From contig JALQPE010002358.1 of NCBI GenBank assembly GCA_030407315.1, positions 184,823 through 248,822 on the forward strand: a stretch of DNA of 64,000 bases, read 5' to 3'. The stretch's first letter is position 1. Every line of letters starts with the position of its first letter. The DNA comes from Asparagopsis taxiformis (lineage: Eukaryota > Rhodophyta > Florideophyceae > Bonnemaisoniales > Bonnemaisoniaceae). The translations under genes were made by a program, and so were the position numbers. Below the pieces are notes generated by a model. That model was not told where the DNA came from, did no database searches, and worked only from the letters and a program-made list of their open reading frames with translations. Positions 1-64,000 of the stretch are shown in pieces.

Positions 1-851
1 GCGGAGAAGTTGAGCAGTGTGACGTGTATGGGGTATGCGACGATTGCGGAGCTCTTGAGGCTTGTGCTGCTCTTGTCGGAGTACACTTGGAGGAGGCCGG
101 CAAAGGAGGAAGGTGTGGGATCAGTTTCCTCTGCCCATACGACCTGTGGATCTTCCGAGAGCTGCACGCGCTGTCTAGTAACCTGGTGCAGCGTTTTCGC
201 GAATTCTGTGTGTAGGGGATGAGAAAATATTGCGGTGCCGTCTGGGGCGGTCTGTGGGGAGGGGTGGAAGAGAGTATTTTGGTCGTTAGCCAGTGCTAAC
301 TGCCTGCGGAGCATGTCGACTGGGTCGCGGAGGTACAGCTGTGCCGAGTACTTACCAGTTTTGTCTGGAATGATGTGGCTCTTGTAACCTTCGGTGCGGA
401 AATGTGTTTCGACCATGGAAGCGGTAACGTGGCGACATTCTTCTACGGTGCGAACGGCGCTGTTGAACTTTTCTAGGGAGAATGCGGGGTCTTGTAGGAT
501 GGTGATGACTTCGCTCACGCGGCCAGCGCCGGCCTTGTACTCGAGGGTTGTGAGACTGGCGGCGAGGGATTGCACGAGGAGGTCTGCGCGGGAGGGGGTT
601 GAGGTTGGTGGCAGTGGAGCGTCACAGGGTGAGTCGCTGGAGGAAGCACGACCAGATTCTGGGTCTGGGGAGCTGGGTTGCGGGGAATCATGGTCGCCGT
701 TTCGAGCAGGCTCATGGGTGACGGCAGGGACACGAGCGTTGTTGAAATGTTGGGGAGAGGGGTTGAAACGGTAGCGACACGTTCGCTCATGCAGCGCGAG
801 CGCATAGGCATCTACGCAGTAGTAGAAGCACCCTTCATACTTGCATTCCAT
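1..851 (-). CDS. Plavaka-like transposase, N-terminal part (copy A)
   Basis: About 283 codons stay open from the ATG at 849-851 to the window edge. They match the N-terminal part of the copy B transposase at 49824, including an N-terminal C2HC-like finger (Cys-x4-Cys then His-x3-Cys). Upstream of this ATG, copy A lacks one A in an A-rich run near 925 relative to copy B. That breaks the frame from the earlier in-frame ATG and supports 849-851 as the real start. The rest of the gene, including the catalytic core, is outside the window, so its integrity cannot be judged. Confidence 0.65.
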   Translation of the reverse strand, partial: MECKYEGCFYYCVDAYALALHERTCRYRFNPSPQHFNNARVPAVTHEPARNGDHDSPQPSSPDPESGRASSSDSPCDAPLPPTSTPSRADLLVQSLAASLTTLEYKAGAGRVSEVITILQDPAFSLEKFNSAVRTVEECRHVTASMVETHFRTEGYKSHIIPDKTGKYSAQLYLRDPVDMLRRQLALANDQNTLFHPSPQTAPDGTAIFSHPLHTEFAKTLHQVTRQRVQLSEDPQVVWAEETDPTPSSFAGLLQVYSDKSSTSLKSSAIVAYPIHVTLLNFS

Positions 852-2865
852 GTTGAGTTTTGACGCAAAAGGGAGGATTGCGAGCTGAACAGGGGAGACT
901 GTGCCGTCCAGATGCGACCAATTTTAGTTTTGTGGTGCTTTCGAGACTTGGAATGTAACGTGTTCGTTCGTAGTTTTGTGGGTAGTAGTTTTGTGCTCAC
1001 TCCAGCTGACATCCCAACGGTGGAATTTAACCGAGAGTTCAATCATTTCCAACTGTTACATCACATTGCGTGCTGGCAACGTGTGCATGGAAGGACGAAC
1101 GACCGCCCTGGGAGATGAATTTTCAATTAATTCATTAGTAATAATAAACTTTTTTTATTTCCGAACTTCGTGGAATCTGAATGTGCTTTACAGCGGATAT
1201 GCCACGGATCATGTAAAGAAAGCAAATGGATTCTCATATATATGATTATATGTTTATATTCGTTGTTCTCGATCCGGATCTCATTGTTCGGGGAATCAGA
1301 GACCATGGCTTGGGCCATACTCAATCTCACTGCCGGCGATGATTTCGAGTATGCACAGCAAGACTTAAGCGGACGCTGAAAGCTGTCCGGTCGACGCCGC
1401 AGGCTCCACTCCGCCCTCATCACCGACTGAGATTCTTGGACCGCCTTTGCTTTGTTTAGTGTAGAGGATGGACGAAGGTACGTGCGCGAATCTTGAGGGT
1501 ATGCATTGAGGGAAGCGTGGGTTTTGAGTCTGACTATTTCCGTTGATGCGATATTTTTTATTAGAAGCCTGTTGACTGATGGTGTGTATTGAGCGGAGGA
1601 TGGAAGAGAGGTACGTGAAGTTTTGAAAGTATGCTGCGAGGGAAGGTTGGTTTTGAGTCTGACTGTTGTGGTTGATTCCGATGTTGTATAGATGATGCAG
1701 GAATGTTGATGACGGAAGGTAAGTTTCATTGAGTGCCAAGATGTGCTTTGCGAAGATATGGACTGCTGACTATGATTATTATTCATTGCAAGGTTTTTGG
1801 ATCATGGTTTGTATTGTGTGTAGGATGGATGAGAGGTACATTTGCGAGTTCTCAGGGTATGTAGCGAGGGAAACGTTGGTTTTCAATCTGACTGTTGCGA
1901 TTGATTCCGATGTTGCGTAGGTGATAGAGGAATAGTGATGACGGAAGGTAAGTCACATTGGGCGCCCAGACCGGTTGTGCGAAGATGCGGAATGCTGACT
2001 ACTTTTCTTGGCTACACGATTACGTGACTTATGGTTTTTATTGTGTGCAGGATGGAACGGGTAAGGTAAGTGTGCGAGTTTTGAAAGTAAGCAGCGAGGG
2101 AAGGTTGTTTTTGAGTCTGACTGTTGCAGTTGATCCAATATTCATTCATTAGAAGCCTATTGAGTCATGGTGTGTATTGTGTGAAGCGAAGGGAAGTGTG
2201 CGAGTTCTGAAAGTATGCTGCGAGGGAAGGTTGGTTTTGAGTCTGACTGTTGTGGTTGATTCCGATGTTGTGTAGGTGATGCAGGAATGGTGATGACGGG
2301 AGGTAAGTTTCATTGAGCGCCAGGATGTGTTTTGCGAAGATATGGACTGCTGACTTTGATTATTCATTGGAAGGTTTTTGGATCATGGTTTATATTGTGT
2401 GTAGGATGGATGAGAGGTAAGTAAGGGAGTTTCTAGGATATCTGTCATGGTAAGCGTTGCTTTTGAATCTGACTGTTGGGGTTGATGTTTTGTATGTGAT
2501 GCCGGAGTGGTGAAGCAGGAACGGCAGGACTGAAGGAGAGTGAAGAAGGGATCTAGGAAGATAGGGAATGAAGCTGTGAGGTGTTTCTGGTATGTGTATA
2601 TTTTGGGGCATACGATAGAAGTGAGAGTGGGTTTCAAATGGTGTAAGATTTTGCTGACCATGTTCGTGTTTGATGTCTTGATGATTTAATGGGCTGGGGT
2701 GGTGTCGAGGAAAGCGGGGATGGAATTGGGAAGGAGCGGATTTTTTGTAATCTAGGTCGTGAGGGTTCTTGAAGTATGTGCGGATGGTGGTGCATGGCGT
2801 TCGGATGGTAGGGAGAACGCGATAGTGAGGGAGATGGGTGATCGACGATATGCTGACAGGTATTT

Positions 2866-3001
2866 TGTATTCGGGCTGGATACGTATTTCGTATTCTGGC
2901 TGGATATATATTCCGTATTCTGGCTGGATACGTATTTCCTATTCTAACCGGGTATTTATTTCCTATTCTGACCAGATATGTATTCCCTATTCTAGAGAGA
3001 C
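2866..3001. repeat. 24-bp tandem repeat array, copy A
   Basis: Imperfect 24-bp units built around GGCTGGATACGTATTTCGTA on the plus strand. The same array, longer, lies at 47588-47772 in copy B. It is subterminal in the Plavaka-like element, where CACTA-type elements commonly carry short repeats that bind transposase. It is also translatable as an 8-residue repeat, which I treat as a by-product of the repeat length being a multiple of three. Confidence 0.7.
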
Positions 3002-3118
3002 GTATTGTATACGAGCAGTTTCGTAAATGAGAGAATAAAATACGGTCCGATATGGGCCCTGAATTTACCATCCGCTGTAATTTATTCCCTCCCGGTTTTC
3101 GCTGATATATTGTATACT

Positions 3119-3247
3119 GGATGTCGGGTCCTAGTATTCCGCCAAACGTACTAGAGAAAGTGGATGTCGGGTCCTAGTATTCCGCCAAACGTACTAGAGA
3201 AAGTGGATGTCGGGTCCTAGTATTCCGCCATATGTACTAGAGAAAGT
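3119..3247. repeat. 43-bp tandem repeat, three units (copy A)
   Basis: Three contiguous 43-bp units that start GGATGTCGGGTCCTAGTATT and end GTACTAGAGAAAGT, with only a few substitutions between units (AAACG versus ATATG). Copy B has six units at 47200-47457. The units are adjacent with no spacers, so this is not a CRISPR array. Confidence 0.9.
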
Positions 3248-3376
3248 GGACGTCCGCATCCAAAAAATTTTTATTTTTTTTGGACGCGGACGTTCATTTG
3301 TTCTAGTAAATCTCGGGGCCGACTAGGACCCGTACTAGAGAGACTGGACGTCCGCGTCCACTTCCGAAAACACAGA
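3248..3376. repeat. Terminal inverted motifs of copy A
   Basis: The stretch contains GGACGTCCGC, an A/T run, and GGACGCGGACGTT, so ACGTCCGC and its complement face each other across an AT-rich loop. The pattern recurs at 3345-3360. The last bases shared with copy B are at about 3376. I could not define a terminal CACTA motif or a target duplication. Confidence 0.5.
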
Positions 3377-3743
3377 AGCTTGCGCCATGGACGTGTAATA
3401 GGGGCTCTCCGGGCTTGAAAGAGAAGGGAACGCGATGCGCGCAGTGCGAGGGGACGCGTTAGTGGGCGTCGACGGTTCGTCGCGAGGCGCAGCGCCGGCG
3501 CGAAGCCAACTCGGCAGGGCGTTATCATCGCGCGACATCACGAAGCGCGAGCGCGTGCGGCGATAACGGAGCGAACGCGCGCGGGATGAAGAAGAAGGAT
3601 GGAAGAGAAGTAGAAGGATGGAAGAGAAGAAGAAGGATGGAAGAGAAGAAGAAGGTTGGAAGAGAAGAACCAGGCAGGAGAAAGCTGAAGGTGTGCACAA
3701 GAACGTTACGCGCGAGGACGCGCTGTGGAGTTAGTCGGGGGAG
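3377..3743. other. Intervening sequence with GA-rich minisatellite
   Basis: No gene is recognised. At about 3585-3670 there are four to five imperfect ~19-bp units of the form GATGGAAGAGAAGAAGAAG. The rest is GC-rich and unlike the flanking elements. Confidence 0.6.
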
Positions 3744-3894
3744 TGTGGTGCAATTTAAGTTGGTCGATGGAATCGATGCGAGCGCGCGCGTTTACGTTAG
3801 TCCACAAGCATCCGTTTGAGTTAGTTTAGTAAGCGAGCGTACGCGTGGCGCCTTGATTACGTGTCACGGAGCGTCAATGCGAGCGCGTGCGCGC
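3744..3894. repeat. Older LTR, left fragment
   Basis: It begins TGTGGTGCAATTT and matches the start of the related LTR at 40100. It stops at the insertion point of the younger retrotransposon and resumes at 14367. The two fragments total about 809 bp, close to the 790 bp of the copy at 40100-40889. This supports a nested insertion. Confidence 0.7.
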
Positions 3895-4579
3895 TGTAGC
3901 AGGTAGAAAATCCGCTAGAGCGGCAAACCACCCGACAGGTGTCCCGAGCCTCGGTAGAGGAAGTGGTAGAGCAGATGAACCTTATAGGTACCCAGCGGGT
4001 AGTCTCGTGAGAGAGAAGGTGTCGTTACCCGGAGGGGGTTGTGTGACAAAGGGGTGCTCACGCGAGAGGCGTATTAATGGAGCAAGATGACGTAATCCGT
4101 CGAGCTGTTGGCTAACCCTAAGGTTTTCCCGGAGAGGGGTTGAACAATAGGTATGCGAACACTGTTCCTGTGGGTCGTAATTCCACTTGAGTTTACGTTA
4201 CTCTAGAAACCGTGCCTACTGGCTATTCCAGTGGCCGTTTTATACTAAGTCTACTGTAAGCTAGGGTTAGTGGTTAGGAATAAATATCCAGTTAGTGACC
4301 AATCAGAACCCAATTACTGGCGCTCGCCTACCCGCGAGGTCATTGCCAATAGGCTTACATTGTAATGTATGGCTGATCAGCCTAAGTTAAAATTTGCCCC
4401 TTGTGGGGTCTTGGCCGGGGCCGATAGGCCCGGGTGGGGTTATTTGTCAGCCTTAGCTGGTCCTAAGTATAGGAAACACGCCAGTTGGCTGGTGCCTTCT
4501 GATTGGCACATCCCGTAAGTGGGTACCCAATAGGGAAGCGACACGGCTCGATCAGCGAGGACCGCCAGGCGGTACGACA
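3895..4579 (-). repeat. 3' LTR of the chromovirus
   Basis: 685 bp, matching 13677-14361 base for base by eye. In element orientation it starts TGTCGTACCGCC and ends CCTGCTACA. It is flanked on the outside by CGCGC at 3890-3894. Confidence 0.95.
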
Positions 4580-4592
4580 CGGCCCCCTCCTG
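4580..4592 (-). promoter_or_regulatory. Polypurine tract
   Basis: On the minus strand CAGGAGGGGGCCG directly abuts the 3' LTR start TGTCGTACC. Position and composition fit the primer for plus-strand DNA synthesis in LTR elements. Confidence 0.7.
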
Positions 4593-5079
4593 AGAGATTT
4601 GTCGTCCCGACAAAATTTGATCAAATAAAAATTACAATTTTTGGCTGTGGCCGTTGCATTGTGCAATTCAAAATTTTCCCGCGCGCGGCGCGTGCACACT
4701 AAATGTGTTGTCCATCCGACTCCTCCCGAGTTCCGCCCGACAGTTTCCTATTGGAATTCATACCTGCTCCAGGTCCATCCTCATCCTAACGCAACACAGC
4801 GTATTCACCCTTTCGGTGTCCAACTGCATCCACGCATTCGCGTCCTTTCCACTATCCCTCAAAGGGTTTTTGCGTCCATCTGCTAAATAATTAGCCGCGT
4901 GATCGCACGAGCGGTGCCAATTCGAGGCTTGCATTCGCCGTTTCGGCCCATTGCCTCGCGATCCCCTTCCTGGGTTGAATAACGCAGCTCCCTCCCGGAG
5001 ACTTAAGCCAATAGGCCGCTCATTCGTCCCGCTTCAGGGTTTTTATCAACGTCCGTCACCGCCTCTACTGGCTTCCAGG

Positions 5080-6015
5080 ATGTCCCCTCGAGCTCCGATA
5101 CAATTCGAATCCTCTGAAGAGGAAGGAGACAATATGGGTTCGCCCAACCGTCCTACCACACGCTCCAGCGTTCGCCGTCCCACAACTCGCCATCAGGCTT
5201 CCTCTTCCCGCACCGGGGTCCCGCCTACACCGGCTAAGTCTTCGTCGACTTCAGCGCCACGCGTGCCGTCAGCCACCGCGGCTCAATCGCAAACGCGAAC
5301 GCGTTCGACTGCCGCCAAAGGCACCGCTGATCCAGCGTCGCCTGCTGGCAAGGTTGCGAGTGCGCAAGCACGTTCCGAAGAGACGGTCCCCCCTACCAGG
5401 GCAAGCGCACAAGAGCGCGACTCTGTTCCGGCTGAATCGCCTGCTTCCCCGAAGCCTTCCACCCCAGTGGCAAGTGCCAAACCGTCATCGGTTAATCCGC
5501 CGTCGCGCGAAGGTGAGTCATCGAGGGCCGCCGGCCCGTCCTCAAGGGGAGCCATGCCGGCCGACACCGAGGAGGTGATAGAAGTCGTCGCCGAGGGAGG
5601 CGCTACGCCCAGGCCAACAAGGCAGCCGAATGTCAGGCCTTCGCCAAGTTCGCGTCCGATTACTTCTCGTCCTTCCGCCCCGGCGGCTCGTACCTCTTCT
5701 GGTCATGACGCGACAGCGAATCCCTATGAGGACTATGGTCGCCGCAACCAACAGATATTGGCGGACGCTCGAAAGCGTAGGGAAGAAGAATTGCGCCGCG
5801 AGGCTGCTCGGGCAGAAGCCGAGAAGGCTGCAGCCGAAAAGGCTAATGTTCATCCTGTAGAGAAGGTCATAGATCCATATGCCTCTACTGGCAGAGTTAC
5901 CCGAAGTGGGTCTGGTGCGGCTGCCGCCGATGCGCTTGCCTATCGCCGACCCTCCGTCGTTGGTGTACTTCCACAATTCCGCTCTTCGCGATGCGCCCGT
6001 ATGGCGGTTGAATAG
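5080..6015 (+). CDS. Antisense ORF of the chromovirus, function unknown
   Basis: An open frame of 311 codons on the strand opposite gag-pol, in the roughly 2.2 kb between the pol stop and the 3' LTR. The ATG at 5080 is the first in a frame open from 4951. The product is low-complexity (Ser, Pro, Thr, Ala, Arg), with an acidic patch near the start and, towards the C-terminus, a charged Arg/Glu/Ala helix likely to form a coiled coil (from about codon 228). The frame ends at 6015, but the overlapping frame from about 5940 to 6166 encodes a plausible globular tail (Leu-rich, ending near TWYEFVVVP). This suggests an intron or a one-base shift. It resembles no family I can name. Antisense extra ORFs are known in some plant Ty3/gypsy elements. 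Confidence 0.5.
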   Translation: MSPRAPIQFESSEEEGDNMGSPNRPTTRSSVRRPTTRHQASSSRTGVPPTPAKSSSTSAPRVPSATAAQSQTRTRSTAAKGTADPASPAGKVASAQARSEETVPPTRASAQERDSVPAESPASPKPSTPVASAKPSSVNPPSREGESSRAAGPSSRGAMPADTEEVIEVVAEGGATPRPTRQPNVRPSPSSRPITSRPSAPAARTSSGHDATANPYEDYGRRNQQILADARKRREEELRREAARAEAEKAAAEKANVHPVEKVIDPYASTGRVTRSGSGAAAADALAYRRPSVVGVLPQFRSSRCARMAVE

Positions 6016-6337
6016 ACTCCGGTCGCACCTCGAGCTGGAGAGGGATATCCTTATAGGGATCGAGTTGGCTCGTACCGCCAAGACGCGAGGCTTCGTGCCA
6101 ATCCTAGAAGAGGAACTCTTGAATATGTTGAACCGTACGTGGTACGAATTTGTGGTAGTGCCGTAGTCGGTTTGATGGTCATCAGCGTTTGCTGTTAGGG
6201 AATGTACCTTTGCAACGCTGATGCGTACCCAATGTGGGCTGCAGCCGGTAAGCTGATCCTGTTTCCGCCTTGGGAAATGTCCAAACAACGTTCGAAGGAC
6301 AGAACCTGGATACTTGTGCGTACTAGAGATAAATAGC

Positions 6338-6465
6338 AAATTGGTCCGACTGGTCCAATACATGGTCCGACTGGTCCAAACTGAGGTCCACATGGTCCAG
6401 AAGTGGTCCAGATGGACCCTATAAGTGGTCCAGATGGGTTCGGAATGGTCCACCTGGTCCTTGGT
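6338..6465. repeat. Degenerate TGGTCC repeats
   Basis: Roughly a dozen occurrences of TGGTCC, alternating with GACTGG, CACATGG or AGATGG at 10-12 bp spacing. They lie between the antisense ORF end and the pol stop inside the chromovirus. No function is assigned. Confidence 0.6.
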
Positions 6466-6499
6466 TCGACGCCGGCGGCGTTGCATACGAGATCTGATG

Positions 6500-6781
6500 C
6501 CAGCTATACTATTGATCCAAGGAGTGCATTGCACTTGATTTGATCAACGCACAACAGTGCTACCGCCGCCGTCGCGGCTCAAAAATCAAAATTTTAGAAT
6601 TTCTGGCCTTCGGCCTCTCGGCAATTTTTGGCCGCCGGCGGCCAAATAAAATTTTTGAATTTCTGGCCGGTATCGGCTGATCAAAAAATTGCCATTTTTG
6701 GCTTCCGGCCAGCGGTGAAATAGTGCGCCCTTTTTGGCTTAACCTTCCGAGGCTCGGTAACTCCACCTGGTGGATTCCTTG
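6500..6781. other. 3' untranslated region of pol with inverted GC/AT motifs
   Basis: Non-coding stretch after the pol stop. It contains self-complementary pieces (GGCCGCCGGCGGCC; AAAATTTTAGAATTTCTGGCC recurring with changes) that could fold. Such structure may serve 3' end formation of the element, which is inference. Confidence 0.3.
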
Positions 6782-9700
6782 TTAGGTTCTCGTCCCTGCG
6801 GGGTTATGCGACTTCTTCCCTCTTTTGGGTGTGCGCGTGCGCGCTCTGCGCGATGGCTTGTCACCTTTGCGGTGTTGCGTTCGACGGAAATACCGTGATG
6901 CCCATTCGAGGGGAACGTTTGCACGTTGCGTCCATGTTGGCTTGCGGTAGCCATACCATTTCACAAGGAACCATTGTTCCCCATCGTCGTCAGTGACGTA
7001 ATCGATGAGATCATCGATGGGATATTCCTCCTCTGAGGTTGCGCGTTCGGCGTCGCTACTTCCCTCTGGGGTTTCCTTCGTCCCTTCAGGGAGAGCTACT
7101 CGTTCCGAGTTCGGTTGCGTGCCCTGTGGCGCTTTCTCTTGTTCCCCATTGGGGGTGGCTTCCAAAGACCTTACGGGGTTTGCCGTGGCTATCTTCTTCG
7201 CACTTGAGCGAGTGTGTCGACCCGGTTTGGGTTTTGCCAAATGGGCGGGTGCTTGACTTGCTTGGTTAGCTATGCGAAGTTCGGCTCCCGATGGAGGGTT
7301 CGCGTCCCGTTGAGGGGAACTCGGCGTCTGTACGCATGACCTGGATGGTTGTCCTCTCGTCGCAATTGTGCGGTTATAGCCGGTCGTTACCGGGGGTGCG
7401 GGTTGTTGGTGTAATGGTAAACGACTTTGGTCGTACGTGTCGCTCCCAATCGTGGGTGAGTTACTAGGTGGTGAATGTTGAGTATGCTCATCCCAAGAGG
7501 GTGTTGCGAAATTGTTGCTTACGCGCATAGCGTCTGGGGCCCCCTCCTGAAGGGTGGTTTGTCCCAAACCACTACCTTCAGGTGTTATCCTAATTGTAGG
7601 TTGTCGTGGGGACGATGGTTGATCCCTGAAGGGGTATTCCTGATTAGGAGTTGGCGGAGGTGATTCGCTTTGTGCGTTCTGTTGGCCGTCGCCCGTCAGT
7701 TGGCGTGATTGTGTATTTGGCGCGAGGGCATCTGCACCTGATGGTGACGCTTGTGCGTTAGCGGCATGTAGCCTAGGTGCTAAGGTTGGTTCCTCGGTCG
7801 GTCGCGGAGCGAGTACAACTCTATCGAGACTAACCTTTTCGGTGATACCATCACGGTCGATGTAAACCGTTCGCCGTCCGGCACGGATAACCCTATAGGG
7901 ACCTTGAGCTATTGGAGTTAGCTTGTTCCGTTCACGGACTTCTGGATTATCCAGATAAACGTAATCATCGGTAGTGATGAGTCGTTTAGACTTCCGGATT
8001 GACCGGTCGAAGTTACGCTTGTAGCGTGCTTGCGCGCTGTGAAGGCGTTTACCTGCCATGTCAATGGTATCCGTAATACGGCGCAAGAAGTCTTGCTTCG
8101 TGAACGCGTCTGGCGTTGCCCTCCTTTTCACCGAATGGTGTGTCGCATATGGCGGTGGAGGTCGGCTTAGTATGAGGTCGAAGGGTGTAGTTCCCGTTGT
8201 GCGATGCACGTGCGTGTTGTACGCATAGGTTAACGCTGATGCGTAGACATCCCAGTCGTCCTGGTTATCATTGACGTAATTACGTAGCATGCTCAATAGA
8301 GTACGGTTATACCGTTCGACTTGCCCATTTGTCTGGGGATGGTATGCCGTCGTGAAGACGTTCTTCGTTCCTAACTGGAGGCAGACAGCCTGGAAGAACT
8401 TCGACGCAAATTGCGGACCGTTATCGGATAGTAATGTCCGTGGAGGACCATACTTAAACACCCAATGTGTACAAAAGGCTACTGCCACATGGTAAGCCGT
8501 AATGCTTCGCAGCGGCACCACTTGGGTGAGCTTGGTAAAGCGACACGAAATCACCAGTAGGTGCACGTTACCTTTCTTGGTACGAGGTAGAGGACCGAGG
8601 AGGTCAATTGCAACGTCATCCAATGGTGTGGTAGCTGGGAACAGCTGGAGGGTACTCGCATGTTTGCGCAACCGTAATCGGTTTCTTGCGCACGCTGAAC
8701 AGCGTTCAACCGTTCCGGTTATGTCCGCAGCCATTGCAGGCCAGTAGTAAGATAGGCGCATCGTGTCGTACATGCGGTTCTGACCAGGATGTCCTGCCAA
8801 TATGCCGTGGTGGCACATCGTCAATAGACGTTGCCGTAAGGCTTTAGGTACTACAATTTGGGATGACCCGTCCAATTTGGACTTCCTACAAAGGACACCG
8901 TCTTCGTCTTCGAAGAAGAGAGAGTCAGACTTCTGCGAGGCCAGGGCCTGTTGACAGAAGTCGTCTGTTCGTTGCTCTTCGAGCCACTCTTGGAGAGTTA
9001 TCGGGCAGTAGTTTTCCGTTTGCGGATGAGTTGTCAAGACGGGTGTACCGTTGCGACTAGGCGCCTCCTTGGCGTGGTCTCTTGCTAGAGAAAGGTCGTA
9101 GAACCAAACATCAGTATCATCATCCAAGGATGTTTCACCTTGCGGTGCGTGCGTGGCCAACAGAGTTGGTATTTCATCGTCAATAGTGACGGGCGTCTCG
9201 CCGTTAGTTTCAACACGCGAAAGGGCGTCCGGTAGTTGGTGAACCCGACCGGGTCGATAGACTATTTGATAGTCAAATTCCGCAAGTCGGAGGCGCCACC
9301 GGCAGAGTCTCCCTGAAGGGTCGTTGATATTCATGAGCCAACGCAGCGCGTTATGGTCTGTCCGGACTACAAACTTTGTTTGCTCCAAGTATGGACGTAG
9401 GATAGTGACAGCCCATACGACGGCTAGACATTCACGTTCCGTAGGGGAGTAACCTCTTTCAGGTTTAGTCAAGGTCCGCGACCAATAGCCAATTGGCTTG
9501 AGATCGTTCTCCCCCCCTTGCTGCTGAAGCAGAGCGCATCCTATTTGGTATGCGGAAGCGTCCGTGTCTACGGTGTAGGGTTGACCCAACTTGGGTAGAG
9601 CCAGTATCGGCGGCTTGGTCATGACCTCTTTGAGAGCGTTGAACGCGCGGCGTTGGTCTTCGGTAGGAGGTTCTTTCCCGAATTTAGGGAGGCTGTCTTT

Positions 9701-11674
9701 GGTCAGCATTTCGTTCAAGGGGTGCGCAATTGCGGCATACCCTTTGATGAATCGTCGAAAGACGCCACAGCTTCCGAGGAAGGATCGCATTTGCGTAGGC
9801 GTTTGCGGAAAGATCGCGTCAGCGATAGCCGAAGTGGCGTTCTGTGCAACAGCTAGCTTTCCTGGCATCACGACATGCCCCAGGTAATCAACCTTCTTTT
9901 CGAAGAAATGACACTTTGTCAACTTCAGGGTGACACCTGCTTCCCGTAGGAGGGAGAGTACTTGGTCCACATGGTGGAGATGTTCGGCCTCGCCCCGAGA
10001 GAATACGATTACATCGTCTAAGTAAATCAGACAGGTCTGCCAGCGAACGCTGCTAAGAATAATGTCGATGGCACGTTGAAACGTTGCCGGAGCATTCTTT
10101 AAGCCAAAAGGCAAACGCTTGAAGCGATAGGTCCCCAAGTGGGAGGTGAATGCCGTTTTGTCACGGTCGTCCTGTGCAACAGGGATCTGCCAATAGCCAG
10201 AATTACAATCCAATGTGGTGAATACCTGAGCATCTCCGAGGGAGTCAATACAATCATCCATTCGTGGAAGGGGGTACACATCATTGACAGTTATGTCGTT
10301 AAGACCCCTGTAGTCGACGCAAAAGCGTAATTTACCATCCTTCTTCGGGACAAGAACCACTGGGCTAGCCCATTCGGAGGTCGACGGTTCGATCACTCCT
10401 TTTTCCAGCATGCTGGTTATTTCCTTACGGGCAATCTCTCGGCGAGCGGGTCCCATCCGGTAGGGTTGTTGCCGTCTAGGCTTGCTCCCTTCGACTATGT
10501 CGATTCGGTGTTCCGTAGCGCGGATGTCCCCTAGGGATCCATCCCACATAGACTCGTGTCGAGATAGCATGCTAAGGATGCGTTCCCTCAACGGGATTTG
10601 ACCAAGGTGGTCCAGAGAGACTTCTTGCTTCCAGCTTGATGGTTGGGTGGCCTCGGCCTCTTGCTCCTGGTGGAGAGTAGTCACCATAGTGGAGGCCTCT
10701 TGGGAGGAAGGGGTAGAATGGCTGAGAGCCATGGGGCGCGTTGGCCGTTCGGGTGCCCGAAGGGCATAGCCTATAATTGTCCCTTTAGGGAGGTACTTGT
10801 CGGATGTACCGAAGTTAGTTAAAATAGTCAGGAATTCCTGTCGCGGGATGACTTCCGCAACCCCATTCGGGATAGAGACACGATGTCGGTGAAGGATCCG
10901 ATCTCTCGGAGAGAGTATACTCAAGCCGCCACCGGCGCATACAACAGTAGTTGTTACTTGACTCCGCGGAGGAACATTCACACTTTGTGACAGCCGAATG
11001 CCATGAGGCTGGCGGTCTAAGTTAATCCCATTAGAGGGTCTTGAGGCATCCACGTAGCACGAAAGGGTGGGGGATGTTTTACGCGTAGGCGACATCACTA
11101 GGATAGCTATCGACCCGCCGTCGTGAATATCAATTCGTTGGGCCCGGCACCTAATTGCGTCTACGTGGGTATTCATTGCCCCAGTTCCCAAGATGAGGGG
11201 TACGGCCAACTTAGGCGCGACGAAGAATTCTTCCTCAAAGGACTTGTGGCCTAACTGTAATGACAGTATTATCTTGCCTTTTATCCGAAGAGGATTGCCG
11301 TTAGCATCGGCCAGTTGCGGAACTTTCCCCGTAGGGACTTGGAATTGTTCCCAATTGTGGGGTAAGCTCCTTTCATGGATGACCGATGGTCCGGACCCGG
11401 TGTCCATCACCATACGCATGGGCGTGAGAATTGACGGATCGAGTCCGATGGAACCCATTACTACGTAATGGGCGGCCTTAAGCAGGCATGAGGCTTTCGG
11501 CCTTGAGGTTCGAGTCCCTGTGGGGGAACCCGAAGGGGTTGGTGTCTGGAAAAGACTTTGGTCCCTAGAGGGAGTTGCAGCCTTTTCCTGCGGAGGTGGT
11601 TGTGGTGAGATGTCCACCGAGTAGCGTAATCGCTCCACCTCCTGACGGGAGTGCGACACCTCACTCCCCGTCAT
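6782..11674 (-). CDS. pol: Pol polyprotein with C-terminal chromodomain (Ty3/gypsy)
   Basis: 1630 residues. Visible in order: aspartic protease DTGSG at 91-95; reverse transcriptase with YLDD at 551-554 and LPFGLKNAPATFQ just before; RNase H with TVDTDAS at 701-707 and RTDHNALRW at 771-779; integrase zinc region with His955/His962 and Cys992/Cys995; integrase core D1024, D1084, E1120 (35 residues between the last two); a disordered Pro/Ser/Gln region; and a chromodomain near 1550-1600 (FLVKWYGYRKPTWT). The chromodomain, read by analogy with other chromoviruses, directs integration to marked chromatin. The start codon overlaps the gag stop as TAATG, so expression probably uses termination-reinitiation and not frameshifting. 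All catalytic residues are present, so the gene looks active. Confidence 0.95.
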   Translation of the reverse strand: MTGSEVSHSRQEVERLRYSVDISPQPPPQEKAATPSRDQSLFQTPTPSGSPTGTRTSRPKASCLLKAAHYVVMGSIGLDPSILTPMRMVMDTGSGPSVIHERSLPHNWEQFQVPTGKVPQLADANGNPLRIKGKIILSLQLGHKSFEEEFFVAPKLAVPLILGTGAMNTHVDAIRCRAQRIDIHDGGSIAILVMSPTRKTSPTLSCYVDASRPSNGINLDRQPHGIRLSQSVNVPPRSQVTTTVVCAGGGLSILSPRDRILHRHRVSIPNGVAEVIPRQEFLTILTNFGTSDKYLPKGTIIGYALRAPERPTRPMALSHSTPSSQEASTMVTTLHQEQEAEATQPSSWKQEVSLDHLGQIPLRERILSMLSRHESMWDGSLGDIRATEHRIDIVEGSKPRRQQPYRMGPARREIARKEITSMLEKGVIEPSTSEWASPVVLVPKKDGKLRFCVDYRGLNDITVNDVYPLPRMDDCIDSLGDAQVFTTLDCNSGYWQIPVAQDDRDKTAFTSHLGTYRFKRLPFGLKNAPATFQRAIDIILSSVRWQTCLIYLDDVIVFSRGEAEHLHHVDQVLSLLREAGVTLKLTKCHFFEKKVDYLGHVVMPGKLAVAQNATSAIADAIFPQTPTQMRSFLGSCGVFRRFIKGYAAIAHPLNEMLTKDSLPKFGKEPPTEDQRRAFNALKEVMTKPPILALPKLGQPYTVDTDASAYQIGCALLQQQGGENDLKPIGYWSRTLTKPERGYSPTERECLAVVWAVTILRPYLEQTKFVVRTDHNALRWLMNINDPSGRLCRWRLRLAEFDYQIVYRPGRVHQLPDALSRVETNGETPVTIDDEIPTLLATHAPQGETSLDDDTDVWFYDLSLARDHAKEAPSRNGTPVLTTHPQTENYCPITLQEWLEEQRTDDFCQQALASQKSDSLFFEDEDGVLCRKSKLDGSSQIVVPKALRQRLLTMCHHGILAGHPGQNRMYDTMRLSYYWPAMAADITGTVERCSACARNRLRLRKHASTLQLFPATTPLDDVAIDLLGPLPRTKKGNVHLLVISCRFTKLTQVVPLRSITAYHVAVAFCTHWVFKYGPPRTLLSDNGPQFASKFFQAVCLQLGTKNVFTTAYHPQTNGQVERYNRTLLSMLRNYVNDNQDDWDVYASALTYAYNTHVHRTTGTTPFDLILSRPPPPYATHHSVKRRATPDAFTKQDFLRRITDTIDMAGKRLHSAQARYKRNFDRSIRKSKRLITTDDYVYLDNPEVRERNKLTPIAQGPYRVIRAGRRTVYIDRDGITEKVSLDRVVLAPRPTEEPTLAPRLHAANAQASPSGADALAPNTQSRQLTGDGQQNAQSESPPPTPNQEYPFRDQPSSPRQPTIRITPEGSGLGQTTLQEGAPDAMRVSNNFATPSWDEHTQHSPPSNSPTIGSDTYDQSRLPLHQQPAPPVTTGYNRTIATRGQPSRSCVQTPSSPQRDANPPSGAELRIANQASQAPAHLAKPKPGRHTRSSAKKIATANPVRSLEATPNGEQEKAPQGTQPNSERVALPEGTKETPEGSSDAERATSEEEYPIDDLIDYVTDDDGEQWFLVKWYGYRKPTWTQRANVPLEWASRYFRRTQHRKGDKPSRRARTRTPKRGKKSHNPAGTRT

Positions 11675-13599
11675 TAGTTTTCCGACGACGTGTCGGAGTC
11701 GTCGGAGGTTTCCAAGGCGTCGGCAACGTCTTGAGCCGTTACGGAAGATCCGTTACGTTCTAAAACGTCTCGCCTCAGAGGGCCCAATTTGGGATGATTT
11801 TCGTCATCGGCGAACGCAACCATGCGTGTTGGAGGGTTTGACCGTTGGAGCACGGCTTTAGGGTAATCCCTTTTTCGGTTGAACCGATTGGACTGGCGCT
11901 GTTGGCGGCGCATAACCTGCTCCGGTTCTTGCTGGTAAGCGTAGTTCGCAAAGGCGAAGTAAGTTCCCACTGAGGGTGGTAGGTAAGGGCAAGTGTACAA
12001 CACATGCCCCGGTTGGCGACAGCCAGAGCATCTCCAAGTAACAGCCCCTTCGGGGATCATACTCTCAGCGAGTTTAAGATGTTCTCCCGTTAGGGTAGGG
12101 GCCTGCATTGGCGCGCCCATTGGGTTCCCGGTAGGGGAAGGTAAGGTCGGCGGCGGGGTCCGCGGTATCACAGCCGGTTCTCCGGGTACGGTGGCGAGCA
12201 ACGCTTTGCGTTTACGTTCCGCGATTTCCCGAGTAGGGTAAGCCTTCGGTCTTGCGGGTAGCGAAGCTCGTAGAGAGTCCCCGAGTCCTTTAGCAAGGTT
12301 ACGGACAGCAAGAAAATCTTCTCCGCCACTGCGGCCTATAGTCACCTTGACGGTGTGTTTAACCTCTGGGCGTAGGCCCTTGAGGTAATAGTTGACCAAG
12401 TCTCTTTCCGAGAAGACGTTCGCACACAGGAGTGCAGCGTCCTGCAGTCTGTCTGCGTAGGCAGCTTCGTCCTCATCCGGCCCTTGCCGTATACGCGTTA
12501 CTGCGTCATATGCGTCCGCTAGGACATTGTCCGTTGCGTAGCGAGCCAGAAGGGCGTTAACGGCTTGAGGCCAAGTGATCTGCTGGTGCAGGTGGTTGAG
12601 AAGCTTGCGCTTTCGCGCCTCAGCGGCGATAAACCGTTGAGGTTCTCCTTCCAGGAAATACTTGAGTAACTTGGTAGCTTCTCCCTCCGAGACTCCGCAT
12701 GAATCACATGCATCTTGAAATTCCGCGAGGAACCGGAGGATATCGATGGGTTCCGTACCATCGAACGGCGTGAATGACGCGTTGAAATTACGGATCTTCT
12801 CCGTTAGCTTATACAAGCTTCTTGATTTACCCGTTGGGGTATCGGTCGTTAGGGACTTGTTCTTGAGTCGGTAGTACCGATAGGAGACCACTAGGTCGAA
12901 TGCGGGTTCGCGGGCCTTCAAAGGCACTAAGCCTTCCTCAAGAGGTCCTTCTTCATCATCCCACGAGGGATTTTCCGGTACGGATCCGGTGGCACGAGTG
13001 TGCTGTCTCGTGCGAGAGATATTCCCTGTTTGGGATAGTGATTCGGCGAGGGCGTCGACACGGTCCGACAGGTGTCGGGTTGCTTCTGCGACTTGATCCA
13101 ATCGGGGATCTTCTTCTTCCTCCCTACCGGATGTAGGGTCAGGGAAGTCAGCCGATCGGATGCGGCGAGCAGGAAACTCCTGTTGTCCTAATGGACTGGC
13201 ACTAAAGCCGTGAATCGAAAGCTCCTCCAGACGAGTTTCCAAAAGGGATACGCGTTTAGCGAATTCGGCTTTGACCTGATTCCAGGTTTCCGCTAGGAAC
13301 TCGGCGTCCCGATCTTGGGTGGCTTCTCGGCTGGCGGCCATCAGCTTTGGCTCGACCAGTTCCATGACGGTTTCGACCGTAGCGTCTACGATTTCCGCCC
13401 TGCGGTCTTGAACAGTCTTCTCGACGACGGTGCTGAATTCAGCCTTGAACTCTTCCAACCGTTCGTTGAAGATTCGGTCGGCTCGGTCTTGCAGGGTGTT
13501 AATCACCACGCCTTCTTCGGCGATCAGATCCGAATCGGATAAGTCGCTGGCAGGCGCTATGTCCTCACTAGAGGGTCCCGCTGTAGGGTTACGAGGCAT
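11674..13599 (-). CDS. gag: Gag capsid/nucleocapsid protein of the chromovirus
   Basis: 641 residues. An acidic N-terminus with heptad-like stretches is followed by a Ty3-type capsid region (around 270-440) and one zinc knuckle CSGCRQPGHVLYTC (C-x2-C-x4-H-x4-C) at about 540, then a basic/acidic tail. The ATG at 13597-13599 follows the primer-binding site by about 60 bp, as expected for the first ORF. The stop TAA shares its last A with the ATG of pol (TAATG). Only one knuckle is present, which is common in this clade. Confidence 0.9.
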   Translation of the reverse strand: MPRNPTAGPSSEDIAPASDLSDSDLIAEEGVVINTLQDRADRIFNERLEEFKAEFSTVVEKTVQDRRAEIVDATVETVMELVEPKLMAASREATQDRDAEFLAETWNQVKAEFAKRVSLLETRLEELSIHGFSASPLGQQEFPARRIRSADFPDPTSGREEEEDPRLDQVAEATRHLSDRVDALAESLSQTGNISRTRQHTRATGSVPENPSWDDEEGPLEEGLVPLKAREPAFDLVVSYRYYRLKNKSLTTDTPTGKSRSLYKLTEKIRNFNASFTPFDGTEPIDILRFLAEFQDACDSCGVSEGEATKLLKYFLEGEPQRFIAAEARKRKLLNHLHQQITWPQAVNALLARYATDNVLADAYDAVTRIRQGPDEDEAAYADRLQDAALLCANVFSERDLVNYYLKGLRPEVKHTVKVTIGRSGGEDFLAVRNLAKGLGDSLRASLPARPKAYPTREIAERKRKALLATVPGEPAVIPRTPPPTLPSPTGNPMGAPMQAPTLTGEHLKLAESMIPEGAVTWRCSGCRQPGHVLYTCPYLPPSVGTYFAFANYAYQQEPEQVMRRQQRQSNRFNRKRDYPKAVLQRSNPPTRMVAFADDENHPKLGPLRRDVLERNGSSVTAQDVADALETSDDSDTSSEN

Positions 13600-13656
13600 C
13601 GTGAAGATGATTGTGAAGGAAGATTTCTCTCAAAGAGACTTACCCGAGGGTACAAG

Positions 13657-13675
13657 GTTCTAGGTCGAGAGACCA
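13657..13675 (-). promoter_or_regulatory. Primer-binding-site-like sequence
   Basis: In element orientation the 5' LTR ends CTACA, then one T, then TGGTCTCTCGACCTAGAACC. TGG is the expected complement of a tRNA CCA end, offset by one base from the LTR. It is not the usual initiator-Met site (TGGTATCAGAGC). I cannot name the tRNA. The same sequence recurs at 15371-15386 next to another LTR-like start. Confidence 0.55.
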
Positions 13676-13676
13676 A

Positions 13677-14361
13677 TGTAGCAGGTAGAAAATCCGCTAG
13701 AGCGGCAAACCACCCGACAGGTGTCCCGAGCCTCGGTAGAGGAAGTGGTAGAGCAGATGAACCTTATAGGTACCCAGCGGGTAGTCTCGTGAGAGAGAAG
13801 GTGTCGTTACCCGGAGGGGGTTGTGTGACAAAGGGGTGCTCACGCGAGAGGCGTATTAATGGAGCAAGATGACGTAATCCGTCGAGCTGTTGGCTAACCC
13901 TAAGGTTTTCCCGGAGAGGGGTTGAACAATAGGTATGCGAACACTGTTCCTGTGGGTCGTAATTCCACTTGAGTTTACGTTACTCTAGAAACCGTGCCTA
14001 CTGGCTATTCCAGTGGCCGTTTTATACTAAGTCTACTGTAAGCTAGGGTTAGTGGTTAGGAATAAATATCCAGTTAGTGACCAATCAGAACCCAATTACT
14101 GGCGCTCGCCTACCCGCGAGGTCATTGCCAATAGGCTTACATTGTAATGTATGGCTGATCAGCCTAAGTTAAAATTTGCCCCTTGTGGGGTCTTGGCCGG
14201 GGCCGATAGGCCCGGGTGGGGTTATTTGTCAGCCTTAGCTGGTCCTAAGTATAGGAAACACGCCAGTTGGCTGGTGCCTTCTGATTGGCACATCCCGTAA
14301 GTGGGTACCCAATAGGGAAGCGACACGGCTCGATCAGCGAGGACCGCCAGGCGGTACGACA
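13677..14361 (-). repeat. 5' LTR of the chromovirus
   Basis: 685 bp, identical by eye to 3895-4579. It is flanked on the outside by CGCGC at 14362-14366, the second half of the target duplication. Confidence 0.95.
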
Positions 14362-14366
14362 CGCGC

Positions 14367-15024
14367 GAACGTTGCCAAGAAACCGCGAGCCGCGCCACGT
14401 GTAGCGATTTCCGCGAATTTCCCTTTATTTTCCCTTTTTGGGTATTTTATGACGAAAGTCTTTTTCCCAAAATATTTCCCTTTTTGCGTGCGAGCGTGCG
14501 GCCGCCGCCGGCCGGCCACACAAGGACAGCCTGTCCCAAGTAAGTTAGCTATTAGTGGTCGCATGGCTTCGCACCCTACCAATAAACAGTCAGCACTTTC
14601 GCAGCTACGAGTTAAGCGTTGAGCGCGTCGCGAGGACCGATTGCGTTACGACGTTGCGGGCGGATTGCTCACGATCGCCGACGTACGTGCGCGCGCGCGG
14701 CGTTTACCGACCGTCGAATTGCGTCGCACCGCGAGACCGCGCGTTGCGTCGCATACCGCTAGGCCAGGGATCTACGACCCCTGCGTGGATCGTGTTGAGC
14801 TCAAGTTTACTCGGTTATCTCACCCTGAGATCACGGCTTGCGCCGGCCCGCGAATCCCGTGTTGCGATCGACCCTGCGCGTTCCGCCGTTGTACCACCCG
14901 ATCGCCACCGCGACCGAGCGACGTACGAAACGCAAGTTCACGAGCGCGTTACGGTTCAATACGCCCTGACACGGCAAGCGATTCTAGAACTCTCTTAGTG
15001 ACCGCCATCCCGGCTGGTCCTACA
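14367..15024. repeat. Older LTR, right fragment
   Basis: It continues the LTR interrupted at 3894 and ends GGCTGGTCCTACA, the same end as the copy at 40889. It matches 40250-40889 with many substitutions. Together with 3744-3894 it makes one ~809-bp LTR beginning TG and ending CA. Confidence 0.7.
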
Positions 15025-18000
15025 ACGTCGAAGGTCTTCGTACACTACACGCAGTGCCGTGGGAGTCACGTTCCCTTCATTGAGCTGACCGCGCGTTGCG
15101 GGGTCCATACCCAAGGACTCAAACGGGCTTACCGTACGTGGTAGCTGGCCGATCGCCTCGATATCCGTCGGGATAGATCGATCGGTCACGAAGATCGCTT
15201 CTGCTGACAAGGCCACGTCGGCTTCGGCGTCCGCTGACGTTAGCAACGGTTGCCTGGGCGACGTACGCGAATTAGACATAGCGTAATTCATAGACCATAG
15301 TCTTTAGCACGTAGCTTTCGTAACGTAAAGAGGTCAACCTCGTTAGTTGTCGTTTTGCTCGTAGCAACTTCTAGGTCGAGAGACCAGTGTGGAACGATAG
15401 TTCGTTAGAGGTAGTAGCTGTTACGAGCTAGTGGACATGCTGTCCTTTTGACGAAACGGAACGAACGAACAGTGCCACCCGCTGGTGTTTGACTGTATTG
15501 GTAGAAAGGTAGAAGGTAGAGAGCAGGTTAGCGAGTAGACACGAGCGTCACGACGCAACAATCCAGGCGAGGATTACGTCAACAAACAAGGTGGCACGTT
15601 ACCGGAGGCGCTCTCAACCAAACCCGTAGGCACGACACGCGATCAGCCTCACGTGTGGCAATGGGCAGGGAGTACGCAGCTCGACGGAGACGAAGCCTCG
15701 TTAGGCGTAAATGTAAACGTAAAACGTAGAAGTCAGTTGTAGACTAGAGCTCGTTGCCCGTTCGATGCTTATCCCCTTTCCCTCCCGGCACGTTGCCAAT
15801 ACCTATTTAGCCACGATGGCATCGCATTACAGTGTAAACACTGCTCGTAACGTCCCCGAATGGGAAAGGACCTTGCGGGTCGCGCGTGTGGACCCGTTGG
15901 TCCGTTGGCCGCGTGCCAGTTCGTTCGCTGCACATGTGTGCCGGTTGCGCGCGCGCACGCGCCAGCAATGTTCGTACATTGCTGTTATCGCTCAGATCCG
16001 CCGAAATTCGAATTCCGCAGAAATCGTAAATGTTTGCAATTTTCGAATTGGCCACGTATACTACACGAACCGCCATGTCCTTTGATTGTAAAAGCCAGCC
16101 GGAAGCTCGGTGTCCAATCTACCCCCAGGGTGCGTTTTGTCTACTGATTCAGTGTGCTTCTCCCTTGGGAATGATGCTTGGCACTCTTCCGGTGTCCCTT
16201 TTCTCTGATTCAGCTTCTCAATGTCGGGACGCTGTATCAGCATTGCCCCTACCACGCGTCACCGGTGGTGCGCGTGCCCCTCAATCAGGTGTATTCAGCC
16301 GCCTGGTGCCCATCCGGAGGTATGGTTGCGAGCCACTCCCGGTTTGCGTTTCGCAGTCTCATTGCAGTCTGCTTCGACTTTGGTTATAGTGTCTGGCCTG
16401 CTTCTGGAACCCATTCCCCGCTGTATCAGCTTTCTGTCCTGGCCATTGTGCTGGTTCAGCACCCCCCCCCGCCGACCAATCGTACTTGGTTATTGATGTG
16501 CTCCCAACTATCGTTTTGCAGTCTCATGGAAGCCTGCTTCGTCTTTAGCTATAGCGCGGACCGCGCCGACCCTGGTCACTCTCTGATTCAGTCTTTGACT
16601 GGTTATTCTGCTGGATCAGCTTCCCTTTCCCCGATACCACACGTCACCAGTGGTGCGCGTGCCCTTCTATCAGGTATCTTCGGGTGCCTGGTGCCCGGCT
16701 CTTGAGCCACTGCTCCTATCCCGCTGTACCAGCCTATCACTGTATGCATCGCTGTACCAGCGCCCGCCCTATTCTATAGGGCTCCCCTTTCTTCTTCCCT
16801 TTTTGCTTCTTATACAAGTCACTCATCCCTGTTGAGCCTGGTGTTCTCCCTTCTTCCCTATTAGGTTGGTGAACCACCATCCTTTCGGTGCACCACCATG
16901 ACTCACCATGTGACCACAGGATTCTAGACGGATCGTCTGTGCGGCCTTACAACCCACACTAAGGCAGGCGATTCGCCTTTTCTCTACCACACCCGACCCT
17001 AGCCTGACTACCGAGACAGGAGATTTCGAACACCTCGCGGTGCCTCGCCGATTCGGCTTACAGCCAAGGCTGTCCGTTGTCGAATCGACCAAGCCATTGC
17101 ACCACAAGCTGAGCCCTGGAACCACTCTTCGAGTAGCTCTGGACACCGACTATTCCGCAGTCTATCGTCCACGTTACCGGACGCCCGCCTATTGCTTGGT
17201 TCTTTGTGATTCGAAGAACTTCTGTGCGACCGGTGCAATCCCAAATAGTTTGCTCGTGTCGTGAATTCTGGGAGTCGTCAAAGTCGATCTCAGCCAGTAT
17301 GGTAGGGACGAAGACACCCTTCTCTTGTTCGAAGTGCTTTTTTTCGAGATGGGTATGCGTTACTGGAGTGCGATTGACACGGCACAACTTCGGGCGACTA
17401 GCTGCGGCGGCTGCAAGATCCTTCCGCGGTGCCCGTCCCCCAGTGGATCGATTCGCAGTCTGGTTTGTCCGAGCCATCCAAGATGGTCGGGCACTAGGTC
17501 CCCGGCGAACCGGGAGAACCACGAAAGCGGCGGCGCGACGCAAGGACGGCTGGACGTCAGCTGGACGGGGACAGTCGTACGCAGGGATGATCAGAGCGAT
17601 GGAGTCGAGAGGAGGGCAAGGAAAGGGGGTCGGTCAGCATTGGCAGGTCGGAGTTCAGCATGATCGGTGAAGGGTCAAGTTTTATGTTACTGGAGCCCGC
17701 CAATTTGGCCTCCACTGGGCGTCGGCCTGAGGGGAGGGCCGTGTCGTATGACAATTGCGGAATAAAATTTGGAAAGCCGGATTTTACAAAATTTTGTAAT
17801 TTTCAACGCTAGCCTAAACGGTGCGGCAGTAAACGCCTATATAATATTGGATACTACTTTTCCCTGCTATCCCACGTGCGAATAGACACGCCAACAGGTA
17901 TTTTGTTGGGAATGTTGCGAGATTCATATCCCTCTATGACCAATCGACTCCGCTCCGTTGGGGTAATCCATATAACCAGGTGACATGCCACTGGCGAACT

Positions 18001-18204
18001 GCGTTCAAGATGTATACTTTGCAATCAAACTCGCCTCATCAATATAGTTGGTCACTTTTTACAACATATTGGAATGAGGGACATGTATGTTTGGGAGAAT
18101 GGGTAATCGCATGCTGTATGTTTTGTAGAATAACATGGCACGTACCCTCTGAGGGTACATCAATTAACTGAGAGCTGTATACCACGATGCGGATCACTGC
18201 TTAT
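15025..18204. other. Decayed repeat region
   Basis: No intact gene is seen. At 15371-15386 the chromovirus primer-site-like sequence recurs, followed after one base by TGTGGAACGATAG (15388), which looks like an LTR start of a second family. About 15400-15500 matches 40020-40100. Two units with ACCACACGTCACC(G/A)GTGGTGCGCGTGCCC-like cores lie at about 16240 and 16640, some 385 bp apart. 16925-17060 matches 38525-38655 in inverted orientation. Open frames in this stretch lack recognisable domains. Confidence 0.6.
16925..17060 (-). repeat. Dispersed repeat, copy 1 (pair with 38525-38655)
   Basis: The reverse complement reads through TCTCCTGTCTCGGTAGTCAGG, a region ending TGTGGTAGAG, and GGCGAATCGCCTGC to GTGTGGGTTGTAAGGCC. 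The same order of blocks occurs at 38525-38655 on the plus strand with about one change per ten bases. The element type is unknown. Confidence 0.65.
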
Positions 18205-19965
18205 TTAGATACGGATCTTTTCACCGTTAAACTTGGGCAGCGTCATGAAAAAGTCTTCACCATACGTAAGCTTCTGTTCTTGCAAAATACCAATTGCAAT
18301 CTCCTCACCAACTTTGATACTCTCAAAGTAGTCCGAGTAGTAATGCACCCCAGCCCAGTTTCGACCAATGCTGATATTAGCGCACAGCTTATTCAGTTCA
18401 CCTTCCACTGTCAACTTTTCATTGATATTTACCTTCTCCAGCCGCTTGCCATCCGTGGTCGGTACGTAGCAGAAGTCTAGCTCATATTCATGGTCGAAGA
18501 ATGCCTTGAGCACCGTCACACACGCACCAGCAACTGTGGCGTGACCCGCACCATATGACGGGTGCATCGGGCTCCCCTCCGGGAACGCCATGGGCAGAAG
18601 GTACGTCTGGCTACTCCCACACTCCGGTGAATAGTCGTCTCGGCGCGCATGTCCATCATCCGAAAGCTTATTCTGCTCACAGTTGTGCTGCTCAATGCGT
18701 CGCAGCATATCGCCGTCCAGGTCATTCACCAGCTTCTTCACTGGCGCAAACTTGGCATCACCGTTGGTCTTCTTGAAGCGTTCCACAAGCCCGCCGATAG
18801 CCTCCGGACGAAGACGACGATGCAAGTTGTACTTTTGGAAGCGAACTGCCTTGAGTGCTCTCGTAGCTACTTCCGTGCACAATGATAGGATGTGCGGTCC
18901 GCCAAACGTTGCAAATCCTTGCTGCTTATCTACATCGTCATCAGCCTGGAACGGGATGTGTGGATCGAACGGCGCCTTGATGTCGAGAAGGATGATGCAA
19001 GCATTCAAATATGCCTGGTACAACGCGTCGAAATGAACCCATGTCGCCAGGTCGCGTGGGGTTGTAATGAAGCGGAACGGTGTATCATCATCGTAAATTT
19101 CACGTCCACGTAAATCACAAGCGTTCTGCACATCTAGCCAAGATGCCCAAGTTGTCATATAATCGCGTTTCGGCACTGCGACGCGGACACGCTGATCCAT
19201 TCGCATACTACCGTACTGAATGTAACCATCCGAAATTTGCTGTGCATCGCCGATACCTTTCGTGCCTACGAGTAAGAACTGAGACAGATACGGGCCGACG
19301 TTCTCACCGATCGTCACACCACGGAATACATTTTTCTTGGTATACGGACCCCTCAATCTAGCAATCTCTTCATCGGTTAATGTTGACGGGCGCTGTGAAG
19401 TCTGCTCATTGAAGTGCACCCAACGAGTGCGACTGATGGAAGCTGCGGCTGCGGCTGTATTTCCATCACGTTCAAACTCTGTGAACGGCACATCACGAAG
19501 AAGAGCCATCCAATAGCTCTCCGTAATCTCTGTGACGAGTTCATCACTGTCGAGTTTCGGCGCCGGTGGCATGGTGACAGCTTGGGCATCAGGGCCTTCT
19601 AGATCGTATGTGAGACCGGCGGCCATGGATTCCCAGGCGCGCGTATCGGCGAAAGGATGCTTGTCGCCCTTGGAAGCAATACCAGATATGAAGCGAGGAT
19701 CCTCATCGATTCCAAGTTTGAGGCGTCTCATGTCTTTGATTGCGCCTGTGTTGATAGCGCGAACAAAGTCGGCGAAATCGGCGGGGTTTGAGAGGAGACC
19801 GGTTTCTTTCTCATGTGGAAGTCCTTTGGTGAAGGAGCCGATGAGTGTTTCTGGGTAACGATCCTCATCGCCGTTTGCCTCATGGGTTGGATGGTCACGT
19901 TTTTTCGCTAGCTTGGCGGCTTGGATGCGGATGTCTAGAGCGTTTTGACGACGTTCCTCTGCCAT
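18205..19965 (-). CDS. Vanadium-dependent haloperoxidase 1 (bromoperoxidase type)
   Basis: 586 residues, the usual length for Corallina-type enzymes and in one exon. It is predicted to use H2O2 to oxidise bromide or iodide to hypohalous species at a vanadate cofactor. Visible active-site parts: K378 and R386 in RFQKYNLHRRLRPEA (Corallina K398, R406), H468 and H475 in SPMHPSYGAGHAT (H478, H485), R535 and H541 in GRNWAGVHYYSD (R545 and the vanadate-linked H551). The position matching Corallina Ser483 is Ala473. I see no signal peptide. It lies downstream of, and on the same strand as, an NADPH oxidase pseudogene. The halide preference cannot be told from the sequence. Confidence 0.93.
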   Translation of the reverse strand: MAEERRQNALDIRIQAAKLAKKRDHPTHEANGDEDRYPETLIGSFTKGLPHEKETGLLSNPADFADFVRAINTGAIKDMRRLKLGIDEDPRFISGIASKGDKHPFADTRAWESMAAGLTYDLEGPDAQAVTMPPAPKLDSDELVTEITESYWMALLRDVPFTEFERDGNTAAAAASISRTRWVHFNEQTSQRPSTLTDEEIARLRGPYTKKNVFRGVTIGENVGPYLSQFLLVGTKGIGDAQQISDGYIQYGSMRMDQRVRVAVPKRDYMTTWASWLDVQNACDLRGREIYDDDTPFRFITTPRDLATWVHFDALYQAYLNACIILLDIKAPFDPHIPFQADDDVDKQQGFATFGGPHILSLCTEVATRALKAVRFQKYNLHRRLRPEAIGGLVERFKKTNGDAKFAPVKKLVNDLDGDMLRRIEQHNCEQNKLSDDGHARRDDYSPECGSSQTYLLPMAFPEGSPMHPSYGAGHATVAGACVTVLKAFFDHEYELDFCYVPTTDGKRLEKVNINEKLTVEGELNKLCANISIGRNWAGVHYYSDYFESIKVGEEIAIGILQEQKLTYGEDFFMTLPKFNGEKIRI

Positions 19966-21489
19966 TTTGGAGTTGTACAGTTGCTGATGTGATTTGTCTA
20001 GGGTCGGGTGGGGTGGGGGTACAGTTGAGCGTGGTGGGCGACGGCGTAGAACCGGCGGTTTAAGTAGCAGTCATTGGAGCGGGTGTTGGTGTTGGAATGG
20101 AATAAGGGGACTGGCAGGCTATCATCAGCTCAGATCAAGTTGTCTCGAAAAAGAGGTATTTGTATGAGGCAATACGAAACGGCCCGTTGACAATGAGTCT
20201 GCCTAGGGAAGCTTCCCGTGAATCGGTGAGATACGTATGCTGGCGCAGCGCCGTGGCAGGATGCAGCCGCTGAGTTCTCACACGCGTTGGTAGCCGCGCC
20301 ATGATTGCTGATGTCATCTCTATTCTGCAACAACATTGGCCACAACGAAGCGAGACACGCCTCAGTGAATTATCAAACTCGGAATCAATCATACACAACT
20401 AGATCGTGATCACATGCTGTAAATTCGAAACAAACATACACCGAACGTTGCATCCAAACTGTTTCAGTACTGCCAGCACCATCAGGTGTGTCAAAACTCA
20501 GTGCACACAGCAACGTCTGGTCGCCCGTTTGCTCCAAGTAAGCGCCCCAGACTACGACCTAACGCCACCACCCACCACTCATCGCCTGAGAACCGCGCGG
20601 AAAGACCGCGTCCTTTTGCTCGTGACACGTGCGGCAATTCTTGAAGCGAACAGCCAACGTGACCGTTCGTGACAATCATGTCCGCCTCCAAGCCACTGTA
20701 CGTGACTGCGTCATAAAGGGATTCCGTCGCGGCGTCGTACCGTTCGATAAGGGTACACGGGTTGTCGAGCAGCCACTTGTCCCCGTCGTGTTTGCCACCA
20801 CCCAAATGAATCCATCCATATCAGGCTAGCATGTTGCTGTTGTCTCGCGCGTGTCACGTACATTGTTGTCCAGCCTGGCTGTTCCAATGCGGCAGTCCAA
20901 AAGGTTGCACAACGGGATGATACTGTTGGCGCGTAAGAGTGAAACGAAGGAGTAGCGTACGCGATGATGCCACTCAAATTCATGGCACGATTCCATTTCT
21001 GCAAAAACTGATACCTACCGGCAGGCGATGATATTTATGAAGCTTCATCTTCTAAACTATCTCGTGCCCAGTAATGATATTTCTGGAAATATCGTCAGCG
21101 ACAACCAAGTGTCATTTCGTACACTCAGCACAGCCTATGTGCCGATCACATATTTCCCATCAACAGCGCTAACGCTCAGCTCAAGATACACATCACGATG
21201 ACCCGGCAATAAACGCCACCATCAGAAGCAGGTAGAATCGTGTCGTGCGCAGAAATGAAGGCTTGGATCGTCTGTCGTATAAATAAACCAGTTTCTGTTA
21301 CCAACCTATAGCACCTGTATATCTCTTTGGATTATTGTTGCCTTCTGACAAGCATGGATCAGCTCAGCGTCGCTTTTAGTGTCCGTATTACCTTTATTTC
21401 GAGAGATGTATTTCTGTTCAAAATTATCGGATGTTCATCGCTTCTTGCTGAACAGACTCTTGTCCCAGTGTCAGAATATCGATGACCAT
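19966..21489. other. Upstream region of haloperoxidase 1 and spacer
   Basis: No gene is supported. The longest open frames (about 90-105 codons around 20135-20805) have no recognisable domain and conflict between strands. It presumably contains the promoter of haloperoxidase 1, but I see no convincing TATA box near 19970-20100. Confidence 0.5.
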
Positions 21490-22870
21490 TCAACTCTCGA
21501 TGCCAACAGCCTCAACAATTTCATCTTCATGCAAATATTGAAGATATCTCGCAACATTCGGAAACGGGCAAGATCTAATGCTATCAGCGATGAGCACGAC
21601 ACGGTCATACGCTGCCATATAATATGCAGCCACTTGTCGAGGATCAAGTTTCTCTGATAGCATATTGGCTTGGTGCATCTGCAGAAGGTTTTTTGTCCAT
21701 CTCCTCGACGTCTAGATACAGAAACTCGTCATGTCTTCATACGGAACGCTAGTGAATGGATATCGCTTAGAGTTTATGGACAAACATTCGATTTGTGCAC
21801 ACTAACTAGCGTGATGTTTGAACGGTTTCGGAACGCGAACTGTTGGGAGATTGTCAGATTTGAAGAACGAATATCTCATGTCGAGATCCGTCTTCGCTCT
21901 GAAAATAAATTTAGCGCCACCTATTTGTATTTCGAAGATCCAAGCGCTCAACGGAAGCGCCAAGTCCTCGTACATTTCAGGGGCGCGACGATAGCTTCTG
22001 TGGAAGATGAGATTGGTGGAAAATGGAATGTACGGATGATGTGAACTGCGTAGAGGAAACGAAACTTGCGGGGTCGAAAACAAGCCAGAGCAGTTATGAA
22101 CATGACAGTGAACACTGAAGGCAGAACAGTGGCGGTGGCTGTGCTCATCGTGAACTGGCACATGGATGAACAGAGAGGCGGCCAAGTGTATTTAACGACT
22201 ATATGAAAAGTGTACAAGCTTCTTTACCGCAGAATAATATAGATGGGCTGTGAACAAATATGATGTGAGAAGGATAGCAACATGAACGTGAGGGTATGCG
22301 AGAGAGAAGCTGAAAGGGTTGATTATGTTCTCCATTGTTGCAGATTGTAGGTGGAAGGAAAATGGATTAGAGAGTTGATATACGGGGAGTGGATTTTGTT
22401 GGATGATGGTATAGAGCCATAGACGTTCTAGAACAAGACGATATATGAGTCGAAATGGCGCACAAAAATGACAATGGGAGCGCACGTTTGCGGTAAGCAT
22501 GGAAAGAGAAGCGGTGTCATTTGGGCTATCTGGGAGCGATGTATGATATGATGGGTGAGGTTGGATGTCGAGCCATTAACTCAACTCGTCTTTGTGGCAC
22601 GAGATGATCAAAGGAAATGTGATTGAAACGTCGTATGAGAGGACGAGTCGTGCAATGTTTACGATGAAAATATTTGGACATACAACGCAAACTGCAATTG
22701 GCTCGCCTTGTCGACACGACCACGACCTGATTGCTATGTACACATTTGCATGCAACATTGGAATGTTACATACGATTGGCGCATCTTTCGATGCTGCTCG
22801 TCGTGCACAAACACTAGCGATATATCAGATGGTGATCGTTGCGACGCTTGTCGAGGTAAGCATGTACGCT
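21490..22870 (-). pseudogene. NADPH oxidase pseudogene
   Basis: Broken pieces in three frames follow the intact oxidase at 26663-29104 in order. From high to low coordinate: LVFVHDEQH (intact LMFVWGAHDEFHH), VAILLTSYLFTAHL (ALVILLAARLFATYL), FHIVVKYT and FTMSTATATVLPSVFTVMFI (FTMSAATGVVLLVVFIVMFI), APEMYEDLALPL (VPETYKWIAAPL), TVRVPKPF (ELRVPKPF), CLSINSKRYPFTS (CVKSINSEWHPFTI) and YDRVVLIADSIRSCPF (YCRVVLISGGVGSTPF). The FAD- and NADPH-binding glycines are partly lost and stops are present. The N-terminus and C-terminal half are missing. It stands between haloperoxidases 1 and 2 in the same orientation as the intact gene, which suggests a duplicated oxidase + haloperoxidase unit. Confidence 0.8.
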
Positions 22871-22944
22871 CGGGTACGCGTCGATGCAACGTTGCGCGCA
22901 GCGATTTGAACCGATGATTGTGATAATTTAGCGTGGAATTGTGC

Positions 22945-24690
22945 CTAAATTTCAATGACGGAGCCATCAAATTTGGGTATTGTCATCGTGAATTTCTCCG
23001 AATAAGTTAACTTCTGCTCCTTGAGCATCCCGATGGCCACCTCCTCGCCCAACCGAATGCTCTCAACATAATCCGAATAGTAATGGACGCCAGCCCAACT
23101 GCGTCCAATGCTTATATTCGCTGCCAACTTGTTCAGCTCATCCTCCACGGTCAATTTCTTGCTCAACTTGACCGTCTTCAATTTCCTCCCATCGCTCGAC
23201 GACACGTACGCAAACGGCAGTTTGAACGTATGATCGAAGAACGCTTTCAGGATTGTTACACAAGCGCCCGCAACCGTTGCATGTCCCGCGCCATAACTGG
23301 GATGCATCGGGCTTCCCTCCGCATACGCCATGGAAAGTAAATGCGTATCATCCGAACCTTGGTCTTGTGAGCGCGGACGGCCGTTATCCCTAATCAACCT
23401 ATTCTGGCGTCCATTCTCCTTGGCGACCATGGACATCAGATCGGAACTGAGCGATTCGGCGAGATGACGAATGGGACGAATGATGTATGCGAGATCCGAA
23501 TGTCCACCACCGTAGCGTCTATACTGCTCCAATAGACCACCGACAGCTTCCGGACGCAGACGTCGATGCACGGCATACTTTTGAAAGCGCACAGCTTTGA
23601 GCGCGCGTGTCGCCACTTCTGTCACAAGTGTCAGGACATGTGGCGCGCCAAATGTCGCAAAGCCCTGTTGCTTGTCGACGGCATCATCGGCGGTGAAGGG
23701 CAGTCCACCATCGTATGGCGCCTTGATGTCGAGCAGGATGATGCACGCGTTGAGATACGCTTGATACAACGCGTCGTAATGCACATAGGTTGCGAGGTCG
23801 CGCGGGGTGCTAATGAAGCGGTAATACGTTGGTTTGGCATAGGTGGAGTGACGACGCAAGTCGGCACCATTCTGCACGTCGAGATAGGCGGCCCAAGTCG
23901 TCATGTAGTCAATTTCGGGTTCGACGGTGCGCACTCGCTGATCGATTCTTGTGGCGCCATATTGAACGTAACCTTCTGTTTCTTCGTGTACATCGCCGAG
24001 ACCCTTTGTACCGACAAGGAGGAACTGGGAAATGTAGGGACCGGTTATGTCACCAGGCGTTACACCGCGGAAGATGTTATCAGTGGTGAATTTGGAGCGA
24101 TGTCGACGGCGCTCGGGGCGAGATAAACAGCATCTGTTGGACTGAGTCCAATGGGTATGATTCATGTCGTACACAGCGGACTGAACGAGATGATGTTTGT
24201 TGAAATGTGTAAACGGCACGTCGCGCAACAGTGCCATATAATAAAGCTCTGTCATCTCTGCGACGAGCTCGTGTGAATTGAGACGCGGACAAGGGGGCAT
24301 GGTAACGGCCTGTGCATCAGGCCCTTGCAAATCAAAGGTGTTACCAGCGGCCATGGACTCCCATCCGCGCACGGCGGCGCCCTTGGCGATGCCGGAACGG
24401 AAGGAGGAGGAGTGTGGGGGTCCGAGTGGAATGGCGGCAATGTCTGTGACATGGCCAGTTTGCACGGCGTGGACGAAGAGTTGAAAGTGGTGGGAGGAAA
24501 CGAGACGGCCGTCGAGATGATGGGGCAAACCCTTGGTGAAAGCGGATATGTAGGAACAGACATGGTTTGGCAATTTGTAGGTAGTTTCGTCGGCATTGCG
24601 CACATGTTGCGGATGATGACGATTGGCGGCCAGGTCTGCGGCGGCGATGCGCTTGACGAGGGCTGTTTGGCGGCGTGTTGGCGGCGTCAT
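22945..24690 (-). CDS. Vanadium-dependent haloperoxidase 2
   Basis: 581 residues from the ATG at 24688-24690. The frame is open further upstream to 24867, but that extension is Cys/His/Pro-rich and absent from the paralogues, so I chose the shorter start. Active-site blocks are conserved: RFQKYAVHRRLRPEA, SPMHPSYGAGHAT, GRSWAGVHYYSDY. As in the other two copies, the block reads GAGH instead of GSGH. More His-rich and divergent at the N-terminus than copies 1 and 3 (for example HRTHWTQ-type spacer changes around residues 180-200). Same reaction class as copy 1. It lies about 425 bp downstream of the SKA1-like gene. Confidence 0.92.
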   Translation of the reverse strand: MTPPTRRQTALVKRIAAADLAANRHHPQHVRNADETTYKLPNHVCSYISAFTKGLPHHLDGRLVSSHHFQLFVHAVQTGHVTDIAAIPLGPPHSSSFRSGIAKGAAVRGWESMAAGNTFDLQGPDAQAVTMPPCPRLNSHELVAEMTELYYMALLRDVPFTHFNKHHLVQSAVYDMNHTHWTQSNRCCLSRPERRRHRSKFTTDNIFRGVTPGDITGPYISQFLLVGTKGLGDVHEETEGYVQYGATRIDQRVRTVEPEIDYMTTWAAYLDVQNGADLRRHSTYAKPTYYRFISTPRDLATYVHYDALYQAYLNACIILLDIKAPYDGGLPFTADDAVDKQQGFATFGAPHVLTLVTEVATRALKAVRFQKYAVHRRLRPEAVGGLLEQYRRYGGGHSDLAYIIRPIRHLAESLSSDLMSMVAKENGRQNRLIRDNGRPRSQDQGSDDTHLLSMAYAEGSPMHPSYGAGHATVAGACVTILKAFFDHTFKLPFAYVSSSDGRKLKTVKLSKKLTVEDELNKLAANISIGRSWAGVHYYSDYVESIRLGEEVAIGMLKEQKLTYSEKFTMTIPKFDGSVIEI

Positions 24691-25114
24691 TGTGTGACGA
24701 TTGGCGGCTGTGATGAGTGAATGAGAGGCGGACGACGGCTGGTGATTTGAGTTTTGGACAATGCAATGCAATGTCAATTGTGCAGAGCATGGACGGCTAG
24801 CTGGCGTGCAGGCATGGCGGCGTGGAATGCAAGTGGCGTGGCAGGCGCGCGTATCTGTACTGGTCAAGGTAAACGTTGCAATGGAGTGGATGCGTTACGA
24901 GAGGAGCGAATTGAGTTTGCGCACGGCGCGTGCAGCAATGACGATCAGTGCGCAGCATCGGAGCTAAACCCTAAATTTAATTGGCGCCAGCTGGACTGTT
25001 CTGTCCGCTGATGCGACGTTGGATGCAACTTGAAAAACTTTTTTAAATTCACAAGTCGCTCGATCTCCCACAATTTCCTCCTCCTCCACTCCGCCGCCTT
25101 CCAGCAAACCTCGA
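24691..25114. other. Intergenic spacer, SKA1-like stop to haloperoxidase 2 start
   Basis: No separate gene is seen. It contains the 59-codon open extension upstream of haloperoxidase 2 (to 24867) and must hold the 3' end of the SKA1-like transcript and the promoter of haloperoxidase 2. Confidence 0.5.
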
Positions 25115-26146
25115 TCAATTACGTTGTCGCAACGATGCGCGTCCTTTGCCTTTCCCCGTTGTAGCACGCTCAAATAACTTCCAGCCCTCTCGTCCCTTGC
25201 TTACAACAGACAGTCCTCTCAACACCTCGATAGCACCAATCTCCGATACCCCCGCCTTTTCCATCATCTCCTTGTCCGACAGCGGCCCCTTCGCCTCCAC
25301 CAGAGCCGCGAAAACTCTCTCGTACACATCGTTCACGTCCGCCAACTTGCCAGCCTTGATCTTCAAATTCCGCGGTAGCCGATTGTAATCAGCCTTCTCC
25401 ACTGGTTTAAACTGCCGTCCGCCACCCAATTCCCCACCATCCCCATTCTTCTCCACTCGTCCCTTCCCGCTTTTACTCACCTGTTTCGGCACATTGGGCG
25501 CCACGTTTTCATCAGCAGCCGCCTCCCTCACTACTGCACTCTTCTTCACCACCGGTGCTACCACTTGTTTCGGCTCCTCGTCCACCATCGTCGCCGCCGT
25601 CGCCGACGAAGACGTTTGCATCGCCGCCTGTAGTAACGCAATGTCCAACTGTCGTCCATCAAACTCCTCCGTGCGCTCGTTCTGAATAAAACGCCGATGC
25701 GCAGTCGTAACCTGCTCGAGTAACTGCCCCAGTCTTGCCGCGCTGCGTTCCAGTTCACGACCAATCTCACCGCCGTCCGCCGTCGCCTCCGAGCCGTCTA
25801 GTGTGACGTCGAGATCAGGTAGCGCGACCGGCAGAAACGCCGCGGCTGCCCGTCGCGACTCGGCGACCGTCGTGAGACACGTTGCCGCCAGATCGTGCTT
25901 TTCGTTGTGCAACCCAAGTAGTGCATCGCGCGTCGTCGGAATGGTCTTCTGCAGCGCCTTGTGATGTGACAGTAGACGAGATGGATTCACATGTGTCGAA
26001 GAGGCCGATGTGGCTGTTTGCACAGGGTACAGCGCTTCGTATTGCGATTTCAGCGTGTTACGGATGGTTGTCAACGAGGCTTGCGGCGTTTGCAGCGCAG
26101 TTTGGATCGCCTGCAGCGCAGCGTCGGGGTGCGTCGATGTGCTCAT
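25115..26146 (-). CDS. SKA1-like spindle/kinetochore protein (tentative)
   Basis: 343 residues. The N-terminal half is helical with heptad-like spacing (about 1-175), followed by a low-complexity linker rich in Ala, Lys and Gly. The C-terminal 100 residues begin FKPVEKADYNRLPRNLK and continue with helices ending EVLRGLSVVSKGREGWKLF. This resembles the start of the SKA1 microtubule-binding winged-helix domain (phenylalanine, a Pro-containing strand, then KGRL-like helix). In animals SKA1 joins SKA2 and SKA3 to hold kinetochores on microtubules. The match is by pattern only. The gene has no obvious tie to its oxidative-burst neighbours. A generic coiled-coil protein is the alternative. Confidence 0.5.
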   Translation of the reverse strand: MSTSTHPDAALQAIQTALQTPQASLTTIRNTLKSQYEALYPVQTATSASSTHVNPSRLLSHHKALQKTIPTTRDALLGLHNEKHDLAATCLTTVAESRRAAAAFLPVALPDLDVTLDGSEATADGGEIGRELERSAARLGQLLEQVTTAHRRFIQNERTEEFDGRQLDIALLQAAMQTSSSATAATMVDEEPKQVVAPVVKKSAVVREAAADENVAPNVPKQVSKSGKGRVEKNGDGGELGGGRQFKPVEKADYNRLPRNLKIKAGKLADVNDVYERVFAALVEAKGPLSDKEMMEKAGVSEIGAIEVLRGLSVVSKGREGWKLFERATTGKGKGRASLRQRN

Positions 26147-26662
26147 TCTAGACTGTTGCTTGAATTGTCACTTGATGGGACGCAACTGGGGGCCGTGTTT
26201 GCATGGATGTGCGCGATATGTGTGTGTGGAAGGTCGGCAGAAAAATTTCGTGACACGCTCAGAGTAGCGTGGAAGGACAGAACAAATGAGATGGAGCAAC
26301 GGTGTTGCAGTTCATTTGGTTTGAAGTTTTGGATTTGAAATTTTAAAAACGGCATATCATCCTTTTTTCGTGTATATCACATCATTATATTGTTTCCTGA
26401 ACAACTTACCCCTGCGCTCATCCAAATGTGCGCCTTATGGGACCAACAACAAATCATCAATAAGCTCCTCCAAGCAATAGTCACAATTACATAAGCGTCC
26501 CACGTGGACGCAGTAGCATTCCTCACATGAGACTTGCTTCTCTTGGTATGTGTACAACAGTAGTGCTACTTATACAAGCATTTCTATTTGATGCGCCTCC
26601 GAAACCGGCATCCATCAAGCACAATAGTATGCAATGAATGACAGACAACCAGTCATTCCTTC
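26147..26662. other. Intergenic spacer, NADPH oxidase stop to SKA1-like start
   Basis: AT-richer than the flanking genes. No gene is recognised. It should contain the 3' end of the oxidase transcript and the SKA1-like promoter. Confidence 0.5.
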
Positions 26663-29104
26663 CTAGCTAAAGTTTTCCTCGCGGAAAACAAATCGAATAT
26701 TACACCCATATTCCCTCAATAACTTCACTTCCCCCTCATCCCTCAGTATCAAATCATCGACCAGAACCGCGCTCTCTGTCTTGCGAAGGTACGACCCACG
26801 CAGATTACTCATGACCTCCACTTTGCGCATACTCTTTTGCACGGCAGCACCCATCGGATGCGGCCCGCAAAAGAACACCCCGATCTTGCTGTGACTTGGC
26901 GTTTGCTCTGCAATCTGTGCGAAAATCTCGTCCCACTGTGGTCGTCCAGCGTTTGCCGTTGTAATGAAGCGCTCTGGGTCCTCCAAGTCGGCCATATTCT
27001 CGCGAGTCACATACCGATGCAACCGAAGCTCCGTCCCCGTGGCCAGTGGATACAGTTCATTTCGCAGCCATTCATCGTCGCTATCGCGTGGCGTCGTCCA
27101 CACAAAATCAACATCCGGGATCGTTTTGTTGCATTTACAGCCCTGGCGACATTCTGCCGTGTCGTCCAGTAGGTTTCGTGACCCGACGCTCCGGTACATG
27201 CGATGGCATAACAAAAGCAGCATGATGGGCAATACAATGATCAAATCCAGGAATATTAGGAATTTCGGCTGTGCATGACCGTTCCAGCTGGCGAAATTGC
27301 TGATGTTGCACAGGAAAGTTATAGGTAGAAAGATGAAAAAGTCTACACAGCGCCAGACGCGGTAGAAGAAGCGCATGCGCATAAAACTGATTTCCAATAG
27401 AATAGTTGTTAACAGAGCGACTCCAAGTATGAGTCCTAATATGGAGTTAGTGGCAATCACCCACGTAGCATCGATATGACTGTTGTAAAGTCCAATGTGT
27501 CCGAGATTGAATATGGACACTATGCACAAGATAACAATTCTTGCGATGAGCGTGAGCAAAAGTGCAAACGTAAACCGAGTAGTGTGCAGAAATGCGAGCA
27601 GCCTTGTACGGTATTCGTACCAATTGATTACATGTCTTGAGGATGAACTGAAGAATTGAAAGGAAGGACGATTGTAGTATCGGATGGCATCAGAACAGTC
27701 ATCAAGATTGAAACTCGATTTGCTATCGTGACGACACAATGAAAAATTCATTTGTTTCGAGTCCTCCACGGAATCAAAGTCATCTGACCTCTTGGATTGA
27801 GTGCGTTTGAATGAAACATTATGCACATCACCCTTTGGCGACATGTTGAGCATATCAGCCAGTTGCTGTCGTCTTTGCTGATTTGCGGCTTCATCATTTC
27901 GACTATCATCCAGACTGACGTCGAAAAGTATGGAAATGGCATCTCGAATACGCCATTGCACTTGAGACTGCCTTTTGGAGGAAACTTGCGATTCTAGAGC
28001 CTTGGAATGATTTTCAGACTTGTTCAAATGATGCAGATGCTTGCAAATAGCTGCGAATGGGGTGGAGCCGACACCACCGGAAATAAGCACGACTCGACAA
28101 TACCCACTCACATGTTGAGCTGGAGCTCCGAACGGGCCTCGAATCTGTACCTTAAGTGGTTCGTACAGATCATTCTCAACTCGGGCTTCAAAGGCACCTC
28201 GTAAATTTGTTGTCCAATCACCAAGCGCTTTAATATAGAAGCACATTGAGTCCTCATGAGGCGAACTGGCAATTGTAAACGGATGCCACTCACTGTTAAT
28301 TGATTTGACGCAAACTTCTGCATACTGTCCAGCTTGATAATCAAACGGCTTTGGTACTCGCAATTCCAGAATGTCACTCCCTTTCAGCGAGGAATGTTCT
28401 CCCGTTAATTCGAGCTCAGCAGTGGATATCTTGTACCGTCGAAGTACTCTATCAATGGTATAGATGATAAGTGGTGCAGCAATCCATTTGTACGTCTCCG
28501 GTACTCTGTTGTACATTCCATGAAATACAAGCAGACCGAAAAAGAGCAGAGCACCGACTGAATGAATAAGATAAAAGATGCGAAAATGTTTTTTCCGGTA
28601 TTTGGGAATCGCTGAAATAAACATGACAATGAAGACAACGAGCAGGACGACTCCGGTCGCGGCGCTCATCGTAAATCCCCACATGCCTGTTTCCCACATG
28701 TCATAGGCGACGAGCCAGGCTAGATGAAAGGAGGCGTGAATAACAACGGCGGCGGCAATAGTGTAGGCTACAACGATGTGAAAAGCTGGAAAGCTCTTGT
28801 CGAGGGGCAGAATATGCTGTAGGGGCGTTTCTCGAAGATAAGTGGCAAAGAGTCGGGCGGCGAGCAGAATAACGAGCGCCGTGTTGAGATTGAGTGTGTA
28901 ACCTGCGCCGCGGGCGATACAGATGTACCATCGCAGATTATTGGCGTCGGTGTGATGGTGGAATTCATCATGGGCGCCCCAGACAAACATGAGCGCGTTG
29001 GCGAGTGCATAGATGATCAGCGCGAGCAGTTGGAAAGCGTGGGTGGAGAGATGAGATTCTAGTGTGGCGCTGAGCAGCGTGAAGAGAGACTTCTGCTTAG
29101 CCAT
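26663..29104 (-). CDS. rboh: Red-algal NADPH oxidase (respiratory burst oxidase homologue)
   Basis: 813 residues, single exon. It moves electrons from NADPH through FAD and two haems across the membrane to O2, giving superoxide and then H2O2. Visible: membrane helices from about residue 24; haem ligands H109/H123 and H181/H195; FAD motif HPFTIASS at 274-281; first NADPH motif GGVGSTPF at 343-350; second NADPH motif FFCGPHPMG near 740; C-terminal RFVFREENF. Between the two NADPH motifs there is an insert of roughly 250 residues with about four extra membrane helices, described for red algal oxidases (Chondrus, Porphyra). There is no EF-hand region, unlike plant RBOH. Its H2O2 would feed the neighbouring haloperoxidases. 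A TATA box lies about 92 bp upstream. Confidence 0.95.
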   Translation of the reverse strand: MAKQKSLFTLLSATLESHLSTHAFQLLALIIYALANALMFVWGAHDEFHHHTDANNLRWYICIARGAGYTLNLNTALVILLAARLFATYLRETPLQHILPLDKSFPAFHIVVAYTIAAAVVIHASFHLAWLVAYDMWETGMWGFTMSAATGVVLLVVFIVMFISAIPKYRKKHFRIFYLIHSVGALLFFGLLVFHGMYNRVPETYKWIAAPLIIYTIDRVLRRYKISTAELELTGEHSSLKGSDILELRVPKPFDYQAGQYAEVCVKSINSEWHPFTIASSPHEDSMCFYIKALGDWTTNLRGAFEARVENDLYEPLKVQIRGPFGAPAQHVSGYCRVVLISGGVGSTPFAAICKHLHHLNKSENHSKALESQVSSKRQSQVQWRIRDAISILFDVSLDDSRNDEAANQQRRQQLADMLNMSPKGDVHNVSFKRTQSKRSDDFDSVEDSKQMNFSLCRHDSKSSFNLDDCSDAIRYYNRPSFQFFSSSSRHVINWYEYRTRLLAFLHTTRFTFALLLTLIARIVILCIVSIFNLGHIGLYNSHIDATWVIATNSILGLILGVALLTTILLEISFMRMRFFYRVWRCVDFFIFLPITFLCNISNFASWNGHAQPKFLIFLDLIIVLPIMLLLLCHRMYRSVGSRNLLDDTAECRQGCKCNKTIPDVDFVWTTPRDSDDEWLRNELYPLATGTELRLHRYVTRENMADLEDPERFITTANAGRPQWDEIFAQIAEQTPSHSKIGVFFCGPHPMGAAVQKSMRKVEVMSNLRGSYLRKTESAVLVDDLILRDEGEVKLLREYGCNIRFVFREENFS

Positions 29105-29194
29105 GGATTGGACGCAAAGGTGGTGGGGGCGGGAACGTTGCGTGCGCTAGGTCGGGGTTGGATTGATTATGGATGGATGAAAGGATTGTGAGGA

Positions 29195-29202
29195 TTTATA
29201 AA
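29195..29202 (-). promoter_or_regulatory. TATA box of the NADPH oxidase gene
   Basis: TTTATAAA, about 92 bp upstream of the ATG at 29104, on the right strand for this gene. Confidence 0.5.
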
Positions 29203-31536
29203 GGGGTCAGGGACATGCATGGTTTTATTTCGTTTATATCCCTAAATGGCATCCTGGTTGCTTTGCATCGCATCGCATTGAATCGTATCGGATGGTTCGG
29301 GTAAGGAGACGACTAAAATCGGGTGTAAAGTTGAGGCATGGTTGCGTTTATGACGGTGGATATGATATAAAGCGGCGGGGGCGCATGCTCCACGTGGATA
29401 TGACGTTGTATTCGGCTTTGATTTCGGGGGGAATCAATGTGAATGCGAAGGGTAGAGCGCTGGGCCCGCCTCATTAGTTGTCTCAGTTTGCTGCCGCGGC
29501 CGTATATAGCACGACGAAATGTCTTTATTAGCCGCGTGTGTAATTAAAGCTACAGTACTATCACACATCCGACTGTAATCCATCTCTGAGTAGCCGCCGC
29601 TGTTTTTTCAATCTCGCTGACACTTTTCCATTCCCTTCCGCCCATCCCTCCACTGCTCGACCGCCATAACAGTGTACGAGACGACATGCGAGGCAGCGCT
29701 CCGGTGACCGCGGCTTGCATCCAGCCCGTTGCGCCTAGCGTTTTGAACCACTTGCAAGGCGTCTTCGGAGGGATGTGCGTTCACCGCCGGACAGAACAAC
29801 AGGTTTCATAGAGCCTCCTCTCGACTCGGTTTTTTATCTGTACGACAGTGATAATTATCCATGCGGTGATGATGCTGTGAATGCTGTACAAAACCCGTGC
29901 TACAGCCTACTGCTGTTCTCCACATGAAGCAGTACGGCACGCGAACGCCTCATGCACGGTTACCAATGTATAATCATGCTGTAATGCTACCAGTTTAATG
30001 TAGCGGCTTGGCGAGTCCTTACCGAGTCGCATACAGCGCAAACATATCTACCAAGAATATTCTTCAAGAGATATGGTTTGAAACCTCATACTGACTATTG
30101 AAGCGCTCCATCGGTCAATGCCTGAAATGTTGCCCAAAACCGTTGAAATTTTCGCACAGCGTTGTGAACAGCGAGTGTGTCGCTCGTAGCAACCCTGCTC
30201 GCTGAACCTGACTCGACTCTGAAAACATATCAACGTAGATCACAGCTGCGCGATGAGCAATGCGAGCGCAGCACCAGACGTCACGATTTTGACTGTATCT
30301 ACACCTTTGGGCCGCACCCCCAATACGCCCACCCCCCGCGCATTGCTTTGCACATGGTTACCGATCACTTGGTTCCTGTCACAGCAATGCAGCAAAGTAT
30401 CACATTGGCGCCGACAAAAAAATTCACACCTTCGTCTAGTCCAATCGTCGCGTCGCGTCGCATCGTATCGTTAGTATCGTATCGCTTCTCATCGCACTGC
30501 CATAACGAAACCTGTACATTCCTGACTAAATCTGAATTTCATGGCAGTTGGTCATCATGAATAACGCAACAATTTCGAGCATGCCTCGAATCCGTCTAAA
30601 GAATAGCAGCGCATCATCCCGGCATCTCGTTTGTCCATCTGGCCTCATCAACTGTAAACAGCAAAGCGGCAACAACCCGCACTCCTCCACGTCACATCTA
30701 GCCATCAACAAGCTCATCCCGACAAGACCGGTGTTCCCAACACGTGTAGCGACCAAGTACATTACACAATTCGCCACGTGTGTGAGACTTGAATGGTGTA
30801 ATAATAATCGTCGGCAACCCACAGGTGGCACGCAATCGTTCCCCGAGCAGAACGATGACTTCATCGCGCGCGTCGCCGTCATCGTCCCGCACCCGACGTC
30901 ATTACACCTGCGCGTGGCATTGCGATCGAATTTGTCGCGTGTGAGAAAGCGCCTCGCTCTCGCCAACAAATCCATCCATGACGCATGTTTGGAGATGGCA
31001 GTAAGTCGTAGTCATGCTTGTCGATACAACTCGTCAATTCCTAGGAGAATTTATTCTCCGATGTGTTGGATGCTACGTGCGTTTGTAAATTTTCATGCAT
31101 GTTTATAGTCTCGCTTTCAACTTTCTGATTATCGCTTTCCACCATCTGCATCGTTGACGAACATCTTGGAACGTCGCGCATGCTTGTGGGTGGAACGGCA
31201 AGGGATCCGCCCCGAAAAGTGGCCATGAAGTTATTCGCGAAGAGTCATTGTTAGCTCAGTTGTGATTCTGAGGGTACAAACTGCTGTACATTCCACACGG
31301 AATGAGTAGATGCACATGTGGATTGAAAATCACCGTTTGAAGGACGTGACAGTTTCTTGCGTGTACCTGTTCGATAAAATATTTGCATCGTGTTCATCGA
31401 CTGTCTGGACTTCCATCAACGATTCTGTTGTTTGTGTGGAAGCCAACTGTAGAACAAGAGGGGGCCTCTGACGATGGAGTTTGTCTAGTACACGAAACAC
31501 ATTTTGTAAAACCGTTGCAGCGATGGCAAAAACAAT
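29203..31536. other. Intergenic region without a supported gene
   Basis: Overlapping open frames on both strands around 30177-31108 (up to 186 codons) have no recognisable domain and poor agreement in composition with the neighbouring genes. I see no repeat family shared with the rest of the window. Confidence 0.5.
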
Positions 31537-31641
31537 GGACCTGCCGGGCTTCGATCCCGGTACTTCTCGTAGATTCCGACCATTTGAGTGGCCCCATTGT
31601 AGGATGCGAAACGAGCACTCTACCAATTGAGCTACAGGCCC
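31537..31641 (-). tRNA. tRNA-Ala(CGC) with a 33-nt intron
   Basis: On the minus strand: acceptor GGGCCTG pairs with CAGGTCC, which includes the G3-U70 pair that marks alanine tRNAs; D arm TAGCTCAATTGGTAGAGT; anticodon stem CTCGT/ACGAG; loop TTCGCA-T with anticodon CGC (plus-strand 31606-31608); T arm CCGGG-ATCGAAG-CCCGG. The intron (31572-31604) sits after position 37, the canonical nuclear place. Mature length is 72 nt before CCA. It lies between haloperoxidase 3 and the NADPH oxidase. Confidence 0.92.
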
Positions 31642-32032
31642 AACTTGTTTCGCTCGAGAAAAGTCCAAGGAAATATTTAAATAAAATTGTAGCTCAGGAA
31701 GCAGAGCTCTACTGCGGCATATGACGTTTCAGGCCTACTCCCGTGCACATCCGTGGATTAGATATTCTACCCTCGGGTACTTCGTCGTAAGCTTCAGATG
31801 TTTCTAAATTCGACCACACCTGGGACCGACTTTTGCCTCAGTGCAACTCTCGTATCTACACCAACTTCACGCAACGAATCGTTCGTGCCATATTGTTCTC
31901 CACCTACGCTTGTGCGCGCAACAACAGACTGCATACTATTTCTCACACCCGTTTAGTTGCGATCTATCTTTAAGCTTATCAGGACAACTAGGGACTATTA
32001 CCAAGTTCAGCAAGAACCGCCAATATGGCCAT
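31642..32032. other. Spacer downstream of haloperoxidase 3
   Basis: No gene is seen. It should contain the 3' untranslated region of haloperoxidase 3 and the tRNA-Ala upstream flank. Confidence 0.5.
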
Positions 32033-33805
32033 CTAGATACGGATGGTCGAACCGTCAAACTTGTTCAGCGTCATTGAGAAGTTTTCACTGAACGTCAGCT
32101 TTTGCTCCTGCAGAATACCAATGGCAATCTCCTCACCAATGCGAATACTCTCGATGTAATCAGTGAAGTAATGCACGCCAGCCCAATTGCGACCAATCGA
32201 AATATTGGAGCAAATCTTATTCAGCTCGCCGTCGACCGTCAACGGTTCGTCAATTTCCACTGCCTGAAGGCCTGTTCCATCCTCGTTGGTGATGTAACAG
32301 AACGGCAACCTGTAACCACCATCGAAGAACGCCTTCAACACTGTGACACAAGCGCCTGCAACAGTCGCATGTCCAGCGCCGTACGCGGGATGCATAGGAC
32401 TTCCCTCTGGGAACGCCATGGGCATCAGCAGATTACCTTCACTCACATCTCCGTCGGGGTTGAAGTCGTTCGCACGCGGGTTTCCTCGATCGCTCAACAA
32501 GTTTTGTTTCTTGTTATGATCGTGCACCTTCTGCAACAACTTCTTGTCCAGCGCTTCGGAGAGCTTGGCAGCGCCAGCAAATTCGGGTGCCTTTGTTGCG
32601 CAGTATCGATCGACTCGGGCACCAATAGCCTCCGGACGCAGACGACGATGGACGTTGAATTTCTGGAAGCGAACAGCCTTGAGGGCGCGCGTGGCCACTT
32701 CGGTAACTAGAGAGAGGATGTGCGGACCGCCGAAAGTGGCAAATCCTTGCTGCTTATCAATGTCGTTATCAAGCTGGAAGGGAATTCCAGAGTCGAATGG
32801 CGCACCGATATCGAGCAAGATGATGCAAGCGTTGAGGTAGGCCTGATACAAGGCGTCGAAATGCACATAAGTGGCCAGATCACGAGGGGTGTGAATGAAG
32901 CGGAAACGGGGTTCCTCTTCATTGTACAATTCGCGACCGGAGACGTTGGCGGCATTTTGCACGTCGAGATAGGCGCCGAATGTGGTCATGTAATCAATGT
33001 GTGACTTGGCGACACGCACGCGCTGGTCCATACGCATGCCACCGTACTGGATGAATCCATCGCCAACTTCATTGCCATTGGCAATACCGGTCGTACCGAC
33101 CAGGAGAAACTGTGACAGATAGGGTCCGACTTCGTCTCCCGGTGTGATACCTCTGAAGACGTTGGCAGTGGTGATGGGGCCTCTGAGACGGGAACGCTCA
33201 GCAGCTGTGAGATGTGCTGGTGGGCTGTCCTTGAATTTAATCCATTGGGTGTTATTGATGGACTCTGCAGCTGAATGAATATGGGGATCGCTCTCAAATG
33301 TCGGGAAGGGAACGTCTCTCAGCAGAGACATCCAGTAGCATTCTGTGACTTCAGTAACCAATTCATCGCTGTCCAGCTCGGGGGCGGGCGGCATAGTGAC
33401 AGCCTGAGCATCGGGACCTTCGAGATCGAAGACAAGACCAGCACCACCACTTTCCCAGGCACGGGTTCCGACCTCTGGGTCGCTAGCGATACCGGAGGTG
33501 AATCTGGGCTCAACACCCTGCGGACCGAGCGGCAGGTCTGCGAAATCACGGGGATCACCGCTGTCAATTGCGCGAACAAAGTTATCGTAGTCGATTGCGG
33601 ACACCACTAGAGCGGTTTCCTTGATATGCGGGAGACCCTTGGTGAAATTGGCGAGCAGGGAACGGGTACCATCAGGGTTTCTGAAACGACTCTCTGAGTT
33701 GTTGGACAGATGAGTTGGGGAGCCACGAGCGCGTGCCAGTTCAGCTGCTGATACGCGGACTTTGAAGGCCACTTCTGCACGATTGGGATTCTGTGTGTCG
33801 GTCAT
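32033..33805 (-). CDS. Vanadium-dependent haloperoxidase 3
   Basis: 590 residues, one exon, ATG at 33803-33805. It carries the same active-site blocks as the other copies: RFQKFNVHRRLRPEA, SPMHPAYGAGHAT and GRNWAGVHYFTDY. The block after the first His again has Ala where Corallina has Ser483, and here HPS has also become HPA. It is predicted to oxidise halides with H2O2 at a vanadate centre. It is the furthest upstream of the three genes, on the same strand, separated from the NADPH oxidase by about 2.9 kb holding a tRNA gene. A TATA box lies about 80 bp upstream. Confidence 0.93.
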   Translation of the reverse strand: MTDTQNPNRAEVAFKVRVSAAELARARGSPTHLSNNSESRFRNPDGTRSLLANFTKGLPHIKETALVVSAIDYDNFVRAIDSGDPRDFADLPLGPQGVEPRFTSGIASDPEVGTRAWESGGAGLVFDLEGPDAQAVTMPPAPELDSDELVTEVTECYWMSLLRDVPFPTFESDPHIHSAAESINNTQWIKFKDSPPAHLTAAERSRLRGPITTANVFRGITPGDEVGPYLSQFLLVGTTGIANGNEVGDGFIQYGGMRMDQRVRVAKSHIDYMTTFGAYLDVQNAANVSGRELYNEEEPRFRFIHTPRDLATYVHFDALYQAYLNACIILLDIGAPFDSGIPFQLDNDIDKQQGFATFGGPHILSLVTEVATRALKAVRFQKFNVHRRLRPEAIGARVDRYCATKAPEFAGAAKLSEALDKKLLQKVHDHNKKQNLLSDRGNPRANDFNPDGDVSEGNLLMPMAFPEGSPMHPAYGAGHATVAGACVTVLKAFFDGGYRLPFCYITNEDGTGLQAVEIDEPLTVDGELNKICSNISIGRNWAGVHYFTDYIESIRIGEEIAIGILQEQKLTFSENFSMTLNKFDGSTIRI

Positions 33806-33881
33806 ATTGGGTGTGAATTAGCGAGGAGATGAGTGTGATGAATAGAGGTCGGAGGATGGGAAGAGCGGGCGAATGTCGTCA

Positions 33882-33889
33882 TTATATAT
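33882..33889 (-). promoter_or_regulatory. TATA box of haloperoxidase 3
   Basis: CATATATAA on the minus strand, about 77-84 bp upstream of the ATG at 33805, similar in distance to the one of the NADPH oxidase gene. Confidence 0.5.
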
Positions 33890-36800
33890 GCAACGATGTG
33901 GTAATAACAAGTCGGGGTGAGCGCGTGTGCGGCACATTCGGCCTACATCAGCATGAATGAGCGTTTGCACACGTATTGGACACCGGTCGAATGATTGGTG
34001 AGCACGCAGTCAGATGTTGTATTCTCTATGCGACAAAGATGCGCTTCGCGTCAAGATTTGCACGAGATTGGCATCATATCTACACGTGTACTCTCGAGGG
34101 TTCGCTGAGACGATGTACGAGCAACTCATTTATGTTTTTAGTTGTCATCATCACGATATTATTTGCTGCACGTTTGTGTGTCCCGCGCATTTGGCGATGT
34201 TTGTTGCGGATATCTACCTGGTGAGCGCGTTGGCCAAATTATCCCGATGCAAACGTAGGCAATAGTTGCCTATCATGGCGGCGATTGCACAATCATACAG
34301 AGTATCTATGGAGCGAGTTGTTGAGCTTTTCCCAAGCTCAAACATATGTCACTGTCCTGCATTTCATTTTTGATGCAAACGTCATCGCTATGCACGCACC
34401 AACCAGCCGCGTCGACGCCTGCCAATGGGCGAGAACAAGTCGCGTTCATTACATTTGTTTCACCCGCGCCGCGCCGCGCCGCGCCCCCTACACGACTCGC
34501 ATGCGTGGCACGGTTGAATTACAGTCTGCCCCAATTGATTGCACCCGTGGCGCCTCAGTTCAGCCGCCAACTATCATGGCACTGGTCAAGCGCCAATCAT
34601 GTCCGCTGTAAACACACATGCACACTCCGCCTTTTTGCTCTTCATCGCTCCTCAACAGCACCCCAACTAGCCACCACTTCTGACTCCATCCCACACTCAT
34701 TTCAATCCGTACAATCAGCAGCTCTCCAATTTTGTCCTCAACTATAGATCCACTCGCTTCCCGCAGAGTGTTGAAATCAGACCCACGTCTTCGAAACATC
34801 CGTCAAACGTCCTTGCGCGAGGTTGCCAACCTGCCCACATGTACCAAATCAGCCACGCCCCAGGCCATGTCCGCTTCAAAGTCAAATCGTGCCAAACTCG
34901 CGTAATACACTCGTCCCTAATACCGTATACACTGTCCTCTACTGCACTGCACTGCACGCAATGCGCATCCACACGTACGATACGTTCTTCTCCTCATAAT
35001 GCCTTTTTTATACACAACACCTTCCGCGTCTACAGCCGCGTTCTAATCGTTTCTAGACTATAAACCTTATTCTACTCACCGTTCCTCACCCTGCACTCAC
35101 GCTCTCACCCGTGTGGGAAAGCTAAACATTGCACCGCTTTAAACATGCTAACGATAACAAAATCAAAGTGCCCATCCCATATTTGACTCAAACTCAGCTT
35201 TGTCCACAATATTTCCTTCAAACACTTTGAAAATCAAACACAACATCTCTCCATCGGGGTTCCGACTGCTGGCTACAGTCCAACGATATGGTACGGCATA
35301 AATCGTTGCATTGCCGCCAGTAGACAGAGGCCCGATGAAAGCATATCGTCGTTATACTCATACCGCGTACCTTGGGTACAAAACTTTCTCAACTGCTTGA
35401 ACAGCCCATCTCAGCGTGCAAATACTGTCTTCTTTCCCTAGTCCCACTTCGCAAAGCAAGCAACTCTCGTCTCATATAGAGACAAGGTGTACGAGGCCAT
35501 CAAAAATGCCTTTTCATCCGAGTTGGGCGCACAAACATCAATAGTCTTTGCACCTTTGGTCCAGAAGTGCGAACCGTCGTTGCGTCTAGTTCTGGGAATT
35601 TCTCTACGATACGAATGATCGCACACGCACGCATCCTTATATTGCCTGTGGTTAGCTATGCACGCTGATTACTGGATAGCACATGGCGCAAACGCAAGTT
35701 CCTCGGCAGTAGCATAACACAGCGAGGCATCCGTACCTACGATACGAATTAAAGCGGTGGAAATGACTCCACAGCAGCGCTAGTCGCAACATGATGAATG
35801 AATCAAATGACACGTCAATGAGAGAGAGAAATGAAAGGGAGAGCGTGAGAAGATTCCATTTTGGGGTCTAGTTCACGTCCGTTCCACGCTAGTTTCGAGC
35901 ATCTTAAGACTGGTTTTTGATTAGACCTTGTGTACGCGAGAAACTGGGTACTTCTTACATGTCTATACAGTTGCGAGAATTGAGAGGAGGGTAAATACGA
36001 CGTATTATTGACTGGGTATGATAGGCAACGGGTCGTTACAGTTTGGTTCGTTCCGACGATGAGAGCATGTCCAAAAATTCCGGACGATCCAGCGATGAAA
36101 ACGACGCAAACGAGCAATGCTGCACAGATCGGAATTGGGTCACAAGTTGAGTTGTGCAACGTACTCCGAGTCTAAATATAGAGAACAGGTCATGTGTTGT
36201 GCTAGGACATTCTTCGCACACTGGTAGACGCTTTCGAAAGGCGCAACCGTCACCAGCCGTTGGATTCAATCACTTGTTTGATGTCAACCAAATCAAACAC
36301 GGATGAGACTATTCATTCACATCCATGATCTACTCTACTCTCATGTGGTTCACTCATTTGAATGGAAAGAGCTTGTCACAGAACAACAAATCTATGTTCG
36401 CGCAGTTGCTTCTAGAACCGTGCTGAATGTTTAACTGATGACCATATCGCGAGAACTGTTTTGGCTTGGCGCAGTCTGGTATCTATATCGTCGAATCCAG
36501 CAGCGTAGCTTCGACAGCCGTATATAGAGGCAGGGCTGCAGTGCAGGATGAAGATGAAGGCATTGTCCTGAAGAAGAAAACTAACCATACATTGGTACGT
36601 CGTGAGAGAGATGATATTGTGGCTAATTTGGCTTCTCTATATCGTTACTATGCTAGACCCATGTCACAGTAACATCAGATCAATAGGTCCTAGTTGTTGG
36701 AGAAGAGACTGGCGCTGTCGCGAGAGCACTGTTTTCCGGAACACACGAGCGTAGAAATATCGATTTGTACGCTCTCATCAAAGTTCCACATCAGTTGCAT

Positions 36801-38524
36801 TTATCACTATAATTTCACGCCGTCATTGGTGCAGTACACGTCACATATCGATGGAAGTTGAGAGATTGCATCGAAGATGGACTTGACTAGCTTGAATTAA
36901 CTAGCGCACATTACCAAGCTTCGAGAGAGGAACTTCATTGAACATTCATTCCCGAAACAACTGGTCATGCTGATGCATGCTATTCCCAATTCCACTTCCC
37001 GACTTTGATCTTCTACTGTACAGCAGCTCTCACAAGTAAATATAGAACTCGTGGATCTCGAGTACGCACAGTTTTCCGACCATATCTCACGAGCAGCAAT
37101 ATGCTGTCCAAGCGATTTCGCCGCATATTGCTATCTCAACATTCGTTGTCTGTATGCCAACTGCTGCCAACAGGCAGACACGTACGGTTACTGCAGCTTG
37201 CTGAACGCGCGACGCTAGAGGGCCTGTCGTACCGTAGGTGGCTGAATAACCAGCATGTTGTCGTTCGCACCGCGGTCGCTTTCATAATCAGGCAAACACG
37301 CAGTAGTGGAAAGCAATATCGAACATGTCATCTTGCGGCAGAAGGGAACGCTCTCGAATGTGGCCTTGTCCACATAGAGTGGCTGGTGAATTGAATGATT
37401 CAACTCAATATCAACATAAGCACCGAAAGTTTACAATTCTGGACAGGGCTCGAAACATTTTTTCCAAAACGCCTGCGCATGAAATAAGTTCTGAATTCGA
37501 GTTCAAGGTCATTTCCGATTTGGCATTACATGGGAACCGCACCTTGCCGCTTCGTATCGACAAATTCCCGACACTTATTCCGCAGAACAGAATTTTTATT
37601 AAAGTATACGACGAGAAGAAAGTCCTGACACACTTGACCGGCCAGCGGTGTCTCGTGTTGTCGTCAGGGCGGAACACATATTCCACTTGCACACCCACCA
37701 AAACTAAATTAATTCAGCATGCAATTTCTGAGTCAACGGGCACACAATTTAGGTCATTGCACATGCTAGAACGTTGCGCTATGCACGTATCCCCCAACTG
37801 TGTTCTGGACTGGGGAGGAGCGGAATGTCCAATGATAGTCGGAAAGTGGTTGAGAACGAAGATCGTAAGAGCTGTTTGCGTCTGTTGCGGAGTAACGATA
37901 GAAAAGTGGCCAAAATAAAAATCAGCAAGTTGGGGTGCATCCAGGAATTCACTACTTTACCCCAGAAAATATGCAGCCAATAAAATTCAAGGATGGGTGC
38001 ATTCGGAAATGTACCTCTAGATATGGGCACAGTTTAGTCATGACCAGGCCCCGCACTGGTCCTTCATAGGACCCCCCATATCCCGATAGGCGATTGGACT
38101 CTTCTGTTCGGTCCATTCTAGGCCTTGAACTGGTAACTAGGGGTCTTGCCAGACGGGGATTGGGGAAATTCAAAAAAAGGCCACTATCTGGAGTGGTGCA
38201 CAGACATTCTTCATGTTGTACAGGGCGGACAAGAATCGTAAGACCACCCTGAAGTTTTGCGCTGCGCTACACAACAAAGTACTTTTTTTTCTTCGTTTTG
38301 GAATGTGCGCCGCAAAGCGTGATTCGACTTGAATAGGATATACTGTTTTATGAGCGCTGTTTCTCGAACTTGTGGACAAAAAAGTGGGCGACATCAAACA
38401 GCAAATAATTGTAATACATGTCAGCTTTTCTTAAAATTTACAAAGTGGAACATCAACTTATTTATCCCTCAGTAGTTTGTAGCTGCAGTGTAATGCCCGG
38501 ACTGTCGATTCGACTTAGGGTTGT
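33890..38524. other. Gene-poor region
   Basis: No gene is supported. A CGCCG simple repeat lies near 34470-34490. At 34080-34230, plus-strand frames read RGFAETMYEQL and AHLAMFVADIY, faintly like NADPH oxidase membrane segments; this is too weak to call. The longest open frame is 37325-37918 (197 codons, plus), with no recognisable family and no neighbour evidence. Confidence 0.5.
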
Positions 38525-38655
38525 GTGTAGCCGAATCGGGTTGGAACCGCGGGGTGTTCAAGCCCTCCTGTCTCGGTAGTCAGGCTCAGGGTAGAGGTGG
38601 TAGAGCTAAGGCGGATCGCCTGCTTGACTGTGGGTTGCAAGGCCACACAGACGAC
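38525..38655 (+). repeat. Dispersed repeat, copy 2 (pair with 16925-17060)
   Basis: It carries the same order of blocks as the reverse complement of 16925-17060, including CTCCTGTCTCGGTAGTCAGG and GGTGGTAGAG. The element type is unknown. Confidence 0.65.
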
Positions 38656-40099
38656 ATGTCGGGAATCTTGGTTCAAGTGATACTGCTATACAGGTGAGAG
38701 GTTGACTTGTCAGACAATCCCTGAAAGGGTAGTTTAAGACTTATTTCTCACTTTGACGCGATAGAATTCTCCAGAAACGGAGTAGCGCGAGCGACAACGA
38801 GGAATCCCTGATCCAGCGAGTAAGATGTATGGATGGTCTCCAATCGGCGGTGATCAGCCGGATTCCGAAAGGAGGAAAATGAGTAATACTCGAGGATCGA
38901 GTCCTGCAACGACCTTCGACTAAGAAGTCGGTAGAGTGGTAGAGCGGGTCTTCCAAGAAATTCCTCCGACCAGGAGTATTTCGGTCTGCTGTCGCCAACC
39001 TACTTAAAGGTTAGCTGGGCTCGCGAATCTTCGGGTCAGAGTTCCTCCCTGTGCGAGTCGGACCGGATGGGGTGCCTAACTGCCAGAATCGGATCTGGTC
39101 TTACTACCTCGCGGTAGGAGTCTCCTGCACAGCCGTGAATCGGCGTCACGGCGTGTCGCGGTGTGTTTTGCGGTTCACGCGCGACGGAAAACGATTGGGA
39201 ATCGTAGATCTACTCTCGCGAGAGAGTTTGCACGCTGAAGAGCAGTTGTAAGGAAATTTCCATGCGAACAGGATGTAGTCCACAATAGTGCTGAATTTAT
39301 TGTAACTGGTGCGGTGAGTCACCGTACTAAATACGTGAAAGTCGGATCTTGGTTGGCCAGGACCGATGGTCCAGGCCAAACAGTGGGATGGACCTTTTGG
39401 TCCCTAGAAATTCCCCACTACACTGACACTTTTCGTGTACTTCTACTACAGTAAACTAATATTGAAACTATAACTAACAGTGTCACTACTAGTGTAGAAT
39501 GACGTGTACGTGCACCGGCGTACACGTGTTAGAAGGATCGCGTCCCTGATATCTCCCCGCGCTACTACGCATGCCTGTGGATTCAACTTCTGATTGTCGC
39601 CAACCCTTCGTGATCCATCGTTCGCTGCGCCCGTTACCTTAGTTTCCCCACCTTTTAGCCACGTCCCGTGCGCTCTGGCGACCCTTCAGCGAACCACCCC
39701 AGCTCGTTAGCTGTTTTTATTGCAAATTAATTTGCGTTCGCCCCTTCCAGCGATGCGCAGTGTCCCACATTCTCCCCTTCTTAACTGCCAAGCTCCTGCG
39801 CAGGCGCAGTGTTTCTCCATGTCACCGCTCCCAACACCCCCTTTATTACCTCCTTCCAAGTCGTACTCCCTTCATCTTTACGACCAATACGCGGAAGAAG
39901 CGACCAACTGGGGCGTGATGAGTTCGTCGCGTCACACCAGCAATGGTGATAATTCACGGCCGCAAACTGGTTCTAGTGGCGGCCTCGGTCCTGCATGTGG
40001 AACGACATAGTTGTAGAAGTAGCTGGTACGAGCTATGGACACAGTGTCCTTCGAACGAATCAACGAAACAGTGCCACCCGCTGGTGTTTGACTGTATTG
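38656..40099. other. Repeat-like, non-coding region
   Basis: GC-richer than 34-38 kb, with many short inverted motifs (for example GGATGGACCTTTTGGTCC near 39388). About 40020-40099 matches 15400-15500, so this is probably retrotransposon remnant. No gene is recognised. Confidence 0.5.
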
Positions 40100-40889
40100 T
40101 GTGATGCAATTTATGTTGCAAGTGCACGCGCGGGTCGGAGCGATACGTCGCGTTGAGTCCGCGTGCATCCGCGTTTAGTTAGTTAGTAAGCGAGCGTACG
40201 CGTGGCGATACAATTACGTGTCACGGCGCGCCTGCGCGAACGCGTGCGATTGCGAGCTTGGCGCCACGTGTAGCGCCTTTTGCGAATTTCCCTTTATTTT
40301 CCCTTTTTGGGTTTTTTATGACGAAAGTCTTTTTCCCAAATATTTCCCTTTTTTGCGTGCGAGCGAGCGGCCGCCGGCCGGCCGCGCAAGGACAACCTGT
40401 CCTAGGTAGTTAGCTACTAATGGTTGTTCTGCTTTGCACCTTACCAATAAACAGTCAGCATCTTCGCAGCTACGAGTTAAGCGTTTAGCGAATCGCGAGG
40501 ATCGATTGCGTTGAAACGTTGCATGCGGATTGCTCACGATCGCCGACGTTCGCGTGCGCGCTGCGCATAAACCGATCGTCGAACCGCGTCGCACCGCGAT
40601 AGCGCGCGTTGCGTCGCACGCCACTAGGCCAGGGATTTACGACCCCTGTGTGGATCGCGTTGTGCTCGAGTTTACTCGGTGATCTCCCCCTGAGATCACA
40701 GCTTGCGCCGGCCCGCGAATCCCGTGTTGCGATCGTTCCCTACGCGTTCCGCCGTTGTACCACCCGTTCGCCAGCGCGACCGAGCGACGCGCGAACGCAA
40801 GTTCAACCAGCGCGTTACGGTTCACCTCGCCCTGACACGGCTGCAATTCTAGAACTCCCTTAGCGATCGCCACCCCGGCTGGTCCTACA
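40100..40889. repeat. Related LTR copy
   Basis: It begins TGTGATGCAATTTATG and ends GGCTGGTCCTACA. About 790 bp, similar along its length to the older LTR split at 3744-3894/14367-15024. The 5-bp flanks (TATTG and ATAGC) are not a target duplication, so it is not a simple solo LTR. Confidence 0.65.
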
Positions 40890-41090
40890 ATAGCCGCCTC
40901 CTCCGCCTCCGTTAATGGCAACAATATCCGAACCGGACCTCAACATGTTTTTCTTCTCATCCATGGGTACTGACATCTCACATGTTCTCAACATGTGAGA
41001 TGTCAGTACCGGAGAAGTTCTCCAGGCTTCCTCCGTAGCCACTTCCTCCACCCCCGTTAGTGGCAACAATATCCGAACCGGACCTCGATC
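40890..41090. repeat. GGA-rich tandem units with a 21-bp-arm hairpin
   Basis: Units containing CCTCCGCCTCCGTTAATGGC recur with change here and, inverted, at 56850-57215. At 40966-41010 a perfect inverted repeat with 21-bp arms (left arm begins GGTACTGACATCTCAC) flanks a 3-bp loop. Translated on the other strand the unit would be Gly-rich, but no continuous frame exists. Confidence 0.6.
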
Positions 41091-41099
41091 ACTCGCTCG

Positions 41100-41640
41100 C
41101 GGAGGGATTTGTGGGAATCAACACGACATCACCTCTGCGTCTTACCTTACATCCACATCTCTCCGGGCTGAAAACGGACGGACGAAATAGGGTTTGTTCC
41201 GCTCCGTAGACGTTTAGAATCTTGTTAGAAAAAATTAAACGAAAGAGAATGACATCTCGCCTCTGTCGCAATATGTTCCATTTTCAATTTCTCGGGTTGC
41301 ACACCCATCAAGGCCTGGATCGAACCCTCTTCGATGGATAGGACAGATAGTGGAAGGCTTTTAAGCCTGTGACCAAGCGGCTATTGATTGGTTGGAGGAA
41401 GGAAATTACAGAGGAAATATAGCTGAGTACGGTGCTCGCGATAGCTGTTAGGTTAGAGTCAAATATGTGTTTCGATTATTTTTCGTACGGAAATGCCTTG
41501 GAAAAGACGATGCTTTGTCGTTCTCTTGGAGGGAATCCGTTGCATTGCACTCAATTCGAGAGCATCGTCATGAAGGAGAGGATTCTTTCTGCTTGTTAGA
41601 ATCGGTTTAGAGCAGATAGCTATTGCATTGCTGGCCAGCC
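41100..41640 (+). repeat. Inverted duplicate of 56385-56835
   Basis: Blocks such as GACCAAGCGGCTATTGATTG, AGGCCTGGATCGAACCCTCT and ATTCTTTCTGCTTGTTAGAA occur here and as reverse complements at 56385-56835, in consistent order. Both copies adjoin the inner end of an R repeat (R1 and R5). It is therefore part of the same mobile family. Confidence 0.7.
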
Positions 41641-41793
41641 CAGAAATTCTAGAATTTCGGGCAGAAAAAATATTGTAAAAAACCTTGATTTCAGCGGGTC
41701 GATTGTGCCGTACGGCACACCCCCATCTCAAAAACATGTTCACATGTGCATGTTTTTGAGAATAGCCCAAATTTTAACTCAAATCAGGGTGTC
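41630..41793 (+). repeat. R repeat 1
   Basis: Palindrome GTGCCGTACGGCAC at 41705-41718. Hairpin at 41727-41760 with arms CTCAAAAACATG and CATGTTTTTGAG, the loop holding CACATGTG. The edge reads CAAATCAGGGTGTCC. Directly upstream of the ParB-like gene's leader. Confidence 0.85.
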
Positions 41794-42131
41794 CCCCGGA
41801 GAAAGGGGTGCTCGCAGCCGCCCCAAAAGCCGCCTAGCTTGACAGCTGTAATTTTAACACATTACACATCAAGGACACTGCCTGTTTCACGCCATCTCGT
41901 CAGGTTTCGAGAGCCCGACTCGGGCCCGTTCCGAACGGACACTCACATCTCGATTGCCTGTCTTGCATTCCAGCGGTCACGATAGGTGTGTACCTAACAA
42001 AATTTCGGTTGTATTGTGTTATTATTTCCAGCGATTGGCGTTCACGACCATTCTTCAACGTGAAACATACCATCCACATCACTCCAATACGTCAACGTCA
42101 ACCATCTCTTTTCCTTTCCAACTCAACAACC

Positions 42132-43726
42132 ATGGCGGATACGCATTTCAGCAGTTTGTTTTCAACGGTTTGCGGCGATCAAGTGAGCGCGTCAGCGGAG
42201 TCGCGCGGACTCAAGCGCGGCGTCGATGTCAATTTGTTTGCGGACGTGGACGGTGCGGCTGTGCATATTGGGACGGCTTCGGTGAGCACTGCTGGTGGCG
42301 ATGTTGGCCTTCCGCGCACGCTGCACAACCACAAGCTGCCGGAAACCGAGGAGGCCGACTACATCGTCGTGCGCAACATTGCGACTAAGGACAAGTTCAA
42401 GGACCTCCCGTTCCCGTACATGTTTGATGGAGCCGAGGGACCGCCGGAGACGATGGGTGCAGCATACGCTGCGGCGTTTTACCCTTGGGATACTCGGATG
42501 ATGCGCCCCGCTGCGGAGGATGGCCCTAGCGACATTCGTACCCCTGCTGCAGCGTCAAACTTCAACGCAGTGACGAACCAGGCCAGCTCGGGACGGATGC
42601 CCAGTACCGGTCCAGCAGGCGAAATCACTGGTTCGGGGGGTACGAAGCATCCAGCACGCTCCGTCCCGGTTTCGGGAGGCACGAAGCCTCCTGCTCGCTC
42701 TGGAGGCACGAAGCCCCCTGCTCGCTCCAACGTCACCGAAGCTACTACGCAGGACGTACCGAGGTGGACGACGAACCGGAGGTGGCGGAAAGCATTCGTG
42801 AGCAGCAGGGGACGCAAATTACGGTGCCCAAGTTTGTGACGTCGGATTACGTCGGGCAAGGAGCGACTGTGCTGGTGAGGCAGCTAGTGGAACCGGCCGT
42901 GACCCTTCGCGATGTGAAAGAAGACCACGTGGAGGACCTGCGCAACAATATGTTGGCTGTGGGGTATGTGAGCTCTTCGCGTATCACTGTGACGGTGCTG
43001 AGGTCGCAGAACACGCATCTGTCCGCCGACACGCGTCTGTTCCAGAATGGCAAATTCCATGCCAATGCGAACGTGACCGTGATCGACGGACTGCATCGTC
43101 TCAATGCTATGCATAGCATTGCCGATGACTTCACGCGCCTCACCCGTATGCACAGAACCAAGCTGCCACAGGACGCAAACCGCTTGCGCTGGGTTACTCA
43201 GCCTCTGGATGTGTACTACCTTCGCCGCAAGGACGACAGTGATCTTCAGCCTCATGAGATCATCCACAAGAGTGCAGAGTCGAACCATACGACTAGGACG
43301 CAACTGACGGAGCGCTCCCTGGTTCGAATCTTGTCGTCCATCCAGCAGTTCATCCGTACGATTGCTGTTGCAAATAACGTGGAAAACGCTGGCGACTTGC
43401 GTGAGTCTGATGTCATCCGAACATTGTTCGAGGCGCAGTTCATGGGGATGATGAATTCAACGAACACGGCCCGGCGGTGGACGCGTTTGGCTATAGCAAC
43501 GCTGAAGCATCCTGTTCTCGACGAAGTGTTGCGTGAGCTGAACAATTCCGAGCGCCGCAACGAGATTGGGATAACGCACCTGGACCACAAGATAGTGCGC
43601 GAGTTGCTGGAAGAAAACTTTGTCTACGTCTTGCGTGGTCTTTCGGAGTACTTGAACCCTGCTCATGGTGGACGTCCGGATGGACGCTTTGACGTGAACG
43701 ACTTCTATACATACGTCCTCGCGTGA
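42132..43726 (+). CDS. ParB-like DNA-binding protein (one-base frameshift)
   Basis: The ATG at 42132 sits in ACAACCATGGCGG. The frame runs to 42839, but the second half continues in another frame to 43726. Copy 2 at 63481 has GTAACCGAGG where this copy has GTACCGAGG (about 42756), so one lost A explains the break. The whole product is about 531 residues: a unique N-terminus, a GGTKPPARS repeat (three units, about 42640-42730), then a ParB/sulfiredoxin-type domain with DHVEDLRNNMLAVGYV and VIDGLHRLNAMHSI (the GxHR-type box), and a helical C-terminal half. In bacteria such domains bind palindromic parS sites and CTP. Here it precedes the dioxygenase gene by 49 bp and follows palindrome-bearing R1. 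Eukaryotic function is unknown. Confidence 0.7.
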
Positions 43727-43775
43727 CTGCAATAGCAAATTCTCTGTACGCTGCGTATGGGCGCCCAAAGAGTAT

Positions 43776-46049
43776 ATGCGCAAGTCATTTCTGAGCACAG
43801 AGATGGCAATTGGGTCGGTTAAGCAGCCGAAGGAGTTGCAATGGCATCTCACCAATTCCATTGCAATGTATAGAGGGGACGACCGGAGCAGTGAGGTTCG
43901 AATGCGACGGAGAACCACGCGTTTACAGGATTTGGAAACGAACTTGAAAGAGTTTTTCAATCCGACATTGAAGAAGAAGACTAAGGCTCGACGCAAACGC
44001 CGCCCTTCTGCTGCCAATGTGAGACTCACTCACAAGAAGCAGCGGAATGTCGAACATGAGCCTGCTTCGCATGGCATCCGCCGCCGTTCACAGCGACTTC
44101 GCTCGACGGGGAGCACACGCCTCGAGGAAGAAGAGCCGGTTGTGGTACAACAATCCGCCGGGGAAGAAGAGCAGGCCGTTGTTGATAAACCCACCGATCA
44201 ACAACAAGCCACTGCTTCCGGTGATGAGGTTGACGAAGACTCCGCCCGTTCCCCCGATTCTGCCGTTGAGATTGTCCCCCAAGATAACCAACGTGCTGGT
44301 GCGACTCCCTCTAACCAAGAATCTGTCCATACCGTTTCGGACGAGGAAGACGAAAAGGGTGCAGACGAGGGCCAAGTCGAAAGCAAGGGGGTCCGCGAAG
44401 TGACAATTACACTCACTGTTCCGGAAGGAGTGGAAGTCGATGAAGACGGTTACATCGTTAGTGACTCTGCTTCTGAAGACGAGCTCCTGTTCGACGACCG
44501 TATGCCATCTCTTCCTGAAGATTTCGAAGGCACACTCGAAGCCGAAGGGCATCATCTGGCGCAGCGTCCTGCGGACATCATCGCGTCGGTGAGGGTTGAC
44601 TGTCTGCCCCCGATTGAGCTCAGGGTGTTACTGGAGAGTGTGGAAATCGATGAAGCGGGCAGGGAGGTGAGATATTTGAAGAAAGTGGCAATGAACCCTG
44701 TGTTCGAGGGGCTGCATATTCCGGAACAACATCGGGCTCGTCATCTTGTTTTGGAGATCGACACCATCTATCCGATGTTTTTCGCAGCGTGGAAGATGGC
44801 TGCCAAGGCGATGTGTGAGCCTACATCGACGTTTCTACCCTCGAGGCTGGACTTCGCTCAGGTTGCGCGAATGTCTACAAGCTGGAAGGATTCGTATGAG
44901 GCCGGCACTGGTATGGCGTACTTCCACAATTTCCGAACGGAAATCAACGAGCGAGGGTATACGGTGATGGAAAATTTCGCGGATGCAACCTACCTCGATA
45001 CGTCGGACAAGTTCCCATTCGACTTGGGTCCCATGGAACAAATTCCTATCCAGGAATTGTTTCGGTACTTTTTGGGAACGTGGGAGGGGGAGCAGGTGCA
45101 CAAGGACCCTGGGAACCGGCAGCTGTGGAGTCCCATTGTCAATACAGGGGACGATGAAACAGATGAGAAGAACCGGAATGAGGGGAGGGCTCGCTTCACG
45201 TCTACGCGCCACTGCCTGGTTGACTATGCCGAAAACGATGAGACGCATATCGACCGGTTCAAGTTTGTGACGCGGCGAGCCCTGCTGGATGTGTGGTTGG
45301 GAATCCTTGTCCGGCTGATAAGGCTGGAGGAGTGCGGTTTACCGGGAGAAAAACTTGTCATGCCGGCATCTGGGGGACGGTTTTTGATAACGGGAAAGGG
45401 GTGTCCTGGGCAGGTCCCACACAATGATTTCCCTGTTCCTCCTCGCGACCGCAAAGATCAACTTCCGGGTTACTTTGTTATTGCCAACGGAGATGACCCA
45501 TTCCCTATCTGGGTGTGTCCAGGGTCCCACAAGTACGTCTTTTCCAAAGCGCTGGAATTAGATATGTACGCCAAGACGATGAAGCTGAAGAAGGTAATCG
45601 TTCCGCCACGTTCAGTCTTCCTCGGTCACGGCCATGTACAACATGCCGGGGCAGGGCATATCGACAGAGTTGTGTCACACACGACAACGAGGTATCACAC
45701 GTATTTCACGAATGCGTCGTATCCGATTCCCGACAATGTTTCGTTTGGTTTCATCAGGCGGTTGGGATTCGAAGAAGAAGTAATCGCCAATGCTCCGCGC
45801 CGGTCTGCCAGGCAAAGTCAACCGGCACCTGTCAATGTTCGCCACAAGACGGTTGTTCCCATCCCGGTCAAGAAAGATCGTAGGCCGAAGACAGGGCAGC
45901 TCGGAATCATGCGGATGAAGACGACAGAACGCAAGCCAGAACGCAAGCCTATATCCTACACAATTAGTGATGTCCCGTTCATGCCTATTCTGCCGGGAGA
46001 TCCTGATTATAGTGGGGACGAAGAGGAAGAACAATTTTCCGACGGCTAG
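43776..46049 (+). CDS. 2-oxoglutarate/Fe(II) dioxygenase-like nuclear protein
   Basis: 757 residues. The N-terminal third is basic then acidic: KKKTKARRKRRP and RRRSQRLRS look like nuclear localisation signals. The C-terminal half has a double-stranded beta-helix signature: H549-x-D551 in GQVPHNDFPV, distal H623 in GHVQHAGAG, and an Arg near 641 in RYHTYF that would hold 2-oxoglutarate. These enzymes couple 2-oxoglutarate decarboxylation to substrate hydroxylation. The substrate here is unknown; a DNA base or chromatin protein is inference from context. The frame is open for 26 codons upstream of the ATG, overlapping the ParB stop, so a fused or spliced product is possible. A general phytanoyl-CoA-like hydroxylase is the alternative. 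Confidence 0.7.
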   Translation: MRKSFLSTEMAIGSVKQPKELQWHLTNSIAMYRGDDRSSEVRMRRRTTRLQDLETNLKEFFNPTLKKKTKARRKRRPSAANVRLTHKKQRNVEHEPASHGIRRRSQRLRSTGSTRLEEEEPVVVQQSAGEEEQAVVDKPTDQQQATASGDEVDEDSARSPDSAVEIVPQDNQRAGATPSNQESVHTVSDEEDEKGADEGQVESKGVREVTITLTVPEGVEVDEDGYIVSDSASEDELLFDDRMPSLPEDFEGTLEAEGHHLAQRPADIIASVRVDCLPPIELRVLLESVEIDEAGREVRYLKKVAMNPVFEGLHIPEQHRARHLVLEIDTIYPMFFAAWKMAAKAMCEPTSTFLPSRLDFAQVARMSTSWKDSYEAGTGMAYFHNFRTEINERGYTVMENFADATYLDTSDKFPFDLGPMEQIPIQELFRYFLGTWEGEQVHKDPGNRQLWSPIVNTGDDETDEKNRNEGRARFTSTRHCLVDYAENDETHIDRFKFVTRRALLDVWLGILVRLIRLEECGLPGEKLVMPASGGRFLITGKGCPGQVPHNDFPVPPRDRKDQLPGYFVIANGDDPFPIWVCPGSHKYVFSKALELDMYAKTMKLKKVIVPPRSVFLGHGHVQHAGAGHIDRVVSHTTTRYHTYFTNASYPIPDNVSFGFIRRLGFEEEVIANAPRRSARQSQPAPVNVRHKTVVPIPVKKDRRPKTGQLGIMRMKTTERKPERKPISYTISDVPFMPILPGDPDYSGDEEEEQFSDG

Positions 46050-47075
46050 ATAGCTTAACAACTACTACTTTAGCAAACAATTATCGAGAATATAATCATC
46101 TCCTTTATCACTTTCAATCTATGAACCTACTATAATGTACTTCCGTTCCATGCTTCCAAACTAGATTGTCCATTCCCTCGTAGGTTGGAGCATGATTTCC
46201 AGGACGATTCCCTCACATCTCTAGACTCGATGGTCTATGCTAGAAATAGCAGAACAATTGGGTTTGTACGTGCTTCGTCGCCTACTTGCTTCCGGTAATG
46301 GGTGGACGTGCACGATACACGATCAACCTGAAATGGACGTCCGGTGGATGTCTAGCTCGATTGCATTGCTGGCCAGCCCAGAAATTCTACAATTTCGGGC
46401 ACAAAAAAATATTGCAAAAACCATCGATTTCGGCGGTCGATTGTGCCGTACGGCACACCCCCATCTCAAAAACATGTTCACATGTGCATGTTTTTGAGAA
46501 TAGCCCAAATTTTAATTCAAATCAAGGTGTCTAGTTTGGCCACAACGGCCCCGGGAACCGGCCGCCGCCCCGAGTGGGGTTGTCACTGGCTTCTGTAAGC
46601 ACTAACTGTAAGGCTAAATGGCGCCTAACGATGGGTCGATTCCAGGCTTCAAGCCTAAGTTATGCTAGGGAGACATCTTTTTCCGTGTTTCATCATGGTC
46701 CCGCCTTACTCCCTCACGACAAACACTACTCACCCATCACGTTACTCATATTCCGTGCACTTTGTATGAGTAGTGAACCCGTCTGCTTAGTTGCTGCAAT
46801 GCGTGGATGTGGGCAGCACACGACCAACCTGAAATGGACGTCCGGTGGATGTGCAGCTCAATTACATTGCTGGGCAGCCCAGAAATTCTAAAATTTCCAA
46901 AAATCAATTTGGTGACCCAGCATCTCCTGTGCCGAAAATTCCCGCGCTCACTTCTGATATACGTCTAGACGTGTTTTGCACTTGTACGAATCAGGGAAGG
47001 CGTCATGGAAGGTTGAGACTACGCTACTTGTGTACCGCGTCGTCTGAAATAGCGAGTAGTGTTTGTTGTATAGCG
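46050..47075. other. R-repeat spacer array, left of the Plavaka-like element
   Basis: It holds the 3' flank of the dioxygenase gene, R repeat 2, a spacer (GGCCACAACGGCCCCGGGAA onwards) and the inner part of another R unit (to about 46892) that stops at unrelated sequence. No gene is recognised. Confidence 0.6.
46330..46533 (+). repeat. R repeat 2
   Basis: Palindrome at 46443-46456 and hairpin at 46465-46498, identical to R1 in both. The edge reads CAAATCAAGGTGTC. Same orientation as R1, so R1 and R2 are direct repeats around the ParB + dioxygenase pair. Confidence 0.85.
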
Positions 47076-47199
47076 TCTGTGTTTTCGGAAGTGGACGCGG
47101 ACGTCCAGTCTCTCTAGTACGGGTCCTAGTCGGCCCCGAGATTTACTAGAACAAATGAACGTCCGCGTCCGAAAAAAAATAAAAATTTTTTGGATGCGG

Positions 47200-47457
47200 A
47201 CGTCCACTTTCTCTAGTACATATGGCGGAATACTAGGGCCCGACATCCACTTTCTCTAGTACATATGGCGGAATACTAGGACCCGACATCCACTTTCTCT
47301 AGTACATATGGCGGAATACTAGGACCCGACATCCACTTTCTCTAGTACGTTTGGCGGAATACTAGGACCCGACATCCACTTTCTCTAGTACGTTTGGCGG
47401 AATACTAGGACCCGACATCCACTTTCTCTAGTACGTTCGGCGGAATACTAGGACCCG
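47200..47457. repeat. 43-bp tandem repeat, six units (copy B)
   Basis: Six contiguous units with core ACTTTCTCTAGTAC and GGCGGAATACTAGG; the partial start of a seventh follows at 47458. They are the complement of the three units at 3119-3247. Confidence 0.9.
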
Positions 47458-47587
47458 ACATCCAGTATACAATATATCAGCGAAAACCGGGAGGGAAGAA
47501 ATTACAGCGGATGGTAAATTCAGGGCCCATATCGGACCGTATTTTATTCTCTCATTTACGAAACTGCTCGTATACAATACGTCTCTC

Positions 47588-47772
47588 TAGAATAGGAAAT
47601 ACATATCTGGTCAGAATAGGAAATAAATACCCGGTTAGAATAGGAAATACGTATCCAGCCAGAATACGGAATACGTATCCAGCCAGAATACGAAATACGT
47701 ATCCAGCCAGAATACGGAATATGTATCCAGCCAGAATATGAAATACGTATCCAGCCGGAATACAAAATACCT
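47588..47772. repeat. 24-bp tandem repeat array, copy B
   Basis: Seven or so imperfect units of AATACGGAATACGTATCCAG followed by CCAG. Equivalent to 2866-3001. Confidence 0.7.
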
Positions 47773-48239
47773 GTCAGCATATCGTCGATCACCCATTCCC
47801 TCACTATCGCGTTCTCCCTACCATCCGAACGCCATGCACCACCATCCGCACATACTTCAAGAACCCTCACGACCTTGATTACAAAAATCCGCTCCTTCCC
47901 AATTCCATCCCGCTTTCCTCGACACCACCCCAGCGCATTAAATCATCAAGACATCAAACACGAACATGGTCAGCAAAATCTTACACCACTTCAAACCCAC
48001 TCTCACTTCTATCGTATGCCCCAAAATATACACATACCAGAAACACCTCACAGCTTCATTCCCCATCTTCCTACATCCCTTCTTCACTCTCCTTCAGTCC
48101 TGCCGTTCCTGCTTCACCACTCCTGCATCACATACAAAACATCAACCCCAACAGTCAGATTCAAAAGCAACGCTTACCACGACAGATATCCTAGAAACTT
48201 CCTTACTTACCTCTCATCCATCCTACACACAATACAAAC

Positions 48240-49110
48240 CATGATCCAAAAACCTTGCAATGAATAATCAAAGTCAGCAGTCCATATCTTTGCAAAACAA
48301 GTCTTGGTGCTCAGTGAAACTTACCTTCTGTGATCAACATTCCTGCACCATCTACACAACATCGGAATCAACCACAACAGTCAGACCCAAAACCAACCTT
48401 CCCTCGCTGCTTACTTTCAAAACTCGCACACTTACCTTCGCTCCACACAATACACACCATGACTCAATAGGCTTCCAATGAAAAATATCGCATCAACGGA
48501 AATAGTCAGACTCAAAACCAACCTTCCCTCGCTGCTTACTTTCAAAACTCGCACACTTACCTTACCTGTTCCACCCTGCACACAATAAAAACCATAAATC
48601 ACGTAATCGTGTAGCCAAGAAAAGTAGTCAGCATTCCGCATCTTCGCACAACCGGTCTGGGCGCCGAATGTGACTTACCTTCCGTCATCACTATTCCTCC
48701 ATCACCTACGCAACATCGGAATCAATCGCAACAGTCAGATTGAAAACCAACGTTTCCCTCGCTACATACCCTGAGAACTCGCAAATGTACCTCTCATCCA
48801 TCCTACACACAATACAAACCATGATCCAAAAACCTTGCAATGAATAATAATCAAAGTCAGCAGTCCATATCTTGCAAAACAAGTCTTGGTGCTCAGTGAA
48901 ACTTACCTTCCGTCATCAACATTCCTGCATCATCTACACAACATTGGAATCAACCACAACAGTCAGACTCAAAACCAACCTTCCCTCGCACCATACTTTC
49001 AAAACTTCACGTACCTCTCTTCCATCCTCCGCTTAATACACACCATGAGTCAACATGCTTCCAAGGAAAAATATCGCATAAACGGAAATAGTCAGACTCA
49101 AACTCCACGC
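48240..49110. repeat. Subterminal direct repeats of copy B
   Basis: A block containing CCAAAAACCTTGCAATGAAT, AACAAGTCTTGGTGCTCAGT and CAACCACAACAGTCAGAC occurs at about 48247 and again at 48828. Shorter overlapping copies (CAACCTTCCCTCGC) recur about every 140-250 bp. The same set lies at 1640-2400 in copy A. No gene is seen in 47458-49660. Confidence 0.7.
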
Positions 49111-49114
49111 TTCC

Positions 49115-49240
49115 CTTTGACCGCCTTTGCTTTGTTTAGTGTAAAGGATGGAACGAAGGTACGTGCGCGAATCTTCATCAAGATTCGCGCACGTACCTTC
49201 GTTCCATCCTCTACACTAAACAAAGCAAAGGCGGTCAAAG
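49115..49240. repeat. 126-bp inverted repeat (hairpin) unique to copy B
   Basis: Two 61-bp arms (49115-49175 and 49180-49240) flank CATC, with one mismatched position. The left arm begins CTTTGACCGCCTTTGC. Copy A has a single copy of this sequence around 1440-1500 with no hairpin. Confidence 0.9.
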
Positions 49241-49823
49241 AATCTCAGTCGGTGATGAGGGCGGAGTGGAGCCTGCGGCGTCGACCGGACAGATTTCAGC
49301 GTCCGCTTAAGTCTTGCTGTGCATACTCGAAATCATCGCCGGCAGTGAGATTGAGTATGGCCCAAGCCATGGTCTCTGATTCCCCGAACAATGAGATCCG
49401 GATCGAGGACAACGAATATAAACATATAATCATATATATGAGAATCCATTTGCTTTCCTTACATGATCCGTGGCATATCCGCTATAAAGCACATTCAAAT
49501 TCCACGAAGTTCAGAAATAAAAAAGTTTATTATTACAAATGAATTAATTGAAAATTCATCTCCCAGGGCAGTCGTTCGTCCTTCCATGCACACGTTGCCA
49601 GCACGCAATGTGATGTAACAGTTGGAAATGATTGAACTCTCGGTTAAATTCCACCGTTGGGATGTCAGCTGGAGTGAGCACAAAACTACTACCCACAAAA
49701 CTACGAACGAACACGTTACATTCCAAGTCTCGAAAGCACCACAAAAATAAAAATTGGTCGCATCTGGACGGCACAGTCTCCCCTGTTCAGCTCGCAATCC
49801 TCCCTTTTGCGTCAAAACTCGAC

Positions 49824-52800
49824 ATGGAATGCAAGTATGAAGGGTGCTTCTACTACTGCGTAGATGCTTATGCGCTCGCGCTGCATGAGCGAACGTGTCG
49901 CTACCGTTTCAACCCCTCTACCCAACATTTCAACAACGCTCGTGTCCCTGCCGTCACCCATGAGCCTGCTCGAAACGGCGACCATGATTCCCCGCAACCC
50001 AGCTCCCCAGACCCAGAATCTGGTCGTGCTTCCTCCAGCGACTCACCCTGTGACGCTCCACTGCCACCAGCCTCAACACCCTCCCGCGCAGACCTCCTCG
50101 TGCAATCCCTCGCCGCCAGTCTCACAACCCTCGAGTACAAGGCCGGCGCTGGCCGCGTGAGCGAAGTCATCACCATCCTACAAGACCCCGCATTCTCCCT
50201 AGAAAAGTTCAACAGCACCGTTCGCACCGTAGAAGAATGTCGCCACGTTACCGCTTCCATGGTCGAAACACATTTCCGCACCGAAGGTTACAAGAGCCAC
50301 ATCGTTCCAGACAAAACTGGTAAGTACTCGGCACAGCTGTACCTCCGCGACCCAGTCGACATGCTCCGCAGGCAGTTAGCACTGGCTAACGACCAAAATA
50401 CTCTCTTCCACCCCTCCCCACAGACCGCCCCAGACGGCACCGCAATATTTTCTCATCCCCTACACACAGAATTCGCGAAAACGCTGCACCAGGTTACTAG
50501 ACAGCGCGTGCAGCTCTCGGAAGATCCACAGGTCGTATGGGCAGAGGAAACTGATCCCACACCTTCCTCCTTTGCCGGCCTCCTCCAAGTGTACTCCGAC
50601 AAGAGCAGCACAAGCCTCAAGAGCTCCGCAATCGTCGCATACCCCATACACGTCACACTGCTCAACTTCTCCGCCCCCCTCCGTCGCCACTGCATCCGTA
50701 CCGGCCTCACCATCGTCGGGTATCTTCCGTACATTGTTAACCCTTCGTCCAACGCCTTGTTCGGTGATGAAATGCCGACAACCTCTAGTTCTGCTAGTCG
50801 CGCTCGCAAAATTGATATTCTTCATAAAGCACTCGAAAAAGTGTTTTCGTCCCTATCCACCGCGTTCTCTTCCGGGTTCCCCTGCACAGACTCCACTGCA
50901 ACTGCCCGCCAATGCTTTCCCATCCTAGCCAATTATTGCTGCGACTTTCCAGAGGCCAAAGAGCTGTCATGCACTCGCAACAGCACTACCACCACACATC
51001 CCTGCCACCGCTGCTACATCCCCGCCACTCAACTTGAATCCAGCGCGCCACACCAGCCCCGCTCCCTCGATGATACACGCTCTGCACGCCAAGAGAGCGC
51101 TCAGGAGCATACAACTGCTCCGCTCGAAGCTCTCTCCCTCCTCGAACAACACTCTGTCCTCGAATCGACCGCTCTTTTACCCACCAACAGTCCCCTAGAC
51201 CCCTACAACATTTTCTCCTTCGAGCCTCTGCACAATCTCCACCTCGGCATCTCAAAGCTCATCAAACAGTGCATTGTGCACCGCCTCAGCTCCCCAGACC
51301 TCACCACCACCACTGCCTCCCGTTCCGGGACACCTCGCACCTTCAAGAAGGTCAAAAAATCCATCCTCGCCGGCTCAAACAGCATTCTGTCCGCTATCGA
51401 ACGCGACTACTACATCACCGGTCTTCATGTCGACTTCTCCAAGGGTGAGAAGGGCACCAATTTGAACGGCCTCTTCACGGAGGACGGCATACGCGGCATG
51501 CTCGCAGCCAAAGACTATCACCATGTCGATATGGTGTTCCCTTTCATCGCAGCATTCATTGACACATGCTGTGACGAAGTAGATACAGCCCCCCTCACTT
51601 CCATCTGCACGCAATACTCTGACCTCGTCGCATGGGTCATGAAACGCGGTCGCATCAAGCACTGGACTGCCGCCGAACTAGAAAGCCTCCAAAACTCCAT
51701 TTCCTATTTCAAACAATCAATGCTCTCCACCCTCGGCCCATTCCACACCACAGGTCTCAAAACTTTCAAGTTCCATCTTCTAGACCATCTTCCCGGTGAC
51801 TTGCAGAGATATGGCGCCCTGGAACACATCGATGCAGGCCCCTACGAACACTCGCATCTTCTGTTCAAAAAGAGTTATAGGAAAACCTCTCGAAGGCGCT
51901 CCACAGCCATGGAAGAGACTATTCGCCACATGGAATTCTCCTTGGCCACTCCAACTGGTCACACCCCATCGAACAAATTGGGAAACCCACGCATGATATC
52001 GCCCACAGACGGTGCAGTACTCGTTCGCGACGGATTCACCGTTGCACTGCACGACTTTGCCTCCCTGCTGCCGGATGCAACCCTCCTCGTTGCAGATATC
52101 GACGGACAGCCCGATCCTGCCACTCTTTTGCCTCTGCACAACTCCTCGTTCCCGTCTGGCACCATAACGCTATTCCAGCAACTCGGTGACACAGCTGCAC
52201 AAGCGTTCCTCACCCTCGCTAGACTGCGCGCCACGGCAGAAGGCCCTCCAATACATGACATGGACATTTCCGTCACCGTGGTAAAGTCCGCCTACGTCAT
52301 GGGAGGGTACGTCCCAGATGCCGACGACTTTGACCCGCACAGTGGCATGCTTCGCCCCACAAACGTGTCGAGGCACAAGCAGCAGCGCGTCTTTGCAACT
52401 TCATCATTCGGCCCCGCAAAGAGATCGCAGTACTCCTTTGTCGTCATCTCCGGAACTGCCGATGACTACAGAACCATATGGGTAGGGCGCGTCCTGGCAC
52501 TGGTACGTCTGCAGTCTCCAAACCTGTTTCAACCTGTAGAACTCGCTTTCGTGCAGTATATGACCTGCTTTGCCCCAAAAACCGCTGTGGAAAAATCACT
52601 TGGGTGCATTTGTTTAAAGTGGTCCACATGGGACCCGGACAACGGATCCGTTGACAGCAATGACACTGCATCCCACAGTGCAGGTGGTCCTTGGTTTGAC
52701 CTCATTCCTGCATCTACTATATCTGGCACCGTGCACATCGTACGAAGTAACTTTCCAGTCAAGCCATTTACGAAACAAATGCACTGGTCGGACCACCGTT

Positions 52801-52865
52801 TCTATCTCAACCGCTTCTACACCAACACTGATTACCAGTTCACAGATGATAATGAAGAAGAATAA
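49824..52865 (+). CDS. Plavaka-like transposase (CACTA superfamily)
   Basis: 1013 residues, uninterrupted. The start at 49824 puts a C2HC-like finger (CKYEGC...LHERTC) at the very N-terminus. An in-frame ATG at 49662 exists, but copy A is frameshifted between the two. Patterns typical of Plavaka transposases: LLQVYSDKSSTS followed by AYPIHVTLLNFSAPLR and TIVGYLPYI; FPILANYCCDFPEAKEL with HPCHRCYIP; and DPYNIFSFEPLHNLHLG, whose counterpart is the region after the second catalytic Asp. A C-terminal Cys/Trp-rich region follows. Role: binding of subterminal repeats and cut-and-paste transposition. The 43-bp and 24-bp arrays are the obvious candidate binding sites. Confidence 0.8.
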   Translation: MECKYEGCFYYCVDAYALALHERTCRYRFNPSTQHFNNARVPAVTHEPARNGDHDSPQPSSPDPESGRASSSDSPCDAPLPPASTPSRADLLVQSLAASLTTLEYKAGAGRVSEVITILQDPAFSLEKFNSTVRTVEECRHVTASMVETHFRTEGYKSHIVPDKTGKYSAQLYLRDPVDMLRRQLALANDQNTLFHPSPQTAPDGTAIFSHPLHTEFAKTLHQVTRQRVQLSEDPQVVWAEETDPTPSSFAGLLQVYSDKSSTSLKSSAIVAYPIHVTLLNFSAPLRRHCIRTGLTIVGYLPYIVNPSSNALFGDEMPTTSSSASRARKIDILHKALEKVFSSLSTAFSSGFPCTDSTATARQCFPILANYCCDFPEAKELSCTRNSTTTTHPCHRCYIPATQLESSAPHQPRSLDDTRSARQESAQEHTTAPLEALSLLEQHSVLESTALLPTNSPLDPYNIFSFEPLHNLHLGISKLIKQCIVHRLSSPDLTTTTASRSGTPRTFKKVKKSILAGSNSILSAIERDYYITGLHVDFSKGEKGTNLNGLFTEDGIRGMLAAKDYHHVDMVFPFIAAFIDTCCDEVDTAPLTSICTQYSDLVAWVMKRGRIKHWTAAELESLQNSISYFKQSMLSTLGPFHTTGLKTFKFHLLDHLPGDLQRYGALEHIDAGPYEHSHLLFKKSYRKTSRRRSTAMEETIRHMEFSLATPTGHTPSNKLGNPRMISPTDGAVLVRDGFTVALHDFASLLPDATLLVADIDGQPDPATLLPLHNSSFPSGTITLFQQLGDTAAQAFLTLARLRATAEGPPIHDMDISVTVVKSAYVMGGYVPDADDFDPHSGMLRPTNVSRHKQQRVFATSSFGPAKRSQYSFVVISGTADDYRTIWVGRVLALVRLQSPNLFQPVELAFVQYMTCFAPKTAVEKSLGCICLKWSTWDPDNGSVDSNDTASHSAGGPWFDLIPASTISGTVHIVRSNFPVKPFTKQMHWSDHRFYLNRFYTNTDYQFTDDNEEE

Positions 52866-52942
52866 ATCTAAATCGCAGCACTCTATTCATAATGTACTAC
52901 ATGATAAGCCTTCTAGTCAACGTCACATTTACTGCACTAATT

Positions 52943-55227
52943 TCAACCATCCTCCATTACGCGAAAACCGTTATCAGCAGTGGCTGGATGGCGCCGCTCC
53001 ATGCCCCCATACTGTGGGGCATTGATTTCGACATTCAGGTTTGCACTCAGGTGTCCAGCATATGGGTCAACGACGAAAAGTTCTGCGCCAATTAGTCCTT
53101 GCGCAATCACACAATCCATTACAGCACCGAGGTTTGACGTAATATGCGATTGAATCCAATCCTCGGACACTAGAACAAGTGATGAGCAGCGGTTTACATC
53201 ATCAACCACATGAACAATTCCAGACCCCTCTCCGCTTTGCCACACTTCAACAGCCTCTCTCGTCACAGTACGGCTTGCAAACACATGCCGTGACTGTGCA
53301 CTAGTCCGCTGTTCGCTCTCGACAACGTCCGTTTCTTCCCTTGCTTGCGAGCCTTGGAGACAAGACATGCAGTACACCACCATACCAACTAGTTGCTGAA
53401 AAGCTACCCCCACATATTGACTGTACCGCCTTGTAAACTCCTTCTGCCGTGCACCTCCTTTCCCCTTCGGTTCATCCAAACACTCCACAGTAGTCACTAG
53501 CCAAGCATCCAGGCGCGCCAGCGTTAGTATGCTCGTCTCTATGTCCATTACTTGTTCTGGTCGTATCGAATACCCCCTGAAGATGTCCAGCACATTCACA
53601 GCTACTCGGTTGTTAAACCATGCATCACCATTCACTTCCATTTCGAAGCTGTCAGGAACCATGCCTTTGCTGTATCGCAGCTCTGAGAACGGTGCCGTTC
53701 GCCACCTCCCCATATCCAAATCACCGTTGCTTTCCCGTTTCAAAAGCTTCTCAGAAGCTTCGCGCTTTTGATCCTCTCGCTCGTCCATCTCAGCTCGCGT
53801 CGTCAGCGTCGTGCATCTAGACATTAATTTCGTGTACCCCAGCGAACCGAACAATCTGTCCCTCGCATTACGCTTCCGTGCACTCATCACGTCGGACAGT
53901 TTCTGCGTCACCTTCACTTTCAATTCCTTGCTCCCCGCCACAGCCTCTTGACAGCACACACGCTGCTCCTCATCGGAAAACACATCACACCACGGACTTT
54001 GACGCAGTACGTGTCGCACCAAGTCATTCAGCAGATCACTCTCGTCTCTGTACGAAGGTGTATACCACTGCAGATTCTTGATGATATAGCCCGGAGGGGT
54101 AGCAATATATCCTACACCGTTTTCGCTCCAAAGTGTCCCTTCTACCGGCTCTACCTCGATGGTACGTCCAGTCCAACGTCTCTGCGTTTGTTCCGCTATA
54201 GGGTCCAGCTCCATAGTCTCGTTCTTGCACCACTTTGTCAGGTTTTCCTCAACCGCCCTAAGAACTCCAAGGTATTTCACAGGAATGGCTTTCTGTATTT
54301 TCGACTTACCGCCACCGTGATCACTGATTCTACCTGTTCTCGCAATTGCAGTAAGGCTGGCATTTTCCGCCTGCAGAGTCTTCACCTTAGCCTCCAACGC
54401 AACTATCTCCGTGGTGAGCGCCTTGTTTGCTATGTCCTGGCTAAACACTTTTTTTTCCAGCTCCGCGATCTTCTTCTTCTGCGCATTGATGCGACTCGCC
54501 ATTAAATCGATGGATTCCGGCGGATGCAACCTCTCTGCCCTCACTGTCCCCCCATCTCCCACGCTATCGGGAATATGATGTCCTCCATCGGCAATAGCCT
54601 GACGTCGCGGGGGCGTTACGCGCATATTTGGCACCAATGACAGTCTGTTGTGACGAGGCCCGCACTCCGGCTGCTCTCTCCCCTCAGTACCACCTGACCG
54701 CCGATGATAGTTGGCATCCTGTGAACGTTGCTCAGAAACAACATCCCTTGCCGCTATCCTCGGGTCCCTGACTGCATTACCTGCTGGGGCTGATGTACTC
54801 GGCATAGTTGGCGCAGTGGGGGTCACAGCCTCCAGTGTGTCGGAAGCCCCGGCTGGGACTCCGTCTGCAGCACCTCCGCATCTGCCAACCCGGGAGGAAC
54901 TACCTTTGCCATAGCACTCTGCCGCAATTCCAACATGTTTTGAGCCACTATCATGTCATCATCATGATGTTCACTGTCCCTGCGAGCACGCTTGCCTCGG
55001 TCAAGCCCCATCTCTCTCCGCGCCGTTCCTCCTTCCTCACTTTCTCGCTGCGGATCCCCAGTTCTGCGCCGGTCCGTCTTGCGACTACCGGACCGCGGTT
55101 CAATGCTGCCGGTAGGCCCAGACCGCTTCTTCGCACGGGATTGTCGGGCACTCGATACAGCAGCTGCTGACCGGGTTTTCTGGAGGCCCGGAGGCTTTGG
55201 AGCTTTCTTCGCAATACGCGGCGGCAT
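52943..55227 (-). CDS. Coiled-coil protein of unknown function, in two overlapping frames
   Basis: The first frame (55227-54823, 134 residues) starts MPPRIAKKAPKPPG and is basic. The second (to 52943; first ATG at 54805) overlaps it by a GTGA step, so one gene with an intron or a one-base shift is likely. The second part has a clear coiled coil (KKKIAELEKKVFSQD and the following heptads, about residues 110-165), then a domain I cannot identify (about 190-620) with several Trp and Cys residues. It is convergent with the transposase. Its 5' leader shares GGGGTGCTCGC and GACAGCTGTAATT with the leader of the ParB-like gene at 41800. It may be an accessory transposition protein (TnpA-like), which is inference. 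Confidence 0.5.
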
Positions 55228-56380
55228 AATGAAGCCTTCCCGGAAGCGATGGAAGGATTGAGTTGCACGAGATACAAAAAAGATTGCTGTATAGTGTCGG
55301 TAACCACAACGGTCTGCGATGAACGTTCAGGTCAAGTACCGGAGAATACGCCAACAGTCCAGATTGTATACGGTAGGCAGTCATCAACAGTATTTAATGA
55401 GGTACAATTACAGCTGTCGAGCTAGGCCGCGAGCACCCCTATGTCCGGAAGACGTCCTGATTTGAATTAAAATTTGGGCTATTCTCAAAAACATGCACAT
55501 GTGAACATGTTTTTGAGATGGGGGTGTGCCGTACGGCACAATCGACCGCCCAAATCGATGTTTTTTGCAATATTTTTTTGTGCCCGAAATTTTAGAATTT
55601 CTGGGCTGGCCAGCAATGCAATCGAGCTGGACATCCACCGGACGTCCATTTCAGGTTGGTCGTGAGAGAGCGGGGCGGGACCATGATGGAACAAGGACCA
55701 AGACCTGTCCCTGGCGTATTGAGCCTGAAATTGACCCTTCGTCAGACGCCATTTAGCCTTACAGTTGGTGCTTACAGAAGCCAGTGATGACCCGCTCGGG
55801 GCGGCGGTCGGTTCCTGGGGCCGTTGTGGCCAAATTAGACACCCTGATTTGAATTAAATTTGGGCTATTCTCAAAAACATGCACATGTGAACATGTTTTT
55901 GAGATGGGGGTGTGCCGTACGGCACAATCGACCGCCCAAATCGATGTTTTTTGCAATATTTTTTGTGCCCGAAATTTTAGAATTTCTGGGTGGCCAGCAA
56001 TGCAATCGAGCTGGACATCCACCGGACGTCCATTTCAGGTTGGTCGTGAGAGAGCGGGGCGGGACCATGATGGAACAAGGACCAAGACCTGTCCCTGGCG
56101 TATTGAGCCTGAAATTGACCCTTCGTCAGACGCCATTTTAGCCTTACAGTTGTGCTTACAGAAGCCAGTGATAGCCCCGATCGGGGCCGGTGGCCGGTGC
56201 CTGGGGCCGTTGTGGCCAAATTAGACACCCTGATTTGAATTAAAATTTGGGCTATTCTCAAAAACATGCACATGTGAACATGTTTTTGAAATGGGGGTGT
56301 GCCGTACGGCACAATCGGCCGCCCAAATCAAGGTTTTTTACAATATTTTTGCTGCCCGAAATTCTACAATTTCTGGGCTG
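55228..56380 (-). repeat. R repeats 3, 4 and 5 in a ~387-bp tandem array
   Basis: Three R copies in minus orientation. Hairpins are at 55484-55517, 55870-55903 and 56257-56290; palindromes at 55526-55539, 55912-55925 and 56299-56312. The repeat edge CTGATTTGAATT recurs at 55457, 55844 and 56230, giving periods of 387 and 386 bp. The third hairpin has one mismatch (GAA for GAG). The array lies just upstream of the coiled-coil gene, whose leader occupies 55228-55450. Confidence 0.85.
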
Positions 56381-56384
56381 GCAG

Positions 56385-56835
56385 TAATGCATTAGCTATG
56401 TGCTCTAAACCGATTCTAACAAGCAGAAAGAATCCTCTCCTCATGACGATGCTCTCGAATTGAGTGCAATGCAACGGACTCCCTCCAGGAGAACGACAAA
56501 GCATCGTCTTTTGCAAGACATTTTCGTACGAAAAATAATCGAAACACATATTGACTTTAACCTACAGCTATCGCGAGCACCGTACTCAGCTAAATTTCCT
56601 CTGTAATTTCCTTCCTCCACCAATCAATAGCCGCTTGGTCACAGGCTTAAAAGCCTTCCACTATTTGTCCTATCCATCGAAGAGGGTTCGATCCAGGCCT
56701 TGATGGGTGTGGAACCCGAGAACTTGAAAATGGAACATATTGCGACAGAGATGAGATGTCATTCTCTTTCGTTTACTTTTTCTAACAAGATTCTAAACGT
56801 CTACGCAGCGGAACGAACCCAATGTCGTCCGTCCG
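56385..56835 (-). repeat. Inverted duplicate of 41100-41640
   Basis: Adjoins the inner end of R5 just as its partner adjoins R1. It contains a tRNA-like stretch (56619-56710) with a pairable end and D-arm-like part but no acceptable anticodon or T arm. No gene is seen. Confidence 0.7.
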
Positions 56836-56849
56836 TTTTCAGCCCGGTG

Positions 56850-57215
56850 AGATGTTTTTGCCATTAACGGAGGTGGAGGCGGCTATGGAGGAAGCCTGCG
56901 GTTCGGGTATTCTTTCCATTAACGGAGGTGGAGGTGGCGGCTTTGGAGGAAGCCTGGAGAACATGTGAGATGTCAGTACCCATGGATCACAAGAAAACAT
57001 GTAGAGGTCCAGTTTGGATATTGTTGCCATTAACGGAGGCGAGGAGGCGGCTACGGTGGAAGCCTGGAGAGCATGTGAGATGTCAGTACCCATGGATCAC
57101 ATGAAGAACATGTTGAGGTGCGGTTCGATATTCTTTCCATTAACGGAGGCGGAGGAGGCGGCTACGGTGGAAGCCTGGAGAAGAATAGAATAGTCCTATA
57201 CCCATGGATCACAAG
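56850..57215. repeat. Tandem units with CCATTAACGGAGG
   Basis: Four units each contain CCATTAACGGAGG(T/C)GGAGG..GGCTA(T/C)GG(A/T)GGAAGCC, three of them followed by GTGAGATGTCAGTACCCATG or a relic of it. They correspond to 40890-41090 in inverted orientation. Confidence 0.7.
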
Positions 57216-57992
57216 TAGACGTAGTTGGGCTCCTTTTCGAAGCCCATTCGTCTCTTGAATAAATTTAGCACCCAATCATATACGATTGCCGAGTTGACAC
57301 CCCGTATGTCTCGTTGGTAGAAATAGCAGGGGTTCCACCACTCAGCTGGCGGGAAGTAGTTACTGATTATATGAGATATGGCTTAGCTCCCGCCAAAACC
57401 GATAGCTCTGGGCTCAGGTTCTCCAAATGTGGTTATACGAATGTGTTCTGACAATGGTAGAAGACGAATATCTGCATCCTGCTTTGAATTAAAATTTGGG
57501 CTATTCTCAAAAACATGCACATGTGAACATGTTTTTGAGATGGGGGTGTGCCGTACGCACAATCGACCGCCGAAATCGATGTTTTTTGCAATATTTTTTC
57601 TGCCCGAAATTGTAGAATTTCTGGGCTGGCCAGCAATGCATCTGAGTCGACATCCCCACGTCCAGTGGCCGTCCGGATGTCGCTCACCTGGTAAGCGTGA
57701 GGCACCTGTGTCAACCTATGTGACTGGCGGCCTTGCAGTACAACACTCAAAGGCAGGGAATCACAATCTTTTTAAAATTTTTTCTCTACCACGTATCCGT
57801 CACAACTTATTACCTACACCGGTTACGGGTTTCAAGACCTTTCCAGTGCTGTGTACCCGTATACTCTGTTCCGTTCGATATCAACCAGTGTTCCTCCACG
57901 AAAGAGTGCAAACGTCACGAGATACGTCGTCAAATTTGACTGTCTCGCCGAGCGGTTCGCCATCCTGTACCGAATTTTCCACTCATTCCATT
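57216..57992. other. Leader region of the methyltransferase-SET gene, with R repeat 6
   Basis: R repeat 6 (minus orientation) has its hairpin at 57506-57539 and a palindrome shortened by one base at 57548-57560 (GTGCCGTACGCAC). About 340 bp separate R6 from the ATG at 57993. No other gene is seen. Confidence 0.7.
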
Positions 57993-60900
57993 ATGACGAA
58001 TAAGCGCAGGCGCAACAGCAATCCGATCGTTGACGACGCAACGTGCCAATTCTGCGCGAACCCGCTAGCCCTTGGGAGGATTCTAGTGACATGGGTACAC
58101 GTCGAAACGTAGGTCGCGCCGCCCGCGAAACTACTCTCGCTGGCAAAGACTTCCTCCGCCTCTTGCTGGATTTATTCGCCCACTCAAGTTTCGCAGACTT
58201 GACGGACAAGCCGGGAGGTTTCACATACGCGGACCTTGGCGCTTGGGTTGCGCAGGGCACGGAAGAACAATTTGTGGCGCTGCAAGGTCGACTCAGCATG
58301 TCCTTCAGCGGTCGTTCGAAGAATGCTGGAGTCGAGGCGGATGTTGCCGAAATCGTCATGGCAGAGATGAACGTTGAGCGAGCCAAGCAGATTGTTCGTC
58401 TGGCATTACCCATTGCCGAGTTTTTCAAGACAGGATGAGCGTATCGGGCAATGGTTTGAGCACTGCATCCTTTCTGGGATCGTGCCGCAGACCTTCCTTA
58501 TTGGATGTAACTGCTTCCTTCGCCACTACAGCGCCGCAGCGCGGGGAACCAAGCGCCTTCGTTCTTGCTCCACCGGAAACGTTCGAGGTATTGATGTATT
58601 TCCAAGCGTTGTCTATCATCCGAAATCACAACAAGAACCTGCCGCGTCGCCGAATAGGAGATGCGGCCGAAGAGGGGAACGAAGCCGCACGCGTCCCAGC
58701 CCATCGGAAAAGCACTAATCGAGCTTGTTACGTGGTTCAAGTTTTTTACCATGCTTGGACCGATGTGGCCTACGCCGCAAAGTTTTCCAGCTTCGAAGAG
58801 TTGATGGCGCCGTACATCATTTTCGACAGCAGTGAGCATTGGTTTGACGTGCTCGATGAAGGTCTATTCGCACCGATGGAGCAGAAGCTAGATCTCTACC
58901 ACAACAAAGCTCCCCTATCTCATCCTGATGGATATGGTGGAAAAGTAGAGACAAGAACCAGTGCGCAGCACAGTGCATTTAGGGACCTTGTGAGGAAGTT
59001 CTTCGACCGGTTGCAGTTTCTTATCGTCAACCCGGACCTGGTACACCTGGCCGGAGTCCGACCGCTGGGGGGCACTGGAAATATACTTCTCAAGCGGAAA
59101 TCCGGACAAGCTGCCAGCGTATTTTGACACCCTCGACGAAGACGTTATGGCTGTCCTCCGCCCGGCACCACAAGCCGCGGACGCAGAAAAGGTCCCCAAG
59201 CCGGTTGATGACACTCCCACTCGTCGCAACACAGGAGGAGAGGTTTGGTTCCGTCGACAAGACACACAACCAGGCTTCAACTTGGACCTGGGAGGACCAG
59301 TCTTACTGCCCAAGGGCCGTCTCTCCCCGTCACCGTCACCCCATGCGACAGAAGAGCAGGAAAGTGAAGGGCAGGCTCTCGCAAAGGACTTTCTTTCGAA
59401 AATGAGTCAGTATTGCCGGGTGTACGACGTCCCTTTCGAAGATTTGGTCAGTGCCGACGAGAGCCGAGAACACGTGCCCATCACGGGCAACGTTCAGCTC
59501 ATTCTGACTGATCCGCCCTACAATGTTCGTCGTAAGAGGAACGATTCCAACTCTTCGTACGACAGGCTAACTGCAGAAGATATGCAGGCTAGCATCGAAG
59601 TGTTTGACGAGCTGTTGCGCCCCGGTGGCCACGGCATCGTGTTTCTGCTCGGTTTTGCAGTTCTACGAATGGTTCCATTACTTGGAAACGTACAAAGGAC
59701 CGCAGTCAGAAGGCCCAACCGATACTGCTGCCAGTGATGACGGGTCGGATGAAGAAGAGGTTACGTCCATGAATTCGGACTCCGAAGCATCGCAGCACAG
59801 TGGCGAAGAAAGTGCGGATGAGGAGGAGGACGAGGAGGAGGAGGACGTCGTTCGGAATTCAGTTTTCTTCGTTGACGAGGTACCTCCTGTTGTTTGTCCG
59901 ACTACCTGGGCACCTCTATCAAATGCCGGGGCGGAAGAGGTACCAACGACGGAACATGGCAGAGGTCGCTATCCACTTCTGGAAGCGAGGTGTTCCGTTC
60001 AAGACCGGAAGCGAGATGGTGGCCTATAGGAACCACGGATACATGGACGGCACGTACCCGGCGTGGTGCAACGTCACATCAATATGCCCGCCATCGATTC
60101 GAATGAGATGGTGTGGCGACAAGGAGCACAACCGGTGCTACGGTCAGAGTTCGTGCAGAGCAGAAGAGCGTCGCTCTCATGATGGAGTTGATCAGCCAGC
60201 ATTCACAGCCTGGTGATATTGTTGTCGATCCATTCTCTGGCACTTTCGCAACGGGAAAAGCAGCTATGAGCTTGCCTGAGCACCGTGTTTTCGTCGGCAG
60301 TGACATGGACAAATTGTGTGTGGTACGATCGCTTCCAAGCTGTGTGCAGTCATGTCACGTGTAATTCTTTCAAACAACACTGACATGAGGGTCACGACAG
60401 AAGCGAAACAGAGTGCTGAGAAGTTCTTGGCGTCCCCCTCTGTCACGATGCGTACGCAGAGGGAACGCAGGATCATCGAACCCCCACCTGGCCTTCCCCT
60501 GTACCAGAGGTTCCCGAAATATATTCGGCAGTACCTCTGGCAGCTGTGCCCAGAGTCGATTGCGTCGCGCGAGCACATGGAGAAACCGTACATTATTGGC
60601 CACCTTCCCTGCGCCGCTGGTTGCAAACTGAAAACCCTCGCGTGATGCGGGCACACGATTGTGTTGCGAAAAAATTGAGCGTTCGACCATCGCTGATTAA
60701 GCATCCAAATGCAGGAAGAGGGCTCTTCGCTGAACAGACATTTAATGTTGGTGACGAAGTATGTGCATACTACGGAACTGTTGTGTACTCTGATATGAGC
60801 AAGGAGTCGATGAGGTTCGCGTACGGAGAGGGTCACATGGCGATAACGAAGGAAACATTCTTGATGTTGCTATCAAGCTGTATGCAACAGCGGAGGACGA

Positions 60901-61174
60901 CGAAAACATCGAGCATCCAATTTGGATTGTTCCGGCTCCGTTCTGTTCGGCGCAGTTCATCAACGACCCGCGTATTTGCGAGGTGAGGACACTCCGGCGG
61001 AAGACACCAGGCGGATGGCCAACGTCGAGTTTTGTCGAGAACTACAGCAGCGGTTCGACGGGGAAGAAGCTCAAGGCGAAGGACCTAGAAAATCCGAAGA
61101 TCATTGTAGTACGTGCAATCCGCGATATCCGTCCGGGGCAGGAGCTCTACGTTCATTATGGGACAGCGTTTTAG
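57993..61174 (+). pseudogene. Beta-class DNA amino-methyltransferase fused to a SET domain, frameshifted
   Basis: A succession of frames that continue one another reads as one gene of about 1050 residues. After an unrecognised N-terminal part (57993-59400) comes VQLILTDPPYNV (DPPY at 59510-59521), then LLRPGGHGIVF, a long acidic stretch (59740-59870), WCNVTSICPP-like text, and VVDPFSGTFATGKAA with FVGSDMD (60224-60310). DPPY before the FxGxG-type motif is the order of beta-class N6-adenine/N4-cytosine methylases. A SET domain follows: HPNAGRGLFAEQTF and VCAYYGTVV (60700-60790), AQFINDPR (about 60950), ANVEFCRE (about 61018) and IRPGQELYVHYGTAF (61128-61171). At least seven frame changes separate these. 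It may be a decayed copy, an assembly with errors, or a gene with short introns. Confidence 0.7.
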
Positions 61175-62842
61175 AGCATGAATTAGGGTCACGAAAGATG
61201 TTTTCATTTCGACTACAAATAAAGCTACGTTCCAGAGTTGAAGTAATATCATATAATGCAGAATGTCCAGCCACCATTAGTCCAGGGTGAAACCTATTCG
61301 CAGTACTCGCCTGTCAAAAACCAATCGTTCACACTCTAGGTGCACTTCGTCCGAGCAGTGAACCTGACTGCTTGGTTGCTGTTGCGTGCAGATGCAAAAT
61401 ACAAGACCAAGTTGAAATGGACGCCGGTGGATGTCCAGCTCAGTTTGCATTGCTGTCCAGCCCAGAAATTTCTACAATTCAGGGCAAGAAAAAATATTGC
61501 AAAAAAACATCGATTTCAGGGTCGATTGTGCCGTACGGCACACCCCCATCTCAAAAACATGTTCACATGTGCATGTTTTTGAGAATAGCCCAAATTTTAA
61601 TTCAAATCAGGGTGTCTAATTTGGCCACAACGGCCCCAGGAACCGACCGCCGCCCCGAGTGGGGTTGTCACTGGCTTCTGTAAGCACTAACTGTAAGCCA
61701 AAATGGCGTCTGACAAAGGGTCAATTTCAGGCTCAATACGCCAGGGACAGGTCTTGGTCCTTGTTCCATCATGGTCCCACCCCACTCTCTCACGACCAAC
61801 CTGAAATGCACGTCGGTGGATGTCCCAGCTCGATTGCACTGCTGGCCAGCCCGGAAATTCTAAAATTTCGGGCACAAAAATTGTAAAAAAATCAACGATT
61901 TCAGCGGGTCGTTTGTGCCGTACGGCACACCCCCATTTCAAAAACATGTTCACATGTGCATGTTTTTGAGAATAGCCCAAATTTTAATTCAAATCAGGGT
62001 GTCTAATTTGGCCACAACGGCCCCAGGAACCGGCCGCCGCCCCGAGCGGGGTCATCACTGGCTTCTGTAAGCACTAACTGTGAGGCTAAATGGCCGCCGG
62101 AAGATGGGCCGATTGCAGGCTTCAAGCCAACTTATGCTAGGGAGAAATCTTCTTTCCGTGTTTCATCATGGTCCCGCCTTACTCCCTCAACGAAACACTA
62201 CTCACCCATCACGTTTACTCATATTCGTGCACTTTATATTAGTAGTGAACCGCCTGCTTAGTTGCTGCAATGGTGGATGTAGGCAGCACACGACCAACCT
62301 GAAATGGACGTCCGGTGGATGTCCATCTCAGATGCACTGCTGGCCAGCCCAGAAATTCTAAAATTTCGGCACAAAAAATCTTGCAAAAATCAACGATTTG
62401 GGGCGTCGATTGTGCCGTACGGCACACCCCCATCTCAAAAACATGTTCACATGTGCATGTTTTTGAGAATAGCCCAATTTTAAACTCAAATCAGGGTGTT
62501 CCCCGATAAAGGGGTGCTCGCAGCCGCCCCAAAAGCCGCCTAGCTTGACAGCTGTAATTTTAACACATTACACATCAGGACACTGCCTGCTTCACGCCAC
62601 CTCGTCAGGTTTCGAGAGCCCGACTCGGGCCGTTCTGAACGGACACTCACATCTCGATTGCCTGTCTTGCATTCCAGCGGTCACGATAGGTGTGTACCTA
62701 ACAAAAGTTTCGGTTGTATTGTGTTTATTATTTCCAGCGATTGGCGTTCACGACCATTCTTCAACTTAACGTGAACATACCATCCACATCACTCGAATAC
62801 GTCAACGTCAACCATCTCTTTTCCCTTTCCAACTCAACAACC
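61175..62842 (+). repeat. R repeats 7, 8 and 9 and the leader of ParB copy 2
   Basis: Three R copies in plus orientation: palindromes at 61528-61541, 61915-61928 and 62412-62425; hairpins at 61550-61583, 61937-61970 (one mismatch) and 62434-62467. The first two are 387 bp apart. The last two are 497 bp apart because of a longer spacer also seen after R2. From 62490 the sequence matches 41780-42131, the leader of ParB copy 1. R6 and R7 thus form an inverted pair around the methyltransferase-SET gene. Confidence 0.85.
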
Positions 62843-64000
62843 ATGGCGGATACGCATTTCAGCAGTTTGTTTTTCAACGGTTTGGCGGCGATCAAGTGAG
62901 CGCGTCAGCGGAGTCCGCGCGGACTCAAGCGCGGCGTCGATGTCGACTTGTTTGCGGACGTGACGGTGCGGCTGTGCATATTGGGACGGCTTCGGTGAGC
63001 ACTGCTGGTGGCGATGTTGGCCTTCCGCGCACGCTGCACAACCAAAGCTGCCGGAAACCGACGAGGCCGACTATATCGTCGTGCGCAACATTGCGACACT
63101 AGGACAAGTTACAAGGACCTCCCGTTCCCGTACATGTTTGATGGGCGCCGAGGGGACCGCCGGAGACGATGGGTGGAGCATACGCCGCGCGTTTTACCTT
63201 GGGATAACTATGATGCGCCCCGCTGCGGAGGATGGCTTAGCGACATTCGTACCCCTGCTGCAGCGTCAAACTTCAACGCAGCGACGAACCAGGCCAGCTC
63301 GGGACGGATGCCCAGTACCGGTCCAGCAGGCGAAATCACTGGTTCGGGGGGTACGAAGCATCCAGCACGCTCCGTCCCGGTTTCGGGAGGCACGAAGCTC
63401 CCTGCTCGCTCTGCCAGAGCCTTCCAGTGGAGGCACGAAGCACCCTGCTCGCTCCAACGTCCCGAAGCTACTACGCAAGACGTAACCGAGGTGGACGACG
63501 AACCGGAGGTGGCGGAAAGCATTCGTGAGCAGCAGGGGACGCAAATTATGGTGCCCAAGTTTGTGACGTCGGATTACGTCGGAGAAGGAGCGACTGTGTT
63601 GGTGAGGCAGCTAGTGGAAACCGGCCGTGACCCTTCGCGATGTCAAAGAAGACCACGTTGAGGACCTGCGCAACAATATGTTGGCGGTGGGGTATGTGAG
63701 CTCTTCGCGTATCACTGTGACGGTGCTGGTGTCGCAGAACACGCATTTGTCCGCCGACACGCGTCTGTTCCAGAATGGCAATTCCATGCCAATGCGAACG
63801 TGACCGTGATCGACGGACTGCATCGTCTCAATGCTATGCATAGCATTGCGGAATGACTTCACGCGGCCTCACCCGTATGCACAGAACCAAGCTGCCACAG
63901 GAGGCAAAACCGCTTGCGCTTGGTTACTCAGCCTCTGGATGTGTACTACCTTCGCCGCAAGGACGACAGTGATCTCCACCTCATGAGATCATCCACAGAG
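62843..64000 (+). pseudogene. ParB-like gene, copy 2 (decayed or error-rich, cut by window edge)
   Basis: ATG at 62843, with about 95 percent similarity to 42132-43290 by eye, but many one-base gains and losses in short runs (for example GTTTTTC for GTTTTC near 62870, GACGTGACGG for GACGTGGACGG near 62957). The ParB box VIDGLHRLNAMHSI is still readable near 63810. Where copy 1 lacks an A (about 42756), copy 2 has it. The GGTKPPARS-type repeat region differs in length. The dioxygenase partner would lie beyond the window. Confidence 0.75.

Follow-up and report, generated by a model that had tools for sequence, protein, structure and literature searches.

The genes and palindromic R repeats noted at 41630-64000 of the window (the whole 64,000-nt stretch of Asparagopsis taxiformis DNA that was analysed) are parts of copies of one Plavaka-type DNA transposon of ~20-22 kb. 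A sequence-only reading of this DNA had proposed a mobile system of R-bordered genes. Its mobility and the joint travel of its genes among R copies stand, but it is not built as drawn, being of Plavaka type with a transposase of its own. The order in other copies is left inverted end, transposase, coiled-coil ORF, R, methylase-SET gene, R array, ParB/oxygenase-like gene, R and right end. For instance, copy B (C254:45358-66937, 21.6 kb, without the outermost ~124 bp on the left side) starts in the left-end repeats, continues through the transposase, the coiled-coil ORF and the methylase-SET gene, and reaches the right end after the second gene in its fused form. We predict that the element is likely to mark its own chromatin.

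Two copies of the element are each partly present at ~40.9-64.0 kb of the window, and the second starts at 47074 and is truncated by the contig end. The left terminal inverted repeat of this second copy, CGTCTGTGTTTTCGGAAGTGGACGCGGACGTCC, is at 47074-47106 (+; a 39-mer was used for counting in the genome), and is followed by left-end tandem repeats at 47199-47770 (+), made up of 43-bp units (47199-47464) and 24-bp units (47589-47770); such arrays recur in other left ends. The right-hand tail of the first copy (46821-47073, +) shares 94.9% identity with that of copy A and ends where the left end of the second copy starts. Left and right ends have an inverted terminal motif in common, and the element termini are CGTCTGT..ACAGACG. 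A 2-bp target site duplication (TSD) was found at three of four sites, namely GT/GT on C2475, GT/GT on C1594 and TA/TA on C1590; the end pair on C1833 has no matching TSD (AA/AT). The C2475 copy is inserted within the transposase gene of another copy, and the uninterrupted form of that gene in the window represents the empty site. Exact ends enclose the methylase-SET and second genes at C88:1468-22241, and end pairs enclose the transposase on C192 (two pairs) and C164. The element has the PF18759 domain, the terminal inverted repeats and the 2-bp TSD of Plavaka (EnSpm/CMCT) transposons. Placement in the PlavakaA subgroup was rejected, since TGT..ACA sits 4 nt inside the ends and the C2475 empty site gives the outer CGTC/GACG to the element.

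Could separate R-bordered modules simply adjoin by chance? Between its R arrays, the methylase-SET module of the window runs opposite to that of the other copies examined, so modules can flip. The same order on many contigs, the common ends, the TSDs and the empty site nevertheless make this scarcely credible, and for the sampled copies they refute it.

Exact-pattern counts, which are complete for the whole genome, gave 1,186 occurrences of the left-end 39-mer and 1,152 of the right end, and none for the backward control of either. End pairs were built from 100 listed places per end, giving 188 ends and 24 pairs (12 left-end entries on contigs above C204 were excluded). Six of the 24 pairs among these listed ends face each other at 20.0-22.5 kb, and 14 are 10.0-12.0 kb from end to end, below the space for all four genes. 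These 10-12 kb short forms would probably be mobilised in trans. In one R-bearing form, derivative A, no frame of at least 250 aa for methylase-SET or for a full transposase was found between the ends. R without these genes, which the sequence-only reading took as a threat to their association, therefore does exist, but such forms look like non-autonomous derivatives, so that the link between R and the genes is unbroken. Across 9.9 kb the C2475 and C1590 copies share 99.93% identity, which suggests that the element moved recently. For individual genes, the copies scored were the best candidates and are lower bounds (125 of 1585, 42 of 4144, 43 of 3336 and 150 of 2605).

The Plavaka-type transposase is an open ORF of 1077 aa (49632-52865, +) that matches Pfam PF18759 above the cut-off (E 2.6e-24). 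By eye it also has C(2)C (CHRC) and H(3)H (HLLDH) strings. Among the best 43 of 3336 candidates scored, 34 stop inside the aligned stretch, but with open frames of 1037-1081 aa. Between the window and copy B, dN/dS is 0.28 (21 differences). The coiled-coil ORF (52943-54826, -; 627 aa) falls into two separate frames in copy B; ORF 54823-55326 (-) adjoins it and may be its front part. It is of note that the first reading had overlooked the inverted ends, the transposase and the coiled-coil ORF, and also that two element copies are partly present.

The DNA methylase (N6_N4 type, DPPY) fused to a SET domain is at 57993-61174 (+), with broken frames in the window copy. That an amino-methyltransferase is joined to SET, as first read, was confirmed in an intact homologue (L045:4691-7939, -), a 1083-aa open ORF that passes both Pfam cut-offs (N6_N4_Mtase PF01555, E 3.1e-15; SET PF00856, E 1e-6, 29.6 bits against a cut-off of 22.4). 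Every one of the 42 copies scored (the best of 4144 candidates) has an open frame of 1082-1084 aa. Its relatives were aligned using the element's own protein and 25 of 26 protein database matches (P0027 excluded). PF01555 is matched by all 26 aligned proteins, DPPY is near-invariant across them, and SET (PF00856) adjoins the methylase in 16 of the 25 database relatives (17 of 26 counting our own). In genome_contigs there are at least 205 relatives among the 590 matches listed, and the best 80 are all titled bacteria and comprise the methylase core only; in viral_contigs, 91 pattern matches included no relatives. Several repeated methylase families occur in the genome.

One reading of this fusion protein is that it sets putative repressive DNA and histone marks by which the element would silence itself and keep its copy number tolerable. 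Rotifers offer a parallel, a captured amino-methylase of bacterial type that is tied to H3K9 methylation, as outlined in the available part of PMC8885841. The rotifer enzyme, however, is a host gene, and the methylase-SET frame is open in every scored copy of an element that is spreading; we consider self-silencing decidedly unlikely, and self-marking to other ends the better prediction.

The second cargo gene is ParB/oxygenase-like. Its first copy in the window is at 42132-46049 (+) and is frameshifted, ORFs 41988-42839, 42764-43726 and 43776-46049 being pieces of one gene; the second, at 62843-64000 (+), is represented by its start and cut by the contig end. The sequence-only reading had seen separate ParB-like and dioxygenase genes. 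ORFs 42764-43726 and 43776-46049 indeed exist, but the ParB-like part belongs to one open frame of at least 1300 aa in 53 of the 125 scored copies (window copy included; the best 125 of 1585). The idea of three independent genes between repeats was accordingly dropped: two are one gene, and all lie inside common transposon ends. "ParB" and "dioxygenase" are one protein, and both identities are putative, being drawn from motifs that were compared with the signatures of these families: VIDGLHRLNAM, which we take to be ParB-like, and HND...PGSH...H...R, which we take to be that of a 2-oxoglutarate oxygenase.

Neither profile searches nor PDB lent either label support. The best Pfam, PHROGs and NCBIfam matches of the ParB-like ORF had E values of 0.04 or worse and were to unrelated or unnamed families, and no 2-oxoglutarate/Fe(II) oxygenase match was found in Pfam, PHROGs, NCBIfam or PDB, HxD...H...R being visible by eye only. 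The fused protein had no Pfam match to ParB, 2-oxoglutarate oxygenase or Tet_JBP; TET/JBP membership was rejected on the last of these. Over the genome, the ParB_N profile (PF02195) matched at one place, outside the ParB/oxygenase-like family; PF12851 had no match, but its control was equally silent, and the PF05063 search, whose control was silent, proves nothing. Single-sequence AlphaFold models reached pLDDT 33 (ParB-like ORF) and 32 (oxygenase-like ORF), too low to use for fold. A protein search with the separate window ORFs retrieved nothing for one and, for the other, a single 212-aa protein that matched 15% of its query; this emptiness says little, since relatives of ~1,300 aa could not be admitted with so short a ParB-like query, and the oxygenase-like query words came from the first 500 residues only. 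The second protein had no match in viral_contigs, and BLASTP of it against L188, another methylase of this genome, gave nothing significant (the VIDGLHR/VVDGEHR piece had E 2.4).

R is a real repeat family, as the first reading had it. With a minimum length of 100 nt, nine matches of 169-216 nt were found in the window, some in one orientation and some in the other. The perfect palindrome GTGCCGTACGGCAC is present there eight times, and the exact R core is found 6,025 times in the genome (backward control, 0). One R (41617-41793, +) precedes the first ParB/oxygenase-like gene, and another, at 46318-46532, has a partial R behind it (together 46318-46897, +). Three are at 55450-56391 (-; 55450-55664, 55837-56048 and 56223-56391), one is at 57480-57664 (-), and three lie between the two cargo genes at 61402-62499 (+; 61402-61617, 61791-62004 and 62289-62499). 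In 12 diverged copies mean identity was 1.00 for the 14-nt palindrome and 0.99 for the 34-nt hairpin, versus 0.93 for the rest, and windows elsewhere in R were equally conserved in 23 of 156 cases (14-nt, against the palindrome) and 31 of 136 (34-nt, against the hairpin); the 82 R matches used for conservation were drawn from partly overlapping fetched DNA.

Co-occurrence of the R core and the genes, a check put forward with the first reading, was found in the genome. R lies ~1 kb ahead of the ParB-type gene in 29 of the 30 loci fetched; the remaining locus is truncated by a contig start. Twenty ParB-type copies were sampled from these 30: methylase-SET is upstream in 15 (13 directly, two via a neighbouring stretch plus a methylase-SET match), three match a derivative without upstream methylase-SET, and two match nothing. 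In all 15 contigs common to both match lists, the R array separates the two cargo genes, which point away from each other at a distance of 1.5-3.6 kb (entries were chosen by eye from the listed matches, and a second ParB-type copy on C1840 was excluded).

Are the cargo genes mere passengers, captured without a role and multiplied by their position between the ends? The 14 listed end pairs too short for all four genes fit this, as do the higher dN/dS values of the window copies, 0.69 for the oxygenase-like and 0.43 for the ParB-like ORF against copy B. Between intact copies, however, dN/dS is below 0.4 (0.25-0.37 for the second gene, with few differences), the divergent layout is constant in those 15 contigs among the matches listed, and SET recurs beside the methylase in most of the aligned database relatives, so that a passenger status seems quite improbable.

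The function we prefer, though we give it only an even chance, is that the two cargo proteins put methyl marks on the element's R-rich control region and take them off again, thereby tuning or escaping host silencing. Judging from its DPPY motif, the methylase would make N6-methyladenine at or near the element, and the SET part would methylate histones at the same place, physically tying DNA marking to histone marking. The second protein would bind the palindromic R core and remove or oxidise the mark, and the R array might be a two-way promoter shared by both cargo genes. The complete loop, in which one protein writes N6-methyladenine plus histone methylation at one spot, the second docks on R and strips the mark, both are expressed from the intervening R array, and DNA methylation of the seaweed, given its repeated methylase families and the C5 search below, is largely run by transposons, is unlikely. 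A six-frame search of the genome that ignored introns found no match to a C5 cytosine methylase, and the same search was positive in 10 of 14 control genomes.

The two proteins might instead serve transposition: methylation of the ends or of the R arrays would time or license excision, and the second protein would be an accessory that binds DNA, as TnpA does in Spm. Such a role would suit the need of CACTA/EnSpm elements for a second protein that binds repeats, the position of R arrays beside the genes, and the fact that the cargo genes are kept open in a constant layout. The expected protein sites, that is the termini and left-end tandem repeats, are nevertheless not R, and a SET domain has no obvious part in strand transfer; we regard a transposition role as doubtful and retain the writing and removal of marks as the working reading.

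The literature already has giant EnSpm elements of red algae that bear accessory genes, as well as algal transposons with ParB-methylase genes. The former, with multiple accessory genes, are in the Bostrychia moritziana genome (Petroll et al. 2025, via PMC12477816), and by the description in PMC12477816 only they are likewise large red-algal EnSpm-related transposons with extra genes. "EnSpm-Plavaka" is used as a name in the available part of PMC12636532, so the Asparagopsis element may be of the same kind. The available part of PMC12477816 also describes Sola1-1_Ec32 of Ectocarpus (21.5 kb), with a 1104-aa protein combining ParB and an N4C/N6A-methylase. This too is a giant algal transposon with a bacterial-type amino-methylase accessory gene and a proposed logic of self-modification, but its transposase is of another superfamily and its ParB is fused to the methylase, whereas in Asparagopsis the methylase has SET as its fusion partner and a separate protein carries the ParB-like motif. 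L188, with its VVDGEHR block, looks more like the Ectocarpus protein as described there.

According to the part of PMC12730594 available, TET/JBP genes are carried by fungal Plavaka and other transposons, the TET-positive Plavaka being PlavakaB, and PlavakaA has 2-bp TSDs and TGT..ACA termini. The likeness is in the Plavaka transposase, a putative DNA-oxidising enzyme and, in PlavakaA, the 2-bp TSDs; the Asparagopsis element differs in its CGTCTGT..ACAGACG termini and in having no TET/JBP match, and we found no methylase-SET described for the fungal elements in that text. SET genes are carried by HarbingerS and MuDR families of the oomycete Phytophthora (cited in PMC12730594), which are alike as DNA transposons with a SET histone methylase but belong to other superfamilies, a DNA-methylase fusion being unmentioned in the same part. 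Bdelloid N4CMT, proposed in the available part of PMC8885841 to act with SETDB1 in host silencing, likewise joins an amino-methylase of bacterial type to a chromatin domain in a eukaryote and is linked to histone methylation; it is a host gene with a chromodomain and SPPY (4mC), whereas the Asparagopsis gene is transposon-borne, SET-fused and DPPY. Finally, retrotransposons of dinoflagellates and charophytes have many copies of transposon-borne DNA methylase genes, but these are C5 cytosine enzymes (PMC5890265, available part). Within the portions available of this literature on comparable transposons, Bostrychia being compared via PMC12477816 only, we found no description of the Asparagopsis gene set.

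If the proposal is right, a single polypeptide of one selfish element couples the methylation of DNA to that of histones, and a putative eraser adjoins it, in a genome without a C5 methylase detectable by the search ignoring introns. It makes testable who methylates DNA in red algae, and to whose benefit. Three vanadium bromoperoxidase genes, resembling the bromoform locus of Asparagopsis, a seaweed cultivated as a methane-cutting feed, lie ~7 kb from the start of one element copy.

The transposase, a coiled-coil ORF, the methylase-SET gene (an N6_N4-type DNA methylase fused to a SET domain) and the second, ParB/oxygenase-like gene form one element, a Plavaka-type DNA transposon, because copies join the segments and both ends share an inverted terminal motif. 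It is found where the ParB/oxygenase unit terminates on the right, in copies A, B and C, and where the Plavaka unit terminates on the left, at window 47074 and A 38. In copy B (C254:45358-66937) all genes are contiguous over 21.6 kb, with a left end short by about 124 bp. The order is left end, tandem repeats, transposase (+), coiled-coil ORF (-), R repeat (-), methylase-SET (-), four R (+), second gene (+), two R (+) and right end; the transposase frame has 1036 aa and the coiled-coil ORF is broken into two. Copy comparison places B1-4470 at window 51196-55664 (98.9% identity), B4256-10202 at window 61617-55655, inverted (93.2%), and B9450-12005 at window 61446-63997 (94.8%). The methylase module of the window is thus flipped relative to the other copies examined, for which recombination between inverted R arrays would be the simplest explanation.

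Are the cargo genes regularly linked? The stretch 4.7-6.2 kb upstream was compared for 20 of the 30 fetched second-gene copies. It matched methylase-SET in 13, a coiled-coil/R neighbour in two (with methylase-SET elsewhere on the same contig), derivative A, a form in which no methylase-SET frame was found, in three, and nothing in two. At 11.2-12.2 kb upstream, eight of 18 had the transposase ORF and three the left part adjoining it; the others had the left end of derivative A (two), another copy's tail (one) or no match (four). Methylase-SET and the second gene were divergent and 1.5-3.6 kb apart in 15/15 contigs common to both match lists, a count that rests on these 15 among the matches listed, the other 27 of 42 methylase-SET entries being uninformative.

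In the genome, the exact right end occurs 1,152 times, the exact left end 1,186 times and the exact 56-nt R core 6,025 times, the backward control giving 0 in each case. Among the ends listed, 188 on contigs up to C204 gave 24 facing neighbour pairs, of which 14 span 10.0-12.0 kb, six span 20.0-22.5 kb and one each 14.2, 15.6, 29.1 and 40.2 kb. Inside four of the short 10-12 kb pairs (C11, C12, C14 and C49), the R copies listed face each other with a start-to-start distance of 2.89 kb. Comparable to this inter-R stretch is a 2.8-kb spacer in copy A (5508-8279; L041/L043/L044), which matches neither the window nor copy B and lacks ORFs of more than 138 aa between stops.

This high-copy element has apparently been mobile recently. 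Copy A (C2475) is inserted within the transposase gene of another copy; its empty site is the uninterrupted window sequence near 51573, with a 2-bp duplication, GT. At this site the outer CGTC/GACG is part of the element. Three of the four copies with both ends fetched have a 2-bp target site duplication (GT, GT, TA), and the fourth has none (AA vs AT). The C2475 and C1590 copies are 99.93% identical over 9.9 kb.

Methylase-SET is an open frame of 1083 aa with matches to N6_N4_Mtase (57.2 bits) and SET (29.6 bits), both above the Pfam cut-off. Its PDB relatives are bacterial methylases (the DpnA-named 5hfj, E 4e-8; CcrM, E 0.002); KMT5A and other SET-protein chains reached no better than E 0.27, which is not significant. 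With an E-value limit of 0.001, 26 database proteins matched. One, from an 11-kb contig, is 99% identical; 24 share 25-36% identity, and the last has 48% over one tenth of the query. Among methylase-SET and 25 database relatives, the methylase profile is found in 26/26 and SET in 17/26. One relative, P0023, is labelled 'MAG: DNA methyltransferase, partial [Bacteroidota bacterium]'; the bin behind it may contain eukaryotic DNA. The DPPY motif suggests adenine as the target, and domain type alone does not settle whether the product is 6mA or 4mC, according to the accessible part of PMC8885841.

In copies A-D the frame of the second protein spans 1364-1430 aa; counted from MADTHFSS, that of copy B has 1318 aa. 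The second protein had no match in profile searches; read by eye, it appears to have two motif blocks, one ParB-like and one 2OG-like. The genome's single ParB_N match (38.9 bits, L189) lies on contig C1526, which may be a bacterial contaminant. Between intact copies of the second protein dN/dS is 0.25-0.37 (9 to 45 differences), and between the broken window copy and copy B it is 0.43 for the ParB-like ORF and 0.69 for the oxygenase-like ORF. For the transposase it is 0.28 (21 differences); the aligned stretch is stop-free in 9/43 scored copies, and the remaining ones retain frames of 1037-1081 aa.

The element carries two cargo genes, kept open and divergent across the R array. What might they do? 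The methylase-SET polypeptide is predicted both to write 6mA and to methylate histones, and the second protein would remove the mark, both acting at R; we give this scheme roughly even chances. Its main rivals are that the cargo genes have an accessory role in transposition, or that they serve in self-silencing of the element. The 82 R matches in fetched DNA fall to 12 after collapsing to <95% identity. The R block that contains GTGCCGTACGGCAC and a 34-nt hairpin ranks with the best conserved parts (1.00 and 0.99, respectively, against 0.93 for the rest), equally conserved R windows of the same length numbering 23 of 156 and 31 of 136, respectively. As a conjecture, a ParB-like protein that recognizes a palindrome would fit.

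As to host methylation, a search with the C5 methylase profile PF00145 found none in the genome; the same profile matches in 10 of 14 control genomes. According to PMC13062707 (in part), another red alga, C. merolae, lacks DNA methylation. The terms 'red alga' and 'rhodophyt' are absent from an article on 6mA across eukaryotes (PMC12695648). Petroll et al. 2025 reportedly described giant EnSpm elements of red algae that carry multiple accessory genes (as cited in the accessible part of PMC12477816), and that work may already describe this gene set. The accessible parts of the literature on Plavaka, transposon-borne SET or methylase genes, red-algal 6mA and Asparagopsis contained neither a methylase-SET gene nor the four-gene set.

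Other methylases are also present. Bit score and frame length sort the best 150 of 2605 candidates from a PF01555 search into at least five groups. The largest has about 65.6 bits/1186 aa; others have 64.2 bits/943 aa, 73 bits/1106 aa, 76 bits/701-999 aa (few places) and near 59 bits/1080 aa, the last being the element's methylase-SET. At least four N6_N4 methylase groups thus exist besides the element's own, each with a few to dozens of places among those scored. Three examples were fetched (L186, L187 and L188). L186, another methylase-SET protein, passes both Pfam cut-offs and shares 25% identity with the element's own over 455 columns; one further group has a ParB-like block. These groups and examples suggest that methylase-bearing repeats have radiated in this genome.

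The window (C2232:184823-248822 in the 141.5-Mb assembly of 3156 contigs) ends on the right at the contig end. Three vanadium haloperoxidase-type ORFs lie on its minus strand at 18205-19965, 22945-24867 and 32033-33805, one compared with PDB and the other two assigned as repeats of it. Between haloperoxidase-type ORFs, on the same strand, is an NADPH-oxidase/ferric-reductase-type ORF (26663-29104); a 343-aa minus-strand ORF (25115-26146) has a weak SKA2 match, below cut-off. Since the A. taxiformis mbb locus comprises three VBPO genes and one NOX gene (PMC12115072, in part), window 18205-33805(-) looks like this bromoform locus. It lies about 7 kb from the start of an element copy. In PMC12115072, a figure legend gives the mbb contig 'site-specific' and 'adenine-specific DNA methyltransferase' genes, which we infer to belong to the Plavaka-type element. 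A minus-strand tRNA match (31536-31641; Rfam, 47.8 bits), not detected by ARAGORN with the bacterial code, perhaps includes an intron, since 106 nt matched a 71-position model. The left end of a further Plavaka copy, which shares the tandem arrays of 43-bp and 24-bp units with the copy at 47074, occupies 1-3378(-) and continues leftward beyond the window. An LTR retrotransposon lies at 3895-13976(-), with gag-type (11674-13599) and pol-type (6782-11674) ORFs recognized by eye; its insertion is probably recent, because 300 nt from each end, at 3895 and 13677, show 100% identity.
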